Assembly (NCBI RefSeq): GCF_900167975.1
Contig: NZ_FUZU01000004.1
Span: 310,001 to 374,000, forward strand
Origin: Ohtaekwangia koreensis
Lineage (GTDB): Bacteria; Bacteroidota; Bacteroidia; Cytophagales; Cyclobacteriaceae
Length of the DNA: 64,000 nucleotides
Direction: 5' to 3'
Part shown: positions 1-64,000 of the stretch, piece by piece
Layout: every line of letters starts with the position of its first letter
Numbering within the stretch: the stretch's first letter is position 1
Program-made: the position numbers and the translations under genes
Notes under the pieces: generated by a model
The model's input: only the letters and a program-made list of their open reading frames with translations
What the model was told of the DNA's origin: nothing
The model's database searches: none

Positions 1-2234
1 TCGTAAAATTTACTGTCTTTATATTTATTCAGATCATCACTTCCAACCTTCTCACCCTCTACCAGGATATCAAAATTTCTGCCCCGGTTGTCCATTCCCC
101 AATAGGTAGCAATTATACTGTGCGAAGCTTCCGGATTTACTTTCATGGTAAAGACAAGTTTACCGCCATCGCGTGCTACGCGGAATTTACGTGTGTGCGA
201 TTCACCTGCTTCCGTTTTCTCTCCCGAAAAATTGTGATCACGCTCAGGTTGCATCTCTCCTAACCGTATATAGTCTGTTGTACGCTGCTCGAGTGCATAT
301 TCTTCTTTCTTCTTTTCTTCATATACCTTCTGTTGCTCTTTCCAGGTTTGTGGAGTGAATACATCCCAATATACATTGTAGTGCTCATCATCCAGCGCAT
401 AGAATGGTTGAAGCGTTACGTCCGTTGGGAAGCCTGCCTGGTATGTTTTGAAAGTTAGCGGATCTCGCTCATCCTGTTTGAGCCACTGCTTTATATCGCT
501 CCCAGCCGTTACCAGCACAGGTATACCTTTCATGGGATCAGGTTCTGTTGTTCCTAAATTTCCTGCGAGCAATATGGGTCCATAAAAGAACGCCTTACGC
601 GAGACATTATCAGGCATCGCCATCGCATGTAATGTAGCAGGAAGCATAACTTCAATCACATCACCCTTCTTCCATTTTCTACTCACTACCCAGTATCCTT
701 CTTTGTCAGGTGCTATATTTTTAACAAACTCTCCGTTTACTTTTATCACAGCATCGGACTGCAACCAATACGGTTTACGAATGTGAATCGGGATAACCTG
801 AGGCTTCGCTGTGTTTATCGTAAATTTTACTGCGGGATCTACCGGAAGGTTCGCATTCAACGTAAGTTGAAATTCCTTATCGCGCCAATTCAACTGCGAA
901 GGTATAAATAGATTTATATAGAGACTTCCATCCTTCCCTTTGAAATAGATACTCTCACCATACTTTACATGATTCTCTATACCAGAACCAACGCAGCATG
1001 TAAACGTATTGAATTGATCACTGAACTCTTTCCGCGTACCCATACGCAACGGTACAAAGTAACACATCATTCCATCGTTATGGTTTTGAGATGCCAGGAT
1101 ATGATTATAGAGTGCCCGCTCATAGAAATCCATATAGTGTGCTGATGGCTGCAACGCAAACAAGTGCCGGGTAAGTTTCAGCATGTTATAGGTATTGCAC
1201 GTCTCCATGGTATTATCGGTGAGCTTGTCATTCAAGACATCGCGCTTGCTCAGGTATTCGTAATTACTGTTGCCTCCGGGTGCGAACGTATGGTGCTGAA
1301 CAACGGTGTTCCAGAAAAAATCACCAATAGCAAAATCATGCTTGTCACCGGTAACTTCGTACCGTCTCACCGTACCAATCGCCTTTGGTATCTGCGTGTT
1401 TGAATGTTTACCGGGTAGTACATCTATACCTACAGCAAGTGAATCGAGTATACGTTTGTCGTGAAATTTATACGAGAGGTCGAGGTATTTTTTGTTTTGT
1501 GTGAATGTATAGGTGTTTACCAAGACTTCATTCATGCCACCGTATTCGCACAATAACATTTTTTGAAGTTGTTCGTCATTCAGATTCTTGAGAATCGTTT
1601 CCGTCCAGTCTGCTATACCTTGTTCAACCTTTAAAGCCTTATCGTTGTTACAGTATAAATATGCATCAAGCAATCCGGCCATAACTTTGTGCACGGTATA
1701 CCATGGCGACCAGGCACCATTTAAATCGAATCCACGTGACCGTATATTTCCCTGTGACACTTCCAGAAATACAGTGTCCTCCTTGGGTATAGCACCCACG
1801 TATCCAGTCTTGCGCGCTTGCTGGCATTCGGCCAGTTCATCTACAATATAGTTTACACGCTTCAGATACTCCGGATCTCTCGACACCGCGTACTGCATGG
1901 CACATGCCGATAAGTAATGACCGAGTGTATGTCCTGCCAAACCCGAATCTTCCCAACCAGCGTACTTCGCTCCTTTTGGTTTCAAGCCGGAGTGCGTTCT
2001 GAATTGTGATAGCAAACGATCAGGTTCTATTACCAATAAGTATTTAAGATCAGCTTCCATCGCTTTCTTGAAAGGGCTTTCCAGCAAGACAACATCGTTC
2101 AAATGGAAAGTATATGCTTTTATATCTACGACTGGCTTTATCTTCACACGATCGTTACTCAGCTCCGGTACGTACGATTGCGCAATAGCAAGCTGAGCGA
2201 AGACAATCAAGAGCAGGGTTATTCGGGTTCTCAT
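1..2234 (-). CDS. GH146/GH127-like beta-L-arabinofuranosidase (DUF1680), 3' end outside window
   Basis: About 744 codons are visible from an ATG at 2234 and run off the left edge without a stop. A signal peptide of about 18 residues ending in AIAQ is followed by a DUF1680-type (alpha/alpha)6 barrel. The residues that bind zinc and act in catalysis in GH127/GH146 are recognisable: METC (Glu and Cys near residues 344 and 346) and TCCVG (Cys-Cys near 413-414). The segment WYTVHKVMAGLLDAY near residues 178-192 resembles the GH146 branch. Family members release beta-linked L-arabinofuranose from arabino-oligosaccharides, including chains on hydroxyproline, using a cysteine nucleophile. It starts 38 bp after the stop of the next GH127 gene on the same strand, so the two form one operon. 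The exact GH family (127 or 146) is inferred from motifs only. Confidence 0.85.
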   Translation of the reverse strand, partial: MRTRITLLLIVFAQLAIAQSYVPELSNDRVKIKPVVDIKAYTFHLNDVVLLESPFKKAMEADLKYLLVIEPDRLLSQFRTHSGLKPKGAKYAGWEDSGLAGHTLGHYLSACAMQYAVSRDPEYLKRVNYIVDELAECQQARKTGYVGAIPKEDTVFLEVSQGNIRSRGFDLNGAWSPWYTVHKVMAGLLDAYLYCNNDKALKVEQGIADWTETILKNLNDEQLQKMLLCEYGGMNEVLVNTYTFTQNKKYLDLSYKFHDKRILDSLAVGIDVLPGKHSNTQIPKAIGTVRRYEVTGDKHDFAIGDFFWNTVVQHHTFAPGGNSNYEYLSKRDVLNDKLTDNTMETCNTYNMLKLTRHLFALQPSAHYMDFYERALYNHILASQNHNDGMMCYFVPLRMGTRKEFSDQFNTFTCCVGSGIENHVKYGESIYFKGKDGSLYINLFIPSQLNWRDKEFQLTLNANLPVDPAVKFTINTAKPQVIPIHIRKPYWLQSDAVIKVNGEFVKNIAPDKEGYWVVSRKWKKGDVIEVMLPATLHAMAMPDNVSRKAFFYGPILLAGNLGTTEPDPMKGIPVLVTAGSDIKQWLKQDERDPLTFKTYQAGFPTDVTLQPFYALDDEHYNVYWDVFTPQTWKEQQKVYEEKKKEEYALEQRTTDYIRLGEMQPERDHNFSGEKTEAGESHTRKFRVARDGGKLVFTMKVNPEASHSIIATYWGMDNRGRNFDILVEGEKVGSDDLNKYKDSKFY

Positions 2235-2272
2235 ATATATTCGTTTTCTTATCAGGATATATAGTTGGTAAA

Positions 2273-4666
2273 TCAGTTTACAATCCATTCCATAATTCCT
2301 CCGGAATGATCCTTCATTGTTACTTCGAGGCGCAAGGCCTGCGTTGTTACCGGTTCAAAGGAGACTTCACTATACATATCTTTTTTTACATCATAAGCCG
2401 TTTTGTTCTTCACGGGTTTCCACGACTCACCATCTTTATACAGGAGTCGCCATCCTGCCGGTATACGACAACCTCCAAATGGTCCATCGTCAAACCAATA
2501 TACTTTGGATGATGAAACGGAGGCTGGCTTCTCAAAATTATACTGTACCCATTGCACCGTATCTTTTAGCGGCCACCAGTGGTAGAAGACTATGGATTGA
2601 TCAATGGAGCTCTTCCCTTCCATTTGATCGTTCAGCGCCATGAGTGTGCGCGTCTTGTGAGAAGCTTCTATTTTACTGGTAGACGCAATAGTTGGAGCTG
2701 GCAACGGTCTGGCTGCTCCCGCTATATCTGGGAGCCAAACCATCATTTCCCCGGCACCACGGTGTGCCCATGCGTAATAGGGAATCAATTTTACTTCTGT
2801 ATCAGTCGTTTTTGTTTCCGTAGGCGAAACACGGGAAGCAGATTTTCCAGGCCCGTCAATTTCATATATACCTTTGAGCATATCCGGTTTGAAACTTCCC
2901 GTCAGGGATGCTGTAGCAGGAAGTACCAGGTTCAGTACGCGACTATCTTTACTATCGGGCCACTCTGCACAATATACCAGTGGACCACGTTGTATCGCTA
3001 ACTTATCTTTATCAGCCTCTACCTTTGCATTGGCTGCGATTCTGCGAATCGGCATGGGAAGCTGTATATGGATGCGATCGCCTTTTTTCCATTTACGATT
3101 AAAAACTATATATCCTTGTTGCAAGGTTAATGCTACAGGCTTATCGTTCAGAAATACTTTGGGCTGCTCCTTATTTGCATCCTCAAATATATAGAGGTCG
3201 CTGGGTATAGGCTTGTTCACAGCCCATCCCGGTATACGGACGCGTACTTCAAACGCATCTGATTTTTCCGGGGTAACAGAAACCTGGATATCGCCATCCC
3301 ATGGATAGTTCGTTTTTTGTTCCAGTGTAACAGTGTTGGCAGCAAGTTTAAATTTTGCTGTACTTTCAGCGAATAAATTTACATAGAGTGCTTTATCTTT
3401 TTGTGCATAGAAATATCCGCCCACTGAAGGAACAAAACGTGCTACGTTACCGGGGCAACATGCACAGGCAAACCAAGGGCTACGAGCATGTTGTCCGTGT
3501 GACTCCAATGGATTGGGATAAAAGAATTTATCACCTGTAAGCGACACCCCCGACAGAAAAGCATTATATAGGGTGCGCTCCAGTACATCATAATATTTAG
3601 CATCACCATGCATGAGAAATAAGCGGTGATTCCAGTATACATTTGCAATAGACGCACACGTCTCATTATATGCCGACATGTTCGGAAGTTCGTACGGTTT
3701 ACCAAACGCCTCGCCATTGCCGGTGGCGCCTATCCCTCCCGTTACATATATCTTCTTTGACACAACATCTTCCCATATATCATCGATTGCTTTAATATAG
3801 GAAGGATCGTGTGTGAGCGCTGCTATGTCAGCCATGCCGGCATACATATAGGCAGCACGCACAGCATGTCCTACAGCTTCATGTTGGTCCACTACCTTGA
3901 GATGCGCCTGATTGTAATCATCTTTACCAGGCCCGCGTACATCGAGAAAAAACTTTCCGGCATCCAGGTATTTTTTATCACCAGTCTCCTGGTATAATTT
4001 GGCCATTGCTAATTCAATAATCTGGTGCCCGGGATAAATCTGTAATTTACCGGGACCAAAATCCGCACATACTCGGTCGGCAGCCTTGATCGCTATATTC
4101 AGAAAAGTCTTTTTACCAGTTGCATGATAGTGTGCTACCGCAGCTTCTATCAGGTGCCCTATATTATATAGCTCATGACTCAGGTCTTCCTCCATTTCCC
4201 AGCGTTTCTTACCGGCCCATTCGTGTGCACTGTCGCCCATGATGGTGCGGTTGGTATAGATATAGCCATCTGGTTCCTGTGCTTTGCCGATGAGGTCGAT
4301 CAATGAATCAACTTTTTTCTCGAGTGCCGGATCGTTGAAGATCTGGAAAGAGTAGCATGCTCCTTCAATGATCTTGTAAACATCGGTATCATCAAATGTA
4401 AATTCAGTACAGAAAACGCCAGTCTTCAATCCTGCAGCGATCTCAAAATTTTTGATGCGCCCGGTCTCCTTGCATTTACCCAACGTGAAGGGAATGGTAA
4501 CATCGTGATTCGTTTTAATGCGTGGTGCCCAAAAGTTATCCGACAATTTTACGGATGTAAACAGAATGGGATGAATGGGATAATCGCCATGCTGGGCATT
4601 GGCAGCAAAACCAGCGAGCCAGCATGCTACATAAAAACAGGAACGAAAAATTAAAGACTTTTTCAT
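2273..4666 (-). CDS. GH127 beta-L-arabinofuranosidase
   Basis: This 797-residue exported enzyme starts with a signal peptide of about 25 residues ending in ANAQ. A barrel of the HypBA1 type follows, with the HEAVGHAVRAAYMYAG segment typical of the family. The metal/catalytic set is present: Glu335 and Cys337 in NETC, and Cys403-Cys404 in CACCPG. In characterised GH127 enzymes the first Cys of the pair is the nucleophile and the Cys/Glu cluster binds zinc. The expected activity is hydrolysis of beta-L-Araf from Araf-Araf and Araf-hydroxyproline linkages. The C-terminal 250 residues form beta-rich domains usual for the family. It is the first gene of the operon with the downstream GH146-like gene, with a candidate -7 promoter box about 60 bp upstream. 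The periplasm or outer surface is the likely site of action. Confidence 0.9.
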   Translation of the reverse strand: MKKSLIFRSCFYVACWLAGFAANAQHGDYPIHPILFTSVKLSDNFWAPRIKTNHDVTIPFTLGKCKETGRIKNFEIAAGLKTGVFCTEFTFDDTDVYKIIEGACYSFQIFNDPALEKKVDSLIDLIGKAQEPDGYIYTNRTIMGDSAHEWAGKKRWEMEEDLSHELYNIGHLIEAAVAHYHATGKKTFLNIAIKAADRVCADFGPGKLQIYPGHQIIELAMAKLYQETGDKKYLDAGKFFLDVRGPGKDDYNQAHLKVVDQHEAVGHAVRAAYMYAGMADIAALTHDPSYIKAIDDIWEDVVSKKIYVTGGIGATGNGEAFGKPYELPNMSAYNETCASIANVYWNHRLFLMHGDAKYYDVLERTLYNAFLSGVSLTGDKFFYPNPLESHGQHARSPWFACACCPGNVARFVPSVGGYFYAQKDKALYVNLFAESTAKFKLAANTVTLEQKTNYPWDGDIQVSVTPEKSDAFEVRVRIPGWAVNKPIPSDLYIFEDANKEQPKVFLNDKPVALTLQQGYIVFNRKWKKGDRIHIQLPMPIRRIAANAKVEADKDKLAIQRGPLVYCAEWPDSKDSRVLNLVLPATASLTGSFKPDMLKGIYEIDGPGKSASRVSPTETKTTDTEVKLIPYYAWAHRGAGEMMVWLPDIAGAARPLPAPTIASTSKIEASHKTRTLMALNDQMEGKSSIDQSIVFYHWWPLKDTVQWVQYNFEKPASVSSSKVYWFDDGPFGGCRIPAGWRLLYKDGESWKPVKNKTAYDVKKDMYSEVSFEPVTTQALRLEVTMKDHSGGIMEWIVN

Positions 4667-4725
4667 GATTTACTTTTGTTGAATGCTCAGCCAGTTTTAT
4701 TGAATGTGTACATTCCGACCTATCA

Positions 4726-4733
4726 CAAACATA
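4726..4733 (-). promoter_or_regulatory. Candidate -7 box (TATGTTTG) for the GH127-GH146 operon
   Basis: The minus strand reads TATGTTTG, which fits the Bacteroidota -7 consensus TAnnTTTG, about 60 bp upstream of the ATG at 4666. No TTTG is found at the expected -33 distance, so support is partial. Confidence 0.35.
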
Positions 4734-5067
4734 CAGGAATGCAAAGGAGAGTTTTTTGTCGATCTTATCTCTTGCTGGTAAAATATTAACATGGAACAGA
4801 TCGCGATAAAATGATTTTTTTTTACAAAGCATGTCATCACCTTCACCTTTTCGGGAGCGCTATGCATCCTTGAAAAAGCAGATTGTCCTTTCAATTTGTT
4901 TTTTAACCATCCATACCAAAATCTGTTAAGTCGAGTGGGTGCTTGCATGATGAGGGCACTCAGAAACAATATTGAATAGCACCTTAATATAGCTAAATCA
5001 TTTCTATTCTGATTGATCGGTTATATTGCATAGAGCAAGCCGAAGACAATCTTTGTTAGTAGATCGC

Positions 5068-5075
5068 TACTTTTG
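5068..5075 (+). promoter_or_regulatory. Candidate -7 box (TACTTTTG) for the lipoprotein gene
   Basis: TACTTTTG matches TAnnTTTG and lies 33 bp upstream of the ATG at 5109. A TTTG at 5052-5055 is closer than the usual -33 spacing, so only the -7 element is supported. Confidence 0.4.
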
Positions 5076-5108
5076 TGAACAGATTGTAACACCTATATTT
5101 ATACCCAA

Positions 5109-5606
5109 ATGACAACAAGCTCTATACCATTGCGAGTCCTGAAAAATACGTCCTTGATTTCATCGTTCATTTTCCTGACGATGATCATTGCCGGATGTAC
5201 AAGCCATCCTAAAACACAACCTCTTTCTGATAACCCTAAAGTTGCCGACATGCAGTATACCGAAACCTTCCAGTTAAGTACCTGTGATAAAATCATTTTG
5301 GAATACTATAACAAAATGTCTGATAAGCCCAATGGCATTGCTCCTTTGAAAAAAGCTACGGTTGTAGCAAAAGATTCTATCGAAAAAATAATAACACTCC
5401 TTCGCGCGTTGCCCGATGAAGGCGACATGATGGTAAAGATGGGTGATATACCTATTTTGAATGTGACACTGGTATACCCTGACAAAAGTGTATTTTTTAC
5501 TTACTATGAAAATTCAGTAAAGACACCGGCTACATCTTTTTATTCAGCACCACCAAAAGAAGAAAAAATTCTATTCGAATTGCTCATGGCGACTATCAAT
5601 CCGTAG
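5109..5606 (+). CDS. Small hypothetical lipoprotein
   Basis: The 165-residue product has a hydrophobic signal segment ending in a lipobox (IIAGC, Cys near residue 29), so it is probably an exported lipoprotein. The remainder is soluble and mixed alpha/beta, and I do not recognise a family. It stands alone on the plus strand, converging on the LuxR-type regulator that ends at 5644. A weak AT-rich hairpin (ATACAA/TTGTAT, 5616-5634) between the two genes could end transcription. Nothing in the sequence shows its role. Confidence 0.7.
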   Translation: MTTSSIPLRVLKNTSLISSFIFLTMIIAGCTSHPKTQPLSDNPKVADMQYTETFQLSTCDKIILEYYNKMSDKPNGIAPLKKATVVAKDSIEKIITLLRALPDEGDMMVKMGDIPILNVTLVYPDKSVFFTYYENSVKTPATSFYSAPPKEEKILFELLMATINP

Positions 5607-5643
5607 CTGGACCTGATACAAGCTATATTTGTATTCAGAGTAC

Positions 5644-6318
5644 TCATTCCATAGGAATCAGTTTGTTTTTGATCGCGTACTTTACAAGCTCCGCTGTATT
5701 CTTTAACCCGAGCTTATCAAGTATATGTGTTTTGTGTGTATCTACAGTCTTCGTACTGATGAATAATTGATCAGCAACTTCTTTATTGCTTTTACCATTC
5801 GCGACCAGCGCCAGTACCTCACGTTCACGCTTTGTGAGATCGGTAACTTTAAAATGTTGCTCCGCCTGCAACGTGCTCTTCTCTTTTTTATAGAAGTCTT
5901 CAAAGACGAGACTGGTAATCGCTTCATTAAAATATTTACCGCCTTTATATACCGAGCGAATAGCATCCAGCAATATGTGGCGCTCAACATCTTTCGGTAA
6001 ATATCCATCTATACCGGATTGAATTCCTGCGGTAACAAATTCTCTTTTTACTTCCATAGACAAGAGAATTATCTTAATCCGGTTATTGCGTTCTTTAATC
6101 CACCGTGTTGCTTCAATTCCCGTCATGCCTTTCAACATGATATCCATCAGTATAACTTCCGGAGCGAGCGAACTAACTTTGTTAACAGCTTCTTCGCCAC
6201 TGGAGAGTGCACCTACTACTTGAATATCATCAACTTGTTTGAGCATGATAGCCACTGCATCACGTACCAACGTATGATCATCAACGAGCAACACTTTTAT
6301 GCGTTCAGTCTTATTCAT
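5644..6318 (-). CDS. NarL/FixJ-type response regulator (REC + LuxR HTH)
   Basis: The 224-residue protein has a receiver domain (residues about 7-125) with acidic pocket DD at 13-14, phosphoacceptor Asp59 in LMDIML and the conserved Lys in LPKD. A linker leads to a LuxR/GerE helix-turn-helix (about 155-220) with the usual LTKREREVLALVANGKSNKEVA pattern. It is the last gene of a three-gene signalling operon and its first 8 bp overlap the 3' end of the single-domain receiver gene, so translation is probably coupled. It is the likely DNA-binding output of the neighbouring kinase. Target genes cannot be read from the sequence; the adjacent arabinofuranosidase operon is one possibility. Confidence 0.9.
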   Translation of the reverse strand: MNKTERIKVLLVDDHTLVRDAVAIMLKQVDDIQVVGALSSGEEAVNKVSSLAPEVILMDIMLKGMTGIEATRWIKERNNRIKIILLSMEVKREFVTAGIQSGIDGYLPKDVERHILLDAIRSVYKGGKYFNEAITSLVFEDFYKKEKSTLQAEQHFKVTDLTKREREVLALVANGKSNKEVADQLFISTKTVDTHKTHILDKLGLKNTAELVKYAIKNKLIPME

Positions 6319-6682
6319 TGGTCAGCATTCTAAATATGGAATCCATCAGATAATCATCATCAAAAGGTTTTGTGAGCAACAGATCTGCACCGGCTTCCTT
6401 TCCGGCCTGCGAGCTTTCTTCACTTGCGTCTGCTGTCAATACAATTATAGGTATAGCGCGATACCGTTCATCAGACCTCACATTACGAATGAAAGAAAGA
6501 CCATCCATCTCCGGCATTAACAGGTCGGTAATGATCATGTTCGGTATTTCTGTCGTCATCATGTTCAGCGCCACTATACCATTCTTCGCAATCTTTACTT
6601 TGAAGTCTTCCATCTCCAGCATATCAGCTATACTTTCCGCTAATAGTTTTGTATCTTCTACAATCAGAATATAGTTTTTCAT
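6311..6682 (-). CDS. Single-domain response regulator (CheY-like)
   Basis: All 123 residues form one receiver domain: acidic residues at 9-10, phosphoacceptor Asp53 in ITDLLMPEMDG, a Thr in VLTA and a Lys in LTKPF. There is no output domain, so it probably works as a phosphate shuttle or as a partner of the kinase. It starts 3 bp after the kinase stop and overlaps the LuxR-type regulator by 8 bp, which places it in the middle of a compact phosphorelay operon. Confidence 0.9.
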   Translation of the reverse strand: MKNYILIVEDTKLLAESIADMLEMEDFKVKIAKNGIVALNMMTTEIPNMIITDLLMPEMDGLSFIRNVRSDERYRAIPIIVLTADASEESSQAGKEAGADLLLTKPFDDDYLMDSIFRMLTNE

Positions 6683-6684
6683 GT

Positions 6685-9600
6685 TCAGCCAACCGGTATC
6701 ATCACTGTAAAAACTGTGCCTTCACCAGAATTGCTGGACACCGAAATTTTTCCTCCCACTAAATCAACAGCTTTTTTAACGATTGACAATCCAAGTCCTG
6801 TTCCCTGTATCGTTGAAACATTTGCACCCCGGTGGAAGGGATCAAAAATTTTTGGAAGCTCTGCTTCCGGAATACCAACGCCCTGGTCGCGCACGGTAAC
6901 AATCAACATTTCTCCTTCCTGGCGTCCTTCTAAAAAAATGTCTTCTTTTCCCGGTGAGAATTTGATAGCGTTGCTCAACAGATTTATAAAAATATTACGA
7001 AGTAAATCTTCATCTGTCTCAATTTCACTTTGCTTCAGGTCCAACGTCCGATGAATAGTATGCGAGCGTTTAAAGATGTTCTCGACTTCATGCTGTATAC
7101 CTTCCAGAAAGGTACTGAAATTTACCTTTCGTTTCGATATCTGAATTTTACTTTCTTCCGTTCGCCCCAACGTGAGCACCTCTTCCAACATATGTGTCAT
7201 GTGATCGACTTGTTGCTGTACAACTTTGATCTTACTATCAATCGCTTCTGCATTCATGCGACCTTTATATCGCTTGATGTGATTGACGGATAGCCTTATC
7301 GTTGCAAGGGGCGTACGAAACTCGTGAGAGACCATCGATGCGAACCTGCTTTTTAAAGTTACCAGTTCCTTTTCTTTTTCCAACGCTTCTTCCAATTTAT
7401 GCGTCCGTTCTTTTACTTTGTCTTCAAGTGACTGACGATACTGTGTTAGCTCTGTTATATCTTGTCCAACGGCTATGAGTCCAATAGTTTCTCCTGAAGA
7501 ATTTCTTCTCGGAGTTGCACTGAGCAGCAAAATAATTTTATTACCTGCGCGATTTACAATGGCAAATTCATAATGACTTACAGGATACCCCTGCAACACC
7601 GATCTGAGCAACAGGTCAGTATCTTTCCACTCGTCCGGATGAACCAACAGCTCCATTATTTTTTTACCAAGAGCATGCTCCTTCGTATAGCCAGTAACAG
7701 AAATAGCAAGTTTATTCCATTCATTTATCTGCCCGTTTCCATCAATTCCTAAAATTACTGCATTCGCATTTTCAATTAACTCGGATAACTCTTTGGCACT
7801 CGCTATAATTTTACGTTCATATTCTTTATGAATGGTTACATCTGTTTCAACAGATATAAATTTGGACAACTTGCCGCGTTGATCGAATACCGGATTTATA
7901 CTCATCTTCAACCAGAATTTTCGGCCATCCTTGCTATAGTTCAGCACTTCTTCGGTAACCGGTACGCAGGCATCCAGTTTCTGACGAATACGATCGAGCG
8001 TTGTACGATCTGTCTCCGGTCCCTGCAATATCTCTTTCGGTTTACGTCCAACAATTTCGTTTAATCTATAGCCTGTCAGTTTTTCAAAACTTTCATTTAC
8101 CCATTCAATTTTCTCTTCAGCATCGGTGATAATTACCAGGCTGTCCGTTGCACTGGCCACCATGGAGAGACGTCTGATCTCGTTGTTGGCTCTCGTGAGA
8201 ATATCAATATCCTGCATGGCACCAATCATGCGAACAGGTTTTCCTTCGCGATACAAAATATAGCCACGGTTGAAAACATATTTATAAGTACCATTTGCAC
8301 AACGGAATCTATAGGTAGCAGTCATGTTTGTATCGCCTTTCATAATATAGGACGAAAGTTCATCGATGACGCGCTGTTGATCGTCTTCGTGTATATTTTC
8401 GATCCACCAGTTGCCGGTATATACACGCATCTCTTTGCCATATCCGAAAATAGCCTCGAGCCCGTGATTCCAGATCACTATATCATCTACCAGGTTCCAA
8501 TCCCACACGGCATCATTCGTAGCGCGCGAGAGCATTTCGTACTGCTCATTCATGGCCTGGATATTTCGCTCAGTTTGCTTGCGAAGGGTTATATCACGCG
8601 AGAAACATCCCACACCAATCACCTGGTTCTTTTCATTATATACCGGATTGAGTGTGACTTCGAAACATAATGGCTGGTCCGGCTGTAACCTGTTCTCTTC
8701 GTATTCCTCCGTGAAGTGTTCACCGGATAAAGCTCTTCGATAAAATTCCGACCACCTGATACGCATGTCTTCCTGCAAATCGGAAAAAAGCAACGAGTCG
8801 CCAATCTGCACAGTGATGTTGTTGAATTGACGCACGGCTTCAAAGAACGTGTTATTTGCTTTTACCAATTTCAATTCATAATCCACAAGCCAGATCTGAT
8901 CGGGTGAACTATTGATAAGGATATCAAGACTTCGCTCACTTTCGCGAAGTTTTTTTTCCGCCTCTACCCTGTCCGTTATATCATTTGCCGTGGAGATGAT
9001 CATCGGGCCATTCTCCATTTCAACGATGTCCATGGAAAATAACACATCAATCACGCGATGTGTTTTGGTATATAGCTTGATCTCCTTATTTCTTACTTCC
9101 TCACCATTCTTAAGGTCCCGAACAAATTGATTACGGCTTGCACGATCCAGCCAGATGTTAAGATCATCAACATGTTTACCAATAACCTCCTCACGCGTAT
9201 AGCCCAGCACTTTTAAAAAGATCTCATTTACTTCAATATAAATACCTTCAAAAGTGGAGAGCGCTAATGCAACTACCGGGTTGAAATGAAATAGCTTCGC
9301 GAACCGCTGCTCGGAAAGCTGCAGTGATCTATATGCACTTTTAAGTTTAATATAATTTTCATTGCGCTCAATCGAGTGGAGTATAGCACGCCTTAGTATG
9401 CGTTTGTCCAACTGATTTTTATTGATATAATTTTGAGCGCCTTCGCGAAGTACCTGGACAGCCATGGCCTCATCATCTTCTTGCGTAAGTACAACCACCG
9501 GACTTAAGGGATACGATTCATTGATCTGACGCAACATTTCAATGTCCGCTATATTTACCAGGTCTAGTCCAAACAATACTACATTCACGGAAGACTGTCC

Positions 9601-9744
9601 GACCGCAAATTCAACGGCTTGGGTAATCGAATTTTTAACAATCAATTCAGCACTCGAGTATTCTGTATCGTGCAATAGTTGCTGAATGAGTGTAACATCA
9701 CTCGGATTATCCTCCACCAACAATATAGCAATGTCTTTATACAT
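6685..9744 (-). CDS. Multi-PAS hybrid sensor histidine kinase with N-terminal receiver-like domain
   Basis: I use the ATG at 9744; an upstream in-frame TTG at 9762 would add six residues but is less likely. The product is 1019 residues. An N-terminal receiver-like domain (1-120) is followed by about five PAS/PAC sensor domains (roughly 140-770), a short coiled coil, a HisKA domain with phosphorylatable His807 in SHEFRTP, and a HATPase_c domain (about 905-1015) with NLLSNAIKF, DQGVGIP and GTGLGLSIVKK boxes. There is no membrane segment or signal peptide, so sensing is cytoplasmic. In the receiver-like domain the expected phosphoacceptor Asp is Gly59 (LFGLDL), while Glu11/Asp12, Thr87 and Lys109 remain. 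Two response regulators follow within a few bases. Confidence 0.9.
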   Translation of the reverse strand: MYKDIAILLVEDNPSDVTLIQQLLHDTEYSSAELIVKNSITQAVEFAVGQSSVNVVLFGLDLVNIADIEMLRQINESYPLSPVVVLTQEDDEAMAVQVLREGAQNYINKNQLDKRILRRAILHSIERNENYIKLKSAYRSLQLSEQRFAKLFHFNPVVALALSTFEGIYIEVNEIFLKVLGYTREEVIGKHVDDLNIWLDRASRNQFVRDLKNGEEVRNKEIKLYTKTHRVIDVLFSMDIVEMENGPMIISTANDITDRVEAEKKLRESERSLDILINSSPDQIWLVDYELKLVKANNTFFEAVRQFNNITVQIGDSLLFSDLQEDMRIRWSEFYRRALSGEHFTEEYEENRLQPDQPLCFEVTLNPVYNEKNQVIGVGCFSRDITLRKQTERNIQAMNEQYEMLSRATNDAVWDWNLVDDIVIWNHGLEAIFGYGKEMRVYTGNWWIENIHEDDQQRVIDELSSYIMKGDTNMTATYRFRCANGTYKYVFNRGYILYREGKPVRMIGAMQDIDILTRANNEIRRLSMVASATDSLVIITDAEEKIEWVNESFEKLTGYRLNEIVGRKPKEILQGPETDRTTLDRIRQKLDACVPVTEEVLNYSKDGRKFWLKMSINPVFDQRGKLSKFISVETDVTIHKEYERKIIASAKELSELIENANAVILGIDGNGQINEWNKLAISVTGYTKEHALGKKIMELLVHPDEWKDTDLLLRSVLQGYPVSHYEFAIVNRAGNKIILLLSATPRRNSSGETIGLIAVGQDITELTQYRQSLEDKVKERTHKLEEALEKEKELVTLKSRFASMVSHEFRTPLATIRLSVNHIKRYKGRMNAEAIDSKIKVVQQQVDHMTHMLEEVLTLGRTEESKIQISKRKVNFSTFLEGIQHEVENIFKRSHTIHRTLDLKQSEIETDEDLLRNIFINLLSNAIKFSPGKEDIFLEGRQEGEMLIVTVRDQGVGIPEAELPKIFDPFHRGANVSTIQGTGLGLSIVKKAVDLVGGKISVSSNSGEGTVFTVMIPVG

Positions 9745-9901
9745 CGTTAAAATAAAATTCAAACAAACTCATTTCTATCAAGACAATCATGACGGCTTTT
9801 TTGCTAACTCGCCCCTACATGATGTGATTTCTAAAAGCACATTGAGATTAAGTACTTGAAGAAAAGGAATTTAAAAGCATTGTATCAACCAACACAAAAC
9901 A

Positions 9902-9945
9902 CAACAATGATTAATATAGTAATTTCTACAAACTAATCATTGTTG
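9902..9945. repeat. 12-bp perfect inverted repeat upstream of the sensor kinase
   Basis: Arms CAACAATGATTA (9902-9913) and TAATCATTGTTG (9934-9945) are perfectly complementary across a 20-nt AT-rich spacer. There is no T-run next to either arm, so it looks more like an operator or leader hairpin than a terminator. It lies 158-201 bp upstream of the kinase ATG. Confidence 0.55.
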
Positions 9946-10043
9946 ATTACGATTTGATTCAAACATTTCAGCCCAATGATAGAATGGTTCTGAATAATGG
10001 CAAGATATTACGCTCAACAACATCCACGTGATGCTAATAAGCA

Positions 10044-10076
10044 CAAAAAAAGCAGTGAGCTATACCAGCTCACTGC
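10044..10076 (-). terminator. Intrinsic terminator of the NAD(P)-binding protein gene
   Basis: A stem of GCAGTGAGCT with AGCTCACTGC (10052-10061 and 10067-10076) and a 5-nt loop is followed on the minus strand by a run of seven T. It begins 14 bp after the stop at 10090. Confidence 0.85.
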
Positions 10077-10089
10077 CCGATGAGTTAAC

Positions 10090-10728
10090 TTACTTGCCCG
10101 CTATAAAAGGCGATTTGCGCAGATAGCGTTGATCCGAAAGTTGTTGAACAAGAAATCGGGCTAATGCTGATGCACTTATTTTCTTTCCTGGACAATCGTG
10201 TAAATCGACTATAGGATTTTCTGCTTCCTCTGTTTGTTCTATGAATGGAAGCCGTACCATTGTCCAATCAACATTGCTTGCCTGCAGCAAGGAAAGTTCT
10301 TTTTGTTTATCAGCGATGATAGCCGGAAAGATCCATTTCATGATGCGGGAAGAAAGTCTTGTGCGAAAGCTCTTTTGATCGTAAGGCGCATCAATGCTCA
10401 AGCCGGTTACAACGATATACCTCGTGATGTGCTGCGCGTACATTGCCTGTATGATGTGCCCGGTTGCCTGGCTAAATATAGGAGCCTCCCCTTTCGACTG
10501 TCCCAATGTGCTGATTACAGCATGACAATTTTCGAGAAGTGTATGCACATCGGTATAGTTGCGCACATCGCCCTGTATTACTTCTGCCAATGGACTTGTT
10601 GTTGAAAATTTGTCAGGATTCCGTACAAGAACTTTGATGGTATATCCTTGTTCGAGTAAGTGCTTTACAAGGTATCGCCCTGCTTTACCTGTAGCACCTA
10701 TAACAGCTATTTTTTGATTTTGCTTCAT
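10090..10728 (-). CDS. NAD(P)H-binding atypical SDR (NmrA/YwnB-like)
   Basis: The 212-residue protein is a Rossmann-fold member of the NAD(P)-binding atypical SDR group. The N-terminal nucleotide motif GATGKAG is at residues 11-17 and RNPDK after the second strand is the usual cofactor-phosphate binding region. Members act as flavin reductases, redox sensors or nucleoside-diphosphate-sugar epimerase-like enzymes, and the substrate cannot be assigned here. It is monocistronic on the minus strand, with its own terminator at 10044-10076 and the terminator of the upstream large gene just before it. A housekeeping or stress role is the most I would infer. Confidence 0.8.
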   Translation of the reverse strand: MKQNQKIAVIGATGKAGRYLVKHLLEQGYTIKVLVRNPDKFSTTSPLAEVIQGDVRNYTDVHTLLENCHAVISTLGQSKGEAPIFSQATGHIIQAMYAQHITRYIVVTGLSIDAPYDQKSFRTRLSSRIMKWIFPAIIADKQKELSLLQASNVDWTMVRLPFIEQTEEAENPIVDLHDCPGKKISASALARFLVQQLSDQRYLRKSPFIAGK

Positions 10729-10865
10729 GTTGCTCTATATAAAATGGTAATGAAATTAGGATCGCTCTGTTTCGTTAGAACAAAGCGGGGGGCATCGTCA
10801 GAAAAGAATTTCTGCCCCTGATTAATACATTATGATTTTATATTAGAGCTTTTTGATAAGAACAA

Positions 10866-10899
10866 ATATACAGCGGATCGGAAAAGATCCGCTGTATAT
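10866..10899 (-). terminator. Terminator hairpin after the 1512-residue T9SS protein
   Basis: A perfect 14-bp stem (10866-10879 with 10886-10899) surrounds a 6-nt loop, 5 bp past the stop at 10905 on the minus strand. The following T-tract is weak, but stem strength and position argue for a terminator. Confidence 0.75.
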
Positions 10900-10904
10900 A
10901 GCCA

Positions 10905-13900
10905 TCATTTTTCGATTACCACTTTATGTACTGTGGTGCGGGCTTCCTGTTGAATCTCCAGTATATAAATCCCGGCAGCCAGTGAAGCGGTGTTAAGTAT
11001 GAAATTTCCGTCCGTTTCCGTAAACGGAACCTTTAAGATATAGCCCATTTCGTTCCGGACTTTGATCGTAGCAATGCCAGCGCCATTAGACTCAATTCTT
11101 AAAAAGTCTGACGTGGGATTGGGATAAACACTCAATACGTTGTCAACGCTTTCAACGAAGCGCACTTTTGAATATGTACTCGTTCCGTCAAAATCAACTT
11201 GCTTAAGTTTGTAATATGAACTACCGGCAAACGGTGCGTTGTCTATATAGGTATAGTCTACGCGGTTTGCGGTGTTGCCTGCAGCTTTTACTTTCCCGAT
11301 CGATTGAAAATATTTTCCATCTTTCGATCGCTCTATCTGAAAATAATCACTGTTGATTTCGCTGGCGGTAGACCATTTTAATTGGACATTGTTTTCACTG
11401 TCTTTTGCAGCGGTGAAACTCAGCAATACAACCGGTAAAGGGTTGGCCCCTGTTGACGATGAAAGTGCGAACGGACTGAAGGATGTTACAGCAGCACTGG
11501 TGATTATTGTGCCGGTAGTAGTATTTCCAGTAGTCCCTCCGTTGCCGTGATCTTTCCATCTGCCAAGACTCGCATCCCAACGGGCTACACGCAATGCACT
11601 GAGATCATTAACAATACCACTGTTCGTGTCCCAGCTAAGTGTAACATTTACGTTGGACGTTCCTCCTGTACGGTTCAGCGTCCAATATTCCCCACCGCTT
11701 ACGTGATCAATGGAAGCATCACGTTGTGAGTTCGGATAGATCACCGTGGGGTTCGAATAAAAATATTGTGCAGTAAAGTGATCGGTAGTCAAAGAAGGCG
11801 CAGACATAGAGATGGGACGATAAACACCGTTATCTCCTACCGGGAATGTAAAGGCCGTGTTGCCAATTTTCTTTATATCACCATCTACATGGCTTGCATT
11901 GCTTGCTCCTGTTACGCTCGCTCCATTCAGAATCTCAAGTATACCATTCTGAAAAAGGATTCCATTCGTAAGCGTTAACACGTTGCGCACCTGCTGTGTA
12001 CCGGAAGATATAGTAATGTTATTGGTTTTGTTGATCACCAGGTTATGGAATGTTTGGGTAGCAGCACCGCTGATCGTACTGGAAGCATTTGTACCAATGA
12101 ATTCAACGGTACCACTATTGGCTGTGAAGCCTCCGTTGTTTTGCCAGCTTCCATATACCTGTAAATTCAGAGTTGTACTGGTGGCGAGGGTTGCTGCCGG
12201 TATTGCACTGTTATATGTCCCTACTGCTACAGCACTATTGATTGTGATGTTGCGGCATACTGCACCCGAGGTTGCAATCACCGGCATACTGATTGGCCCT
12301 GCTGAAGGAATCAAAACATCGGTCGTAGTAGTTGGTACTGAGCCACACCAGTTACTGGCGGTAAACCAATCTGTACTGGTGGCTCCTATCCACACCGACT
12401 GTGATGCAGGTTGTGTTACAGGAACAAATTGTACGTTGAGATAAGCGGTACCACCACCCTGAAGCAATCTTAATTCAACGGTTGAACTGGTATATAAAGC
12501 ACCTGTCCATATAGCCGTGTGGGTATCACAACATCCGTTGTGTTGTGCGACTTGCGTGCCGTTGATCAATAATGTAAAGTTATCATCGTGAGCCGGTATA
12601 TTGATCTGGTATATACCACATGTAAAACCTGTTCGTTTAAAGCTCAGTGTATAATTTGATACACCCAACGCACATCCCTGGTACGCTGTTCCATTGGTTG
12701 CATTGGCTGTAGAGGGTGCGGCATTGTTAGCCCAACGCGTAGTCGTGTTAAAATCATAACCACTCGCTCCGGAACCATTCTCGGTATAGTATCCCGAATA
12801 GTTTGTTCCGATCACGGTAGAATTAAATGCATATACATTCCATGTACCGGTTGGAAATGTAGTGATTGCCGGCAACGGGTTGATGGTAATAGTAACCGGA
12901 GCATCTTTTGTATTACAGTTATTACTTCCGGTTACAGTATAGGTTGTTGTTACTGTAGGGCTTGCTGTAACCTGGAATCCTGATGTAGAACTTAATCCTC
13001 CGGAAGCTCCTGTGTTGGCAGACCATGTATAGCTACTCGCACCACTCGCTGTTAATGTAAACGGAGTACCAGGACAATATGTAGAACCGGTTGTAGGTGT
13101 TACGGTAGTGTTTGACAGCGGATCGATCGTAACCGGCACGCTTGTAGTAGCAGTACATCCGGTTTTGGCGGCATCGGTCACCGTGGCTATATATGAGTCT
13201 GACACCACCGGACTTACCACCGTGGTGGCGTTATTAGGTGAAGCGACTGTACCATTGTTTGCTGCGTTACTCGGTGCCCAGCTATAGGTAGCTCCGGTAA
13301 TCGCCGATGTAGCTGTAAGCGTTGTACTCGTACCGGCACAAATTGTAACGGGTGTGTTAGCCGATACCGGTGTTGATGTTGATGGATTCATAGAGAATTG
13401 AAGGCTTCCCGGACCGGAATTGTTGATCAACCTTAACTCCACTGTAGTCGTTGGGCCTATAAATCCTGTCCACGCGTTGGTGTGCGCATCACAGCATCCG
13501 TTGTGTTGAAATACCTGGACACCATCTATATATAAGGTGATATTGTCATCATGTAATGGTAAATCGATCTGGTAATAACCACAGGCTATATTTGTACGCT
13601 TGAAGCTCATGGAGTAATATGTACTCGATACCGAGCATCCCGTATAGGCAGTGCCTGATGATGCATTCGCGACAGAAGGCCCTACACTGTTTGTCCAGCG
13701 ACTGGTGGTATTGAAATTCAGATTGTTCTCTGTATAGTATCCATAATAGTTACTAAAGCCGGTGCCTTCATAGCAGTATATATTCCAGGCCCCGCTTCCG
13801 AAAGTACTTGGTGATGGCGCTGAACCTGGTGGTGTATTCTGCACCGTGATGAGGCGCGAAGCTGTTGATGTTGTACAGTTGTTACTTCCCGTAACGGTAT

Positions 13901-15443
13901 AGGTAGTGGTTACTGATGGATTCGCTATAACTGTATTTCCGGTGGTTGTATTTAATCCGGCACTTGGAGACCATGTATAGCTGTTCGCACCGGATGCCGT
14001 TAATGTAACCGTTGTTACACCCGAACATATAGTAGATATCGATGGCGCCATGGTAGTAGTGGGTGAAGCGGCAACCGTGATCAATACACTGCTGGATACG
14101 GAGCAACTTGTTGTAGCATCAGTTCCTGTAACGGTATAGGTCGTTGTAGCGGTAGGTCTTGCTTCAACACTTGCACCGGTTGATGGTGTTAGTGTAGCGG
14201 TCGGTGCCCATGCATACGACAGGGTAACCGGAGACGAAACAGTTAAGGTCGTTGGTGTTCCCGAGCAAACGGTTGCCGGTGGCGACAACGTCAGTGGAAT
14301 GGTGGATGTACTGAACTGCATCGACAAGAAACCATTTCCTGCTCCAACGTTTTGTACACGTGCTTCAACAGAAGATGAAGCCCCGAGAAAACCACTCCAT
14401 ACATTCGTGTGTGCGTCACAGCATCCAACATGCTGATATACTTGTACGCCATCAATGAAGAGTGTTACGTTATCATCGTGTGTAGGTATATCTATTTGGT
14501 AATAGCCGCAGGTAAAACTGCTTCGCTTGTATATAAAGGAATATGTACTGGCACTAGTGATAGGACATCCCTGATAAGCTTGTCCGGAAGTGTTATCAGC
14601 ATTGGATGGACTCGTTGCTGCTGCCCACCGGTTTGCTGAATTAAAGGAGAGGTTATTCTCGGTATAGTATCCGTAGTAAGAAGTAAAGGACGTACCGGCA
14701 TAGGCATATACATTCCACACACCGTTTCCGGAAACCGTAGGATCGCCACTCGGAGCAGCTATACTTAAGTCGGTTCCATTCGTAGCACTGGTAAGAGAAG
14801 GGTTTGATGAAACAATTCTGATTCTATAGGCACTTCCCGCAGGCGTACCTGCAGGTATAGTAGCACTGATCGTACCGGACGCAACCGAGGTATTGGTTCC
14901 GATCGTTACAGGACTTGCAAAGCTGCCGACAGCATCTGACAGTTGCGCAGTAAATGTATTTGCTGTGGGTGTATTTGTAAAATTACAGTTGGTGGTATAC
15001 GTAATCGTAAAAGCTTGACCTTGACAAAATGCTGTGGGTGTAAAAGTAGGCGCTGCTAAAGTCAGTGCGTTGATCGTAAGGTTTGAACCGTTGTTACTAC
15101 CGGTGATTGCAGGTGTTGAGCTTACAACCCTGATCCTATACGCAGTACCAGAGGCTTGTGTAAAAGGAATGGATGCTGTGATTGTACCGGCATTGGTAGC
15201 GGTGAGTGTTCCTATTGTTACGGGACTTGTAAAACTTCCGGTTGCATCTGATAGTTGGGCCGTAAAAACATTCCCTGCTGTAAATGAACCACTGATGGTA
15301 TAGGCTACACTCACACTTGCTCCGGCACAAAACGGAGAGCCCGTAATAGCCGATGTGGTTATGGATTGAGAGAAAGCTGCCGAGGACAGCAATACAAACA
15401 TCCATGCAGATACAACTCGTACTAAGATTAAAGCAGGTTTCAT
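10905..15443 (-). CDS. Large secreted multidomain protein with T9SS C-terminal sorting domain
   Basis: The 1512-residue protein starts with a signal peptide ending near AAFSQ. Two Ig-like beta repeats (about 27-235) come first. Three copies of a roughly 150-residue module follow, each with YYGYYTEN, CGYYQI or CGIYQI, HDDN, a D/NGxQV strand and a GCCDxHT motif; the DDN..DG pattern recalls PA14-type carbohydrate-binding domains. PKD/Ig-like repeats with TTTYTVTG motifs lie between them, then a beta-solenoid-like stretch. The last 75 residues (YPNPTSD ... KVVIEK) are a type A T9SS sorting domain. It is very rich in Thr, Ser and Ala and has no catalytic motif I can see, so adhesion, polysaccharide binding or matrix structure is likely. 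It is monocistronic and its codon use resembles its neighbours. Confidence 0.85.
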   Translation of the reverse strand: MKPALILVRVVSAWMFVLLSSAAFSQSITTSAITGSPFCAGASVSVAYTISGSFTAGNVFTAQLSDATGSFTSPVTIGTLTATNAGTITASIPFTQASGTAYRIRVVSSTPAITGSNNGSNLTINALTLAAPTFTPTAFCQGQAFTITYTTNCNFTNTPTANTFTAQLSDAVGSFASPVTIGTNTSVASGTISATIPAGTPAGSAYRIRIVSSNPSLTSATNGTDLSIAAPSGDPTVSGNGVWNVYAYAGTSFTSYYGYYTENNLSFNSANRWAAATSPSNADNTSGQAYQGCPITSASTYSFIYKRSSFTCGYYQIDIPTHDDNVTLFIDGVQVYQHVGCCDAHTNVWSGFLGASSSVEARVQNVGAGNGFLSMQFSTSTIPLTLSPPATVCSGTPTTLTVSSPVTLSYAWAPTATLTPSTGASVEARPTATTTYTVTGTDATTSCSVSSSVLITVAASPTTTMAPSISTICSGVTTVTLTASGANSYTWSPSAGLNTTTGNTVIANPSVTTTYTVTGSNNCTTSTASRLITVQNTPPGSAPSPSTFGSGAWNIYCYEGTGFSNYYGYYTENNLNFNTTSRWTNSVGPSVANASSGTAYTGCSVSSTYYSMSFKRTNIACGYYQIDLPLHDDNITLYIDGVQVFQHNGCCDAHTNAWTGFIGPTTTVELRLINNSGPGSLQFSMNPSTSTPVSANTPVTICAGTSTTLTATSAITGATYSWAPSNAANNGTVASPNNATTVVSPVVSDSYIATVTDAAKTGCTATTSVPVTIDPLSNTTVTPTTGSTYCPGTPFTLTASGASSYTWSANTGASGGLSSTSGFQVTASPTVTTTYTVTGSNNCNTKDAPVTITINPLPAITTFPTGTWNVYAFNSTVIGTNYSGYYTENGSGASGYDFNTTTRWANNAAPSTANATNGTAYQGCALGVSNYTLSFKRTGFTCGIYQINIPAHDDNFTLLINGTQVAQHNGCCDTHTAIWTGALYTSSTVELRLLQGGGTAYLNVQFVPVTQPASQSVWIGATSTDWFTASNWCGSVPTTTTDVLIPSAGPISMPVIATSGAVCRNITINSAVAVGTYNSAIPAATLATSTTLNLQVYGSWQNNGGFTANSGTVEFIGTNASSTISGAATQTFHNLVINKTNNITISSGTQQVRNVLTLTNGILFQNGILEILNGASVTGASNASHVDGDIKKIGNTAFTFPVGDNGVYRPISMSAPSLTTDHFTAQYFYSNPTVIYPNSQRDASIDHVSGGEYWTLNRTGGTSNVNVTLSWDTNSGIVNDLSALRVARWDASLGRWKDHGNGGTTGNTTTGTIITSAAVTSFSPFALSSSTGANPLPVVLLSFTAAKDSENNVQLKWSTASEINSDYFQIERSKDGKYFQSIGKVKAAGNTANRVDYTYIDNAPFAGSSYYKLKQVDFDGTSTYSKVRFVESVDNVLSVYPNPTSDFLRIESNGAGIATIKVRNEMGYILKVPFTETDGNFILNTASLAAGIYILEIQQEARTTVHKVVIEK
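12429..12868 (-). repeat. Cys-rich PA14-like module, third copy
   Basis: This encodes the module running from TGTWNVYAF to LNVQFVP, with GCCDTHT in place of the GCCDAHT of the other copies. The spacing to the second copy is about 0.95 kb. Confidence 0.7.
13395..13812 (-). repeat. Cys-rich PA14-like module, second copy
   Basis: This encodes the module from GSGAWNIYCYEG to LQFSMN, with YYGYYTENNLNFN, CGYYQIDLPLHDDN and GCCDAHT. Boundaries are approximate. Confidence 0.7.
14300..14740 (-). repeat. Cys-rich PA14-like module, first copy
   Basis: This encodes the module from GNGVWNVYAYAG to LSMQFSTS, with YYGYYTENNLSFN, CGYYQIDIPTHDDN and GCCDAHT. Boundaries are approximate. Confidence 0.7.
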
Positions 15444-15829
15444 TTTGATTATAAGTTAAAACACCTTAACAAACAAAGCCCAATACCATACTGTATACTC
15501 ATCAGCGTACCGATGAACTTACTTAGTAACCAATTTGCATTGAGAAACTGAAAGAATTGGCTTTACAGTCTTACATTAAAGGTACATCAAAAGAGTGCCT
15601 GATTTCATTTCAACGACAAAAAAAAGTATGAAACACCTCAAAAAACGCATTCAAACGATAATAAACGGGATAAGAGCACCTGTTCATTCCTCAGCCAGCT
15701 AAATAAAATTTGGGTCAGATTCCCATTTCGGATAACAAAAGCATGACGTTTATCTCAAATATGCCCTATACAACTACATCAATTTTATGAGTTATACTCC
15801 TATTTGGAACGAAACCTAGTCACCAATTT
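15444..15829. other. Intergenic region between ada and the large T9SS protein gene
   Basis: These 386 bp are 5' to the minus-strand T9SS gene and 3' to ada. I find no gene, no strong hairpin and no TAnnTTTG box at a usable distance, and nothing marks the end of the ada transcript. Confidence 0.5.
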
Positions 15830-16912
15830 TTAAGATTTCGAATTGGCTTTCTCAAAATCAAGCAGCCATTTTTTGCGTGGGAGCCCACCGCCATAGCCGG
15901 TTAAGTTTCCATTTTCACCTATAACCCGATGGCAAGGTATAATGATCGAGATCCGGTTATGTCCGTTAGCAGAAGCCACAGCGCGAATAGCCGTAGCGAT
16001 ATTCATATCAGTCGCGAGTTTCTTGTATGATCGCGTTTCTCCGTAGGGTATACGTTGCAAATTGTTCCAAACATTTTGTTGAAAGGTTGTGCCCGGTGCA
16101 TGCAACGTAACTGAAAAATCTTTACGCTCTCCATTGAAATATTCATTCATCTCTTTTTCCAATTGCACGAGATGTTTGTTTGTTCCGGGAAGTATAACAG
16201 CGTTCAATCGCTTACACAGATCTTTAAATTCTGTCTCCAGCATTTTGCGGTTTGTAAACTCTACCAGACATATACCTTGTGTAGTGGCACAGCCAAACAT
16301 AGGACCCAATGGTGTGGTAAAGCGAATCAGATTAATGACTGTTTTTTCCTTTGACTGCGAAGGAGCTTTACCAAAAACAGATCTATACCCTTCACTAAAA
16401 CCGCTTAAAGAATTATACCCACTGTCGAAAGCGGTATTCGTTACAGATTCTCCCACTGTAATTTTGTTAAACGCTGAATTTATTCGCAGCATTCGCTGAT
16501 AAGCATGAAAGCTGAGGTTATGATGCTTCTTAAACCAACGCCTCACCTGGCTCGGTTCTATACCGCGCTGTCTCAAATCATAATCTTTGATTCGTATATA
16601 GGGATTGCTATTCAATTCTTCGATCAGGTCATGTATAGGCTTGGGAGCCGTGCTCGCCTGTTCCATGGGTTTGCAAATTTTACAAGGACGGAATCCATGT
16701 TCAATCGCTTCCTGTGGACTTTCATAGAAAACTACATTCTCAGCTTTTGGTTTGCGTGCCCTGCACGCTGGCCGGCAAAATATACCTGTTGTTTTCACGG
16801 CTGTAATAAAGACTCCTTCGAATGAAGGGTCTTCACGCAACATGGCATTATACTTATCCTGAAAAGATAATGCTTTTCTGGTATGAACCTTATTTACTAT
16901 GCGTGGCATCAT
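15830..16912 (-). CDS. ada: Bifunctional Ada: methyl-DNA repair protein and transcriptional activator
   Basis: The 360-residue protein has the full Ada layout. The N-terminal zinc domain contains FCRPAC and RPCKIC: Cys46, Cys50, Cys77 and Cys80, of which Cys46 aligns with the methylphosphotriester acceptor of E. coli Ada. An AraC-type helix-turn-helix occupies about 95-185. The C-terminal O6-methylguanine-DNA methyltransferase domain carries IIPCHRVIG with acceptor Cys327. Known members repair O6-alkylguanine and, once methylated at the N-terminus, activate alkylation-response genes. Two Met codons open the reading frame; the first (16912) is used here. No alkB or alkA lies beside it, so it is probably autonomous. 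Confidence 0.95.
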   Translation of the reverse strand: MMPRIVNKVHTRKALSFQDKYNAMLREDPSFEGVFITAVKTTGIFCRPACRARKPKAENVVFYESPQEAIEHGFRPCKICKPMEQASTAPKPIHDLIEELNSNPYIRIKDYDLRQRGIEPSQVRRWFKKHHNLSFHAYQRMLRINSAFNKITVGESVTNTAFDSGYNSLSGFSEGYRSVFGKAPSQSKEKTVINLIRFTTPLGPMFGCATTQGICLVEFTNRKMLETEFKDLCKRLNAVILPGTNKHLVQLEKEMNEYFNGERKDFSVTLHAPGTTFQQNVWNNLQRIPYGETRSYKKLATDMNIATAIRAVASANGHNRISIIIPCHRVIGENGNLTGYGGGLPRKKWLLDFEKANSKS

Positions 16913-17037
16913 TTCTGAAACAGTAATTTAAATTAAATATGCAGCAAAGAAAAAAGAGCCTCCACAGACCAACAACCGAAAAGTTGACAAGTATTTTTTT
17001 ATGTATCTGCGCAAAAATGCTTTCCATTGAAAAACAC

Positions 17038-17045
17038 TAACTTTG
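17038..17045 (+). promoter_or_regulatory. Candidate -7 box (TAACTTTG) for the LytS/LytTR pair
   Basis: TAACTTTG matches the Bacteroidota -7 consensus exactly and sits 17 bp upstream of the ATG at 17063, which would give a very short leader. A matching -33 element was not found. Confidence 0.4.
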
Positions 17046-17062
17046 ATACAATTTAAACGTGC

Positions 17063-17824
17063 ATGCAGGATATAGCCCTTTTTATACTCATTACAGCCCT
17101 GGTGATTATTGCGATACTGGGAGCCGTTATTATATACCTGTTGAGGCAACTTCGTAATGCAGATAAAACCAGAAATGATGTCCAGGCTAAATTTACCACC
17201 CTTGAAAATAAAGTAGACAGCCTGCAACTGGAAACGCTCGAATCGCGGCTCAATCCTCATCTCTTTAAAAATGTGTTGAACTCCATTCAATCGCATGCCT
17301 ATCAAACGTATTTTGCATTAGATAAACTTGCCAACGTATTAGATTATATACTATATGAAAGCCGCAATCGGTTTGTAACGCCACAGGAAGAAATTGAATT
17401 TGCACTCAATCTCATCGAGATCAATAAAATAAAAGTAAGTCCGTTGTTTGAGTTAAAAGTGAAATCAAAGCTTGACGATGAAGATCCGCTATACACACAA
17501 CGGATTATGGCGCCACTCATTTCAATCGACTTAATTGAAAACGCTTTTAAACATGCAGACTTGCAAAGTGCTGATGCCTTTATATCCATTGTATTCGAAT
17601 TTAAAGACAGTACTTTTTCATTGACAGTTTCGAATAAGATCTCTAGCAAAACAGCACTGCGAAAAGAGAAAGGCGGCATTGGTTCCGAAACGTTAGAGCA
17701 ACGTCTCAAATTAATTTACAAGAATAACTTCCGGTTAGACCGATTTAAAGAAGAAGATGTTTTTATTGCACACTTAAAGATCAACTTGCTTGAGCACAAA
17801 ACTCAGATGCTTGCTACTCGATGA
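17063..17824 (+). CDS. LytS-family sensor histidine kinase (single membrane helix)
   Basis: The 253-residue kinase has one N-terminal membrane helix (about residues 3-27), a coiled coil (28-58), then a His_kinase domain with RLNPHLFKNVLN, whose phosphoacceptor is His66. The ATPase part has the N-box LIENAFKH and a GGIG loop. No separate sensor domain is present, so the signal is probably detected in or at the membrane, or through a partner protein. The 3' end overlaps the next gene by 35 bp, indicating coupled expression with its LytTR regulator. Confidence 0.9.
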   Translation: MQDIALFILITALVIIAILGAVIIYLLRQLRNADKTRNDVQAKFTTLENKVDSLQLETLESRLNPHLFKNVLNSIQSHAYQTYFALDKLANVLDYILYESRNRFVTPQEEIEFALNLIEINKIKVSPLFELKVKSKLDDEDPLYTQRIMAPLISIDLIENAFKHADLQSADAFISIVFEFKDSTFSLTVSNKISSKTALRKEKGGIGSETLEQRLKLIYKNNFRLDRFKEEDVFIAHLKINLLEHKTQMLATR

Positions 17825-18509
17825 CGAACTTCCAGGACTCACCTACCTGAAAATGCTTTGTGAGCAGATTCCTGAACTCGAAGTTGTAAAAGCTTTTAAC
17901 AGTCCCGAAATATTTCTACAAGAAATTCCTTCCCTGGATTTCGATCTTTGCATTCTCGATATTGAAATGCCTGTCATGAATGGATTACACGTTGCTAATC
18001 TCTTGCAGGGCAAGCCTGTTATTTTTGTAACTGCCTATAAAGAATATGCAGCAGAAGCCTTTGACCTCGATGCCGTTGACTATGTACGCAAGCCTGTAAA
18101 GAAAGAGCGACTGCAACAAGCGGTACAAAAAGCCGTGAAGCGTATTGGTAAAATAAACACTGCTAAAAATTTCGTTCAGCTAAATACAGATAAAGGAAAA
18201 GCATTACTCTTCTTCGAACAGGTATGCTATATTAAAACATCCGAATCCGACAGTCGTGATAAAGCGGTACAACTTGTTGACGGCACTATACTTACCCTGA
18301 AAAATATATCGTTCGAAAAACTTCTTGAAGTTCTTCCTGCCGATCAGTTTTCACGCATTAACAAAAAAGAATTGGTCGCTATAAAATCTGTACATTTTTT
18401 TTCGCATGACGAAATCACCACCAACATTGTACAGCCTTCCGGCAAGCCTCTCGTTCTTTCCCTGAGCGAATCGTATCGACAGGAATTCATCAACAAGGTA
18501 AAAGAGTAG
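17790..18509 (+). CDS. LytTR-family response regulator
   Basis: The 239-residue protein has a receiver domain (about 6-120) with DDE at 11-13 and phosphoacceptor Asp57 in LDIEMP, then a LytTR DNA-binding domain (about 145-238). The start is a TTG at 17790 inside the kinase gene; the next in-frame Met (residue 22) would remove the acidic pocket, so the TTG is preferred. It is the cognate partner of the overlapping LytS kinase. LytTR domains bind direct repeats upstream of target genes; none is assigned here. Confidence 0.9.
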   Translation: MSTKLRCLLLDDELPGLTYLKMLCEQIPELEVVKAFNSPEIFLQEIPSLDFDLCILDIEMPVMNGLHVANLLQGKPVIFVTAYKEYAAEAFDLDAVDYVRKPVKKERLQQAVQKAVKRIGKINTAKNFVQLNTDKGKALLFFEQVCYIKTSESDSRDKAVQLVDGTILTLKNISFEKLLEVLPADQFSRINKKELVAIKSVHFFSHDEITTNIVQPSGKPLVLSLSESYRQEFINKVKE

Positions 18510-18761
18510 TTTCATTACATTTTTTTACGGGGTCACTACAATATCCGTCTCTTCTTTTACAAACGATGACTATCATTCATTGTATTGTTCATATTTGCAC
18601 TCGCAAAGCGAAAAAGTATACGTGAAAATATCTTCTATTGAAGCGTTTCCTTTTCAGGATGCAGGTTGTTTATCAAGCAGCTCCGTTCTTTGGTACCACA
18701 GGTGGTAGCAATTATAGACATAAGGAGCGGTTTTGTTTTTTGGTTTCTCAAAGAAGAAAGA

Positions 18762-21032
18762 ATGAAAAAGTTTAGAAATTTATTTTTTTACATTTTTATA
18801 ATCGGAGGTTTCACCGCGTTGATGTATTGGATTGTGCTCTATGGCACTAAGCTTGAAGCGGGAAGAAATATAGTTTTACCGGTTTCCAATAATACACAGT
18901 GGCAGGAATTTGTTCTTTCGCTTTTGCATAACCTCAAGCATCCACTCGCTATACTATTAGCACAGATCGTTACCATCATTCTTGTATCACGACTGTTTGG
19001 ATGGGTCTTCAAAAAAATAGGACAACCAACAGTTATAGGAGAGATCATTGCCGGTATAGCACTCGGACCTTCGCTGATGGGAATGTACTTTCCGGAATTT
19101 TCGGCCGCTTTATTCCCTGCACAATCTTTAGGTAATCTTCAGTTTTTAAGTCAGATCGGCTTGATCCTTTTCATGTTTGTTATAGGCATGGAGCTCGACC
19201 TGAAAGTATTGCGTAACAAAGCGCATGATGCATTGGTAGTGAGTCACACCAGCATTGTAATTCCATTTGCGCTCGGGTTAGGACTGGCATATTACATTTA
19301 TCAATCTTTTGCGCCACCCAACGTTCAGTTCTCGTCTTTTGCATTGTTCATTGGCATCGCGATGAGCATCACAGCATTTCCTGTACTCGCCCGCATCGTG
19401 CAGGAAAGAGGTATCCATAAAACTCGTCTCGGCACCATCGTTATCACCTGCGCTGCTGCGGATGATATTACTGCCTGGTGCTTGCTCGCTGCCGTTATCG
19501 CCATTGTAAAAGCCGGTACATTTGTAAGCGCGCTGTATATAATTCTACTAGCCGGTGTATATGTGTTTATCATGTTGAAAGTAGTGCGCCCGTTCCTCAA
19601 GCGGGTAGGTGATCTTCACTCATCACGCGAGAATCTGAGCAAATCTGTAGTCGCTATATTCTTCCTCACGCTGTTATTATCTTCTTATGCTTCAGAAGTA
19701 ATTGGTATACATGCATTATTCGGAGCTTTCATGGCCGGTGTGATCATGCCGGAAAACATGAAGTTTAAAAATATATTTATTGAAAAAGTAGAAGATGTTG
19801 CACTCGTGTTGCTCTTGCCTTTATTCTTTGTCTTTACAGGATTACGTACACAGATCGGACTTCTGAACGATCCATACCTCTGGAAGATTACAGCACTTAT
19901 TATTACAGTTGCTGTAGTCGGTAAATTTGCCGGAAGTGCTCTGCCTGCAAAGTTTGTAGGACAAAGCTGGAAAGATAGTTTGATGATCGGTGCCCTGATG
20001 AATACACGTGGCCTGATGGAACTCGTAGTGCTAAATATAGGATATGATCTTGGTGTGCTCACACCGCAGGTCTTTGCAATGATGGTGATCATGGCACTCG
20101 TTACTACCTTCATGACAGGGCCCGTACTGGATCTCATCAATAAGATATTCAAATCGAAAGAGGATGCTATACCGAAGGAAATAAGCAGTAACGGTAAGTA
20201 TAAAATTCTGATCTCCTTTGGAAATCCTGAACGTGGACGATCCTTATTACGACTGGCAAACAGTTTCACAAAAAAACTGAATGGAAATGCAGCGATTACT
20301 GCGCTTCACCTCTCTCCTACCAATGAGCTTCACTCTTTTAACCTGGAAGAATACGAACAGGAAAGTTTTGCACCGGTTATTGACGAGTCAAAACATCTGA
20401 ATCAAAAAATTACAACCTTGTTCAAAGCATCCAATGATATAGATGAAGACATCACGGAAGTAGCCAATAAAGGTGATTATGATTTACTTCTCGTGGGCTT
20501 AGGACAGTCCATTTACGAAGGAAGCTTACTCGGCAAAGTTCTTGGATTTACAACGCGCATTATCAGTCCCGACCGTTTGATCAATACCGTTACCGGGAAG
20601 GAAAAGCTATTCGAACTTTCTCCATTCGATGAACGTACACGCGTAATCCTTTCAAATAGCCACGTGCCAGTAGGTATACTGATCGATAAAAACTTTGAAA
20701 AAACGGATCGCGTATTTATACCCGTTTTCCATGCTTCAGATGTATACCTGATCAAGTATGCGCAGAAACTTATTCACAATGCAGGATCACAAATCACGAT
20801 CATCGATGCTGCTGGTGAGGTTAAAAACAATACGGAAATAAAAGAGGCAATCCGTGCTATAGAACAAAATGCTCCCAATCATATTACCATCGCAAGCGAT
20901 AAAACAATCGAGAAAGAATTTCTCCAGACGCAGGATCTGATGCTGATCAGTTTCGACAGCTGGAAGAAGCTTATAGACTCGCGCAATGTATGGCTCAACA
21001 GTTCTCCTACTACGTTAATTATCAAATCTTAA
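18762..21032 (+). CDS. CPA2-family cation/proton antiporter with C-terminal stress-protein-like region
   Basis: I use the ATG at 18762, preceded by an A/G-rich stretch, rather than an in-frame TTG 96 bp upstream. The product is about 756 residues. A first membrane helix (about 8-27) precedes a 12-13 helix exchanger domain (about 60-470) with GQPTVIGEIIAGIALGPS and the CAAADDITAWC segment that supplies the acidic residues of CPA2 transporters. A cytoplasmic region of about 270 residues follows, resembling paired universal-stress-protein folds. The expected role is Na+ or K+ efflux in exchange for protons at the inner membrane. It lies 250 bp after the LytTR gene and converges on the minus-strand gluzincin gene across a shared terminator. 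Confidence 0.9.
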   Translation: MKKFRNLFFYIFIIGGFTALMYWIVLYGTKLEAGRNIVLPVSNNTQWQEFVLSLLHNLKHPLAILLAQIVTIILVSRLFGWVFKKIGQPTVIGEIIAGIALGPSLMGMYFPEFSAALFPAQSLGNLQFLSQIGLILFMFVIGMELDLKVLRNKAHDALVVSHTSIVIPFALGLGLAYYIYQSFAPPNVQFSSFALFIGIAMSITAFPVLARIVQERGIHKTRLGTIVITCAAADDITAWCLLAAVIAIVKAGTFVSALYIILLAGVYVFIMLKVVRPFLKRVGDLHSSRENLSKSVVAIFFLTLLLSSYASEVIGIHALFGAFMAGVIMPENMKFKNIFIEKVEDVALVLLLPLFFVFTGLRTQIGLLNDPYLWKITALIITVAVVGKFAGSALPAKFVGQSWKDSLMIGALMNTRGLMELVVLNIGYDLGVLTPQVFAMMVIMALVTTFMTGPVLDLINKIFKSKEDAIPKEISSNGKYKILISFGNPERGRSLLRLANSFTKKLNGNAAITALHLSPTNELHSFNLEEYEQESFAPVIDESKHLNQKITTLFKASNDIDEDITEVANKGDYDLLLVGLGQSIYEGSLLGKVLGFTTRIISPDRLINTVTGKEKLFELSPFDERTRVILSNSHVPVGILIDKNFEKTDRVFIPVFHASDVYLIKYAQKLIHNAGSQITIIDAAGEVKNNTEIKEAIRAIEQNAPNHITIASDKTIEKEFLQTQDLMLISFDSWKKLIDSRNVWLNSSPTTLIIKS

Positions 21033-21071
21033 AGTATAGATATATTCAGTAATCTATATTTATTCTATAAT

Positions 21072-21107
21072 AAAAGGGTTGACCTCGAAAAAGGTCAACC
21101 CTTTTTT
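21072..21107. terminator. Bidirectional terminator between convergent genes
   Basis: A 14-bp stem (21072-21085 with 21092-21105, core GGGTTGACCT/AGGTCAACCC) has A and T runs on both flanks. It lies 40 bp after the antiporter stop and about 20 bp after the stop of the convergent gluzincin gene, so it can serve both strands. Confidence 0.9.
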
Positions 21108-21127
21108 ACGCTGTTAATCTATACTCG

Positions 21128-24070
21128 TTACTCTAACACAAGCATCTTTTGTATTAATACTCTCTTTGAATTCACCGCCTTCAGTATATATACTGATTCC
21201 TTCATTCCATAAGATGCAGTATTATATGTAGCCGTCCGCTTTAATTTGAGTTCATCGGTAAAGATCTCTTTCCCCGTAAGGTTCACTACCTGCAGTGTGA
21301 TCTCCTCTTGCGGAGAAAATCCGCTTAACTCCACTGTGAAAGATCCTCTTACCGGATTTGGGTATACCTGTAATTTTGATTCATCTGTGGCTATACGAGC
21401 ATCCGTATCCATCAATGTGACTGCCGATGCACTTGAAGCAATTGCCTCGAATGTAAAATGCTGATTGGTAGCACTTGTGCTACAGGTAAATTGCTGCACG
21501 TTGGCGTCATCCGCTGTACTCGCACTGGCTACACCAAGACATTTACCACTGGAACGTGATACAATCTGATAGTATCCACTGCCTATACTGACGAATGACC
21601 ATTGCTGATTGTTACTACCGCTCCAGGTATACTGAATAATGTTCGCGCCATCGGCTGTAGCGTTACCCGTTACATCAAGAGCTTTACTCGTAGCATGTTG
21701 AGGAGTGAGTCTGAAATATGTTCCATTTGCTTCGGCCTTGAATTGCTGATGAGTTCCACTTTGATAGGTATACTGGGTAAGTTGCACGTTATTGCCGGTA
21801 GCGCCTGTTCCTCCGCGCATACAAAAACTCTTACCGCTGTGGCGGGCGGTGATCTTATATATACCTCCGACTACCGGACCTGTTCCTCCGGAGCTTGATG
21901 TAGTTACCGACAACGCTCCGCTGGCTGCCGATATATTTCCAGCTGCATCTTTCGCTTTTACAGTGAATGAATAGGTTGTGGAAGCAGTGAGTCCTGTTAG
22001 ACCTACCGTTGTACCCGTCACGGTCTGCACAACGGTTCCGTTCTGCAGTACATCGTAACCGGTTACTGCTACATTATCCGTTGCGGCAGTCCAGCTCAGG
22101 GTAACACCCGTACTGGTAACATTCGAAGATGCAGGTGTACCGGGTGTAGACGGTGCTTGTGTATCTGCGGTTCCACCACATCCTATTGCTGTCCAACTCA
22201 TTTGTGCATCAGTAAATTGCGTATAGGCCGCATTCACATCGGTGTTGGAAGCATCGCTCATACCCTTACCATCGCATTCAGCGCGACCGTTGTTTGGATG
22301 AGGAGTTTGCAAATATACTCCTGCAGTAGAGCAGCTTCCGAGCTCGGCATCTCCACCTACCACGACACCATTTCCATAGGTCGATCCCCAGGCCAATGCA
22401 TTTCCTTTGATGATCGCATTGCCGGAAGCCGAACAATCATTTAAGATTGCACGCTCCTGTACTTGCACGGTGTTGGTATAGGTACCGCCAATCACATTTA
22501 CATCACCGCTGAATACAACGCTACCGCTGGCAGTTACACGTTCCAGTCGTGCTGTACCCTCTACTCTGACATTGCCCGACAAGTTAGATGTACCTACCAC
22601 CAGCGCTTTGGGTGCTACATACACCGATGACGCAACGGTAGCGGTATTGGCCACCCATCCGCCACCATTGGAATGCGTATGACCCGCATAGAGTGCCCGC
22701 ACGTCATCCCGATATGTACTTTGATATCCTTCCGGAACTGCATTCTCAATGCGCAACTCATACGGATAACGTTTGATCTTTGGCCAGCCTGCTTCCCACA
22801 GATAGCTGGTATGTGTAGTAGGTGCTCCGACTACAACCAGGTATAGCTGGGTTTCATCCGCTGCTAATGTAAAGGTTGCTTCACCATCACTTGCATTCGA
22901 CATCGTGCCATAGCGCACCGTGGTGCCATTTGCCTTTACCGCTACAAATCCCCAACGCCAACCGGCTGTGCTGTTCACTTCTGTATGACCTTTAAACTTT
23001 ACATGAACAGTTTTACTGGCACAGGTAGTATAGAGCGGAATGATATTAAATCCATAGTCCTGTGGTGCCGAATGATCCGGAACGATATAGCGACCATTAG
23101 AAGCACTGACCTGGTTCAGCAAAGTATATACCCGCCACAGATAATGGTTCTCTCCTGCATTTGTCTTAAAGGTATTGCGTTGCGTTCGCATAGCACTTCC
23201 AAAACCTTGTGCCGGGTAATCGAATATTACTTCACGCTTCGCATAGTCATACATAAAATCATTGAGCTGTGTCTGGCTCCATCCACTCAATCGCCTGAAC
23301 GTTACCACCGGATGTTCATTTGCTGCAGACTCCCGCCACATACGGTTCACCATGTTGGTACCACCATAGTTCTGCTGAATGTTCATCAGCCATTTAAAGG
23401 TTGTATAGTGATGGCGTGTAGAGCTCACGTGGTAACTACTGGTAGCTGTCCAGCGAGGCATATCATCAGCCGCGAACTGCGGAAACTCAACACAACGCAT
23501 ATAGTTTGCATGACACTCCCAGAACCAACCGGCAGGATCATACCCTACATATCCACCTCCGGTTGTATTCTCCTGGATGGAGATCTGCCCTTGCAGCGAG
23601 TGTGCAAATTCATGGCTCAACACATAGGCATCCCGTGTTGCATTGGGATGAACCCACATTGCGCCAATCGTATTATCGTATGATCCGCCAAATGCCCAAC
23701 CAGTCGGACCGTTCGCTCCGTTATAGGTGTCATTCATTACGATAATGATTTTATACTGTCCAAGTTGTTTTGTGGATGCGTTGGAGACAAATCCGATCTC
23801 CGTTACAAACTTTGCAAAACTTGCTTCGAGGTAACCTGCTACGACAGCCGGATCGAAACGTAGGTTCACATCCGAGTAGGTCGCTGGATTCGTTCCTACT
23901 TTATTTCCCCAGAAGATACAAAAGTTAGCAGATTGATATGTTTTGCTCCAGGACCATTCGTTCCAGGGCGCCTCACTGAACTGGGTTGGTATATATACAG
24001 TTTTTTGCGCGTATGACAGTGAGAATGCCAGCAGTAGCATTCCTATTAATAAAGTTTTTTTCATAGGCAT
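21128..24070 (-). CDS. Secreted gluzincin-like protein (DUF6055-like) with Fn3, ricin-type lectin and T9SS domains
   Basis: The 980-residue protein starts with a signal peptide ending in LSYAQ. The N-terminal domain (about 25-450) contains HEFAH (His153, Glu154, His157) and a downstream WFWECHANY whose Glu185 fits a third zinc ligand, so it looks like a gluzincin metallopeptidase of the DUF6055 type. A beta-helix-like stretch of short repeats follows (about 470-600), then a fibronectin III domain (about 635-725), a ricin B-type lectin domain with QW/QQW/QHF repeats (about 735-875) and a type A T9SS sorting domain (YPNPVRG onward). It is probably displayed on the cell surface and directed to glycans. 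Proteolytic activity is inferred. A shared AT-rich element lies just before the ATG. Confidence 0.8.
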   Translation of the reverse strand: MPMKKTLLIGMLLLAFSLSYAQKTVYIPTQFSEAPWNEWSWSKTYQSANFCIFWGNKVGTNPATYSDVNLRFDPAVVAGYLEASFAKFVTEIGFVSNASTKQLGQYKIIIVMNDTYNGANGPTGWAFGGSYDNTIGAMWVHPNATRDAYVLSHEFAHSLQGQISIQENTTGGGYVGYDPAGWFWECHANYMRCVEFPQFAADDMPRWTATSSYHVSSTRHHYTTFKWLMNIQQNYGGTNMVNRMWRESAANEHPVVTFRRLSGWSQTQLNDFMYDYAKREVIFDYPAQGFGSAMRTQRNTFKTNAGENHYLWRVYTLLNQVSASNGRYIVPDHSAPQDYGFNIIPLYTTCASKTVHVKFKGHTEVNSTAGWRWGFVAVKANGTTVRYGTMSNASDGEATFTLAADETQLYLVVVGAPTTHTSYLWEAGWPKIKRYPYELRIENAVPEGYQSTYRDDVRALYAGHTHSNGGGWVANTATVASSVYVAPKALVVGTSNLSGNVRVEGTARLERVTASGSVVFSGDVNVIGGTYTNTVQVQERAILNDCSASGNAIIKGNALAWGSTYGNGVVVGGDAELGSCSTAGVYLQTPHPNNGRAECDGKGMSDASNTDVNAAYTQFTDAQMSWTAIGCGGTADTQAPSTPGTPASSNVTSTGVTLSWTAATDNVAVTGYDVLQNGTVVQTVTGTTVGLTGLTASTTYSFTVKAKDAAGNISAASGALSVTTSSSGGTGPVVGGIYKITARHSGKSFCMRGGTGATGNNVQLTQYTYQSGTHQQFKAEANGTYFRLTPQHATSKALDVTGNATADGANIIQYTWSGSNNQQWSFVSIGSGYYQIVSRSSGKCLGVASASTADDANVQQFTCSTSATNQHFTFEAIASSASAVTLMDTDARIATDESKLQVYPNPVRGSFTVELSGFSPQEEITLQVVNLTGKEIFTDELKLKRTATYNTASYGMKESVYILKAVNSKRVLIQKMLVLE

Positions 24071-24083
24071 TGATTTGACCGAG

Positions 24084-24098
24084 TGATAATACTATTAA
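24084..24098. promoter_or_regulatory. GATAATA/TATTATC-type element upstream of the gluzincin gene
   Basis: Plus strand TGATAATACTATTAA; the minus strand gives TAATAGTATTATCA, close to the elements at 41031 and 46211. It lies 14-28 bp upstream of the ATG at 24070, so it would overlap the leader rather than the promoter core. Confidence 0.4.
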
Positions 24099-24350
24099 GT
24101 CAACTACGATACAGATTGTACACATCATGATAAACCAAGGCATCCCGTAAACTATATATTTGAGAATCCTGGCCTTGTACAGCGATAAAAAACGACCACG
24201 GAGTTTCAGAGACGTTACCTTGATTTTTCGGCATCAACATTCCAGTCGCTTCTTCAAGCGTTGATACCTTTTGCTGCATAGGCGTATGATTAAAATGAAA
24301 CTAACTTCCGAGCGGAAATTTCAATCGCCTCTATCTTTTTGAATACTATC

Positions 24351-26918
24351 TCATGGATTCTGCTTTATCCGCAATATTGTAACAGACCATGGCTGAAATG
24401 AATAATCAAAATCATTTTTATATCCTGTAAAATTTCGTTCTATCGGAGTATATTTAACCGGTGCCTCCATTGTATTCTCATCTTCCGGCTTTTCACTCGA
24501 CAGCGTTATCGTCTTACCAATCGCGACAGGATTACTTCCTTTTAATTCAATGCGTGTGGTATACTCTTCGTTGCTGGCATTGACAACTTTTACAACGATC
24601 TCTCCGGTCTTTTCATCCAGGCCGGCAATACTAAAAAATCTGCGTGGCTCTTTATATACCATTACTTGCTTTCCATCCAGGTAACACTCTATACTCGAAT
24701 GATTCACTCTGATCTCGATATCGTACCAGCGATTTGTTTCAATAGGATTTTCAAGTCTTACCGGTTGTGTCACCATAGCATCTGTACCATTGGTAACCAT
24801 TTCAAATGCACTCACAGCATTCCACCACGCACCTATATGTGCGCGCAGGTAATTATTGTTATCCTGAATGGCAATAGGAATCATGAAGGCGTTCGGGCCA
24901 CCGGTTTTACGTGCTTTCAATTTCAAGGTATATATATCAAATGAGCGATCGCTTAATATAGCCATCGGCCACGCACCTTCTGTTGTTTGAGCAAGCGCCT
25001 GATCATTTACCTTCCAGTCCCCTCCTTCCGTCCTCCACTCATTTCTGTGGTTTACAAAATCCGAAGTATATACTAATTTATTATTCTGCAGTACCTGTAC
25101 ATCTTTAAATTCCGCATAGGTATCCCATGTACTTAATCCGATTTTACCAGTATAAAGAGGTACCTTGGATCCTTCTGTTTCCGCAAGTTTCAGATCTGTT
25201 TTCAAATTAACGGATGCCCGGTTCTCATTCATCATCTTTATAGTGTAGTATGATATTCTCGCAAAACTTTTTGCATTGTCAAACCGGATGAGGTTTACCG
25301 GCCAGTCGGTATCATTTATATTCTCGAGCAACGGAGCGTAGCTACTCATGGTAATTAGATCGGCATTGCGCTCCATTCCCAAAATGAAGGTAGCATCGTT
25401 TAATGCCGCCATCATGTTTCCACTGCCCACACCACTGTTGCACGCATACTCGCCTACATATAACTTCCAGTCTTTCCGTTCATATTTATCATACCAGTCA
25501 TGATAGATCATGGGCCAGTATACACCTTTGTAGGCATGCTCATCGGCTATGTCCATTTTTGAAATAGCATTTACCGTAGGCTTATGAAGATGCGCTATAC
25601 CCATGGCAGCCATTACTTCCAGCTGCGGATACTTTTCCTTTATAGCCTTGTAGAAAATATTGAAGCGCTTCGCATATCGTTCGCCTACTTGTTCATTGCC
25701 AACTTCTATATACTTTAATGGAAATGGTGCCGGATGACCATTCTGAGCGCGAACCGCTCCCCATTTGGAACTCACAGGACCAATGGCGTATTCTATACCA
25801 TCGAGTATATCTGCAATGATACCAGGAATTTTTTCATCTGGAGAATATACACCGGCACGCATCTCGCAGGAGACACCACAGTTAAATACATACATAGCGT
25901 CTGCACCGATGTCTTCACAGAACTGGAGGAATTCATGATACCCGATTCCATCCGAAGACCAATATCCCCACGGACTATACGTACCCGGACGCTCCGTCAA
26001 TGGTCCTAATGAGCGTTTCCAATTAGGAGCACTCTCGGTGCTGATGCCTTCTACAAAACAACCACCGGGCCAACGAATGAATGAAGGCTTGAGGTCTGCC
26101 AGATAGTTTGCAAGATCAACGCGCATTCCGTTAGGTCTATTCTTAAATGTTTTCACCGGGAACAACGACACAAAATCAATCCATACTGTACCGGGTGAAT
26201 TTGTGGTCAGGTGAAATTTAGCGTTAGAATCACTGTCCGATGCTTTCAGTATACAGGTGTATTTCTTCCATGAAGAACTTTTCGCATCATCGAATGTATA
26301 GCTTGCCAGTGTTCGGCCATCATCAGCTTTCAGTGAGGCCGTGATGGGTCCGGAGAACTTCTTTGTGCGTATATAGTATGTGAGGTTATACGATTCTCCT
26401 TTGTCAACCCGGATTCCCCAGAAGCCATCGTTTACAACGGATACACTACCGGCCTTATCAGCAGCCTTGATGTCGAGTTGTAACGAATGAGGCGTTGCTG
26501 CGTGAAGCGGTTGTTTTGAAGATAACGAAACCTCAGCCTTTGCCTTTCCTGTCGTTTGAAGAGACCACGCTGGCCATTGGCCGATCGCTTCCCATTTCAT
26601 TTTCCAATCGCTGACTGCGTTACTTGAAAAATGCGGTATACGCGGAGGTATAATCCAACCGGAGTCCAATGAACAGCCGGGTGGTATATTACTTTCCTCG
26701 AAGCCTCTGTTCTGAATGAGCTCTGCATACAGTCCACCTTCTCCCCCATGGCTGATCTCCTCAAAAAAGATCCCGTGAAGACTAGGCGAAATTTTTGCTC
26801 CTTTGTTATTGACATCGATGGTGAGTATTGCCCTTTGAGCAAAGGTTCTTATCTGCACCAACCACACCATCGCCAACCCCAAAATGTATACACCTGTATG
26901 CAACCCTATATTTCGCAT
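24351..26918 (-). CDS. GH51 alpha-L-arabinofuranosidase
   Basis: The 855-residue exported enzyme has a signal peptide of about 28 residues and a CBM4/9-like carbohydrate-binding segment (about 100-255). The GH51 TIM barrel has FIRWPGGCFVEG, acid/base Glu409 in VGNE and nucleophile Glu490 in VGEY. A concanavalin/LamG-like domain of about 180 residues (roughly 590-780) is inserted before the C-terminal beta-sandwich. Such enzymes remove alpha-linked L-arabinofuranose from arabinan, arabinoxylan and arabinogalactan. Together with the GH127 and GH146 enzymes at 1-4.7 kb it covers both anomers of Araf. It is monocistronic and no clear terminator is seen after it. Confidence 0.92.
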   Translation of the reverse strand: MRNIGLHTGVYILGLAMVWLVQIRTFAQRAILTIDVNNKGAKISPSLHGIFFEEISHGGEGGLYAELIQNRGFEESNIPPGCSLDSGWIIPPRIPHFSSNAVSDWKMKWEAIGQWPAWSLQTTGKAKAEVSLSSKQPLHAATPHSLQLDIKAADKAGSVSVVNDGFWGIRVDKGESYNLTYYIRTKKFSGPITASLKADDGRTLASYTFDDAKSSSWKKYTCILKASDSDSNAKFHLTTNSPGTVWIDFVSLFPVKTFKNRPNGMRVDLANYLADLKPSFIRWPGGCFVEGISTESAPNWKRSLGPLTERPGTYSPWGYWSSDGIGYHEFLQFCEDIGADAMYVFNCGVSCEMRAGVYSPDEKIPGIIADILDGIEYAIGPVSSKWGAVRAQNGHPAPFPLKYIEVGNEQVGERYAKRFNIFYKAIKEKYPQLEVMAAMGIAHLHKPTVNAISKMDIADEHAYKGVYWPMIYHDWYDKYERKDWKLYVGEYACNSGVGSGNMMAALNDATFILGMERNADLITMSSYAPLLENINDTDWPVNLIRFDNAKSFARISYYTIKMMNENRASVNLKTDLKLAETEGSKVPLYTGKIGLSTWDTYAEFKDVQVLQNNKLVYTSDFVNHRNEWRTEGGDWKVNDQALAQTTEGAWPMAILSDRSFDIYTLKLKARKTGGPNAFMIPIAIQDNNNYLRAHIGAWWNAVSAFEMVTNGTDAMVTQPVRLENPIETNRWYDIEIRVNHSSIECYLDGKQVMVYKEPRRFFSIAGLDEKTGEIVVKVVNASNEEYTTRIELKGSNPVAIGKTITLSSEKPEDENTMEAPVKYTPIERNFTGYKNDFDYSFQPWSVTILRIKQNP

Positions 26919-27291
26919 CGTTATATTTCTATTTTTTCAGTGAGCCAGGCATGCCCTGGAAAAGAAGATTGCGGCAAGTGTATAGATGTTATAGCAGCCG
27001 TCCATTGGAACGACCACTATTCCATCCATCTTAATTAACCAAACCAATAAATTCTACTCAATCTATTGATAGTATAAAGTACGCGATAAAAAAAAGTGTT
27101 GACTTTACTGATATTGACTGGTGATAATATTATTTTACCTCCTTTAAAGATGATTCAGAATCTACGCAGGAACATTCATATCATTTCTCAAATATACTTA
27201 CCGTAAATATACCTGGCCCAACAGGTATATCCTCAACGTTCGAACCTGATTCCGCTATACTTTGTTGCTATGACAGCACTAAGATATATGT
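26919..27291. other. Region upstream of GH51, with GATAATATTAT element
   Basis: These 373 bp carry TTGACTTTACTGATA and then TTGACTGGTGATA as an imperfect direct repeat near 27102-27126, running into TGATAATATTATTTTA at 27122-27137. The 10-bp core ATAATATTAT is a palindrome also found upstream of SusC-1. No gene, and no terminator for the S9 peptidase gene, was seen. Confidence 0.5.
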
Positions 27292-29532
27292 TCACCATGT
27301 CGGCGGTTCCACGTTGAGAAGGTGCTTCACAAAAAAGTCTCTACGCTTGTGCTCACCAAAATCACCACCACCGGAGTGGCCCATACCGGGGACTACAACA
27401 AGTTCAAAATTCTTTTTTGCTTTGATCAGCGCATCGGCTACCTGCATGGTCGATGCTGGATCTACGTTGTCATCCAACTCTCCTACAATGAGTAGAAGAT
27501 TTCCCTTTAACCGATATGCATTTACTACATTCGAGCACTCGGCATAGTGTGGCCCTACCGGATATCCCATCCATTGTTCGTTCCACCACATTTTATCCAT
27601 GCGATTATCGTGGCATCCGCAGGAAGCAACGGCTGCTTTATAAAATTCAGGATGAAACAACACTGCACCCGCTGCGCTCTGCCCTCCGGCAGATCCACCA
27701 AATATACCCACGCGTGCTATATCTATAGCCGGGTACTTTTGTGCTGCTGCTTTCAGCCAGGCTATACGGTCAGGGAAACCTGCGTCTTTCAGATTTTTCC
27801 AGCATACATCGTGAAAAGCTTTTGAACGCCACGAAGTTCCCATACCATCGATCTGTACAACTATAAACCCAAGCTCGGCCAATGCATAAAGACTCCGGTA
27901 ACCCGGACTAAAGCTTTTGGGAACAAAAAAACTATGTGGCCCGGCATAGATCATTTCAATCACCGGGTATTTTTTGGAGGCATCAAAATTTGAAGGACGA
28001 ATAATCATTCCCCATATATCCGTTACACCATCACGACCCTTTGCTGAAAAAACTTCCGGAGCTTTCCATCCCGCCTTTACCAAATCAGTGGCATCGGTCT
28101 GTTGCAGTGTCATTATCTCTGCTCCATTTTCTGTGCGGTATAACTTTGTCACGGAAGGTAGATCAACCCGTGAATATTGATCTAAGAAGTATGTATAGTC
28201 TGGTGAAAATGTGGCAGAGTGATTTGCGTTGGAAGACGTGAGTCGCGTAAAACCTGATCCATCAAAGTTGATTCTGCAATAATGCGTGAGGTACGGATCC
28301 TGATCGCGATCTATACCACTCGCTTCAAAAATGATCTGCCGTTTTTCTTCGTTCACATAAACAGCACGTCTCATTACCCATTCGCCTTTTGTGATCTGAT
28401 TTTTTACTTTCCCGGTGATGCCATCATAAAGGTATAAATGGTTCCATCCGTCACGCTCGGAGGCCCAGATAATTTCTTTTCCATCGGCTACATCATACCT
28501 GTATTTCTTCCCGCTGTAATCGATAAACGTTTTGCTCTGCTCGTCTACGAGCACATTTACTTCACCGGTTGGTGCTTTTACTTCGATAATGCGATACCGT
28601 TGATGACCACGTTCATTATACTCAAACGTAAACGCGCGACTGTCGCGCGTCCAGTGTATATCTTCAATCCAGAACTGATTCCGAAACAACGCATCGTCTA
28701 TGGGCACATGTTTCTTTTCATCTACCAGAAATAATTGTGGTTGCTTTTGCGGCAATACATCGCCTGCTTTGAGATATTCACGTGAGCATAATTTCGGTTG
28801 CAACTGTTCTTTGGGGGATGACTCCACAAAATAGATCATATGCTTTTCTCCTGGCGTTACTTTATACGCCATCAGTTTTTTACTATCGGGTGACCACTGC
28901 ATATAACTGGAGTAAAAATTACCGGCCGCTCCATCATAGCTAAGCTGATATTCTTCCTTCGAATTTCTTTTTCTGATATATACATTGTGGTTTTTAATAA
29001 AACCGATCCAAAGACTATCTGCTGAAGGAACAGGCTTATTAGAGCTTTCATCGAAAGTGTTTCCCCAATATGCATTATCGCTACCCTTATCTTTCATAAC
29101 CTCTTCTACTATACAGGTATAGGAAGATAGATTGCAGCGCCACCGTGCACTGTCAATCCGGAATGTAACAGACTTCCGATCATCGGAAAAATCAATATGG
29201 TCAAAGGGCAGTGCTTTGGCATCAACTTTCTTCCCTGATTTCTGACTCAGTACTTTTGCAAGGCGTACTTGGTCAAAAAGAGGCCGCTGCTTTTTTCCAG
29301 GTACATCTACGAGTATAAATTCTTTACCCTCCCGTGTCGTGTTGAGGTACCAGATTTTTTCAGACTTCAGCCAATGAAAAGATGACGGATTGTTAAATAC
29401 TTTATCCTTATACAACTTGCTTACTGCTTCAGCCCGCTCATAATCCTCTTTGGTACCTTGTGCATGGCTGTGATGTGCTATGGTAGCCAGTACTACAAAA
29501 ATAAATGCAACTGTTTTTCGCTTTATATACAT
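27292..29532 (-). CDS. S9B dipeptidyl peptidase IV-like serine peptidase
   Basis: The 746-residue exported protein has a signal peptide ending in HSHAQ, an N-terminal eight-bladed beta-propeller typical of DPP-IV (about 90-480) and a C-terminal alpha/beta-hydrolase domain. The catalytic triad can be assigned: Ser614 in GGSAGG, Asp687 in GELDDNV and His719 in GMGHSGG. Family members cut X-Pro or X-Ala dipeptides from N-termini, which would suit proline-rich substrates. It is monocistronic, between the GH51 gene and the first SusC/D operon on the same strand. The strict X-Pro preference is inferred from the family, not shown by the residues visible here. Confidence 0.88.
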   Translation of the reverse strand: MYIKRKTVAFIFVVLATIAHHSHAQGTKEDYERAEAVSKLYKDKVFNNPSSFHWLKSEKIWYLNTTREGKEFILVDVPGKKQRPLFDQVRLAKVLSQKSGKKVDAKALPFDHIDFSDDRKSVTFRIDSARWRCNLSSYTCIVEEVMKDKGSDNAYWGNTFDESSNKPVPSADSLWIGFIKNHNVYIRKRNSKEEYQLSYDGAAGNFYSSYMQWSPDSKKLMAYKVTPGEKHMIYFVESSPKEQLQPKLCSREYLKAGDVLPQKQPQLFLVDEKKHVPIDDALFRNQFWIEDIHWTRDSRAFTFEYNERGHQRYRIIEVKAPTGEVNVLVDEQSKTFIDYSGKKYRYDVADGKEIIWASERDGWNHLYLYDGITGKVKNQITKGEWVMRRAVYVNEEKRQIIFEASGIDRDQDPYLTHYCRINFDGSGFTRLTSSNANHSATFSPDYTYFLDQYSRVDLPSVTKLYRTENGAEIMTLQQTDATDLVKAGWKAPEVFSAKGRDGVTDIWGMIIRPSNFDASKKYPVIEMIYAGPHSFFVPKSFSPGYRSLYALAELGFIVVQIDGMGTSWRSKAFHDVCWKNLKDAGFPDRIAWLKAAAQKYPAIDIARVGIFGGSAGGQSAAGAVLFHPEFYKAAVASCGCHDNRMDKMWWNEQWMGYPVGPHYAECSNVVNAYRLKGNLLLIVGELDDNVDPASTMQVADALIKAKKNFELVVVPGMGHSGGGDFGEHKRRDFFVKHLLNVEPPTW

Positions 29533-29630
29533 ACTCTTGTTGTCGTAAAATGCTTTTATATTCTGGATGTTGCCTTACAGGACTACTATATATTCAACAT
29601 ACCGCTATAATACTATAAATACCTTATCAA

Positions 29631-29663
29631 AAAAAGCAAGTGCCCACACTCCCGCGTGGCACC
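29631..29663 (-). terminator. Terminator of the first SusC/D operon
   Basis: A GTGCC(C)AC/GTGGCAC stem (29640-29647 with 29656-29662) with one bulged base is followed on the minus strand by a run of T. It lies about 45 bp past the last stop of the operon (29707). Confidence 0.75.
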
Positions 29664-29706
29664 TACCTGTCATTTAATGAATAGTAATATCTTCTATTTG
29701 TATCTG

Positions 29707-30699
29707 CTACAGGAAATCACAATTTACAGTAATGAGATATGCTCCGTCATACGTAAAATTAAATCCACTGGTATTGATTCGTACTTCGAAAGATGTAAAC
29801 CCGGTTGCTTCGTTGAATTCCGTATAGGCATTGCCAGTAGGAAAATAACCAAACCGAAATACCTTTCCTTCAGAAATCCAGCTATAGGGAAATGGCACTA
29901 CAGGGAACGAATATGAAACCATTTCACTCGTAATTTGTTCAGGTTTACCCTTCAGCCATGGGGTTGCTGTACTGAATTTATAGTCTTGCCCTGTATTCAA
30001 CACTCGCTCTGCAAATCCGTATTTGGATGGATCAATCGCTTCTCCTGCTCCGTTCACAAATTTAAACTGAATGCTATTCGTTCCCGCATCGGACCGTTCT
30101 ACGTCTATTGCAACATTATAGTTATACTGATTTATAACATATATACCATCTTCATTTTTCTCACGTTTATACCCAATGGCGTTTCCGGAAAGAAATGGAA
30201 TGATATCACCTTCTACCACCCGAATAGTACAAATATCCTTGATCACTTTAGTGCCGGCATCATTTGACACTTCAACGTCAAAAGTATATTCACCCAACGG
30301 AACATTCAGTGTCTGCGCAGATAACTGTAATTGTCCTCCCATTTCATTTACCTTGAATACAGGAAACATTTCAGTTGTGACACGGGAAGAGACCAGCTCG
30401 AGTGTGGTGTCCAATTGCGAAATCTGACTTTTAAATATAGCGGTTTCATACTCCTGCAAGAGTTCTCTCGCAACTTCACCTGTAGCTTTATTACGCACTT
30501 CAAGTAATTTTACTTTAACAGGAAGTGTAGAACCATCACCCTGTACAGAGTTAGAATAGGTAACTTTACCTTGCTGTACGATCAGTGGATTTTGAGTGTA
30601 GGTAATGTTATCACTGATAAAGCCTTCCTTCGGGTCAGAGCATCCCATACTTCCTGCAAGCAGGGCGATCATTACATACTTATTTTTGTATATCTTCAT
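29707..30699 (-). CDS. SusC/D-associated surface lipoprotein (DUF5007-like)
   Basis: The 330-residue lipoprotein has a short signal peptide with lipobox GSMGC (Cys near residue 20). The mature part starts with an Ig-like segment and resembles lipoproteins of the DUF5007 type that are usually the last gene of SusC/D operons; this family name is my recollection of the pattern, not a search result. It is the last gene of the SusC-SusD-FAS1-lipoprotein operon, 11 bp after the FAS1 gene, and a terminator follows. It probably binds or presents substrate at the cell surface, as SusE/F-like proteins do. Confidence 0.7.
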   Translation of the reverse strand: MKIYKNKYVMIALLAGSMGCSDPKEGFISDNITYTQNPLIVQQGKVTYSNSVQGDGSTLPVKVKLLEVRNKATGEVARELLQEYETAIFKSQISQLDTTLELVSSRVTTEMFPVFKVNEMGGQLQLSAQTLNVPLGEYTFDVEVSNDAGTKVIKDICTIRVVEGDIIPFLSGNAIGYKREKNEDGIYVINQYNYNVAIDVERSDAGTNSIQFKFVNGAGEAIDPSKYGFAERVLNTGQDYKFSTATPWLKGKPEQITSEMVSYSFPVVPFPYSWISEGKVFRFGYFPTGNAYTEFNEATGFTSFEVRINTSGFNFTYDGAYLITVNCDFL

Positions 30700-30710
30700 A
30701 ACCCAATGAT

Positions 30711-31301
30711 TTAATGGTAACCAAAATTAAATACGTGCATATTTTCCATTGCATGGATCACACCGGTGTTGGTCTGTACATTGCTAGTCTGGCAATAATT
30801 TATAGCAGAGGTAGAAGATTCGCGAACACGATTGATTGCCAGTCGATATACCGGTGAGGCTGTCCACTCGGAATAATAACCATCGGTTTGTTCCTTCAAC
30901 TGAAATTGTAATTCTTTTCCAGATATACTCTGATAATCTTTTGCTTCAACAGAAAGATCCGCCCAGAGAATAGGTTGTTCGAATAAATAGTTTCGTAACG
31001 TATCTGCAGTAACATGTTTTTTTAAGGAATCCAGAGTCCAGTTAGCAAGCATATATTTTTTGAAACTATAATCCGTTACCGCCAGCAATGTACCTGCCCT
31101 ATTCAGTTCATCTTTCATGTTGTTATGATCAATGAGCAAGATCAAGGTATCAAACACTTTCCAGGAATGCGTGTTCAGATAGTCATAGGTAGTCATATCT
31201 ACCTTGGGGTCGTGAACACCACCATCGGTGAGGTATTCATAATCACACGAGGCGCTGATGAAGGCGATGAGCAGCAGTGTGCCAAATATGTATTTATTCA
31301 T
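30711..31301 (-). CDS. FAS1 (fasciclin) domain lipoprotein
   Basis: The 196-residue lipoprotein has lipobox ISASC (Cys19). Most of the mature protein looks like a single, diverged FAS1 domain: TTYDYLNTH near the start, DELNRAGTLLAVTDYSFKKY in the position of the H1 box, and NTGVIHAMENMHVF as the H2-like end. FAS1 domains act in adhesion and glycan or protein binding. It is 22 bp after susD-1 and 11 bp before the accessory lipoprotein gene, so it is part of the same uptake operon and probably sits on the outer membrane beside SusD. Confidence 0.8.
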   Translation of the reverse strand: MNKYIFGTLLLIAFISASCDYEYLTDGGVHDPKVDMTTYDYLNTHSWKVFDTLILLIDHNNMKDELNRAGTLLAVTDYSFKKYMLANWTLDSLKKHVTADTLRNYLFEQPILWADLSVEAKDYQSISGKELQFQLKEQTDGYYSEWTASPVYRLAINRVRESSTSAINYCQTSNVQTNTGVIHAMENMHVFNFGYH

Positions 31302-31323
31302 AATAGTATATTTCGTCAGAATG

Positions 31324-32811
31324 TTATAATAAACTACTCCAGAATTCGGTTTGTTTCAATGCCGGGTTATTGGTAAACAAAATCGGGTCTACCGGCCAGT
31401 AATATTTACCTGCACTAAAATCAGGCTGCGACATATTTTCAAATTTGAAAACACCTTTATATTTTGCCATACGTACCAAATCATAAAAGCGATGGCCCTC
31501 CAGGTATAGCTCGCGAGCGCGTTCATCCATTACTTCTTCATATATATCGCCTGTGCCCGTCCAGGGATTAAGCCCCCTTGAATTACGGACTTCATTCAGT
31601 ATATCTTCGGCCTGGCTATTTCCCAGCGCTGCATGTGCTTCTGCCTTTAGTAAACGTAGTTCAGTATAGCGGAATATATTCAACACATACGAATATCGTG
31701 CGCGCCACGACTCACTTCCGAGGTTGAAGTTGCAATACTTGATGATCGTTGCACTAGACGTACCTACATATTTAAAACCGAAAAGCAATCGCGCATCCTT
31801 TGCTTCGTATAGATTGGAAAGATTAGAAGCGTTAACAGACCATACCGGCTCTGAGCGCAAATCAATATGATGCCGCACATCACCCTCGATCCATACCCCA
31901 GTAACATTCCCTATATCTCCATCTATAGCTCCACCCCAGGCACTGCTGCTCTCGTTGTTATCCAGCAGCCGAGGAATAAAAAATACATTGTCTTGGGATG
32001 TGCCTTTATAAAAGCGATTGAGATACCCCGTTTGCGTTGCCGAGTCATAACTATAATCGCCCTGCGCTTCGAATGCATCAAGCGCATCTATGGTTCCCTG
32101 ATATTCACCACGCCATGCTGCAAAGTGTGCTTGCAACGCATAGGCTGTTGCTTTTGTAGCACGTGATCCCTTTAAGCCGCGCACCTCGGTGGTGAGCAGC
32201 TCGATGGCCATGGCTATATCTGCGGTAATTTGCGCATGTACATCTGTCTCACTGGAACGGGGTACAAAAAAGGAAGCTGTCAGTGGATCGTTGTATGGCT
32301 CCAGTATTAATGGTACACTTCCCCAAATACGGCTCATATAGAAATATGTGAAGGCACGCAAAAAATATCCTTCACCAATCAAGTGATTCTTTTCAGTTAC
32401 AGTCGTGAACGATTCATCACTCATTGAACTGATCCTGGCAATGACACGATTCGATTGATCAATTACGCGAAAGAAATTTGTCCAATCACGATAGTGACGC
32501 ATGGGCCGCCATGTCTCTGCTACCGGTACAGATAATTCTAAATTATAAAAACGAACGGGATCATAATCATACCCTCCAACACTGGCAAATTCTTCTGTAG
32601 GAAGATCGCCATAGGCGAAGTACGCCATGATGTTAAGCAGTGATTCACGCAGCAAGGAATATCCTCCGTTTACACCAGACTCTGCTTCGGATTTAGTAGT
32701 CCAGAATTTTTCATCTACTGCTACACTCACCGGTTCACGTTCCAGGAAATCATTACAACCGGAAAGAATGCTCAGCAGTATTATAGTCAATGCTATAGAT
32801 ATATTTTTCAT
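31324..32811 (-). CDS. RagB/SusD family nutrient-binding lipoprotein (SusD-1)
   Basis: The 495-residue lipoprotein has lipobox ILSGC (Cys19), an N-terminal SusD-like helical region and a C-terminal RagB/SusD domain with the usual YTELRLLKAEAHAALG TPR-like helix and RARELYLEGHRFYDLVR. It is the glycan- or peptide-binding lid that closes over its SusC channel. It starts 19 bp after the SusC-1 stop. The substrate cannot be read from sequence. Confidence 0.93.
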   Translation of the reverse strand: MKNISIALTIILLSILSGCNDFLEREPVSVAVDEKFWTTKSEAESGVNGGYSLLRESLLNIMAYFAYGDLPTEEFASVGGYDYDPVRFYNLELSVPVAETWRPMRHYRDWTNFFRVIDQSNRVIARISSMSDESFTTVTEKNHLIGEGYFLRAFTYFYMSRIWGSVPLILEPYNDPLTASFFVPRSSETDVHAQITADIAMAIELLTTEVRGLKGSRATKATAYALQAHFAAWRGEYQGTIDALDAFEAQGDYSYDSATQTGYLNRFYKGTSQDNVFFIPRLLDNNESSSAWGGAIDGDIGNVTGVWIEGDVRHHIDLRSEPVWSVNASNLSNLYEAKDARLLFGFKYVGTSSATIIKYCNFNLGSESWRARYSYVLNIFRYTELRLLKAEAHAALGNSQAEDILNEVRNSRGLNPWTGTGDIYEEVMDERARELYLEGHRFYDLVRMAKYKGVFKFENMSQPDFSAGKYYWPVDPILFTNNPALKQTEFWSSLL

Positions 32812-32830
32812 ACTTGAAATTCGTTTTCGG

Positions 32831-35800
32831 TTATAAATTTATATCGATGCCTAAGGTAAATTTATGTGGGAGTGGATAACCATCACCACGCGTATAGCCA
32901 GAAGGATCGCCTACTTCCGGATCGGGAAGATTAGCGTTATGCCATACCTTTACATTTTCCCATATACCATATACTCTCAGCCGTTGTAATTTTATTTTAT
33001 CCAGTATTCCCCTGGGAAAATCATAGCCGAGCTGTATATTCTTAAGGCGAAAGAATGAACCGTCATCAATAAAGTAGGAGTTAGCAATGTGATAATTATC
33101 GACATTGTTGTCACCGAAGATTCCAGGGAATGTCGGATTACCTTCAGGGCCTGTCCAGAAGGACAAGTCTTCAAAACTTGAAGCTGGTCCGGAGTGATTT
33201 CCCCAATCACTATAATAACGCTGTGAGCCATTGAATTTATCGGAGAAGAATCCATTCCATAGTTTTCTGCCATATACAAAATAGCAGTATGCACCCACAG
33301 TGATTCCTTTATACTCAAAGGTATTGTTGAAACCTCCGGCATACTTAGGATTTGGATTTCCCATCGTTACCTTGTCGAGGTCATCAATGTTATAGTCTCC
33401 ATTCATATCGCGTCTGGCAGGGTCTCCTGCACCGAAGTATGTATAGCCATACCATTTCATACGCTCACCCGTGAGCGGATTTACAGGCACTTGCTCATCT
33501 GAATCATATACACCATCTACCTGCCATACACTATATTCATATATAGGCCTTCCTTTTGTGAGCGTATATTGTAACCAAGGTGGTCCTGCCTTAAATGTTC
33601 GTCCACCATTCGGCAATGCCGTGATCATATTTTTATTTATCGCCAAGGTAAAATTGGTGTTCCACCGCACCGGGAATATCTCCGGCAGGTTACTGGTTGA
33701 GAGCGTGATCTCAACACCTTGATTTAATACCGAAGCAACGTTCCTATAGCCTGTAGTATATCCGGTGGTAGAAGGCAATGATACTTCCAATGGTATATTT
33801 CTGGACTCGCGGTGATAGAAATCTACAGTCAACGTGATTCTGTCATCGAGCAAGTGCGTATCAAAGCCTATATTCCACTGTGGATCTTTCTGCCATGATA
33901 AACTGCTACCAGACGCGGTTGTTTGATAGTTGGTGAACATCGTTGGCTGTCCGCCATACGTTGTTACACCATAGCCATCAAGCCCCTGCCACCAACCGGT
34001 GGAATACGAAGTAAGCTTACGGTATGCGGAATATGGATCGCCCGGATCATATCCGGTTACACCATAACTTCCTCTCACTTTAAAGAAATTAACACCTAAG
34101 GCAGCGGGCCAGAAACGTTCCTTCGACAAAATCCACCCTGCCGATACAGAAGGAAAATGTACCCAACGATTGCCGCTGCTATAGCGTGACGTCCCATCCA
34201 TCCGCCAGTTAGCAGAGAATAGATATTTACCATCGTAATCATAATTTATCCGAGCAAAAACTGCTGCGCGTGAATAGTCCGCTACATATGTATTGGAACT
34301 TGGATCGAGATAGCTCGGGTTGATAGACTGCAGTGTTTTATAGTAATCGGAGTTAAGATTGGTTGCCCGGAAGAACGTATGCTTGGTTTGGAAAAGCTTA
34401 GCACTTGATCCGAAGATTGCACCAACGTTATTTTTACCGAACGACTTTTCGAAACTAAAGTATTGTTCTACCTCCCAGTTTGTAGATGTATTCTCATCGA
34501 GATACGCTTCGGCTGTTCCGGAACTACTGATGGTGGACGCTTGAGCGAAATCTCTTCGGCTGTTCGTTATAAAACCACTGGCGTTTACATTCCAGTGCAG
34601 GAAACTGAATAACTTCAAATCAGTTTTAAAATTAGCGGAAGTATATACATCGGTATTCTTGTCACGTACATCATTATAGGCCCCGGTATATATACCCAGT
34701 TCACGATCGGTGATCTGCCAGAATGATGAAGGGAAATTCCAAGGAGCAAACGGGTATTTATCCTGGAGTCCATTCCCTCGTTTTCTGTCGGAGAATGAAC
34801 CAATCAACGTCAGGTCCATGTGCAGCCTTTCCGATGGCGTTGCGCCCAGGTTTACCGTTGCCTGGTATCTTTTGAAACCTGTATTGATCAATGTTCCCTC
34901 TTCGCCATAATGGTTAAACGAAACGCGATACGAACTTTTTTCATTCATCTGGGCAATTGAAAAATCAAGATTGCTGAGTGTCCCATTCTGCAAAAACATG
35001 TTTTGCCAATCGGTATTATTATTAAAAGCGGGATTTAAACTGTCTGTGAGAAAAGGAGTAAGTTGCTCATATAGCAGCTCATTGCGCGGAGCGTATTTTT
35101 TAATCATATCCATTTTATACCTACGCTCGGCTACTCCGGCATATACTGGCATCATCTGCGGCTTCAGCGAAACACCGCCATATAAATTCAGACGGATTTG
35201 TGGTTTACCATCTTTGGGACGTTTCGTTTTTATAATGATTACACCGTTCGCTGCACGTGACCCATAGATGGTGGAAGCAGAAGCATCTTTTAACACATCG
35301 ATAGACTCTATATCATTCGGGTTGATCATGGACAATGGATCGGTACCGGTAGCAGAAGAGCCAATCTCATTCATATCAAACAATACACCATCTACTACAT
35401 ATAGCGGGAATGTACGTGAACCTAAAGAAGGATCGCGAAGATTACTCGAGCCTCTGATCATTACACTATTTACAGCGCCCGGTTCTCCGGAAGATGCAAG
35501 CACCGTTAAGCCTGCGACTTTACCTTGCAGGGCAAGGTTAGCACTCGGCACAGGTATATTTTCTATATCCCTGGCACGTACGGTTGATATCGATGCTGTG
35601 GACAGCTCACGATCTATATTCTGATAACCAATAGCGACTACTTCTTTAAGAAGATGCGCGTCCGGTTCCATGCGAATTGTGAAAGTGGTTTGTGAGCCTA
35701 CCGGGACTTCGTGAATTTTGAACCCGATGAAACTGAAGGTCAACGTTTCTTCCGGAGACACCTGCAAAGAGAAATCTCCATTTGCATCGGTAACAGTACC

Positions 35801-35968
35801 TCGGCTGGTACTTTTCACCAGAACGCTGACACCAGGAAGAGGAGAACCGGTTTCGTCAGTTACTTTTCCGGTAGCGGATACTTGAGCATGTACCAGTTGT
35901 GTCACGGTCATCATACATGTGACGACCAACAACAACCGCAAAGCGGGCTGTGTAATTGTTCTTCTCAT
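32831..35968 (-). CDS. SusC/RagA-type TonB-dependent outer-membrane transporter (SusC-1)
   Basis: I take the ATG at 35968 (the frame opens two codons earlier with a TTG). The product is about 1045 residues: signal peptide to about residue 28, a carboxypeptidase-D-regulatory-like beta domain (LPGVSVLVK, about 30-105), a TonB plug with GKVAGLTV and GSRAANGVIIIKTK, and a 22-strand barrel ending in HKFTLGIDINL. It would import oligosaccharides or peptides into the periplasm with energy from TonB. It is the first gene of a four-gene operon whose upstream region carries GATAATA-type inverted repeats. Confidence 0.95.
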   Translation of the reverse strand: MRRTITQPALRLLLVVTCMMTVTQLVHAQVSATGKVTDETGSPLPGVSVLVKSTSRGTVTDANGDFSLQVSPEETLTFSFIGFKIHEVPVGSQTTFTIRMEPDAHLLKEVVAIGYQNIDRELSTASISTVRARDIENIPVPSANLALQGKVAGLTVLASSGEPGAVNSVMIRGSSNLRDPSLGSRTFPLYVVDGVLFDMNEIGSSATGTDPLSMINPNDIESIDVLKDASASTIYGSRAANGVIIIKTKRPKDGKPQIRLNLYGGVSLKPQMMPVYAGVAERRYKMDMIKKYAPRNELLYEQLTPFLTDSLNPAFNNNTDWQNMFLQNGTLSNLDFSIAQMNEKSSYRVSFNHYGEEGTLINTGFKRYQATVNLGATPSERLHMDLTLIGSFSDRKRGNGLQDKYPFAPWNFPSSFWQITDRELGIYTGAYNDVRDKNTDVYTSANFKTDLKLFSFLHWNVNASGFITNSRRDFAQASTISSSGTAEAYLDENTSTNWEVEQYFSFEKSFGKNNVGAIFGSSAKLFQTKHTFFRATNLNSDYYKTLQSINPSYLDPSSNTYVADYSRAAVFARINYDYDGKYLFSANWRMDGTSRYSSGNRWVHFPSVSAGWILSKERFWPAALGVNFFKVRGSYGVTGYDPGDPYSAYRKLTSYSTGWWQGLDGYGVTTYGGQPTMFTNYQTTASGSSLSWQKDPQWNIGFDTHLLDDRITLTVDFYHRESRNIPLEVSLPSTTGYTTGYRNVASVLNQGVEITLSTSNLPEIFPVRWNTNFTLAINKNMITALPNGGRTFKAGPPWLQYTLTKGRPIYEYSVWQVDGVYDSDEQVPVNPLTGERMKWYGYTYFGAGDPARRDMNGDYNIDDLDKVTMGNPNPKYAGGFNNTFEYKGITVGAYCYFVYGRKLWNGFFSDKFNGSQRYYSDWGNHSGPASSFEDLSFWTGPEGNPTFPGIFGDNNVDNYHIANSYFIDDGSFFRLKNIQLGYDFPRGILDKIKLQRLRVYGIWENVKVWHNANLPDPEVGDPSGYTRGDGYPLPHKFTLGIDINL

Positions 35969-36036
35969 AGGCAATTATTAGATTTTAGGTTTGATACCTA
36001 CTAATTTATAGTTATGAGAAGCTATACCTGCCTCTG

Positions 36037-36056
36037 ATATTATCTCATGATAATAT
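36037..36056. promoter_or_regulatory. Inverted repeat ATATTATC-4-GATAATAT upstream of SusC-1
   Basis: Perfect 8-bp arms with a TCAT spacer, 69-88 bp upstream of the SusC-1 ATG. The right arm continues into TGATAATATTATTTT, which also occurs upstream of GH51 (27122). Confidence 0.5.
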
Positions 36057-36094
36057 TATTTTGTCTTGTTAGAACGACAGTTGGTATACAATTA

Positions 36095-36109
36095 TGATAT
36101 ATAGTATTA
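36095..36109. promoter_or_regulatory. TAATA-TATCA element upstream of SusC-1
   Basis: The minus strand reads TAATACTATATATCA, which matches the 46211-46226 element with a single-base gap. It lies 127-141 bp upstream of the SusC-1 ATG. Confidence 0.4.
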
Positions 36110-36274
36110 AGATAGCTGACGCTGATACAATGTTAGCTGAGCATAAAAGAAATAAGTTACAACACCTAACATTAGTTATAAAAGTAAGCAATGCGGTTTC
36201 CTCCGATTTATATAGTAATTAAAATACTTTATATAAAAAGCGAATAGGTCTTCACTTTGACTATCTATAGCAGT

Positions 36275-36333
36275 TAAAAAAACACAAAGCCCGGCTCATA
36301 CTGAATACTATATATCCAGATATAAGCCGGGCT
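36275..36333 (-). terminator. Terminator of the second SusC/D operon
   Basis: Perfect 9-bp arms AGCCCGGCT (36288-36296) and AGCCGGGCT (36325-36333) are separated by 28 nt and followed on the minus strand by a run of seven T. It starts 24 bp after the susD-2 stop. Confidence 0.8.
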
Positions 36334-36356
36334 CACTACATGCCACAAACTCTCTA

Positions 36357-37955
36357 TCAGTATCCTGGATTATGCGACAAATTTGGATTCGCGTCCAGAA
36401 CGGATTGAGGTATATCAAATATTATCCGGTGATCACCATTGGGTACGTGGGTCAACCATGACTTCGATGTAAATACACCAAATCGAATCAGGTCTTGTCT
36501 GCGATGAAACTCGGCAGCAAATTCATATCCCAACTCGTCCAGAAATCTACCGTATTGTATATCATCGCCACCTTCCGTGGTGAGCATTACACCAGCTTTA
36601 TAGGTGCCATAATTATATTTACTTCCCTCTTGCAGCTCGGCTCCGGTTACGGTTGCCTTATCAGGATCCGTTGAGAATGCGCGTTGTCGTACGGTTGTCA
36701 CGATTTCCGCAGCAGCATCAGCCTGGCCTTTTCTCAATAAACATTCTGCTTTGATCATGAGTGCATCTGCATATCGGAAAAAGGGCACATCATTACTAAT
36801 GGCATTTCCGGTTACACCGCGTTCAATTTCAAATTTACCTACACGGTATCCTTCATATTCCTGGGTTTCATCAACATTACCAATTTGTTTGGTATAGTTG
36901 AGTTGTACATTTACCAATGCAGGGTCCATTGAATTATATACCGGGCTGCCGTCACTCGCAAACTGTGGACCACGTATCCATATATTCAGACGGCTATCAT
37001 CCTCATCATACGTATCAATGAATTGAGGAATAGCACAGCTTCCACCCCAGGGCTGAGAGCCCAGATCGTATGTGGCAGCACTCGAAGGATGCAACGTCTT
37101 CCAGGGATAGTGGAACCAGCCCGAACGTGTCGCATCGAAAACAATCGAGAAAATCTGCTCATCGGAGTTTTCGTTCTCTACTATAAAATTTGATTGATAG
37201 TTACTTTCAAGCTGGAAACCTCCGTTAGTAATAATATCATCTACTTGTTCGATGGCTTCGTCCCATTTTGTTTGCCCTATATACACCGAAGCGTTCAGGT
37301 ATACCTTTGCCAGCACCATGCGTGCAGCCCACTTGTTCATTTTACCATATACCTTTTCTTCACTGAGAACAGGGATTACCTCCAGTAGTTCGCTCTCGAT
37401 AAAGTCGAAAACTTCTGCTCGTGTGTTCTGTTCGGGTAGAAAATCTTTCTTCGACAAATCATCCTCCGTTACTATAGGAACATTGCCAAAATTATCGAGG
37501 AGTAAGTAATAATAAAATGCGCGTAGCGCTCTTAGTTCCTCAACGAGCGTACCTACGTCCTCCATACTTTCATATGTACCGATAGCGCTGTTCAAAATAT
37601 TCAGCGCATTATATACTCTGCTCCACAAAGCACCGGGCTGAGACTGAAATGAATTCCAGGTATGCATGTGCATAGCCTTATAGGTACCACCATCCACCCA
37701 GCCATTCGGGCGTGCAGGTGTAACAATAATATCTGCGCATTCTTCCTGTAGATCAAAAAAGCCATGCCATCCAAACATAACATTGGTAAGGCTGGTATAT
37801 ACCGGGGCAGTAAGTGCCTGCAGGATCTCCGGGGAGTTACCTAAATCTTTATCCGTTAATACATCGGTTGGCGTCTCATCGAGGTCGGTACAGGAGCATA
37901 TAAAGCTTAGCAAAAAAAACGATGCTATAAATATCTTTCTATTCAATGTTTTCAT
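36357..37955 (-). CDS. RagB/SusD family nutrient-binding lipoprotein (SusD-2)
   Basis: The 532-residue lipoprotein has lipobox SFICSC and the SusD fold: LRALRAFYYYLLLDNFGNVPIV near the centre of the first half, and FRYADALMIKAECLLRKGQADAA before the C-terminal domain. It starts 19 bp after the SusC-2 stop and ends at a terminator, so this is a two-gene operon. It lacks accessory lipoproteins, unlike operon 1. Confidence 0.93.
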   Translation of the reverse strand: MKTLNRKIFIASFFLLSFICSCTDLDETPTDVLTDKDLGNSPEILQALTAPVYTSLTNVMFGWHGFFDLQEECADIIVTPARPNGWVDGGTYKAMHMHTWNSFQSQPGALWSRVYNALNILNSAIGTYESMEDVGTLVEELRALRAFYYYLLLDNFGNVPIVTEDDLSKKDFLPEQNTRAEVFDFIESELLEVIPVLSEEKVYGKMNKWAARMVLAKVYLNASVYIGQTKWDEAIEQVDDIITNGGFQLESNYQSNFIVENENSDEQIFSIVFDATRSGWFHYPWKTLHPSSAATYDLGSQPWGGSCAIPQFIDTYDEDDSRLNIWIRGPQFASDGSPVYNSMDPALVNVQLNYTKQIGNVDETQEYEGYRVGKFEIERGVTGNAISNDVPFFRYADALMIKAECLLRKGQADAAAEIVTTVRQRAFSTDPDKATVTGAELQEGSKYNYGTYKAGVMLTTEGGDDIQYGRFLDELGYEFAAEFHRRQDLIRFGVFTSKSWLTHVPNGDHRIIFDIPQSVLDANPNLSHNPGY

Positions 37956-37973
37956 AAAGTGATGCTTTAAGAA

Positions 37974-40946
37974 TTAAAATGTGAGATTAACCCCAAGCGT
38001 AAAAGTTCGGGTTGTCGGATACTTGTCACGATCATCGTTACCCGGGGCCAGTCCTGTGCGGGTTACCTCCGGATCTATACCCTTATATCCCGTGATGGTT
38101 GCCAGGTTCGAACCAGCTATATATACCCGCGCATTTTTAAAGGTCTTCGTCTTGTCGCGATTGAAATTATACCCAATAGTGACGTTGTCAATCTTCCAGA
38201 AATCTCCATCTTCTATATAATAGCTTACGTATGATTGAGGACTCGCCAATGTAAGTCCATCAATTTTATCGTATGATGTTCTGAGCCTGTTATATACTAT
38301 CGTTGGATTCTCATAGAACATTCGTTGAAAATTCAGAACCTGGTAATCAAAAGCACCACGCATGGTTATACTCATATCAAAGTTTCCATACTTCATGTAA
38401 TTGTTCCATGCGAGGTACCACTGGGGCAATCCATTTCCAAGAATCTGGCGATCATCTTCTGTTGCATCTGCAATCGGCTTAACTTCACCGTTCGCTCCCT
38501 GGATAAGCCATGTACCTTCCCCTGCATTATCCGGATCTTCTTCCAACCCAACACTTTTATAGCCATAGAAACTTCCGATCGCTTTTCCTACTTCGATCTT
38601 GTGTGTAGTCATCTGGATGGGATCGCCTGTATACCCTGCATAGAAAAAGTCATTCTCTACTTTGAATTTTTCATTGGACAATGATTTGAGTTTATTCTTG
38701 TTCAAGGAATAATTGAAATTTGTAGTCCACTCAAATTTATCATTCTTCACCGCTATAATATTCAGTGATATCTCAACGCCTTTATTCGTCATAGTAGCAG
38801 CATTGGCGCGCGTAGTGCTAATCAGGTTGGGTGGTACCGGAACAGGATAGTCAAACACCAGGTCCTCCAGCTTGCGATCATAATAATCAATTGTACCGGA
38901 AACCCTGCTATCAACGACACTAAAATCAAGACCTATATTATACTCTATATTGGTTTCCCACCCCAGATCAGGATTGGTATTTGCAACCGGCTGAAGTATA
39001 CTTACCCAATCAGTACCATTGAAATAAAATTGTGAAGCACTATATGCATAGCGTGTGAGTGATTGATAAGGGTCGGTTGATATAGATCCGGTTCGTCCAT
39101 ACCCTACCCGCAGCTTCAACATATTGATAGCCGCTACATCAGAAAGAAAACCTTCTTTACTGATCGTCCATCCTGCAGAAACGGAAGGGAATAGTCCCCA
39201 CTTGTTATCATTTCCAAAACGCGAAGAGCCTTCGTAGCGAACACTCGCCAACACGTTATACTTGTCATTAAATCCATATCCTACACGTCCGAAAAAACCA
39301 ATCAGTTTCCAATCGGATTTATAGCTATCAACACCTGCTCCAGAAAGACCTTCCTTTAAAGCTCTTCCCTGCTCAATGCTGTGATACGAAAAATTATCGG
39401 TTGGAAAATTAAAGTTAGTTATGGACGATCCTGAGTTTGTATAATCTATATAGCTATAGCCTAACAAACCTGAAATTCTGTGCAGGCCAAATGACTTGGT
39501 ATAGTCTGCTGTTAAATCCAGGAAGTTCTCGGTCGTGGCACCATTGCCTACATAAGCAACACCATTTCTTCCATCACGAACATTGGAGATATGCTTCTTC
39601 GTTTGATATGTACCTGTCTCATTACTCCATTGATGCTGTGAGCCGACAATTTTCAATTCAAGATTATCCACGGGAAAATAACTCATGGAACCGGTTAACC
39701 ATGTCCACTGAGATTTGTCGTCATATACCTGTTCTTTTATTAAGGACAATGGATTTTCATACTGGAATTGATCACCATGTTCAACCCAGTCTCCATTTTC
39801 ATCTTTCACTGCATCCGTTGGATTTCGAATCAATGCTTGTCTATAGGTCCAGCCATTGAAACTTCCATACTTTTGAAGTCCTTTCAGTACGTTGAAATTT
39901 ACTTTCAACTTGTCTTCTATAATATAGTGCGTCAGATCCATTCTTAATTTGAACTCTTCGTTGTTGGACCCGATGAACATACCATCTGCTTTTTGATAAC
40001 TCACGTTCGCGGCATATTGTGTAAGACTTGTTCCACCACGTAATGAAATATTATGGAAATGATTGATCGGCTTACGCGTGATCTCATCCAGCCAGTCCGT
40101 GGTTGCACCGAGGTCATAAGAAGGATCAATCACTCCTTCGGTTATGCGTGCTCTTACGTCTCCCGCATCCATAAAATTAGCTTTCCTGTTAAAGGACTCA
40201 GTCGCTACATATCCGGAATACTCCACTACAGGCTGAAGACCTGCCTTTGCTTTTTTTGTAGTGATTAAGATGACACCATTCTTACCCCGGGTTCCATATA
40301 TAGCGGATGCGGAAGCATCTTTCAAAACATCAATCGACTCTATATCATTCGGTGATATAGAATTCATATCCCCGGTATATCCGTCAATTAAAACCAAGGG
40401 AGCGGAAGATCCATAGATTGATGTGATACCACGCAAAAGAATTTCTACTCCCGCATCCGGATCACCTGAAGAAGTGCTCAAGGTTAATCCGGCAACTTTA
40501 CCACGCAATAATTCACCAGCATTACGCACCGCTCCAGGAACAAATTCATTGGGCTTAACTTGCGTCACGGCGGTGGTTACATCTTGTTTGCGTTGCGTTC
40601 CATAACCTATAACAACGACCTCTTGCAATGAGGCTATATCGGGTGTTAGTCTCACATCGATTTGAGATTGATTACCTACCGTAAACTCCTCTGTCCCATA
40701 TCCAACAAAACTTATCACAAGAACGGATTCCGGGCCGGGCACAGTGATCACAAATTTTCCATCGACATCTGTTGTTGTTCCATTGGTGGTACCCTTTAGA
40801 ACGATGTTAACTCCAGGCATGCCTTCATTGGTTTCGGACAGAACAGAACCATTCACGGTCTGTTGTGCGTAACCATCCTTCGCGGCTATCAGCGTCAATA
40901 CCCAAAACGCAAGCCGGAACATTTTCTTTGTAAAAAATTCCTTCAT
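37974..40946 (-). CDS. SusC/RagA-type TonB-dependent outer-membrane transporter (SusC-2)
   Basis: The 990-residue transporter has a signal peptide ending near GYAQQ, a regulatory-like beta domain with MPGVNIVLKGT, the SusC signature VVVIGYGTQRKQDVTTAV, a plug with LRGKVAGLTL and GTRGKNGVILITTK, and a barrel ending in FTLGVNLTF. It would transport an oligomer across the outer membrane with SusD-2. Its upstream region is the most heavily decorated with inverted repeats in the window, which suggests tight regulation. Confidence 0.95.
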   Translation of the reverse strand: MKEFFTKKMFRLAFWVLTLIAAKDGYAQQTVNGSVLSETNEGMPGVNIVLKGTTNGTTTDVDGKFVITVPGPESVLVISFVGYGTEEFTVGNQSQIDVRLTPDIASLQEVVVIGYGTQRKQDVTTAVTQVKPNEFVPGAVRNAGELLRGKVAGLTLSTSSGDPDAGVEILLRGITSIYGSSAPLVLIDGYTGDMNSISPNDIESIDVLKDASASAIYGTRGKNGVILITTKKAKAGLQPVVEYSGYVATESFNRKANFMDAGDVRARITEGVIDPSYDLGATTDWLDEITRKPINHFHNISLRGGTSLTQYAANVSYQKADGMFIGSNNEEFKLRMDLTHYIIEDKLKVNFNVLKGLQKYGSFNGWTYRQALIRNPTDAVKDENGDWVEHGDQFQYENPLSLIKEQVYDDKSQWTWLTGSMSYFPVDNLELKIVGSQHQWSNETGTYQTKKHISNVRDGRNGVAYVGNGATTENFLDLTADYTKSFGLHRISGLLGYSYIDYTNSGSSITNFNFPTDNFSYHSIEQGRALKEGLSGAGVDSYKSDWKLIGFFGRVGYGFNDKYNVLASVRYEGSSRFGNDNKWGLFPSVSAGWTISKEGFLSDVAAINMLKLRVGYGRTGSISTDPYQSLTRYAYSASQFYFNGTDWVSILQPVANTNPDLGWETNIEYNIGLDFSVVDSRVSGTIDYYDRKLEDLVFDYPVPVPPNLISTTRANAATMTNKGVEISLNIIAVKNDKFEWTTNFNYSLNKNKLKSLSNEKFKVENDFFYAGYTGDPIQMTTHKIEVGKAIGSFYGYKSVGLEEDPDNAGEGTWLIQGANGEVKPIADATEDDRQILGNGLPQWYLAWNNYMKYGNFDMSITMRGAFDYQVLNFQRMFYENPTIVYNRLRTSYDKIDGLTLASPQSYVSYYIEDGDFWKIDNVTIGYNFNRDKTKTFKNARVYIAGSNLATITGYKGIDPEVTRTGLAPGNDDRDKYPTTRTFTLGVNLTF

Positions 40947-41030
40947 AGAATAGTGTTAATAGTGTACGTCATTTATATATTAAATGTAACACTGACACCA
41001 TGCGATAATTCACGCTATATTAACTAATGC

Positions 41031-41046
41031 TAATAGTATATTATCC
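41031..41046. promoter_or_regulatory. TAATAGTATATTATCC element upstream of SusC-2
   Basis: This agrees at 14 of 16 positions with the element upstream of the hydroxyproline operon (46211-46226), in the same orientation and at a similar distance from the start codon (85 versus 79 bp). Confidence 0.5.
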
Positions 41047-41105
41047 CTCGATTAAAGGTATCATTTAACACATTAACCGATGTATCTATATATGTATAGT
41101 ATAAG

Positions 41106-41130
41106 TATCACAACAATTTACGTTGTGATA
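41106..41130. repeat. 9-bp perfect inverted repeat upstream of SusC-2
   Basis: Arms TATCACAAC (41106-41114) and GTTGTGATA (41122-41130) with a 7-nt spacer form a typical operator-sized dyad, 160 bp upstream of the SusC-2 ATG. Confidence 0.6.
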
Positions 41131-41290
41131 TATATGATAAAAAATAAGGACGTATTGATAGCAAGCCAGAACAGTATGCTATGGCAAATAGAATTATCAG
41201 GTATATATTGAACTCTATACCGAAACAAAAAAAATACTATTAACGAATTTACTTTACTATTGAACAATAGCTTATAAGATATTATCCCAT

Positions 41291-41310
41291 TGTGATATTA
41301 TTTTATCACA
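41291..41310. repeat. 7-bp perfect inverted repeat TGTGATA-6-TATCACA
   Basis: Arms at 41291-41297 and 41304-41310. It shares the TGTGATA half-site with the dyad at 41106-41130, with the half-sites oriented the opposite way round. It lies 345 bp upstream of SusC-2 and 54 bp before the terminator hairpin of the next operon. Confidence 0.55.
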
Positions 41311-41363
41311 AACTATATGCATGGAATGGGTTACATCTTCTGAACACAGCAATAATCATGGAA

Positions 41364-41393
41364 ATAAAAAAAAGCCGGAAAAAATTCCCGGCC
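41364..41393 (-). terminator. Terminator of the hydroxyproline operon
   Basis: A GCCGGAA/TTCCCGGC stem (one bulged C) with a short A/T loop is followed on the minus strand by a run of eight T. It starts 17 bp after the stop of the last gene (41410). Confidence 0.8.
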
Positions 41394-41409
41394 AGTTTGT
41401 TATTATCTC

Positions 41410-42657
41410 TTACTTAAATCTCTCCGGATCAAACGGGTCCAGTGGTATAGCAGTCTTTTCGTTATTCACCAGTGATGTCACTAACTGACCAGTGCCGGGT
41501 GCGAGGCTGAGCCCCATCATGGAATGACCGGTGGCAATTACGAGGTTTTTAAAACGTGTCGAGCGGCCAATATAGGGTAAACCATCCGGTGAGCACGGAC
41601 GCAGGCCACGCCAGACTTCTTCTTGTTTAGGGACAGCTACATTCATCTCAGGGTAGTACGCAGGAATAGTATTCACGATACCTTTCACTCGCTTCATATT
41701 AATAGATCGGTCTACGCCGTTGATTTCCATGGTGCCGCCAAACCTCAAAGAATTTCCCATTGGGGTAACGGCTACGCGACCTTCCAATAGAATAGATGGT
41801 ATATGTATATTCTTGGGAACATCATTTAGCGTAAAGCTATATCCTTTGCCTCCCTGAAGCGGAAGATCCAATCCAAGTTTCGAACTGAATATACCAGACC
41901 ACGCTCCTGTCGCCAATATATATTCATCAAACGTCCGATTCTCGCCAGAAGCTGCCATACTTGCAATAGAATCACTTTTAGTAGTAAAGTCTGTAACCGG
42001 TGTGTTCGTATGGAATGTTACATTATTCTTTTTCAGATAGTCGATTAAATTCTTAACCAACTGCTGAGGTATCAGGTGTGCATCTCCGGGAAAGTATACT
42101 CCACCGCGTACCGTTACCTTTACTTCCGGCTCAAGTTTTTGGATTTCTGTAGCCGAGAGAATCTGCGCCTCAATGCCATTCTTGTTGGCTATATGTGCAG
42201 TCTCTGCTTCCTCCTTCTCTGTTTCTTTTGTTTGGTATAGCATCAGCAAGCCGCGCTCCTGGTAACTGAAATCAAATGGGTTGTCGTGCGCCATTTGCTG
42301 GTACATAGCTTTACTATATATACTGATATCTTTCAGTGCCGGGATTGCGCGTGCTACGTGATCGTGTGTGGCGTGTTTATAAAACTGAATGCCCCACTTG
42401 ATAAGTTGTCCGTTGAGACGAGGCTTCACATAGAACGGGCTCTGCGCGTTAAACATCCACCGTATACCTTTCGAGATCATGCCGGGTGCCGCCAAGGGTA
42501 TAATATGACTCGGGACAATCATCCCTGCATTACCGACAGAACAATTGTCCAACAGATCGCCCTGATCAAATATCGTTACCGTGTGACCAGCCTTTACTAA
42601 ATAATATGCCGTGCTTAATCCTATAATTCCCCCGCCTATAATGGCAACGTTTTTCAT
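41410..42657 (-). CDS. FAD-dependent D-amino acid oxidase/dehydrogenase, probable cis-4-hydroxy-D-proline oxidase
   Basis: The 415-residue flavoprotein of the DadA/DAO family has an N-terminal FAD-binding motif IGGGIIG (residues 7-13) and a C-terminal GHSMMGLSLAPGTG segment that closes over the flavin. In hydroxyproline operons such an enzyme oxidises cis-4-hydroxy-D-proline to 1-pyrroline-4-hydroxy-2-carboxylate. The assignment rests mainly on the neighbours: epimerase, HPC-deaminase-like gene and aldehyde dehydrogenase in the same operon. It is the last gene, 42 bp after the epimerase, and a terminator follows. General D-amino acid dehydrogenase activity is the alternative. Confidence 0.88.
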   Translation of the reverse strand: MKNVAIIGGGIIGLSTAYYLVKAGHTVTIFDQGDLLDNCSVGNAGMIVPSHIIPLAAPGMISKGIRWMFNAQSPFYVKPRLNGQLIKWGIQFYKHATHDHVARAIPALKDISIYSKAMYQQMAHDNPFDFSYQERGLLMLYQTKETEKEEAETAHIANKNGIEAQILSATEIQKLEPEVKVTVRGGVYFPGDAHLIPQQLVKNLIDYLKKNNVTFHTNTPVTDFTTKSDSIASMAASGENRTFDEYILATGAWSGIFSSKLGLDLPLQGGKGYSFTLNDVPKNIHIPSILLEGRVAVTPMGNSLRFGGTMEINGVDRSINMKRVKGIVNTIPAYYPEMNVAVPKQEEVWRGLRPCSPDGLPYIGRSTRFKNLVIATGHSMMGLSLAPGTGQLVTSLVNNEKTAIPLDPFDPERFK

Positions 42658-42699
42658 GTGCTGATCTATTGATAGTTTATATATGATATATAGGTAAAA

Positions 42700-43701
42700 C
42701 TATATTACCTGAAAGCCGTGTGCATACGGGTCTTCTTCATCATCCATGATGATAGTGTTATACCCGGTAACCACAGCCCACCCTTCGATACTGGGTATAA
42801 TAGCAGGCTTGCCATGCAGATCGGTTTCTTCTTCCACACGCCCTATAAATTTAGAGCCGATTATACTTTCGTGAATGAAAGGCTCACCTTTCTGAAGTTT
42901 GCCTTTTGCGTGCCACTGCGCAAGACGTGCAGAAGTTCCCGTTCCACACGGTGAGCGATCTATAGCTTTATCTCCATAGAACACTGCATTACGGGCGGTT
43001 GACGATGAGTCGATCGGCTTGCCTGCCCATAGTATGTGACTGCATCCATTAATGGTCGGATCATCCGGATGAACAAAGGTATAGTTCGCATTTATGTTCT
43101 TCCGCAGCGTACGACTCCAGCCAATCAGCTGCTCAGCTTTGAAATGTTCCAGACCCGGAAAATTTTCCTGTACATCTACAATAGCGTAAAAATTACCACC
43201 ATAGGACACGTCCATTGTTAATGATCCGAGATCGGGACATTCCGCCACTATATTTTCGGCTGCGAGGTATGCTTTTATATTCCTGATCTTTACTGACTTT
43301 ACTTTCTTGCCTTCCTGTTTATAGTCTATGGTAATGATACCAGCCGGCACTTCGAGACGCAATGTGCCCGGAGTTTTGGGTGTGATCAATCCTTCCTCTA
43401 TAGCGATCGTCACAGTACCAATTGTACCATGGCCACACATCGGAAGACAGCCGCTGGTTTCAATAAAGAGTATACCCATGTCGTTCTGCGGATCGGTAGG
43501 CGGATATAGTATACTTCCGCTCATCATATCGTGGCCACGTGGTTCAAACATTAGTCCCTTACGGATCCAGTCATACTCCCGAAGAAAGTGCTGGCGCTTC
43601 TCGCTCATATTTTTACCTTCCAGAATTGGGCCTCCGCCCGCTACCAGTCTTACCGGGTTGCCACACGTGTGTGCATCGATGCAAAAAAAAGTTTTCCTCA
43701 A
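42700..43701 (-). CDS. 4-hydroxyproline 2-epimerase (proline racemase family)
   Basis: The 333-residue enzyme has both catalytic cysteines: Cys89 in PMCGHGTIG and Cys252 in SPCGTGTSA. Two Cys indicate an epimerase, whereas the related trans-3-hydroxyproline dehydratases have Thr in place of the second. It interconverts trans-4-hydroxy-L-proline and cis-4-hydroxy-D-proline, the first step of the pathway. The start is a TTG at 43701 that overlaps the ALDH stop as TTGA; the next in-frame Met (residue 32) would remove the conserved HTCGNPVR segment, so the TTG start is preferred. Translation is probably coupled to the aldehyde dehydrogenase. Confidence 0.93.
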   Translation of the reverse strand: MRKTFFCIDAHTCGNPVRLVAGGGPILEGKNMSEKRQHFLREYDWIRKGLMFEPRGHDMMSGSILYPPTDPQNDMGILFIETSGCLPMCGHGTIGTVTIAIEEGLITPKTPGTLRLEVPAGIITIDYKQEGKKVKSVKIRNIKAYLAAENIVAECPDLGSLTMDVSYGGNFYAIVDVQENFPGLEHFKAEQLIGWSRTLRKNINANYTFVHPDDPTINGCSHILWAGKPIDSSSTARNAVFYGDKAIDRSPCGTGTSARLAQWHAKGKLQKGEPFIHESIIGSKFIGRVEEETDLHGKPAIIPSIEGWAVVTGYNTIIMDDEEDPYAHGFQVI

Positions 43702-45188
43702 GCTTGTTGCAGATTAAAAGTTTCTATGGCGTTGTGTGTCCATGTTCCGTTCACACATCGTAAAATGTTCAGTTCATTTTTATTTTTCAATTCGAGCGGC
43801 AGCAGGTCTTCAGGAAAATCCTGGTAACATACAGGGCGTACGAAACGATATATAGCGTCTGTTCCCACGGATGTAAAACGACTATCTGTACTGGATGGAA
43901 AAGGGCCTCCGTGATGCATCGCTTTTGTTACCTCTACGCCAGTAGGCACTCCGTTGAAGATCAACCTTCCGCAGCGTGCATGCAACGAATCAACTACATC
44001 CTGATAGTCTGGTAATTCTTCCGGCAATCCAAAGATGGTGGCTGTCAATTGTCCTTTCAGTGATTCTATCACGGCGAGGAGTTGCTTTTCATTTTCACAT
44101 TTTACAATCAATGAATACGGGCCGAATACTTCTTCCTTTAAAACTGTATTTGCTATAAAGTTGTGAGCATCTACTAATGCAAGCCCCGGTGCGCCTTGTC
44201 TGTCCGTTGTCTCTGCTATACCTTCCACCAATCTCAGCACGCCTTTCTGTTTTAGCGCTTCCGATTTTTTATGTTTGTAACTGGCCGCTATACCGGTGTG
44301 CAACATCGTACCAGGAGCAGCCTGTGCTATTTCAGCTGACAGCTTATGAAGGAAAGGAGCGAGTCCATCTGTATCGATCGTGATGAGTAGACCTGGGTTC
44401 GTACAAAATTGTCCTGCGCCAAGCAAAATAGAAGAAGCCAGGGTGGGTGGCAATGTTTTATTCTCGCGCACAATACCTGGCAATACAACCACGGGATTTA
44501 TACTTCCCATTTCAGCAAAAACAGGTATAGGCTCTTCACGCTGGTTTGCTATATCAAAGAGGGCTTTTCCTCCCTGGTATGATCCTGTAAATGCTACGGC
44601 CTTTGTAAGCGGATGCTTTACCAATTGCTGGCCGGCTTCTATACTGGTATCTGTTACTTCCTGAAATATATCTTCATGAAGATTGCATTGCTGTAAAGCG
44701 GCACGAATTGCATTGGCCACGAGGTTTGACGTACGTGGATGTGCCGGATGACTCTTCACTACAACGGTACAGCCAGACGCCAACGCTGATGCAGTATCTC
44801 CGCCCGCGGTGGAAAATGCCAATGGAAAATTACTCGCTCCAAATACTACAACCGGCCCTACCGGATATAGCATCTTACGCAAATCCGGTTTCGGTGCAGG
44901 TTTGCGTTCGGGATCACCAGTATCAATGGATGCCTGTAGCCAGTCACCCGCTTCTAACAATTTCGCAAATGACTTTAACTGATTGGTTGTACGTCCGCGT
45001 TCATTTTTCAAACGCGGTTCTGGCAGGCATGTTTCTTCCATGGCAGCCTGAATCAATGCATCCCCTAACAGATCGATCTGTTCTGCTATAGCGTACAGAA
45101 ATTCTGCACGCTTCTGCGGTGTTATCTTCTTATATACTTGAAAAGCTTTCTCTGCACGATATAGTACATCTTCACGTTGGTCACTCAT
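43698..45188 (-). CDS. 2,5-dioxovalerate (alpha-ketoglutarate semialdehyde) dehydrogenase
   Basis: The 496-residue aldehyde dehydrogenase has catalytic Cys262 in GAGQFCTNPG and general base Glu226 in VFAEMGSINP, both typical of the NADP+-preferring type III KGSA dehydrogenases. It oxidises 2-oxoglutarate semialdehyde to 2-oxoglutarate, the last step of hydroxyproline catabolism; the same step occurs in oxidative L-arabinose and D-xylose pathways, so it could also serve arabinose. It begins 2 bp after the DapA-like gene and overlaps the epimerase by 4 bp. Confidence 0.92.
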   Translation of the reverse strand: MSDQREDVLYRAEKAFQVYKKITPQKRAEFLYAIAEQIDLLGDALIQAAMEETCLPEPRLKNERGRTTNQLKSFAKLLEAGDWLQASIDTGDPERKPAPKPDLRKMLYPVGPVVVFGASNFPLAFSTAGGDTASALASGCTVVVKSHPAHPRTSNLVANAIRAALQQCNLHEDIFQEVTDTSIEAGQQLVKHPLTKAVAFTGSYQGGKALFDIANQREEPIPVFAEMGSINPVVVLPGIVRENKTLPPTLASSILLGAGQFCTNPGLLITIDTDGLAPFLHKLSAEIAQAAPGTMLHTGIAASYKHKKSEALKQKGVLRLVEGIAETTDRQGAPGLALVDAHNFIANTVLKEEVFGPYSLIVKCENEKQLLAVIESLKGQLTATIFGLPEELPDYQDVVDSLHARCGRLIFNGVPTGVEVTKAMHHGGPFPSSTDSRFTSVGTDAIYRFVRPVCYQDFPEDLLPLELKNKNELNILRCVNGTWTHNAIETFNLQQA

Positions 45189-45190
45189 CT

Positions 45191-46132
45191 TTATACTTGT
45201 ATAGCTTTTTCTTTCTTTTTCAGGTTGAGATAGTCAGGTAATGCTGGGCGATTTTCAATTCCCTCGCGGATGATATTAAGAACCTCTTCGCGTTCTTTAC
45301 CAATAAGCGTCAATCGCGGAGCGCGCACAGTTTCGGTACCGATCCCGGCCTCTGCTTCCGCAAGTTTTATATACTGCACAAGCTTGCTATAGGTATCAAG
45401 TTCGAGCAAGGGCATGAACCAACGGTTAATCTCTACAGCTTCCTGTATACGACCGGCCTTCACCAGTCTATAGATCGCGACTGTTTCCGCAGGGAAAGCA
45501 CACACTAACCCGGCTACCCAGCCTTTTGCTCCCATCACCAGACTTTCCATGGCGAGGGTATCAACACCACTCATTATGCTGAAGCGGTCTCCGAAGCGAT
45601 TGATCATGCGCGTAACATTCACCACATCGCGTGTAGATTCTTTTACAGCATCTATATTTTTACAGGCTGCTAGTTCTTCAAACATATCCAGCGTAACTTC
45701 AACTTTATAGTCCACGGGATTATTATAGATCATGATCTGAAGATCAGTAGCTTCTGCTATAGCTTTGAAGTATGCAACCGTCTCCCGGTGATCTGATTTA
45801 TAGCGCATGGGTGGCAACATCATCAATCCGCTCAGACCTGCCTTCGCTGCTGACTCGGCAATCTTTACCGCTTCACGTGTTGAACCTTCTGCAATGTTTA
45901 ACACCACCGGAACCTTACCCTCTACTTTTTCAAGTGTATATTTCAGTAATGAATTCTTTTCTTCGTTTGTCAATACGCTTGACTCACCCAGCGTTCCTCC
46001 GATAATTATTCCATCCACTCCGGCATCAAGCTGTTTATCGATGTTCACACCAAACATATTAAAATCCAACGTGTCATCCTTTGTAAACTTCGTTGTAACG
46101 GCTGGAAAAACCCCTTCCCATGTAATCTTCAT
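45191..46132 (-). CDS. DapA-family protein, probable 1-pyrroline-4-hydroxy-2-carboxylate deaminase
   Basis: The 313-residue class I aldolase-fold protein of the DHDPS/NAL family has Tyr136 in MIYNNPV and Schiff-base Lys164 in AVKEST. In hydroxyproline operons this family member deaminates 1-pyrroline-4-hydroxy-2-carboxylate to 2-oxoglutarate semialdehyde, and its place directly before the KGSA dehydrogenase and epimerase supports that role rather than lysine biosynthesis. It is the first gene of the four-gene operon. A candidate -7 box and several inverted repeats lie in the 166 bp upstream. Confidence 0.88.
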   Translation of the reverse strand: MKITWEGVFPAVTTKFTKDDTLDFNMFGVNIDKQLDAGVDGIIIGGTLGESSVLTNEEKNSLLKYTLEKVEGKVPVVLNIAEGSTREAVKIAESAAKAGLSGLMMLPPMRYKSDHRETVAYFKAIAEATDLQIMIYNNPVDYKVEVTLDMFEELAACKNIDAVKESTRDVVNVTRMINRFGDRFSIMSGVDTLAMESLVMGAKGWVAGLVCAFPAETVAIYRLVKAGRIQEAVEINRWFMPLLELDTYSKLVQYIKLAEAEAGIGTETVRAPRLTLIGKEREEVLNIIREGIENRPALPDYLNLKKKEKAIQV

Positions 46133-46160
46133 AAGCTAGTCTATTTGGTTATATATGGCA

Positions 46161-46168
46161 CAAATTTA
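46161..46168 (-). promoter_or_regulatory. Candidate -7 box (TAAATTTG) for the hydroxyproline operon
   Basis: The minus strand reads TAAATTTG, an exact TAnnTTTG match, 29 bp upstream of the ATG at 46132. A -33 TTTG was not found at the expected distance. Confidence 0.45.
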
Positions 46169-46180
46169 TTACGATGCGTC

Positions 46181-46196
46181 AGGTAAGTTTTTACCT
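46181..46196. promoter_or_regulatory. Inverted repeat AGGTAA-4-TTACCT
   Basis: Perfect 6-bp arms with a GTTT spacer, lying 13 bp upstream of the -7 box in the transcription direction, where an operator overlapping the -33 region would be expected. Confidence 0.4.
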
Positions 46197-46210
46197 CGAT
46201 TAGCAGGTAG

Positions 46211-46226
46211 TAATACTATATTATCA
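46211..46226. promoter_or_regulatory. TAATACTATATTATCA element upstream of the hydroxyproline operon
   Basis: Reference copy of the recurring element; 14 of 16 positions agree with 41031-41046 upstream of SusC-2. It lies 79-94 bp upstream of the ATG at 46132. Confidence 0.5.
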
Positions 46227-46231
46227 TAGGG

Positions 46232-46255
46232 AAAAGTAATGAATTTATTACTTTT
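46232..46255. repeat. AT-rich inverted repeat AAAAGTAAT-6-ATTACTTTT
   Basis: Perfect 9-bp arms (46232-46240 and 46247-46255) about 45 bp after the M61 stop. It could be a weak terminator for the permease-peptidase operon or another operator of the hydroxyproline operon. Confidence 0.45.
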
Positions 46256-46298
46256 TAAAACGTAAAAAATACACTTGTTGTAAATAAAAAATCGATGA

Positions 46299-48104
46299 TC
46301 AGTTTCGCAGCCAGTCTTTTAAAATCAAAGCCTGAAGTGCATCCGGAGTTTTAAAAGGGGCCATCTCAAACGTATGCAACATACTTTCTCCGACTGTTAT
46401 TGCCACATCATGCTGTCGTCCGCGGTGTGTATATTGAAGTTTTATAACATCTCCTGCACGAGACGATTTAAGAATTTGCTCAACGTTTTGCCGGTTTGCG
46501 CTTTGTTCGTTTACCTTCAGTATGATATCCTGACTGCTAAGACCTGCGTGCCATGCCGGTGAATTCCATTCTACCTGACTGACGATAAGTTTCTCACTTT
46601 CATTCTGAAAAGAAACACCCAGGTGTCCTCCTGAAGCTTTATCTGGAGTTACATCTATTGACAATCCTGCATATGCAAGGTACTTACTATAGTCAATCGC
46701 TTGGGTGGTGGAAGCGTACTCAAAGATCTCTTGCAAAGAAGTACCGGCTACAGTCTCACAGGTTTGTCTGAACTCATCGTCTGTAAACCCACGTTGCTTC
46801 TCTTTGAAATATATAGTATATAACGATCGCATCACATCATCCAGCGATTTTCGGTTTTTGGTTTCATGCCTGATCTTCAAGTCCAGTAGCATGCCTAATA
46901 CCGCCCCTTTGTTATAGTACGATATAGTGGTGTTAGCGGTGTTGTCGCTTCGGTTAAAGAACTGGATCCAGGTATCAAAACTTGATTCTGTAGCAGATTG
47001 AAATAATCTTCCTGGTATATTTTCATATTGAAGTATATCGCCTTGCAGAAACTTCAGCACATCATTTCGGCTGATCAACCCGGCTCGGTTCAGGATCAGG
47101 TATTCATAATATACTGTAAAGCCTTCGGATACCCAGAGCATGTTTGTATAATTTTCCTGGTCGTAGTTGAAAGGGCCCAACGCTATCGGCCTAATGGATT
47201 TGATGTTATACAAATGAAAATATTCATGCGTCAGAAAATTAAGCCATCGCTTATAGCCTTCAGTGTCCGCATTATTATAGACTGCACCGTTGGAAAACAC
47301 AGCCGTTGAGTTACTGTGCTCAAGACCGCCTCTGCCCTCTCCCATGATAATGAATGTATAGTGTTTATACGGAATGTCGTTTACAACTTTTACAGCACTC
47401 TCGATCATCTGCTTCAGATCACTAGCTAATTTCTGCTTATTAAATTTCTCTGGTTCTTCAAATGCTATAAAGTGCGGTATCCCTTGTACATCAAAAGACA
47501 AGATCTCCTGGTTGCCAACGAGTATCGGACTATCGTATAGTACATCAAAGTCTGGCGCTATATAGGTATTGCTTTTACCGGGTACTAAATCAAGCCCTGT
47601 AGTAATTTTATTCCACGATTTATACGGTTTGATTTCGATGGTAGAAGGATGCTTTAGTGCTCCATCTATATACATGAAAACACCTGCCGGAGAAATATAG
47701 CCTCGTGCTTCATCGAGGAATGGGTCTGCTACAGATTGGGTATTTGCATAAACGTCATACCGGATGGTTACTGTCTTTACTTGTTTTGTTGTAACACGCC
47801 ATGTGTTCTTGGTGGTCTTCTGCCATGAGAGTAGTTTTCCATCACTCGTCTCTGCACGAAAGCTCACTACATTCCTGGCAAAATTTACAAGCCAGTAATA
47901 ACCTGGCGTCCACGCAGGAAGTTTGAAATCCAGGTATTCACCTTTCACATCCTCACATGTAAGTGTTATATGATAATAATGTGTATTGGGATTTTCCATG
48001 GAGACCGAAAATTTCATCGCACCGCCAACGGTCTGCGCCTTCACCTGGAAGACTGCGAATAGTATTATAATAGTTAAATACCAGAAGTATCTGCTTATGT
48101 TCAT
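46299..48104 (-). CDS. M61-family peptidase with C-terminal PDZ domain
   Basis: The 601-residue exported gluzincin has a signal peptide of about 23 residues ending in VKAQ, an N-terminal beta domain, and a catalytic domain with zinc motif HEYFH (His293, Glu294, His297) and third ligand Glu327 in WVSEGF. A PDZ domain (about 485-575) follows. M61 enzymes are broad aminopeptidases with a preference for Gly/Ala; here it probably trims imported peptides in the periplasm. Its ATG overlaps the permease stop as TAATG, which indicates a two-gene operon pairing peptide cleavage with amino-acid uptake. Confidence 0.9.
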   Translation of the reverse strand: MNISRYFWYLTIIILFAVFQVKAQTVGGAMKFSVSMENPNTHYYHITLTCEDVKGEYLDFKLPAWTPGYYWLVNFARNVVSFRAETSDGKLLSWQKTTKNTWRVTTKQVKTVTIRYDVYANTQSVADPFLDEARGYISPAGVFMYIDGALKHPSTIEIKPYKSWNKITTGLDLVPGKSNTYIAPDFDVLYDSPILVGNQEILSFDVQGIPHFIAFEEPEKFNKQKLASDLKQMIESAVKVVNDIPYKHYTFIIMGEGRGGLEHSNSTAVFSNGAVYNNADTEGYKRWLNFLTHEYFHLYNIKSIRPIALGPFNYDQENYTNMLWVSEGFTVYYEYLILNRAGLISRNDVLKFLQGDILQYENIPGRLFQSATESSFDTWIQFFNRSDNTANTTISYYNKGAVLGMLLDLKIRHETKNRKSLDDVMRSLYTIYFKEKQRGFTDDEFRQTCETVAGTSLQEIFEYASTTQAIDYSKYLAYAGLSIDVTPDKASGGHLGVSFQNESEKLIVSQVEWNSPAWHAGLSSQDIILKVNEQSANRQNVEQILKSSRAGDVIKLQYTHRGRQHDVAITVGESMLHTFEMAPFKTPDALQALILKDWLRN

Positions 48105-49546
48105 TACGGTTCAGCAACAGGGACTACTTGATTTTTTCTTTTCAGGATGAAGTAATATACCGGAATGCCCGCCAGGATTATCGCCAGTCCCGGAAATGTA
48201 TACCGGGTCTCGAAGATGAGTAACAAGACCGCCAGTCCGGAGGCCACGATGATGTAGATGGCCGGCAATACGGGGTAACCAAGAGCTTTATAGGGGCGGT
48301 GTATTTCAGGTTTCGTCTTCCGAAGAATATATATACCGATGATGGTGAGTACATAAAAGATGAGTACACCGAAGATTACAAGCGCCAGCAGATCATTATA
48401 CTTACCGGTTAAGCACAGCGCTGAAGCCCAGATACATTGTAACCACAAGCTATAGGCAGGCACTTCATATTTGTTCAGTACACCCGCTTTGGCAAAGAAG
48501 AGATTATCTTTCGCCATGGTATAATATACGCGTGCACCTGCCAGGATCAGTCCGTTATTACAACCAAACGTAGAGATCATAATGGCAATGGCAATGATCA
48601 TCGTACCCGCAGGACCAAATATATACTCTGCCGCTACAACCCCCACACGATCACTTTTGGCAAAGGCTATAGCATCCAACGGAATTACCGCGAGATACAT
48701 CAGGTTGGTCAATACATAAATTACGGTAACGATCAGGGTGCCCAACATCAGGCTGAGGCCTATATTTCGCTTGGGATTCTTTACTTCACCGGCAATGAAG
48801 GTGATGTTATGCCACGAATCGCTGGAGAATAAAGACCCTTTCATGGCAATGGCAATCGCACCAAAGAATGCAAGGCCTGATAACACTGAAGACACAATAT
48901 GTCCATTCTCCATGGAAAGTCCTGATGCCGTCCACGGGTTCTGCCAATTCAAATTCCAGGTTTCTGCTTTTGCTCCCCATATAAAGCCGCAGAGTATCAA
49001 GGCTGCCAGCGAAATGATTTTAATAATTGTAAGAAAAGTCTGAATGAACGCTCCATTTTTAACACCTCTGCTGTTGATATAGGTTAGCAATACAATCACA
49101 GCGATAGACACAAGTTGAGATGCTTTCAATTGGAATCCGCCAATCGATAACAGTATATTTTCTTCACCCACAACCGGGATGAGATATGAAGTAAATTTAG
49201 CAAACGCCACACCTACTGCTGCAATGGTACCCGTCTGAATGATGGTAAAGAAAGTCCATCCGTAGAGAAAACCAATGAGTGGGCTATAGGCTTCCCGCAG
49301 GTATACATACATTCCTCCAGCTTTCGGATACATTGCCGAAAGTTCACCGTAACTGACGGCAGCGATGATTGTAATTATACCGGTGAGCACCCACATCGCT
49401 ACCAGGTAACCTGCTCCTCCTACACTGCGTGTAATTTCAGAAGTAACAATAAAAATACCTGAACCAATCATTGATCCGGCAACGATCATGGTTGCGTCAA
49501 GCAAGCCGAGGCGAGGTTTAAAATCCTGTTTACTTTCGTTCGTCAT
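48104..49546 (-). CDS. APC-family amino-acid permease
   Basis: I use the ATG at 49546; a GTG 48 bp upstream would add an unlikely N-terminus. The protein is about 480 residues with 12 predicted membrane helices and the APC signature GSMIGSGIF in the first helix, where the substrate amino group is bound. It imports amino acids at the inner membrane by H+ or Na+ symport or exchange. It is coupled to the M61 peptidase gene (TAATG overlap) and lies just upstream of the hydroxyproline operon on the same strand, so hydroxyproline or proline is a plausible but unproven substrate. Confidence 0.9.
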   Translation of the reverse strand: MTNESKQDFKPRLGLLDATMIVAGSMIGSGIFIVTSEITRSVGGAGYLVAMWVLTGIITIIAAVSYGELSAMYPKAGGMYVYLREAYSPLIGFLYGWTFFTIIQTGTIAAVGVAFAKFTSYLIPVVGEENILLSIGGFQLKASQLVSIAVIVLLTYINSRGVKNGAFIQTFLTIIKIISLAALILCGFIWGAKAETWNLNWQNPWTASGLSMENGHIVSSVLSGLAFFGAIAIAMKGSLFSSDSWHNITFIAGEVKNPKRNIGLSLMLGTLIVTVIYVLTNLMYLAVIPLDAIAFAKSDRVGVVAAEYIFGPAGTMIIAIAIMISTFGCNNGLILAGARVYYTMAKDNLFFAKAGVLNKYEVPAYSLWLQCIWASALCLTGKYNDLLALVIFGVLIFYVLTIIGIYILRKTKPEIHRPYKALGYPVLPAIYIIVASGLAVLLLIFETRYTFPGLAIILAGIPVYYFILKRKNQVVPVAEP

Positions 49547-49861
49547 GAAAAAATAAATTTTATAGGTGCGTGTTAATTTATGAGTATGGGTCACAACAAA
49601 ATTAATCGCAAAACGAAGTGGTATAGGACGTTAATTACCTTCCTGTAATACGATTTTCACCTTTGAGGGAGGTTAATGCTATACATTGAAATTCACAAAC
49701 ACATGCACAACAGACAGACGCTGTAGCAACGAGAGCATTCCGGGAAGAAAATGTTCTTTTAAAACGACAGCAAAAATTGAACAGGTGAATACTAAAAGCT
49801 AACGCTATAACAAGAAAACAGAAAACACACCTGCCAAAATTCAGAAGTATACATGGTTTAT
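49547..49861. other. Upstream region of the permease-peptidase operon
   Basis: This 315 bp stretch has one candidate -7 box (49597-49604). I see no gene, no TAATA/TATCA element and no strong hairpin, and no terminator for the LuxR-type regulator that ends at 49862. Confidence 0.5.
49597..49604 (-). promoter_or_regulatory. Candidate -7 box (TAATTTTG) for the permease-peptidase operon
   Basis: The minus strand reads TAATTTTG, matching TAnnTTTG, 51 bp upstream of the ATG at 49546. No -33 element was recognised. Confidence 0.4.
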
Positions 49862-50506
49862 CTAGTCGACTCCGACTGAAACCAATTTGTCATTTAGCGC
49901 TTTGCGAACGGCTTCTGATTTAGAATTGACGTTAAGTTTTTTATAGATATTCCGAATGTGTGTCTTGGAGGTTTCCACAGCTATATTTAGCTCGGAAGCA
50001 ATTTCTGAATAGGTCTTTCCCCGTGTGATCAGTTTGAGTACGTCCGTTTCGCGACTGGAAAGTGGTGTATAGGGGTTCAGGTGAAAAAACTCAAGCACTG
50101 TTTTAGCAATAGAGGGGCTTAACACCGCGCCTCCATTTACAATGAGTTCCAGGGAATGAATAAACTCGGGCAGCGCTATATCTTTCAAAATATACCCGCA
50201 GATACCAAGACTTAGTACATCATTAATGACCTGAGGAGAATCTACTTCAGTAAATACAATGATGTCTGCCGGATATCGGCTTTTCAATGTTCGTATTCCT
50301 TCTACGCCATCCATATCAGAGACTGCTATATCAATGATCACGAGATTCGGGCAGTCACGATGAACTTGCTTTACAGCGTCACTATAAAATTTATAGGAAT
50401 TCACCAGAGAATATGCTCCACTCCTTTCAATGGTAAAGCTAAGGCCTTCGCGAAGTTTATCATCTTCTTCAATCAGCACAATCCGCTTCTTCAGTTTTCC
50501 TATCAT
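49862..50506 (-). CDS. NarL/FixJ-type response regulator (REC + LuxR HTH)
   Basis: The 214-residue protein has a receiver domain with acidic EED at 13-15, phosphoacceptor Asp59 in IIDIAV and Lys in ILKD, then a LuxR-type helix-turn-helix (about 145-208; LSSRETDVLKLITRGKTYSEIA). No histidine kinase is adjacent on its strand. It is transcribed away from the SDHY-repeat/LytS operon and shares the 328-bp divergent region with it, so it may control that operon or respond to its kinases; this is inference. Confidence 0.88.
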   Translation of the reverse strand: MIGKLKKRIVLIEEDDKLREGLSFTIERSGAYSLVNSYKFYSDAVKQVHRDCPNLVIIDIAVSDMDGVEGIRTLKSRYPADIIVFTEVDSPQVINDVLSLGICGYILKDIALPEFIHSLELIVNGGAVLSPSIAKTVLEFFHLNPYTPLSSRETDVLKLITRGKTYSEIASELNIAVETSKTHIRNIYKKLNVNSKSEAVRKALNDKLVSVGVD

Positions 50507-50834
50507 GGTTTTTTTATTCTAATATAGTATACCTTAAAGAACAGTACCAACTAAATAGACAAAATAACCAAAAACAATTACTAGCACGATCTTTAGCGGG
50601 ATAAGCTGAATCACAAAAAAATGTCCACTATACGGTGACAGCGCTTCATGAACATCGCATATAGTATCAAAGAAATCGTTTGCTGAATGTATATAACCTA
50701 CTTATCGTTCTTTTCCGTGTGTCCGTTTGTACAGTTCAATACATCCGTTTAACACTTCACTACAATACCCTTTCCAGGCTTGAATCTTATCCCCATCCTT
50801 GTACCGTTATTAGACTACAACAAATACACAGTAT
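50507..50834. other. Divergent region, LuxR regulator / SDHY-repeat operon
   Basis: These 328 bp must hold promoters for both directions. I found no exact TAnnTTTG box at a convincing distance and no strong palindrome. A TTTG near 50728 in the plus direction might be a -33 element, but its -7 partner is not clear. Confidence 0.5.
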
Positions 50835-52280
50835 ATGAAATATCTTTCGCGCCCCGCGTTACTCATGCTTCCGCTGATCCTGATGCTTGTACGATCAGCA
50901 CTTGGCCAAACAGAATCGGCATCTTCCAGCTCTAACTATACGCATATAAAAAACGGACGCTATTCGTATTCATCTTCCCGCAATGGAATGGAATTTAATA
51001 TAGAGATGCGAGGAACCGTTGAGGTAACTGACGATGATCAAGACATCAAATCTATCTCGGACGATGGCTATCTTGAAATCAGCAAGACTTCTTTCGGCAG
51101 TAAGCGAACGATTAAAATCGAATCGCTGGGCGGCGGCAAAATGAAAAAAGAATATTACGAAGGCCGCACACTTACATCCTGGGAACAAGGTAAATCATGG
51201 CTGGCTGAAATTCTTCCGGAAGTTGTTCGCTCTACCGGTATCTCTGCAGAGAGTCGCCTGAACCGATACTATAAACAAGGTGGCACCACGGCTGCGCTTG
51301 CTGAAATCGAAAGATTGGAAAACGATGCTATACGGATCAAGTATGCAAACCTGTTGATGAAGAAACCGCTGCAGCAAAGTGAGTATACTTCCGTTTTAAA
51401 ATCGGTAACCGACAAAATAGATTCCGATCATTACATCACAGAATTTTTGAAGGCCAACATCAGCAAATTTCTACTGACGAAAGAAGGTGCAACGGCAGTA
51501 TTTGCTGTTACCAATAAAATGGAATCCGACCACTATAAAACGGAGGTGATCAAACAGGCGCTCCAGGGAACAACCACAACTCCTGAAAACATCACGGTTA
51601 TCCTTCAATCCGCTGCGAAGATGGAGTCCGACCACTATATCACGGAAGTGCTAACCACTTTGTTAAAGCAGCCTTCGTTTAATGATGCTATACTTGCAGA
51701 GTTGATCAATACCACGAAAGCGATGGAGTCTGATCACTATAAAACGGATGTACTTACCAAGACTTTGGATAAACCCGGCATCTCGAAAACTTCTTATCAG
51801 CGCCTGATTGAATCCGCTAAAGATATAGAGTCTGATCATTACCTCACGCAGCTTATTACACACCTGGTAAAAAACAAACTCACCAGCGAAACCATCACGG
51901 CTACATTTACAATTATAGGTACCATCGAGTCAGACCACTACCGCGCTGACGTGCTCACTACTTTATTACAAAAGCAAGGATTAACGGAAAGCCAGTTTAG
52001 CAGTGTGCTGAACTTATGTGGCGCTATAGAAAGTGATCATTATAAAACACAAGTGCTTCAAAAGGCGTTGTCATCAAATACGATCAGTGAAAGTCAATTG
52101 ATCAGCATCCTGCAGACCACGAAGCGAATTGAGTCCGATCATTACGCAACGGAGGTCCTACTGACCGCTGCACCAAAAGTGAAAACCGGAAGTGGTCCGT
52201 TAAAAGACGCATACCGTGACGCGGCCCGCTCAATCTCTTCCGAATCATACTATGGCAGAGCTGTTCGCGCCATTGATTAA
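50835..52280 (+). CDS. Exported SDHY-repeat protein
   Basis: The 481-residue protein has a signal peptide of about 24 residues ending in ALGQ. Residues 35-150 form a beta-rich domain with VEVTDDDQDIKSIS, GYLEI and WLAEILPEVVRSTGI, a pattern I associate with the extracytoplasmic region of some M56/BlaR1-type proteins. From about residue 163 a 34-residue repeat follows: eight near-exact copies of (I/M)(E/D)SDHY..(E/D)(V/L)L, with the Ser of SDHY at 197, 231, 265, 299, 333, 366, 400 and 434, plus a degenerate unit at each end. This predicts a helix-turn-helix solenoid. It is first in an operon with two LytS-like proteins and a LytTR regulator, so a sensing or binding role is inferred. No catalytic motif is seen. 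Confidence 0.75.
   Translation: MKYLSRPALLMLPLILMLVRSALGQTESASSSSNYTHIKNGRYSYSSSRNGMEFNIEMRGTVEVTDDDQDIKSISDDGYLEISKTSFGSKRTIKIESLGGGKMKKEYYEGRTLTSWEQGKSWLAEILPEVVRSTGISAESRLNRYYKQGGTTAALAEIERLENDAIRIKYANLLMKKPLQQSEYTSVLKSVTDKIDSDHYITEFLKANISKFLLTKEGATAVFAVTNKMESDHYKTEVIKQALQGTTTTPENITVILQSAAKMESDHYITEVLTTLLKQPSFNDAILAELINTTKAMESDHYKTDVLTKTLDKPGISKTSYQRLIESAKDIESDHYLTQLITHLVKNKLTSETITATFTIIGTIESDHYRADVLTTLLQKQGLTESQFSSVLNLCGAIESDHYKTQVLQKALSSNTISESQLISILQTTKRIESDHYATEVLLTAAPKVKTGSGPLKDAYRDAARSISSESYYGRAVRAID
51321..52268 (+). repeat. Tandem 34-codon repeats (SDHY), eight good and two degenerate units
   Basis: Spacing between successive SDHY motifs is 34, 34, 34, 34, 33, 34 and 34 residues. 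Codons differ between copies (GATCAT, GACCAC and GATCAC all occur for Asp-His), so this is an old, protein-level repeat under selection rather than a recent DNA amplification. Confidence 0.9.
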
Positions 52281-52397
52281 ACGAGCTATATCTTTCATTA
52301 CAGTTTCCCTGGCACCAAAGAAAGCAGACTAAAATGATGAAGATTAATAAACTATACATGATGAGCAATTCTTATTTTATAGGTACATTGGTCTGCC

Positions 52398-53507
52398 ATG
52401 AATCAACCCGCTTATTATACCAGTATGCGTGAAGGTCTTCGCAGAATTTTTGTGACCATGTTCTTGCCGGCAGTCTTTTCGTTTGTTCTTTATGCCTATC
52501 TACACTTTAGCGAAACAGAACGTCCACCCGATGTGGAGAGAGATGCGTTGGGAATATTGTTCAGCATACTGCTGGGTTGTTTATGCGGAGTAGCTTTAAA
52601 GTATAGCAATCGGAAACTTGACCGGCTGATTCCATGGAGCAATCAATTCGCAGCACGATTGCTTACCGGATATACTGCCAATGTATTACTGGTTGGTATA
52701 CTCATCTTCGGAACCGGCACTGCATTGATTTCTGTAGCAGGCCCCGACAGCATCTGGCGAGGATTCTCTTCCAAAGATGAAGACCTGGTGCTGAAAATTC
52801 TTATACTCCTGCTTACGATCATGTTCGTCTATAACATTGTGTATGCATTGCTCTTCTCTTACCAGCATTATGCTATCACACAAATCGAAACCTTGCAACG
52901 TGATCGCAGGCAGTTAGAGTTGCAGTTTGAAGCATTGAAAAGTCAAATCAGTCCACACTATTTATTCAATAGCCTCAACACTATATCATCACTCATCTTT
53001 AAAGATCTTCCTTCTGCAGAACAATTTATTCGTAGACTCGCACAGACGTATCAATTTATACTCACCACGCAACACAAACGATATGTAACGTTACAAGAGG
53101 AAGTAGACTTTGTTCAGTCCTATTACTATTTACTCCGGATCCGGTTTCAGCAGCAATTGCATGTGGAGATTAACTTGCCTTCCGGAATTATGAAGAGCAA
53201 GATCCCTCCCCTCACCTTGCAGATGCTGGTTGAAAATGCCGTGAAGCATAACCCGATCCGGAGTGACAAAAAACTTTTCATCTATATCAGTGCACAGGAT
53301 AATTCTTATTTGAGAGTGGTGAATACGAAAACCGGTGTTATTGATAATGTAACATCTTTCCGTGTAGGACTTGAGAATATTCAAAAACGGTATCAGCTCT
53401 TTACGGATAAAAAAATAGAAGTACGCGATGATGAAAAATTCAGTGTGTCGCTCCCTCTTATTCATTTGAACGAAAAAACAGAAAGACCTTTCCTGAGACA
53501 AGCCTAG
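52398..53507 (+). CDS. LytS-family sensor histidine kinase with four membrane helices
   Basis: The 369-residue kinase has helices at about 20-37, 50-68, 88-112 and 130-155, a coiled coil, then a His_kinase domain with SPHYLFNSLN (phosphoacceptor His187). The ATP-binding part has N-box LVENAVKHN (Glu279, Asn280, His284, Asn285) and G-box VGLENIQKRY, so it should be active. It follows the SDHY-repeat gene by 117 bp and precedes a diverged paralogue by 27 bp. Confidence 0.92.
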   Translation: MNQPAYYTSMREGLRRIFVTMFLPAVFSFVLYAYLHFSETERPPDVERDALGILFSILLGCLCGVALKYSNRKLDRLIPWSNQFAARLLTGYTANVLLVGILIFGTGTALISVAGPDSIWRGFSSKDEDLVLKILILLLTIMFVYNIVYALLFSYQHYAITQIETLQRDRRQLELQFEALKSQISPHYLFNSLNTISSLIFKDLPSAEQFIRRLAQTYQFILTTQHKRYVTLQEEVDFVQSYYYLLRIRFQQQLHVEINLPSGIMKSKIPPLTLQMLVENAVKHNPIRSDKKLFIYISAQDNSYLRVVNTKTGVIDNVTSFRVGLENIQKRYQLFTDKKIEVRDDEKFSVSLPLIHLNEKTERPFLRQA

Positions 53508-53534
53508 CGGCAAACCCGGAATAGTAAATTATAT

Positions 53535-54587
53535 ATGAAACAGTATTTTATAAATCATCCCGTTTTCCGGATTGTAGCACCTGCCGTATACGGTGTGCTT
53601 ATATACCTGCTGACGTTGATGATCAACAACACCGTGGCCCAGGTGAATGACCTCTTCAAAAGCGAAGAAGTATATGTATTCATTGTGCTCACATACCTCA
53701 CGTTTGAAAGTTGCCGATTCATCATTATCCTGCTAAGGAGATATACCATGCAAAAGCAAATACGCTTTCTGGTACTTATACAAGTTATTACCACAACCTT
53801 TATTTCGGTCGGTTTGGCAATGATCTCGCTCAGCCTTTATTTTCAGTACGTAGTTGGGTTCTCCATGAGCGATACCCAGGCACTCATCTTCATCCTTATA
53901 TTTGTGAGTACAACGCTGCTCTATAACATTCTTTACTTGAGCCACTACTATTTGCAAAAAGAAAACACACTGAAAATACAGTCTGAGATGCAGCAACGTG
54001 ATATACTGGAAATGGAGATGATTGAATTTCAGCAGGACATTAATCCTGAACTACTATACGAAAGCCTGGAGAGCCTGATTGGTATTATGTATCGTGATAT
54101 CGATAAAGCAGAAGACTATATTGATTCACTGGCAAGTGCTTACCGGTATGTATTGACCAACCGTCACCAGGAACTTGTGGCGATCAATGCTGAAGTCGAA
54201 GCAGGCAAGAACCTGATCAAGATCCTGAATGAAAAATACTTTGGTCAACTGGTCTTTGAGACATCCTTGAAAGAAACAACATCGGATGCACGCCTCATTC
54301 CCGGTTCACTTCCAATCATCCTGGAAAGTATAGTCCGTAATAGTATCATTACGCGCTTTGAGCCGTTCGTGATTCAGTGCTATATGGAAGATGAGTATAT
54401 CATTATCCAAAGTAAATTGAATGACAGGTTACTGCCAGATCAAGGAAGTAAAATTGCATTTAACAGGTTACAGAAATCATATTCACTTTACAGCGATCTG
54501 CCATTGATCCAGGTGAAGGCATATCAGGAAAGCTATATTAAACTGCCGGTATTAAAAGTTGAAGAAGGCATCGCTATAATTAAATAA
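53535..54587 (+). CDS. LytS-like pseudokinase with membrane domain
   Basis: The 350-residue paralogue of the preceding kinase has four predicted helices in the first 140 residues, a coiled coil and a His_kinase-like domain. Its catalytic residues are replaced: the SPHYLFNSLN motif reads NPELLYESLE, so the phosphoacceptor His is Glu172 and both Asn are Glu; the N-box reads LESIVRNS (Asn and His lost); and the G-box GLEN is missing (AFNR). It is therefore probably unable to autophosphorylate. With intact length and no frameshift it looks functional, perhaps as a regulatory heterodimer partner of the active kinase. It ends 1 bp before the LytTR regulator gene. Confidence 0.85.
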   Translation: MKQYFINHPVFRIVAPAVYGVLIYLLTLMINNTVAQVNDLFKSEEVYVFIVLTYLTFESCRFIIILLRRYTMQKQIRFLVLIQVITTTFISVGLAMISLSLYFQYVVGFSMSDTQALIFILIFVSTTLLYNILYLSHYYLQKENTLKIQSEMQQRDILEMEMIEFQQDINPELLYESLESLIGIMYRDIDKAEDYIDSLASAYRYVLTNRHQELVAINAEVEAGKNLIKILNEKYFGQLVFETSLKETTSDARLIPGSLPIILESIVRNSIITRFEPFVIQCYMEDEYIIIQSKLNDRLLPDQGSKIAFNRLQKSYSLYSDLPLIQVKAYQESYIKLPVLKVEEGIAIIK

Positions 54588-54588
54588 C

Positions 54589-55365
54589 ATGAAGGTTGTT
54601 ATCATTGAAGACGAAATACCCGCGGCAGAAAAACTTGAGCGATACCTGCTGAAATATGATGCGACTATACAAATTATAGCACAGCTTGATTCTGTACAGA
54701 GCTCTGTTCCGTGGCTCCAGGAAAACCAGGACAACATCGATCTTATCTTTATGGACATCCAGCTAACGGATGGCCTAAGCTTCCAGATTTTCCAACAAGT
54801 GCAGGTGCGTAAGCCTGTTATTTTTACAACAGCCTATAATGAATTCGCTTTGGATGCCTTCAAGGTTAATAGTATAGATTACCTGTTGAAGCCTATCACT
54901 TTTACCGATCTTTCTGCAAGTCTGCACAAGCTGAGTGTACTGCGTGAGCAGTTCAGACTATATACGGATCAGTCGCAACGGATCCAGCAGGCCTTTACGG
55001 CTTCACGAAGCAATGCGTTCAAAAATCGTTTCATGGTGAAAGTTGGTGAGCATATTCGCTCCATCACTACCGATCAGATCAGCGTGCTATATGCTGAAGG
55101 CCGAGATGTATACCTGGTAACGAACCAGAATAAAAAATTCATCATTGACTATACACTTGAATCATTGGAAGATGTGTTGGATCCGCAGGTGTTCTTTCGC
55201 ATTAACAGAACCTTCATTGTAAATATCAATGCGATTAAAGATGTACTGATTTATTCCAACAGTCGCTTAAAGATTACACTGCTTCAGGAGTTTGACAAGG
55301 AAATCATTGTAAGCCGCGAAAAAGTCCAGGACTTCAAAACCTGGTTTGATGGTGCAACAAGATAA
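54589..55365 (+). CDS. LytTR-family response regulator
   Basis: The 258-residue protein has a receiver domain (1-120) with EDE at 7-9 and phosphoacceptor Asp56 in FMDIQL, conserved Thr in FTTAYN and Lys in LLKP, then a LytTR DNA-binding domain (about 150-255). It starts 1 bp after the pseudokinase gene, so it is the cognate output of the kinase/pseudokinase pair. Confidence 0.93.
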   Translation: MKVVIIEDEIPAAEKLERYLLKYDATIQIIAQLDSVQSSVPWLQENQDNIDLIFMDIQLTDGLSFQIFQQVQVRKPVIFTTAYNEFALDAFKVNSIDYLLKPITFTDLSASLHKLSVLREQFRLYTDQSQRIQQAFTASRSNAFKNRFMVKVGEHIRSITTDQISVLYAEGRDVYLVTNQNKKFIIDYTLESLEDVLDPQVFFRINRTFIVNINAIKDVLIYSNSRLKITLLQEFDKEIIVSREKVQDFKTWFDGATR

Positions 55366-55446
55366 TCCGCATCCCCTATATATGTGATCTGACAGGTATA
55401 ACCTTACAGCAAGAAAGTCGTATTTACTTGGCTATACTACTATACC

Positions 55447-55890
55447 ATGTCGGACCTCACCACATCTTTTTTTAAAACGGAAGCAGAGATTCTTCATTTG
55501 ATCGATGGCTTTAAAAACAGAACCTTACCAATAGAGCAATGGACGCATGAAGCGCACCTCATCACCGCGCTTTGGTTCAATAAAAATTACTCTGAATTTG
55601 AGGCCATCTGTTATCTACGAAGCGGAATCATTACTTATAACATCAGCGCAGGTGGCGAGAATACACATGAAAAAGGATACCACGAAACGCTTACACTTTT
55701 CTGGAGCAAGATCATCCGCGATTTTATACTGAAGAATGTGAACCTGCCGTTGATAGAACTTTGCGATACGCTTTTCAAAAGTGAGTGGACTTCAAAAGAA
55801 CTTCCGCTTCAATTCTATACGCGTGAGCTTTTATTTTCAGTACGGGCAAGAGCAACCTGGGTGGAGCCTGACAAACTAAGTCTTCGGTAG
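55447..55890 (+). CDS. Conserved hypothetical cytoplasmic protein
   Basis: The 147-residue protein has no signal peptide or membrane segment. It is helical with a notable set of His residues: WTHEAHL near residue 33, and THEKGYHETL near 78-87, which could bind a metal; a DinB-like helical-bundle role is conceivable but not supported. I do not recognise the family. It lies 81 bp after the LytTR gene on the same strand and may be read with that operon or from its own promoter. A terminator overlaps its stop codon. Confidence 0.7.
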   Translation: MSDLTTSFFKTEAEILHLIDGFKNRTLPIEQWTHEAHLITALWFNKNYSEFEAICYLRSGIITYNISAGGENTHEKGYHETLTLFWSKIIRDFILKNVNLPLIELCDTLFKSEWTSKELPLQFYTRELLFSVRARATWVEPDKLSLR

Positions 55891-55918
55891 TATATATAGC
55901 ATTTCGGCTATATATACT
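55889..55918 (+). terminator. Terminator hairpin overlapping the stop codon
   Basis: Perfect 12-bp arms AGTATATATAGC (55889-55900) and GCTATATATACT (55907-55918) with loop ATTTCG, then a short T run. The first arm includes the last two bases of the TAG stop. It may also serve the convergent PBP1A gene. Confidence 0.65.
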
Positions 55919-55974
55919 TTATTACACTGCTCTTCTACGCCTGTACATTTGATTGCGCTTTGCTTACACTACTG

Positions 55975-58236
55975 CTACTCTATCCTATCGAATTCTGAGG
56001 AAGTCTCTTCAGTTTCTTCCGGACATATCAATGATGCACCAAGGCCGGTGGCGGGCTGTGTGAACTCACCTTTCGGAAATCCCAACTCGGAATGACGATA
56101 AACCTTCGTCATGAATTTATCGAAGACCGGAAGCGCTGATTTCCCCCCCGAGCCAAAACTCCAGGATGGAAAATGAATACTCCGCTCGTCACCACCCACC
56201 CATACTCCGGTAACCAGATTATGTGTTATACCTATATACCAGCCATCGGAAGCATTATCGGTAGTACCCGTTTTGCCACCGACTTGATTGTTATCTACCA
56301 CTGCGCTGCTTAGTACACGCGAACTTCCGCCTTCTTCTTCCACACCACCGCGGAGCATGTGAATCATTTTATACGCTGTGCGCTCATCAGTAGCCTGCTT
56401 TTTCTCGATGGTGAAATTCTGGATAACGTTTCCGTACTTGTCTTCAATGCGGGTGATGTAATAGGGCTTTATATATATACCCAGATTGACAAAACTGCTA
56501 TACGCTCCTGCCATTTCGAGTAATGAGACATCGCTCGTGCCGAGGCCGAGTGAATATACCGGATCAAGCTTGCTGGTAATTCCCAATCGTTCTGCAAAGG
56601 CTGCTATATTTTCAGGCTTCTCGCGCTCCATGAGTTGCATGGTGATGGTATTCAACGACCGCGCCAAAGCTTGCCGCATCGTATATTTCGTGCCGGTTCC
56701 ATACGTTCCATTCGAGTTCGGCACCCTATAGATCGTTCCGTTCACTTTAATAGAAGGTGATATATCCTGGAACATATCGCAGGGTGAGTAGCCATCTTCT
56801 ATAGCTTTGCCATATACAAATGCCTTAAACGTAGATCCCGGCTGGCGCTTTGCCTGGCGTACATGATCAAATTTAAAATACGTATGGTTGATCCCTCCAA
56901 CCCATGCTTTGATCTCACCGGTCTTTGGATTCATAGACACCATTCCGGTTTGAAGGAAACGGTTATAGTATCGCAAGGAATCCATCGTGCTGAGCAATGT
57001 ATCACGATCTCCACGCCAGGTAAAAACACGCATGTGCTTTTTACGATTCAGTTCGATGCGGACTGAATCATCATCTTTACCATAGTGCTTCACCAGGTTT
57101 TTATATAGCTGAAGTCGCTTCACTTTCCGCTCAAGGAAATCCCTCATCTCTGTGCCCTGCGCATTTACCCACGGATTGCGCTGGCCCCAGGCTTTGTCAA
57201 AATCGTGTTGAAGTTTGCGCATGTGCTCAGCCATCGCTTCTTCTGCCAGGCGCTGCATGCGACTGTCAATCGTAGTATATATTTTCAATCCGGACTCGAC
57301 AAGGCTATAGTTATGTTCCTTGCACCACGCCTGCAAATCGTTCTGAAGGATCGTCCGGAAATAGGTTGCTATACCGCTGTTGTGGGTGGGCACAGAAAAA
57401 TTGAGCAGTAACGGAAGCGTACTGAGCGAATCATACTTCTGTTCAGATATATAGTTATGCTGCGCCAGTTTATATAATACATCATTGCGTTTCTTCTTGG
57501 CGCGTTCCGGATAATCAATCGGATTAAAACGGCTGGTCCCTTGCAGCATTCCTACCAATAGTGCTGCTTCCGGTATCGTAAGCGCCTTCGGCTGCTTATT
57601 AAAATAAGTTTCGGTCGCTATCTTGATTCCGTATGCATTATTATTAAAAGGCACCGTATTCAGATATAGGGCAATGATCTCCTCTTTTGTAAAAGTCTTT
57701 TCAAGCTTTACAGCAATGATCCATTCTTTTGTTTTACTGATCAGTAATTCTACAGGTGTACCCAGCGAAGACAATTTACCCTGGAGTTCTTTGCCTCGTG
57801 TTCTGAATAAATTCTTTGCTGTTTGCTGCGTTAATGTACTTCCCCCTCCTTGCGAGTTCAATGTTACAAACCCTTTGAGTACGCGCAGATACGACCAGAA
57901 ATCCATACCAGCATGTTCATAAAAGCGGTGGTCTTCAGAAATAAGAAGTGTCTTTACCAATAGCGGTGGAAGCTGTTCAAAAGTTACCTGGCTGCGGTTA
58001 TATGTAAAATACCGTCCGAGTGAAGCACCATCTGCCGAGATAACTTCTGAAGACAAGTCATTCTCCGGGTTCTCGATTTCACGCAAGCTTGGCAACGGCC
58101 CGAACAGATCAAATGGATTCTCGATGACGAGGTATACATACAACGGCATGCCTACTACAAAAGCGAAGAAGAGAATCCAGATGGCTTTGACAATCTTTTT
58201 GAACCAAGGCTTTTTGATTTGTAAAAAACGACTCAT
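55975..58236 (-). CDS. Penicillin-binding protein 1A-type bifunctional peptidoglycan synthase
   Basis: The 753-residue inner-membrane protein has one N-terminal anchor helix (about 15-38). The GT51 glycosyltransferase domain (about 70-260) carries catalytic Glu101 in ISEDHRFYEHAG and GGSTLTQQ. The transpeptidase domain has Ser468-Thr-Phe-Lys471 (STFK), Ser527-Leu-Asn (SLN) and KTGTT starting at Lys655. It polymerises and cross-links peptidoglycan in the periplasm. Size and motif order match class A PBPs of Bacteroidota. It converges on the preceding hypothetical gene; the upstream region is the 3' side of the third SusC/D operon. Confidence 0.95.
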   Translation of the reverse strand: MSRFLQIKKPWFKKIVKAIWILFFAFVVGMPLYVYLVIENPFDLFGPLPSLREIENPENDLSSEVISADGASLGRYFTYNRSQVTFEQLPPLLVKTLLISEDHRFYEHAGMDFWSYLRVLKGFVTLNSQGGGSTLTQQTAKNLFRTRGKELQGKLSSLGTPVELLISKTKEWIIAVKLEKTFTKEEIIALYLNTVPFNNNAYGIKIATETYFNKQPKALTIPEAALLVGMLQGTSRFNPIDYPERAKKKRNDVLYKLAQHNYISEQKYDSLSTLPLLLNFSVPTHNSGIATYFRTILQNDLQAWCKEHNYSLVESGLKIYTTIDSRMQRLAEEAMAEHMRKLQHDFDKAWGQRNPWVNAQGTEMRDFLERKVKRLQLYKNLVKHYGKDDDSVRIELNRKKHMRVFTWRGDRDTLLSTMDSLRYYNRFLQTGMVSMNPKTGEIKAWVGGINHTYFKFDHVRQAKRQPGSTFKAFVYGKAIEDGYSPCDMFQDISPSIKVNGTIYRVPNSNGTYGTGTKYTMRQALARSLNTITMQLMEREKPENIAAFAERLGITSKLDPVYSLGLGTSDVSLLEMAGAYSSFVNLGIYIKPYYITRIEDKYGNVIQNFTIEKKQATDERTAYKMIHMLRGGVEEEGGSSRVLSSAVVDNNQVGGKTGTTDNASDGWYIGITHNLVTGVWVGGDERSIHFPSWSFGSGGKSALPVFDKFMTKVYRHSELGFPKGEFTQPATGLGASLICPEETEETSSEFDRIE

Positions 58237-58436
58237 TCGAGACTAAAGGGTTTATGGCAGATACTTCGACAGGTCAATTATCGCCTGAAGTACTTTAATC
58301 TTTTCGGAGAAAACAAGGGGCTGGCTATATTTCAAATCTGCCTTCCGGGTATGAGCAACCTTAGAGATAAAAACGGAAAGAATTAGCAATCGCAGAATAC
58401 GTCTAGTATTAACATATATAGTCTCAAAACGATTAC

Positions 58437-58473
58437 AAAAAAAAAGGGGCTGCCAATAGTTTTGACAAGCCCC
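58437..58473 (-). terminator. Terminator of the third SusC/D operon
   Basis: A GGGGCT/AGCCCC stem (58446-58451 with 58468-58473) is followed on the minus strand by nine T. It starts 24 bp after the susD-3 stop. Confidence 0.8.
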
Positions 58474-58496
58474 CCTAACCCAAATCAAATTATTAA

Positions 58497-60074
58497 TTAG
58501 TAACCATCATTTTGCTCCAGTAAAGGATTCAATTGCCTGGCGTTAGTCGGAATCGGATAAAGACGTTTTCGCACATCTGTATCAGTTTTGAATCCCCACG
58601 AATTCTCGAACTTCCCGAAGCGAATCATATCATTCCGATGCCAATTCTCTCCTACAAATTCGCGTGTGCGTTCTTCATATATAAATTCAAGATCTACGTC
58701 CGCCAATGCATCGGCAGTCGTGCGCTTGCTGCGTACTTCATTTACCAATGACACGGGTGTATGTCCCTGGGTTGCCGTTCCGCCACGCAAAATTGCTTCC
58801 GCTTTCATTAGCAGTATATCTGAGTAACGGAAGACTGGTAGATCTGTATTTTGATTCCGGTTCGATGAAGTGCTATCCGGATAATACTTTATACTTCTAT
58901 ACCCCATGTTCCATGACTTCTCATCGTTACCAGTATCAAACGGACGCGAACCGCGGAGCTCAATATCAGGTGTCAGTTCAACGTGATATACAATAGGATC
59001 TTTTGCATCTGATCCGGTATACGTTTCATCAAAACCAATTTTGGTAGTATTCACGGTAATGGGTGTGCCATTGAAGAAATATTGCTTACCCGTTAACCAA
59101 AGTTGTGTACGGATATCATCCGGGTCATCGAAGTATGCATAGAACGATGGGATCGTACTCATCGGTGCACTCGGATCGTAGTTCAAACTATATTTCTTCC
59201 TTAAGGAACGTGGCAGCCAATACCGGTTATAAAGCATATAGCCATTGGGTGTTGTGGGATTAAAAGGAACTGCAAAGATGAATTCCTTTATGGACGGACC
59301 ATTGTTAAAGAAAAACATTTTCTTATAGTCACTCTCCACCAGGTAATCTCCTGCGTTGATCACACTGTCGCATGCAATGATAGCATCGTTCAACCGATTC
59401 GTTCCGTTATATACCGTAGCATTGAGATACATCTTGGCGAGCAAGGCATAGGCGGTATATTTATTCGGACGGCCATACGTTGGCAAGCCAGTCTCACGGC
59501 TTAAGTATGGAAGGGATTCCTGGATTTCATTTTCTATAAATGTAAATACTTCTTCACGGGGTGTTGTGCCGGGTGGTGTAACATCACCGAATTTTGTCAC
59601 AACCGGTATATTTCCCCACAGGTCCATCATCATATAGTATGTCAATGCACGCAACACGCGAAGTTCGGCTATCGCTTTAAGTCTATCGGCATCATCACCT
59701 TCACCGATGAGCTCAAGCACTTTGTTTGTATTGGCAATCACGTTGCTCAGATAATTCCAGGCGTCCAACACGAAACCGTGGTCGGCTGTCCAGGTATGTT
59801 TATGAAGTTGCTCATAGCGCCCTTGATCGTACCAGTTCCCACCACGTGCAGGCATAATGGATTCATCGGTGCTGAGTGTTTGCAAGAACCAATACTTGAC
59901 TGCATAGTCAAAACGGAATGCGCTATAGGCAGCCGCTGCTGCCGCTACAAAGTGTTCTTCACGGGTAGGAAAGTTATCCTCCGTTAATTGTGTAGATATA
60001 TCCAGCTCAAGATCATGACACGAATTGAGTGTTGTAGCAAGAAGGATTACGAGTATATATTTTATACGTTTCAT
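58497..60074 (-). CDS. RagB/SusD family nutrient-binding lipoprotein (SusD-3)
   Basis: I use the ATG at 60074 because it gives a standard lipoprotein signal with lipobox TLNSC; an ATG 33 bp upstream at 60107 would place charged residues before the signal. The protein is about 525 residues with LRVLRALTYYMMMDLWGNIPVV and FRYSDILLMKAEAILRGG, both usual SusD helices. It follows SusC-3 on the same strand. The substrate is unknown; no glycoside hydrolase lies in this operon. Confidence 0.93.
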   Translation of the reverse strand: MKRIKYILVILLATTLNSCHDLELDISTQLTEDNFPTREEHFVAAAAAAYSAFRFDYAVKYWFLQTLSTDESIMPARGGNWYDQGRYEQLHKHTWTADHGFVLDAWNYLSNVIANTNKVLELIGEGDDADRLKAIAELRVLRALTYYMMMDLWGNIPVVTKFGDVTPPGTTPREEVFTFIENEIQESLPYLSRETGLPTYGRPNKYTAYALLAKMYLNATVYNGTNRLNDAIIACDSVINAGDYLVESDYKKMFFFNNGPSIKEFIFAVPFNPTTPNGYMLYNRYWLPRSLRKKYSLNYDPSAPMSTIPSFYAYFDDPDDIRTQLWLTGKQYFFNGTPITVNTTKIGFDETYTGSDAKDPIVYHVELTPDIELRGSRPFDTGNDEKSWNMGYRSIKYYPDSTSSNRNQNTDLPVFRYSDILLMKAEAILRGGTATQGHTPVSLVNEVRSKRTTADALADVDLEFIYEERTREFVGENWHRNDMIRFGKFENSWGFKTDTDVRKRLYPIPTNARQLNPLLEQNDGY

Positions 60075-60106
60075 TGGATTAATTTTTAGGTTCAACTCAG
60101 GCCGCA

Positions 60107-63100
60107 TTAAAACGAAGCATTTACGCCTACCAGGAATGTGCGAGTCTTCGGATAAAAATTCCGGGCATCCACACCGGGTGCGGTACCACCTTGGTTGATC
60201 TCCGGATCTATACCTTTATAGTTGGTTATCAAAAACAAGTTATTAACCGAAACATATAGGCGTAATCGCTTAACGTCCTGTCCCAGGTTTTTGAAATTAT
60301 ACCCCAGCGTTGCATTGTCCAATCGCACATAATTTCCACTTTCCATAAAGCGTGAAGAGTAACGATACGAGTTAAAATCATTTACAGATTCAGATGCAGC
60401 ATCCACAGGGATGTTGTTGATCGTTGCTGTACCGGGTCTGAATAAATCAGCGCGCGTTACGTTCATGATCTTGTTTCCAAAAACGCCACGGAAGAAAAGA
60501 TTCAGATCGAAATTTTTATAGCGGAGATTGTTTGTCCAGCCCAGCAATAATTTAGGTTGCGCATTGCCGAGAACCTGGTAATCAGCAACAGACAACTGCG
60601 TTGGATCCGAAGTTAACGTGCCATCACTGTTTACATATTGCGAAACACCACTCTCATTTTTTCCGGCATATTTATAGGTATAGAATGTACCAATCGGTTG
60701 TCCACTCATCAAAACCTGGATTGATGCCCCGGATTGTCCACCGCCATCAGGTGTAAAGATCCGTATACTATCGGCTTTGAAAACATCGTTCGATAGCGTT
60801 ACAATCTTGTTTTTATTATGCGCCAGGTTAAGCGTAGTGTGCCAGCTGAAATCAGCTTTGCTTACTACGTTCGAACTCAGCGATAGCTCATATCCTCTAT
60901 TGGATACTTCACCTACGTTAGCAACCAGTTGTGAATACAAATACTGGTTTGTATTTACAGGGTAAGGATATATAACATCGGTTGTACGTTTGTCATATAC
61001 TTCTAACGAGCCACTCACCTTATCTGATAGTATAGAAAAATCAAGACCTATATTGGCCGTTGCTGTTTTCTCCCAACGCAAATCAGGGTTTTCATTTTGA
61101 ATAGCACTGATGGCATTGATCGTGTTGCCCAGGTATTCCGTTGTACCTACAAAGCCATAGAGCAATCTTGAAGTATAGGCGTTAAACCCTGATGAGTTCC
61201 CTGTAACACCGTAGCTGGCGCGCAGCTTCAGGTCACTAACTATACTTACATTGTCCATAAATGCTTCTTTGGAAATTCTCCATCCTGCACCAACGGATGG
61301 AAAGTATCCCCACCGGTGATTTACACCAAATGCAGATGAGCCATCTCTTCGCACTGATACCTGGAGCAAGAAGCGTTCGTCATAATCATATTTAACGCGA
61401 ACGAAATTAGAGATCAACCGTATTTGATCATATAGACTTGGTCCGTAGTTCACACGAAAATCTTTGATCGCATAGGGATTACCGAGACCTAAGTTATTAT
61501 AGGTTAAATCATCTGTTAGGAAATTGGTGCTGGAGGCTTGAAAGCCATCACCATTTGTATTCTCTTGCCAGGAGTAGCCCAGTACGGCATTCACAGCGTG
61601 TCTGCCGAATTCTTTATCCCAGGATATATAGTTCTCAAAAATGATATTGGTATACTGATACGTATTGCGCACGGCTAATCCATCTCTACCGGTAATGTTA
61701 ATACTCGTTGGATTTTCCGGAGGATCGGGTGTACTTCTTACGCTCTCAAATGTATTGGTAAAGTAACTATTGTAGTACGCGCCATAATTTGTCGTTAACC
61801 TCTGATAGGAAGCCTGAAGATTATACTTCAGGTTGAAAGGCAATTGAAGTTGTGCACTGAACGATCCTAATATAGTATTGTACTTGGAACGCTCCTCTGC
61901 ATTTTCCAGCATAGCCACAGGGTTGTAATCGTTGTTATGGTTATTGCTGGTAAATTCGAAATACGTATTATCAGCGTTTCGCACAGGAACCGTTGGCAGA
62001 AAACTTACCATCTGCGATAATACAGTATTGCGATAAGGAATATATTTAGCATCGCTGAATGAATTTGTTAACGAGATGCCTAGCTTCAGTTTATCACGGA
62101 ATGCTTTCTGTTCTACAGCCAGCTTTGCTATAATTCTTTTCAGACCGCTTTCGCGAATCACACCCTCCTGGTTAAAGTAATTCAGACTCGCGATATAGGT
62201 TGTTTTATCGCCACCGCCACTCAGGGAAAGATTATGATTATGCGAAACCGCTGTGCTGCGTTGCACTTCCTTCTGCCAGTTGGTGTTTGCGCCAACGTCA
62301 TCAGCCGGATTGAATGCAAGTCCGTTATCCGTTACAAAATTACGGAGTTGATTTGCATCCATCATTTCATATTCATGCGACACTTTGTCGATGCCAACAT
62401 AGCCGCTATAGGTTAACAAGCCTTCCCCTTTTGTCGGACGTTTCGTCGTGACTATAATTACACCATTCGCGCCACGGTTTCCATATATAGCAGTGGCGGA
62501 AGCATCCTTCAATACATCAATAGAAGTTATATCATCCGGTGCAATAAGGGATATATCTGCACCTATAACACCATCAATCACAAACAATGGTGACTGCGCT
62601 CCGTCACGCAACGTAGAGGCTCCACGCAGAACAATAGCGGCTGCACGGTTTGGATCTCCACTCCGTGATATATTAAGACCTGGTACTTTTCCCTGCAGCA
62701 GTTGCCCTACATCACTGATGGCACCGCGATTCAAATCTTCTGTCTTAATAGTACTGATTGCACTCGTAAGATTTTTACGCGACTCTGTTCCATATCCAAC
62801 CACCACAATTTCAGTCAAGGTGGTAATATCTTCCATCAAGAGCATATCAATTACAGTCCTTCCATTGACAGGAACTTCCTCTGCAAGAAAGCCTATAAAT
62901 GAAAACACGAGCGTTGCACTTTCATTCGGCACGGTAATAAAATAATTTCCATCGGCATCCGTAGTAGCACCACTGCCAGTACCTTTTACCTGAATGGAAA
63001 CGCCTGGCAGAGGGCCATCGCTCGAAGTAACTTTTCCTTTGACTTGCAGCGTATTTTGTGCCGCTACATCATCACTTAAAAATCCGGTTATACTAAATAA

Positions 63101-63139
63101 CAGGATTAACCATAGGTACAATTTTCTCATAGGCTTCAT
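60107..63139 (-). CDS. SusC/RagA-type TonB-dependent outer-membrane transporter (SusC-3)
   Basis: The frame opens at 63187 with a TTG, but the ATG at 63139 gives a proper signal peptide ending in DDVAAQ, so I start there (about 1010 residues). A regulatory-like beta domain with LPGVSIQVKGTGSG, the VVVGYGTESRKNL signature, a plug with LQGKVPGLNI and GNRGANGVIIVTTK, and a barrel ending in RTFLVGVNASF are present. A LacI-type operator palindrome lies 89-102 bp upstream, suggesting control different from SusC-1 and SusC-2. Confidence 0.94.
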   Translation of the reverse strand: MKPMRKLYLWLILLFSITGFLSDDVAAQNTLQVKGKVTSSDGPLPGVSIQVKGTGSGATTDADGNYFITVPNESATLVFSFIGFLAEEVPVNGRTVIDMLLMEDITTLTEIVVVGYGTESRKNLTSAISTIKTEDLNRGAISDVGQLLQGKVPGLNISRSGDPNRAAAIVLRGASTLRDGAQSPLFVIDGVIGADISLIAPDDITSIDVLKDASATAIYGNRGANGVIIVTTKRPTKGEGLLTYSGYVGIDKVSHEYEMMDANQLRNFVTDNGLAFNPADDVGANTNWQKEVQRSTAVSHNHNLSLSGGGDKTTYIASLNYFNQEGVIRESGLKRIIAKLAVEQKAFRDKLKLGISLTNSFSDAKYIPYRNTVLSQMVSFLPTVPVRNADNTYFEFTSNNHNNDYNPVAMLENAEERSKYNTILGSFSAQLQLPFNLKYNLQASYQRLTTNYGAYYNSYFTNTFESVRSTPDPPENPTSINITGRDGLAVRNTYQYTNIIFENYISWDKEFGRHAVNAVLGYSWQENTNGDGFQASSTNFLTDDLTYNNLGLGNPYAIKDFRVNYGPSLYDQIRLISNFVRVKYDYDERFLLQVSVRRDGSSAFGVNHRWGYFPSVGAGWRISKEAFMDNVSIVSDLKLRASYGVTGNSSGFNAYTSRLLYGFVGTTEYLGNTINAISAIQNENPDLRWEKTATANIGLDFSILSDKVSGSLEVYDKRTTDVIYPYPVNTNQYLYSQLVANVGEVSNRGYELSLSSNVVSKADFSWHTTLNLAHNKNKIVTLSNDVFKADSIRIFTPDGGGQSGASIQVLMSGQPIGTFYTYKYAGKNESGVSQYVNSDGTLTSDPTQLSVADYQVLGNAQPKLLLGWTNNLRYKNFDLNLFFRGVFGNKIMNVTRADLFRPGTATINNIPVDAASESVNDFNSYRYSSRFMESGNYVRLDNATLGYNFKNLGQDVKRLRLYVSVNNLFLITNYKGIDPEINQGGTAPGVDARNFYPKTRTFLVGVNASF

Positions 63140-63227
63140 TGAGTTTGGGTAAACAATCGTGAATTCAACACGATACGAACATGACAATTAAACAGCAGTT
63201 ATTCCAACGCAATTCATACTTTACTTA

Positions 63228-63241
63228 CGAAACCGGTTTCG
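63228..63241. promoter_or_regulatory. Perfect palindrome CGAAACCGGTTTCG, LacI/GalR-type operator
   Basis: A 14-bp self-complementary site with central CCGG and AAAC/GTTT half-sites, as is typical for LacI/GalR-family regulators. It lies 89-102 bp upstream of the SusC-3 ATG. No LacI-type gene is in the window. Confidence 0.6.
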
Positions 63242-63262
63242 CAGAGTATATTGCTATATGCA

Positions 63263-63290
63263 ACTTCTTCGCAACACATTGCGAAGAAGT
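63263..63290. repeat. 12-bp perfect inverted repeat between SusC-3 and DUF4142
   Basis: Arms ACTTCTTCGCAA (63263-63274) and TTGCGAAGAAGT (63279-63290) with a CACA spacer. No T run follows on either strand, so an operator or leader structure is more likely than a terminator. Confidence 0.6.
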
Positions 63291-63472
63291 GCAAAGAGAA
63301 ACTTAGATATATAGGTTGTAACACACAATTAATGATATTATTCCTCAGATGCTTGTTACAGGAGACATAACATTGACACTTTCTCGATGATTAAGTATAC
63401 ATACTACTACCCACAACGTTATTATATGTGTTTAGGCATAGTATTTTAAATTAAGCTTTAAAATATAGCTAC

Positions 63473-64000
63473 ATGAAAAAGCCAAAGCACACTATATTGC
63501 TCTTCACAGTAACACTGGCAGGTATATGGGGATGTGCTACATCTGATAGAGACAATGTGGACAAGGCACAAAAAATAAATGCGCAGAAAGTTACAAGTGA
63601 AGATGTATCTGAGTTTCTAACGGAGGCGGCAGACGCACGCATGATGGGAATAGAAGAAGGAAAGCTTGCCAGAGAACGTGCTACTTCCAAAGCTATACAA
63701 GAGTATGGCGAATGGATGATTCGCGATCAGAAAAAGTTATTGGCTGAAATCAAAAAACTTGCAGCCGAGAAAGAGATCGAACTGCCACAAACAATAAGTG
63801 AAGATAAAAAAGACGGACTTGAAGACCTGAAGAGAAAGCGTGACAGAGATTTCGATCGAAAATTCTACAGGATGATGAAGATCGATCACAAACGCGATCT
63901 TAAGGAATTTGAAGAAGCCATAAAACTCAATGATGTTGAAGTAGCCGACTTTGCAGCAAAATATACTCCCGTTATCAAGGCGCACCTTGAACATTTAAAG
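63473..64000 (+). CDS. DUF4142 lipoprotein, 3' end outside window
   Basis: 176 codons are visible from the ATG at 63473 to the right edge without a stop. A signal segment ends in a lipobox-like IWGC (Cys21). The mature part is a helical bundle of the DUF4142 (ferritin-like) type: ADARMMGIEEGKLARERATSK and YGEWMIRDQKKL, then DFDRKFYRMMKIDHKRDLKEFE. DUF4142 proteins are exported and common in Bacteroidota and Proteobacteria, with no established function. It is transcribed divergently from SusC-3. Confidence 0.85.
   Translation, partial: MKKPKHTILLFTVTLAGIWGCATSDRDNVDKAQKINAQKVTSEDVSEFLTEAADARMMGIEEGKLARERATSKAIQEYGEWMIRDQKKLLAEIKKLAAEKEIELPQTISEDKKDGLEDLKRKRDRDFDRKFYRMMKIDHKRDLKEFEEAIKLNDVEVADFAAKYTPVIKAHLEHLK

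Follow-up and report, generated by a model that had tools for sequence, protein, structure and literature searches.

The window, as we call the whole stretch of DNA analysed here, comprises 64,000 nt of Ohtaekwangia koreensis (GCF_900167975.1, NZ_FUZU01000004.1, positions 310,001-374,000), and gene families were assigned by Pfam and NCBIfam profile scans of 39 window proteins. The named locus genes all lie on the minus strand. At the left edge two overlapping genes encode beta-L-arabinofuranosidases. The GH146-type gene (3..2288; PF07944, 403.6 bits; PF20620/PF16375; signal peptide by eye) is cut by the window edge and continues leftwards to G000:C3 309880, with a full length of 802 aa. Its best solved relative was 5opj_A (501 bits), which we take to be the GH146 enzyme BT0349, whereas entries named GH127-type reached at most 62.4 bits; the catalytic domain is thus nearer 5opj than the GH127 structures, which was the criterion for membership of GH146. 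The adjoining GH127 gene (2273..4666; PF07944, 385 bits) carries a C-terminal F5/8-type domain. Its best solved relative was 6ex6_B (783 bits), which we take to be BT3674, an enzyme reported to work with galactanases on arabinogalactan. The ETCAS and CACCP motifs align with 6ex6 and 4qjy, and GH127 membership, requiring the catalytic domain and the Cys3-Glu zinc site, was met, with residue numbers unchecked; zinc ligation in this site is described in PMC10850190. A role as aceric-acid hydrolase was rejected, as NF049879 gave 504 bits against a cut-off of 950 and the best solved relative was 6ex6. Further on lies a GH51 alpha-L-arabinofuranosidase gene (24351..26918; PF22848, PF06964), its product judged secreted by eye.

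Two tandem SusC/SusD pairs follow, namely SusC1 (37974..40946; TIGR04056, 732 bits) with SusD1 (36357..37955; PF07980), and SusC2 (32831..35974; TIGR04056, 744 bits) with SusD2 (31324..32811; PF07980, PF14322). The SusC2 operon also includes a lipoprotein of unknown family without a Pfam match, unk196 (30711..31301), with homologues in genomes G074 (62%) and G440 (31%), and a DUF5007-like lipoprotein (29707..30699; PF16398, 24.0 bits, just under the cut-off of 25), for which the gene order is kept in the same two genomes. With GH51, GH127 and GH146 present and an operator before both SusC genes, the requirements for a polysaccharide utilisation locus were met. A third SusC/SusD pair at 58497-63187 has no operator, and its SusC gene was left out of the locus (operator score at most 0.3).

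A gluzincin peptidase of the DUF6055/Svx type is encoded at 21128..24070 (PF19527, 456 bits), together with FN3 and ricin-type lectin domains and a T9SS sorting tail. Its HEFAH-X27-E motif (H153, E154, H157 and E185) meets the gluzincin pattern HEXXH-X(8,28)-E. Against the Svx/AvrXca model NF040510 it scored 226 bits over residues 15-572, below the cut-off of 625, and we therefore class it as an Svx homologue and not as Svx proper; no activity is known for it. The alignment reaches profile position 574 of 601, a region aligning to the second (acyltransferase-like) Svx domain, but the predicted fold was of low quality (mean pLDDT 48). An S9 dipeptidyl-peptidase-IV-like exopeptidase (27292..29532; PF00326, PF00930) appears by eye to be secreted. 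Outside the window, to its left, two further genes belong to the locus, one for a DUF885 protein (L001:18102-19844) and one, beside the arabinofuranosidases, for an AraC-family regulator (L001:17105-17971).

The hydroxyproline (Hyp) genes are those for an FAD-dependent D-hydroxyproline oxidase/dehydrogenase, named by family and position (41410..42657; PF01266, 240 bits; NF001933, 277 bits, cut-off 383), a 4-hydroxyproline 2-epimerase (42700..43701; NF010578, 598 bits, cut-off 376), an aldehyde dehydrogenase presumed to act on alpha-ketoglutarate semialdehyde (KGSA; 43698..45188; PF00171, 136 bits; best equivalog NF042993, 78 bits) and a DapA-type protein (45191..46132; PF00701, 205 bits). Among the four enzymes, the epimerase alone scores above the cut-off of a curated equivalog model. 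The oxidase, deaminase and KGSA dehydrogenase belong to the expected families and stand in the expected order, but fall below any such cut-off. Upstream lies an amino-acid permease gene (48104..49594; PF13520, 194 bits), kept in several relatives. The intervening M61 peptidase gene (46299-48104, minus strand), assigned by the Pfam/NCBIfam scan, was rejected as a member of the locus, since no M61 gene was seen within 10 kb of any of the 35 Hyp operons examined in other genomes.

The gene inventory of an earlier note, made from the sequence alone, was thus confirmed with corrections. GH127, GH146-like and GH51 enzymes and a DPP-IV-like peptidase (the latter without an operator) were upheld by the Pfam scans and, for the GH127 and GH146-like enzymes, by solved relatives, and its surface gluzincin-like protein was refined to an Svx homologue by PF19527, NF040510 and the motif. 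Both of its SusC/SusD pairs are present, and a third exists. The four genes of its complete Hyp operon are also present, the epimerase by a curated model and the other three by family and position, and so is the M61 gene overlapping the permease gene, for which membership failed. Its remark that regulatory and repair genes of no evident relation are interspersed held as well: the locus is divided into two halves by genes at 5109-21032 (among them two-component, Ada and NhaP genes) that seem to have no part in it. A small ORF at 5109 lies on the plus strand. GH121, which the note had found missing, was not named by the Pfam scans of window proteins, for which no dedicated GH121 model was used.

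A shared operator and an AraC-type regulator

The direct repeat G-N-TAAWAT-NN-TATYA-N5-AG-N-TAATAT occurs before both halves of the locus, with copies preceding GH127, GH51, both SusC genes, the permease gene, dapA and araC. For this operator we relied on a motif trained on relatives only, with the model chosen by training score. Two copies without mismatches precede SusC1, at 41279..41307 (347 bp upstream; 25.9, the top score with this motif) and 41017..41045 (85 bp; 24.4). Others on the same minus strand were found at 49632..49660 (52 bp before the permease gene; 2 mismatches; 23.6), 46197..46225 (79 bp before the DapA-type gene; 3 mismatches; 16.3), 4762..4790 (110 bp before GH127; 2 mismatches; 15.9), 27111..27139 (207 bp before GH51; 1 mismatch; 11.7) and 36037..36065 (77 bp before SusC2; 1 mismatch), and a weaker copy with 3 mismatches lies before SusC2 at 36109-36137. 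Genome-wide, seven of nine close matches fell within the locus and two elsewhere; the reversed pattern also gave two. Since this pattern was written with the sites of this genome known, the seven matches are not independent, and it is the scarcity elsewhere that is informative.

Background promoters (n=138), which include promoters of unlabelled cluster genes, had a 95% point of 17.6 and a maximum of 34, so operator scores near 14 are weak. A second svx gene has such an upstream score, near 14. No operator was found before the svx gene of the window (-5.6) or the S9 gene (-2.0). PBP1, the LuxR gene at 49862 and the T9SS protein at 10905 were left out as members, with operator scores of at most 0.3. 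An earlier motif had 9 of its 12 best sites upstream of cluster genes (3.6% of the sequence), but was set aside because this outcome had itself been the basis for choosing it among 360 starts, and the first motif control was unfair, having orthologous promoters among its targets. A scan for TTTG/TAnnTTTG promoters yielded one match only, which was irrelevant.

The best genome-wide match of the AraC protein beside the arabinofuranosidases was the gene adjoining the Hyp operon in 8 of the 24 genomes searched. Binding of this protein to the direct repeat is our inference, without binding data. The shared operator and the Hyp-operon-type regulator make a mechanism for co-induction available.

Conservation of the linkage between GH127 and Hyp genes

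The Hyp operon adjoins GH127 in five relatives (G074, G127, G015, G136 and Chryseolinea serpens), in four of them GH146 as well, with varying sets of GH146, S9, DUF885, GH51 and SusC1/D1 alongside. Across 148 genomes of the family, an epimerase gene lay within 40 kb of 7 of the 10 best GH127 places versus none of the 44 others (54 places). The linkage also occurs in other families, in Cnuella takakiae (14 kb), G199 (8 kb) and G229 (one cluster) as well as G521, G440 and G364. In 5 of 11 Svx-bearing genomes with an epimerase, no more than 20 kb separated it from a GH127/146-family gene, where random placement would give 0.25, so that the proximity exceeds chance; the test was uncorrected for relatedness and assembly breaks, and the epimerase search left out G301. 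Of the genomes examined, only this one, G074 and G229 have an Svx-like gene at the Hyp cluster, and the gene in G074 is of a different type. An S9 homologue (at least 47% identity) was present at 19 of the 80 loci of the nearest GH127 genes.

Related GH127 genes lie beside the glycyl-radical enzyme HypD, a different Hyp enzyme, in two MAGs (L081 and L130). HypD was not found near GH127 in G159, G160 and G165, where the genes are on different contigs, and the two are 515 kb apart in G158.

Conceivably, there could be two independent loci, close by accident in this genus. In support, 36 kb of partly unrelated genes separate GH127 from the Hyp genes in this genome, and GH127 is absent within 10 kb of 21 of 25 Hyp operons in the family. 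Linked cases are a minority among both the Hyp operons and the GH127 genes examined; 76 of the 80 nearest named GH127 loci lack an oxidative Hyp gene in the flanks retrieved, many on short contigs, and in G001 and G085 GH127, S9 and SusC1/D1 are grouped with the Hyp operon elsewhere. The gap of 36 kb is not general among the genomes compared. Evidence against two loci comes from five relatives in which the genes directly adjoin, from the recurrence of the link in other families, from the best matches of the AraC protein and from the operator that both halves share, and we regard this possibility as very remote. The analysis establishes the recurring neighbourhood, the Hyp-operon-type AraC gene next to the arabinofuranosidases and the one direct repeat before both halves.

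The substrate of the locus

We consider it likely, with a probability of roughly 0.76, that the locus is a regulon for plant Hyp-rich glycoproteins (HRGPs) bearing short arabinofuranose chains on Hyp, of the extensin type; substrate and co-induction are inferred, in the absence of substrate or expression data. The structure of the Hyp arabinoside chain and a GH43/GH121/GH127 pathway have been described (PMC7263609), and GH146 acts on Araf-Hyp (PMC10850190). The reading gains support because the gluzincin is an Svx homologue and a Pectobacterium Svx cleaves extensins (PMC13164431). The choice of extensin over another glycoprotein with Hyp arabinosides rests on inference. Weighing against the reading are the missing operators of the window svx and S9 genes, the few genomes with an Svx-like gene at the Hyp cluster, the kinship of GH127 to 6ex6 and the many GH127 genes and Hyp operons that stand apart in other genomes. 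The earlier note had proposed the extensin-type reading, to be refuted if no neighbourhood were conserved in related genomes; with conservation in five relatives it survived and is supported here, while extensin itself remains an inference and co-induction unmeasured.

In the proposed route, the T9SS-exported Svx homologue would cut the glycoprotein, as inferred from homology, and arabinosylated glycopeptides would enter through the SusC/SusD pairs. By inference from characterised relatives, the alpha-Araf cap would fall to GH51 and the beta-1,2-Araf units to GH127, leaving the final, Hyp-linked Araf for GH146. The S9 and DUF885 proteins may then free Hyp from peptides, and the permease would bring in Hyp for conversion to 2-oxoglutarate by the epimerase (assigned by a curated model) and the oxidase, deaminase and dehydrogenase (by family and order). 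A single shared switch for protein cutting, arabinose removal, import and Hyp catabolism is probable, with co-induction inferred.

Alternatively, the locus could serve arabinogalactan-proteins (AGPs) or pectic arabinan, GH127, GH146 and GH51 trimming arabinose caps and the Hyp operon taking the AGP backbone. The best solved relatives, 6ex6 and 5opj, point this way: BT3674 partners exo-galactanases in attacking larch arabinogalactan, and arabinan-derived sugars are substrates of BT0349 (PMC10850190). However, no galactanase or pectinase family was found in the window proteins scanned, the Svx homologue and the Hyp operon are both present, and G229 carries a GH36 that would fit the Ser-O-alpha-Gal of extensin. 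We regard this alternative as unlikely.

Collagen, which the earlier note had named as another possible source of Hyp, would leave the arabinofuranosidases as neighbours by chance. A Colwellia cluster does combine an M9 collagenase with Hyp catabolism (PMC7883544), and the S9 and DUF885 proteins could act on any Pro/Hyp peptide. However, no M9 collagenase, the mark of a collagen cluster, was found among the 39 window proteins, the operator is common to GH127, GH51 and Hyp genes, and linkage of GH127 to Hyp genes is also seen in other families. Collagen is thus a most improbable explanation.

Wider reading and known systems

Beyond the extensin-type regulon, we lean by a narrow margin towards a bolder reading, taken as a whole, of a phylum-wide modular system for Hyp-rich plant glycoproteins. 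In it, GH127 genes of a single clade would go together with S9, DUF885 and Svx-like peptidases and SusC/SusD. Their Hyp module would be the oxidative pathway or, among anaerobes, glycyl-radical HypD, and gut Bacteroidales such as Phocaeicola vulgatus would have the set with no Hyp pathway close by; a soil lineage would have recruited the Hyp-operon AraC to control sugar, transport and amino-acid functions together in one regulon. Bacterial use of extensin is little known, and the systems in the literature searched end at the sugars (B. longum, Xanthomonas) or cut the protein (Svx). The present locus predicts a full route, governed by one regulator, that leads from the wall glycoprotein into central metabolism. 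It provides a specific operator and regulator, hints at what DUF885 proteins may do and brings up soil and gut bacteria as candidate users of extensin. In the open-licence literature searched (titles and abstract openings), no SusC/SusD locus joined to Hyp catabolism was described.

The HRGP system of Bifidobacterium longum (HypAA GH43, HypBA2 GH121, HypBA1 GH127 and an ABC importer; PMC7263609) likewise has a GH127 and strips beta-arabino-oligosaccharides from extensin-type Hyp. It uses GH121 and imports beta-Ara2, whereas the present locus has GH51, GH127, GH146, SusC/SusD, peptidases and the Hyp pathway; neither peptidase nor Hyp catabolism is mentioned in the relevant sections of that paper. 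In Xanthomonas euvesicatoria (XeHypAA/XeHypBA2/XeHypBA1; PMC6085000), XeHypBA1 is a GH146 acting on Araf-Hyp (PMC10850190), and a prolyl oligopeptidase gene adjoins the arabinosidase genes but is reported broken (PMC6085000); this species has GH121, and Hyp catabolism is unmentioned in the relevant sections of PMC6085000. For the Latescibacteria, GH127 was assigned to extensin arabinosides from genome sequence in a predicted use of HRGPs (PMC4454575), the relevant sections mentioning no locus that joins GH127 to Hyp catabolism. The Colwellia cluster of about 21 kb also combines polymer breakdown, transport and Hyp catabolism, but differs in its collagen substrate, its M9 collagenase and its place in the Gammaproteobacteria, and no glycosidase is named in the relevant sections of PMC7883544. 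Pectobacterium Svx (PMC13164431, PMC9266454) shares with the window homologue the gluzincin HEXXH-E motif, and the NF040510 alignment extends across both Svx domains, the second one tentatively, whereas the homologue is T9SS-exported, has FN3 and lectin domains and scores 226 bits against 625. Polysaccharide utilisation loci of Bacteroidota combine glycoside hydrolases and lipoproteins with SusC/SusD pairs, and a shared regulator presumably controls them; unlike these, the present locus ends in the catabolism of an amino acid from the protein part.

Gene content of the locus

The earlier note had proposed that arabinofuranosidases, peptidases and a hydroxyproline (Hyp) operon form one candidate locus for extensin-type glycoproteins. 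The genes it listed were verified with Pfam and NCBIfam profiles, its finding held as real, and its reading remained the best supported one. In this genome of 7.24 Mb (G000), the window (G000:C3:310001-374000) carries GH127 and GH146 genes that overlap each other. A DUF885 gene follows to the left of the window, and beside it lies a divergent gene (G000:C3:307105-307968) for a regulator of the AraC family whose cupin match is weak. As judged by eye, signal peptides are present on GH127, GH146, GH51, the DPP-IV-like peptidase (S9), the Svx-type gluzincin and M61, and lipoprotein-like N-termini on both SusD proteins, DUF5007 and unk196, a lipoprotein of no known family. Window positions 10905-15443 encode a T9SS-exported protein of 1512 residues, parts of which are PA14-like and Ig-like; it is conserved in the genomes G150 and G148 (77-78%). 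A third SusC/SusD pair (window 58497-63187) was outside the regulon by operator score.

Linkage of the Hyp operon and GH127 in the family

Of 148 family genomes, 63 had a match to the epimerase (HypE) above the cut-off, and the window GH127, used as query against the same 148, found 54 places in 37 of them. The ten best places were aligned over about their full length, and at seven of them an epimerase lay on the same contig no more than 40 kb away, at 38 kb in G000 and, among the other genomes, at 3.7 (G136), 3.7 (G127), 3.9 (G074), 1.5 (G015), 22 (G142) and 33 kb (G009). Also among these ten, the epimerase was located elsewhere in G085 and G001, and the epimerase search gave no match in G061. 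At none of the remaining 44 places did one contig carry an epimerase 40 kb away or less, though several assemblies are fragmented.

Since the gene maps of relatives show adjacency, the 36 kb gap inside the window is not the rule. With HypO as FAD oxidase, DapA as deaminase type and ALDH as dehydrogenase, the order is GH51-araC-DUF885-GH146-GH127-S9-HypO-HypE-ALDH-x-permease in G136, SusC1-SusD1-DapA-ALDH-HypE-HypO-S9-GH127-GH146-araC-GH51 in G127, SusC1-SusD1-POT transporter-permease-DapA-HypE-HypO-GH127-GH146-DUF885 in G015, and permease-DapA-ALDH-HypE-HypO-S9-GH127-GH146-araC-GH51 in Chryseolinea serpens, an arrangement of the last kind recurring in G074 with GH146 missing. In G150, a closer relative (GH127 85% identical), epimerase and GH127 are 22 kb apart, and the corresponding place lacks the svx-GH51-S9-SusC2 block and M61. 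As counter-evidence, just 4 of the 25 family genomes examined had the epimerase and GH127 less than 10 kb apart. G127 and G074 are assigned to the genus of G000. Dawidia belongs to the Chryseotaleaceae, Cytophagales, in the NCBI taxonomy.

Of 35 genomes, 13 had a DUF885 gene (in G000 the gene is L001:18102-19844) no more than 10 kb from the epimerase, and 7 of the 13 had neither GH127 nor GH146 there (G043, G064, G070, G085, G047, G001, G391); the DUF885 product may cleave Pro/Hyp peptides. The order of genes in the window recurs, with proteins roughly 66-94% identical, in a MAG labelled Chitinophaga sp. (L066, CABHOK010000002.1), a label that may be wrong.

Linkage in other lineages

For the nearest GH127 loci in named genomes (the best 80 of 586 confirmed relatives), the fetched flanks contained an oxidative Hyp gene in four cases, and the glycyl-radical enzyme HypD with its activase in two, both MAGs. 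The first (L081, 2416-12937) reads activase-HypD-GH127-DUF885-S9-GH146, and the second (L130, 2795-12349) contains HypD, activase, S9, GH43-like and GH127. HypD of L081 scored 1320.6 bits, above the cut-off of 1100, and matched the solved HypD 6vxc at 1073 bits; its activase, at 395 bits, was slightly below the cut-off of 425. Inferred from sequence alone, HypD beside GH127 and S9 would be an anaerobic counterpart of the GH127-Hyp linkage. Of 19 genomes searched for HypD, 8 contained it, and in two it was close to GH127.

The epimerase is 14 kb from GH127 in Cnuella takakiae (Chitinophagaceae) and, in the class sample, 7.9 (G199), 2.9 (G521), 3.5 (G440) and 5 kb (G364) from a GH127/146-family gene. 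G229 holds a single cluster (L177 and L188), Svx type-GH36-M24-GH43-GH42-x-DUF885-GH127-like-S9-permease, continuing from the permease as HypO-HypE-ALDH-DapA, araC and SusD1-SusC1. Against this, the epimerase and GH127 places seen were not close in G402, G277, G538, G460, G391 and G502, and the epimerase search of the class sample gave no match in G438, G237, G477 and G524.

A shared putative operator and the AraC regulator

A motif of 29 bases was derived from 31 promoters, all from relatives, with the training score as the criterion of choice, and used to scan 163 kb of G000. Its top eight sites lay upstream of SusC1 (two), the permease, araC, dapA, GH127 and SusC2 (two). The next-ranked sites, scoring about as the eighth, were one within an ORF (L003:13901) and one before a second svx-like gene; the GH51 site followed (11.7). 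With the written consensus, all ten sites found in 84 kb at up to three mismatches were upstream of cluster genes; the HypO site, which falls in a gap of 42 bases, is doubtful. At up to two mismatches the whole genome had nine sites, seven in this locus, and a reversed control pattern had two. Relatives have operator-like sites upstream of the permease, dapA, SusC1, GH127, GH51 and araC, and G074 also upstream of S9 and its svx-like genes. Because the training promoters precede orthologous genes, promoter conservation aids the scan; a common site among unlike promoters of one genome is independent of such conservation.

In G000, the araC query at E < 1e-25 matched only araC itself. Across 24 genomes, G000 included, the best match adjoined the Hyp operon in eight (G016, G118, G010, G142, G085, G001, G199, G229) and lay within the arabinofuranosidase cluster in seven (G000, G150, G074, G015, G149, G136, G127). 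It was 13 kb from GH127 in Cnuella, and elsewhere in G521, G440 and G364, whose Hyp or GH clusters gave weaker matches. Matches were located elsewhere in G025, G031 and G237, and G061 and G133 gave none. Neighbourhood and operator give strong evidence for a single glycoprotein-to-amino-acid regulon. That its substrate is extensin is likely, but this is inferred without experimental data.

Proposed removal of the sugar chain

The Hyp-linked chain of extensin is Araf-alpha1,3-Araf-beta1,2-Araf-beta1,2-Araf-beta-Hyp (PMC7263609), and the GH146 enzymes XeHypBA1 and Bll4HypBA1 are active on Araf-beta-Hyp (PMC10850190). Since GH146 enzymes act on this linkage, GH51, GH127 and GH146 could remove the whole chain even with no GH121 present, the activity of the locus GH146 on Araf-Hyp being assumed by analogy. 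The best solved relative of the locus GH146, 5opj, is BT0349, an enzyme of arabinan breakdown. How the steps are ordered and in which compartment each enzyme works are likewise inferences.

The Svx-type peptidase

Svx of Pectobacterium cleaves carrot extensin and requires its second domain to do so (PMC13164431). The Svx model aligned over almost the entire length of the window protein and that of G229 (46.8% to the window protein), while in four further homologues scanned, one a fragment, the best alignment ended near position 449, covering the peptidase part. Of the 28 homologues listed, 27 contain HEXXH, and the exception (L076) is truncated at a contig end. DUF6055 was found at E < 1e-60 in 8 of 395 class genomes and passed its cut-off, partial matches included, in 10 of 148 family genomes. 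Eight of 18 Svx-like genes (15 genomes) had a GH127/146-family gene no more than 20 kb away, against 0.45 expected, and 11 of the 80 nearest GH127 loci, L139 among them, had a homologue.

A weak site resembling the operator lies 85 bp before the second svx-like gene of G000, on contig C2 (G000:C2:212031, equal to L031:19031), while the window svx gene has no such site. No paper in the open-access literature searched named both Phocaeicola vulgatus and extensin. In strain ATCC 8482 of this human gut species (L095, NC_009614.1:1487548-1509947), an Svx-like gene, GH97, GH43-like, GH127 and S9 are consecutive, with SusC/SusD around them, which, judged from its genes alone, makes it a possible extensin locus.
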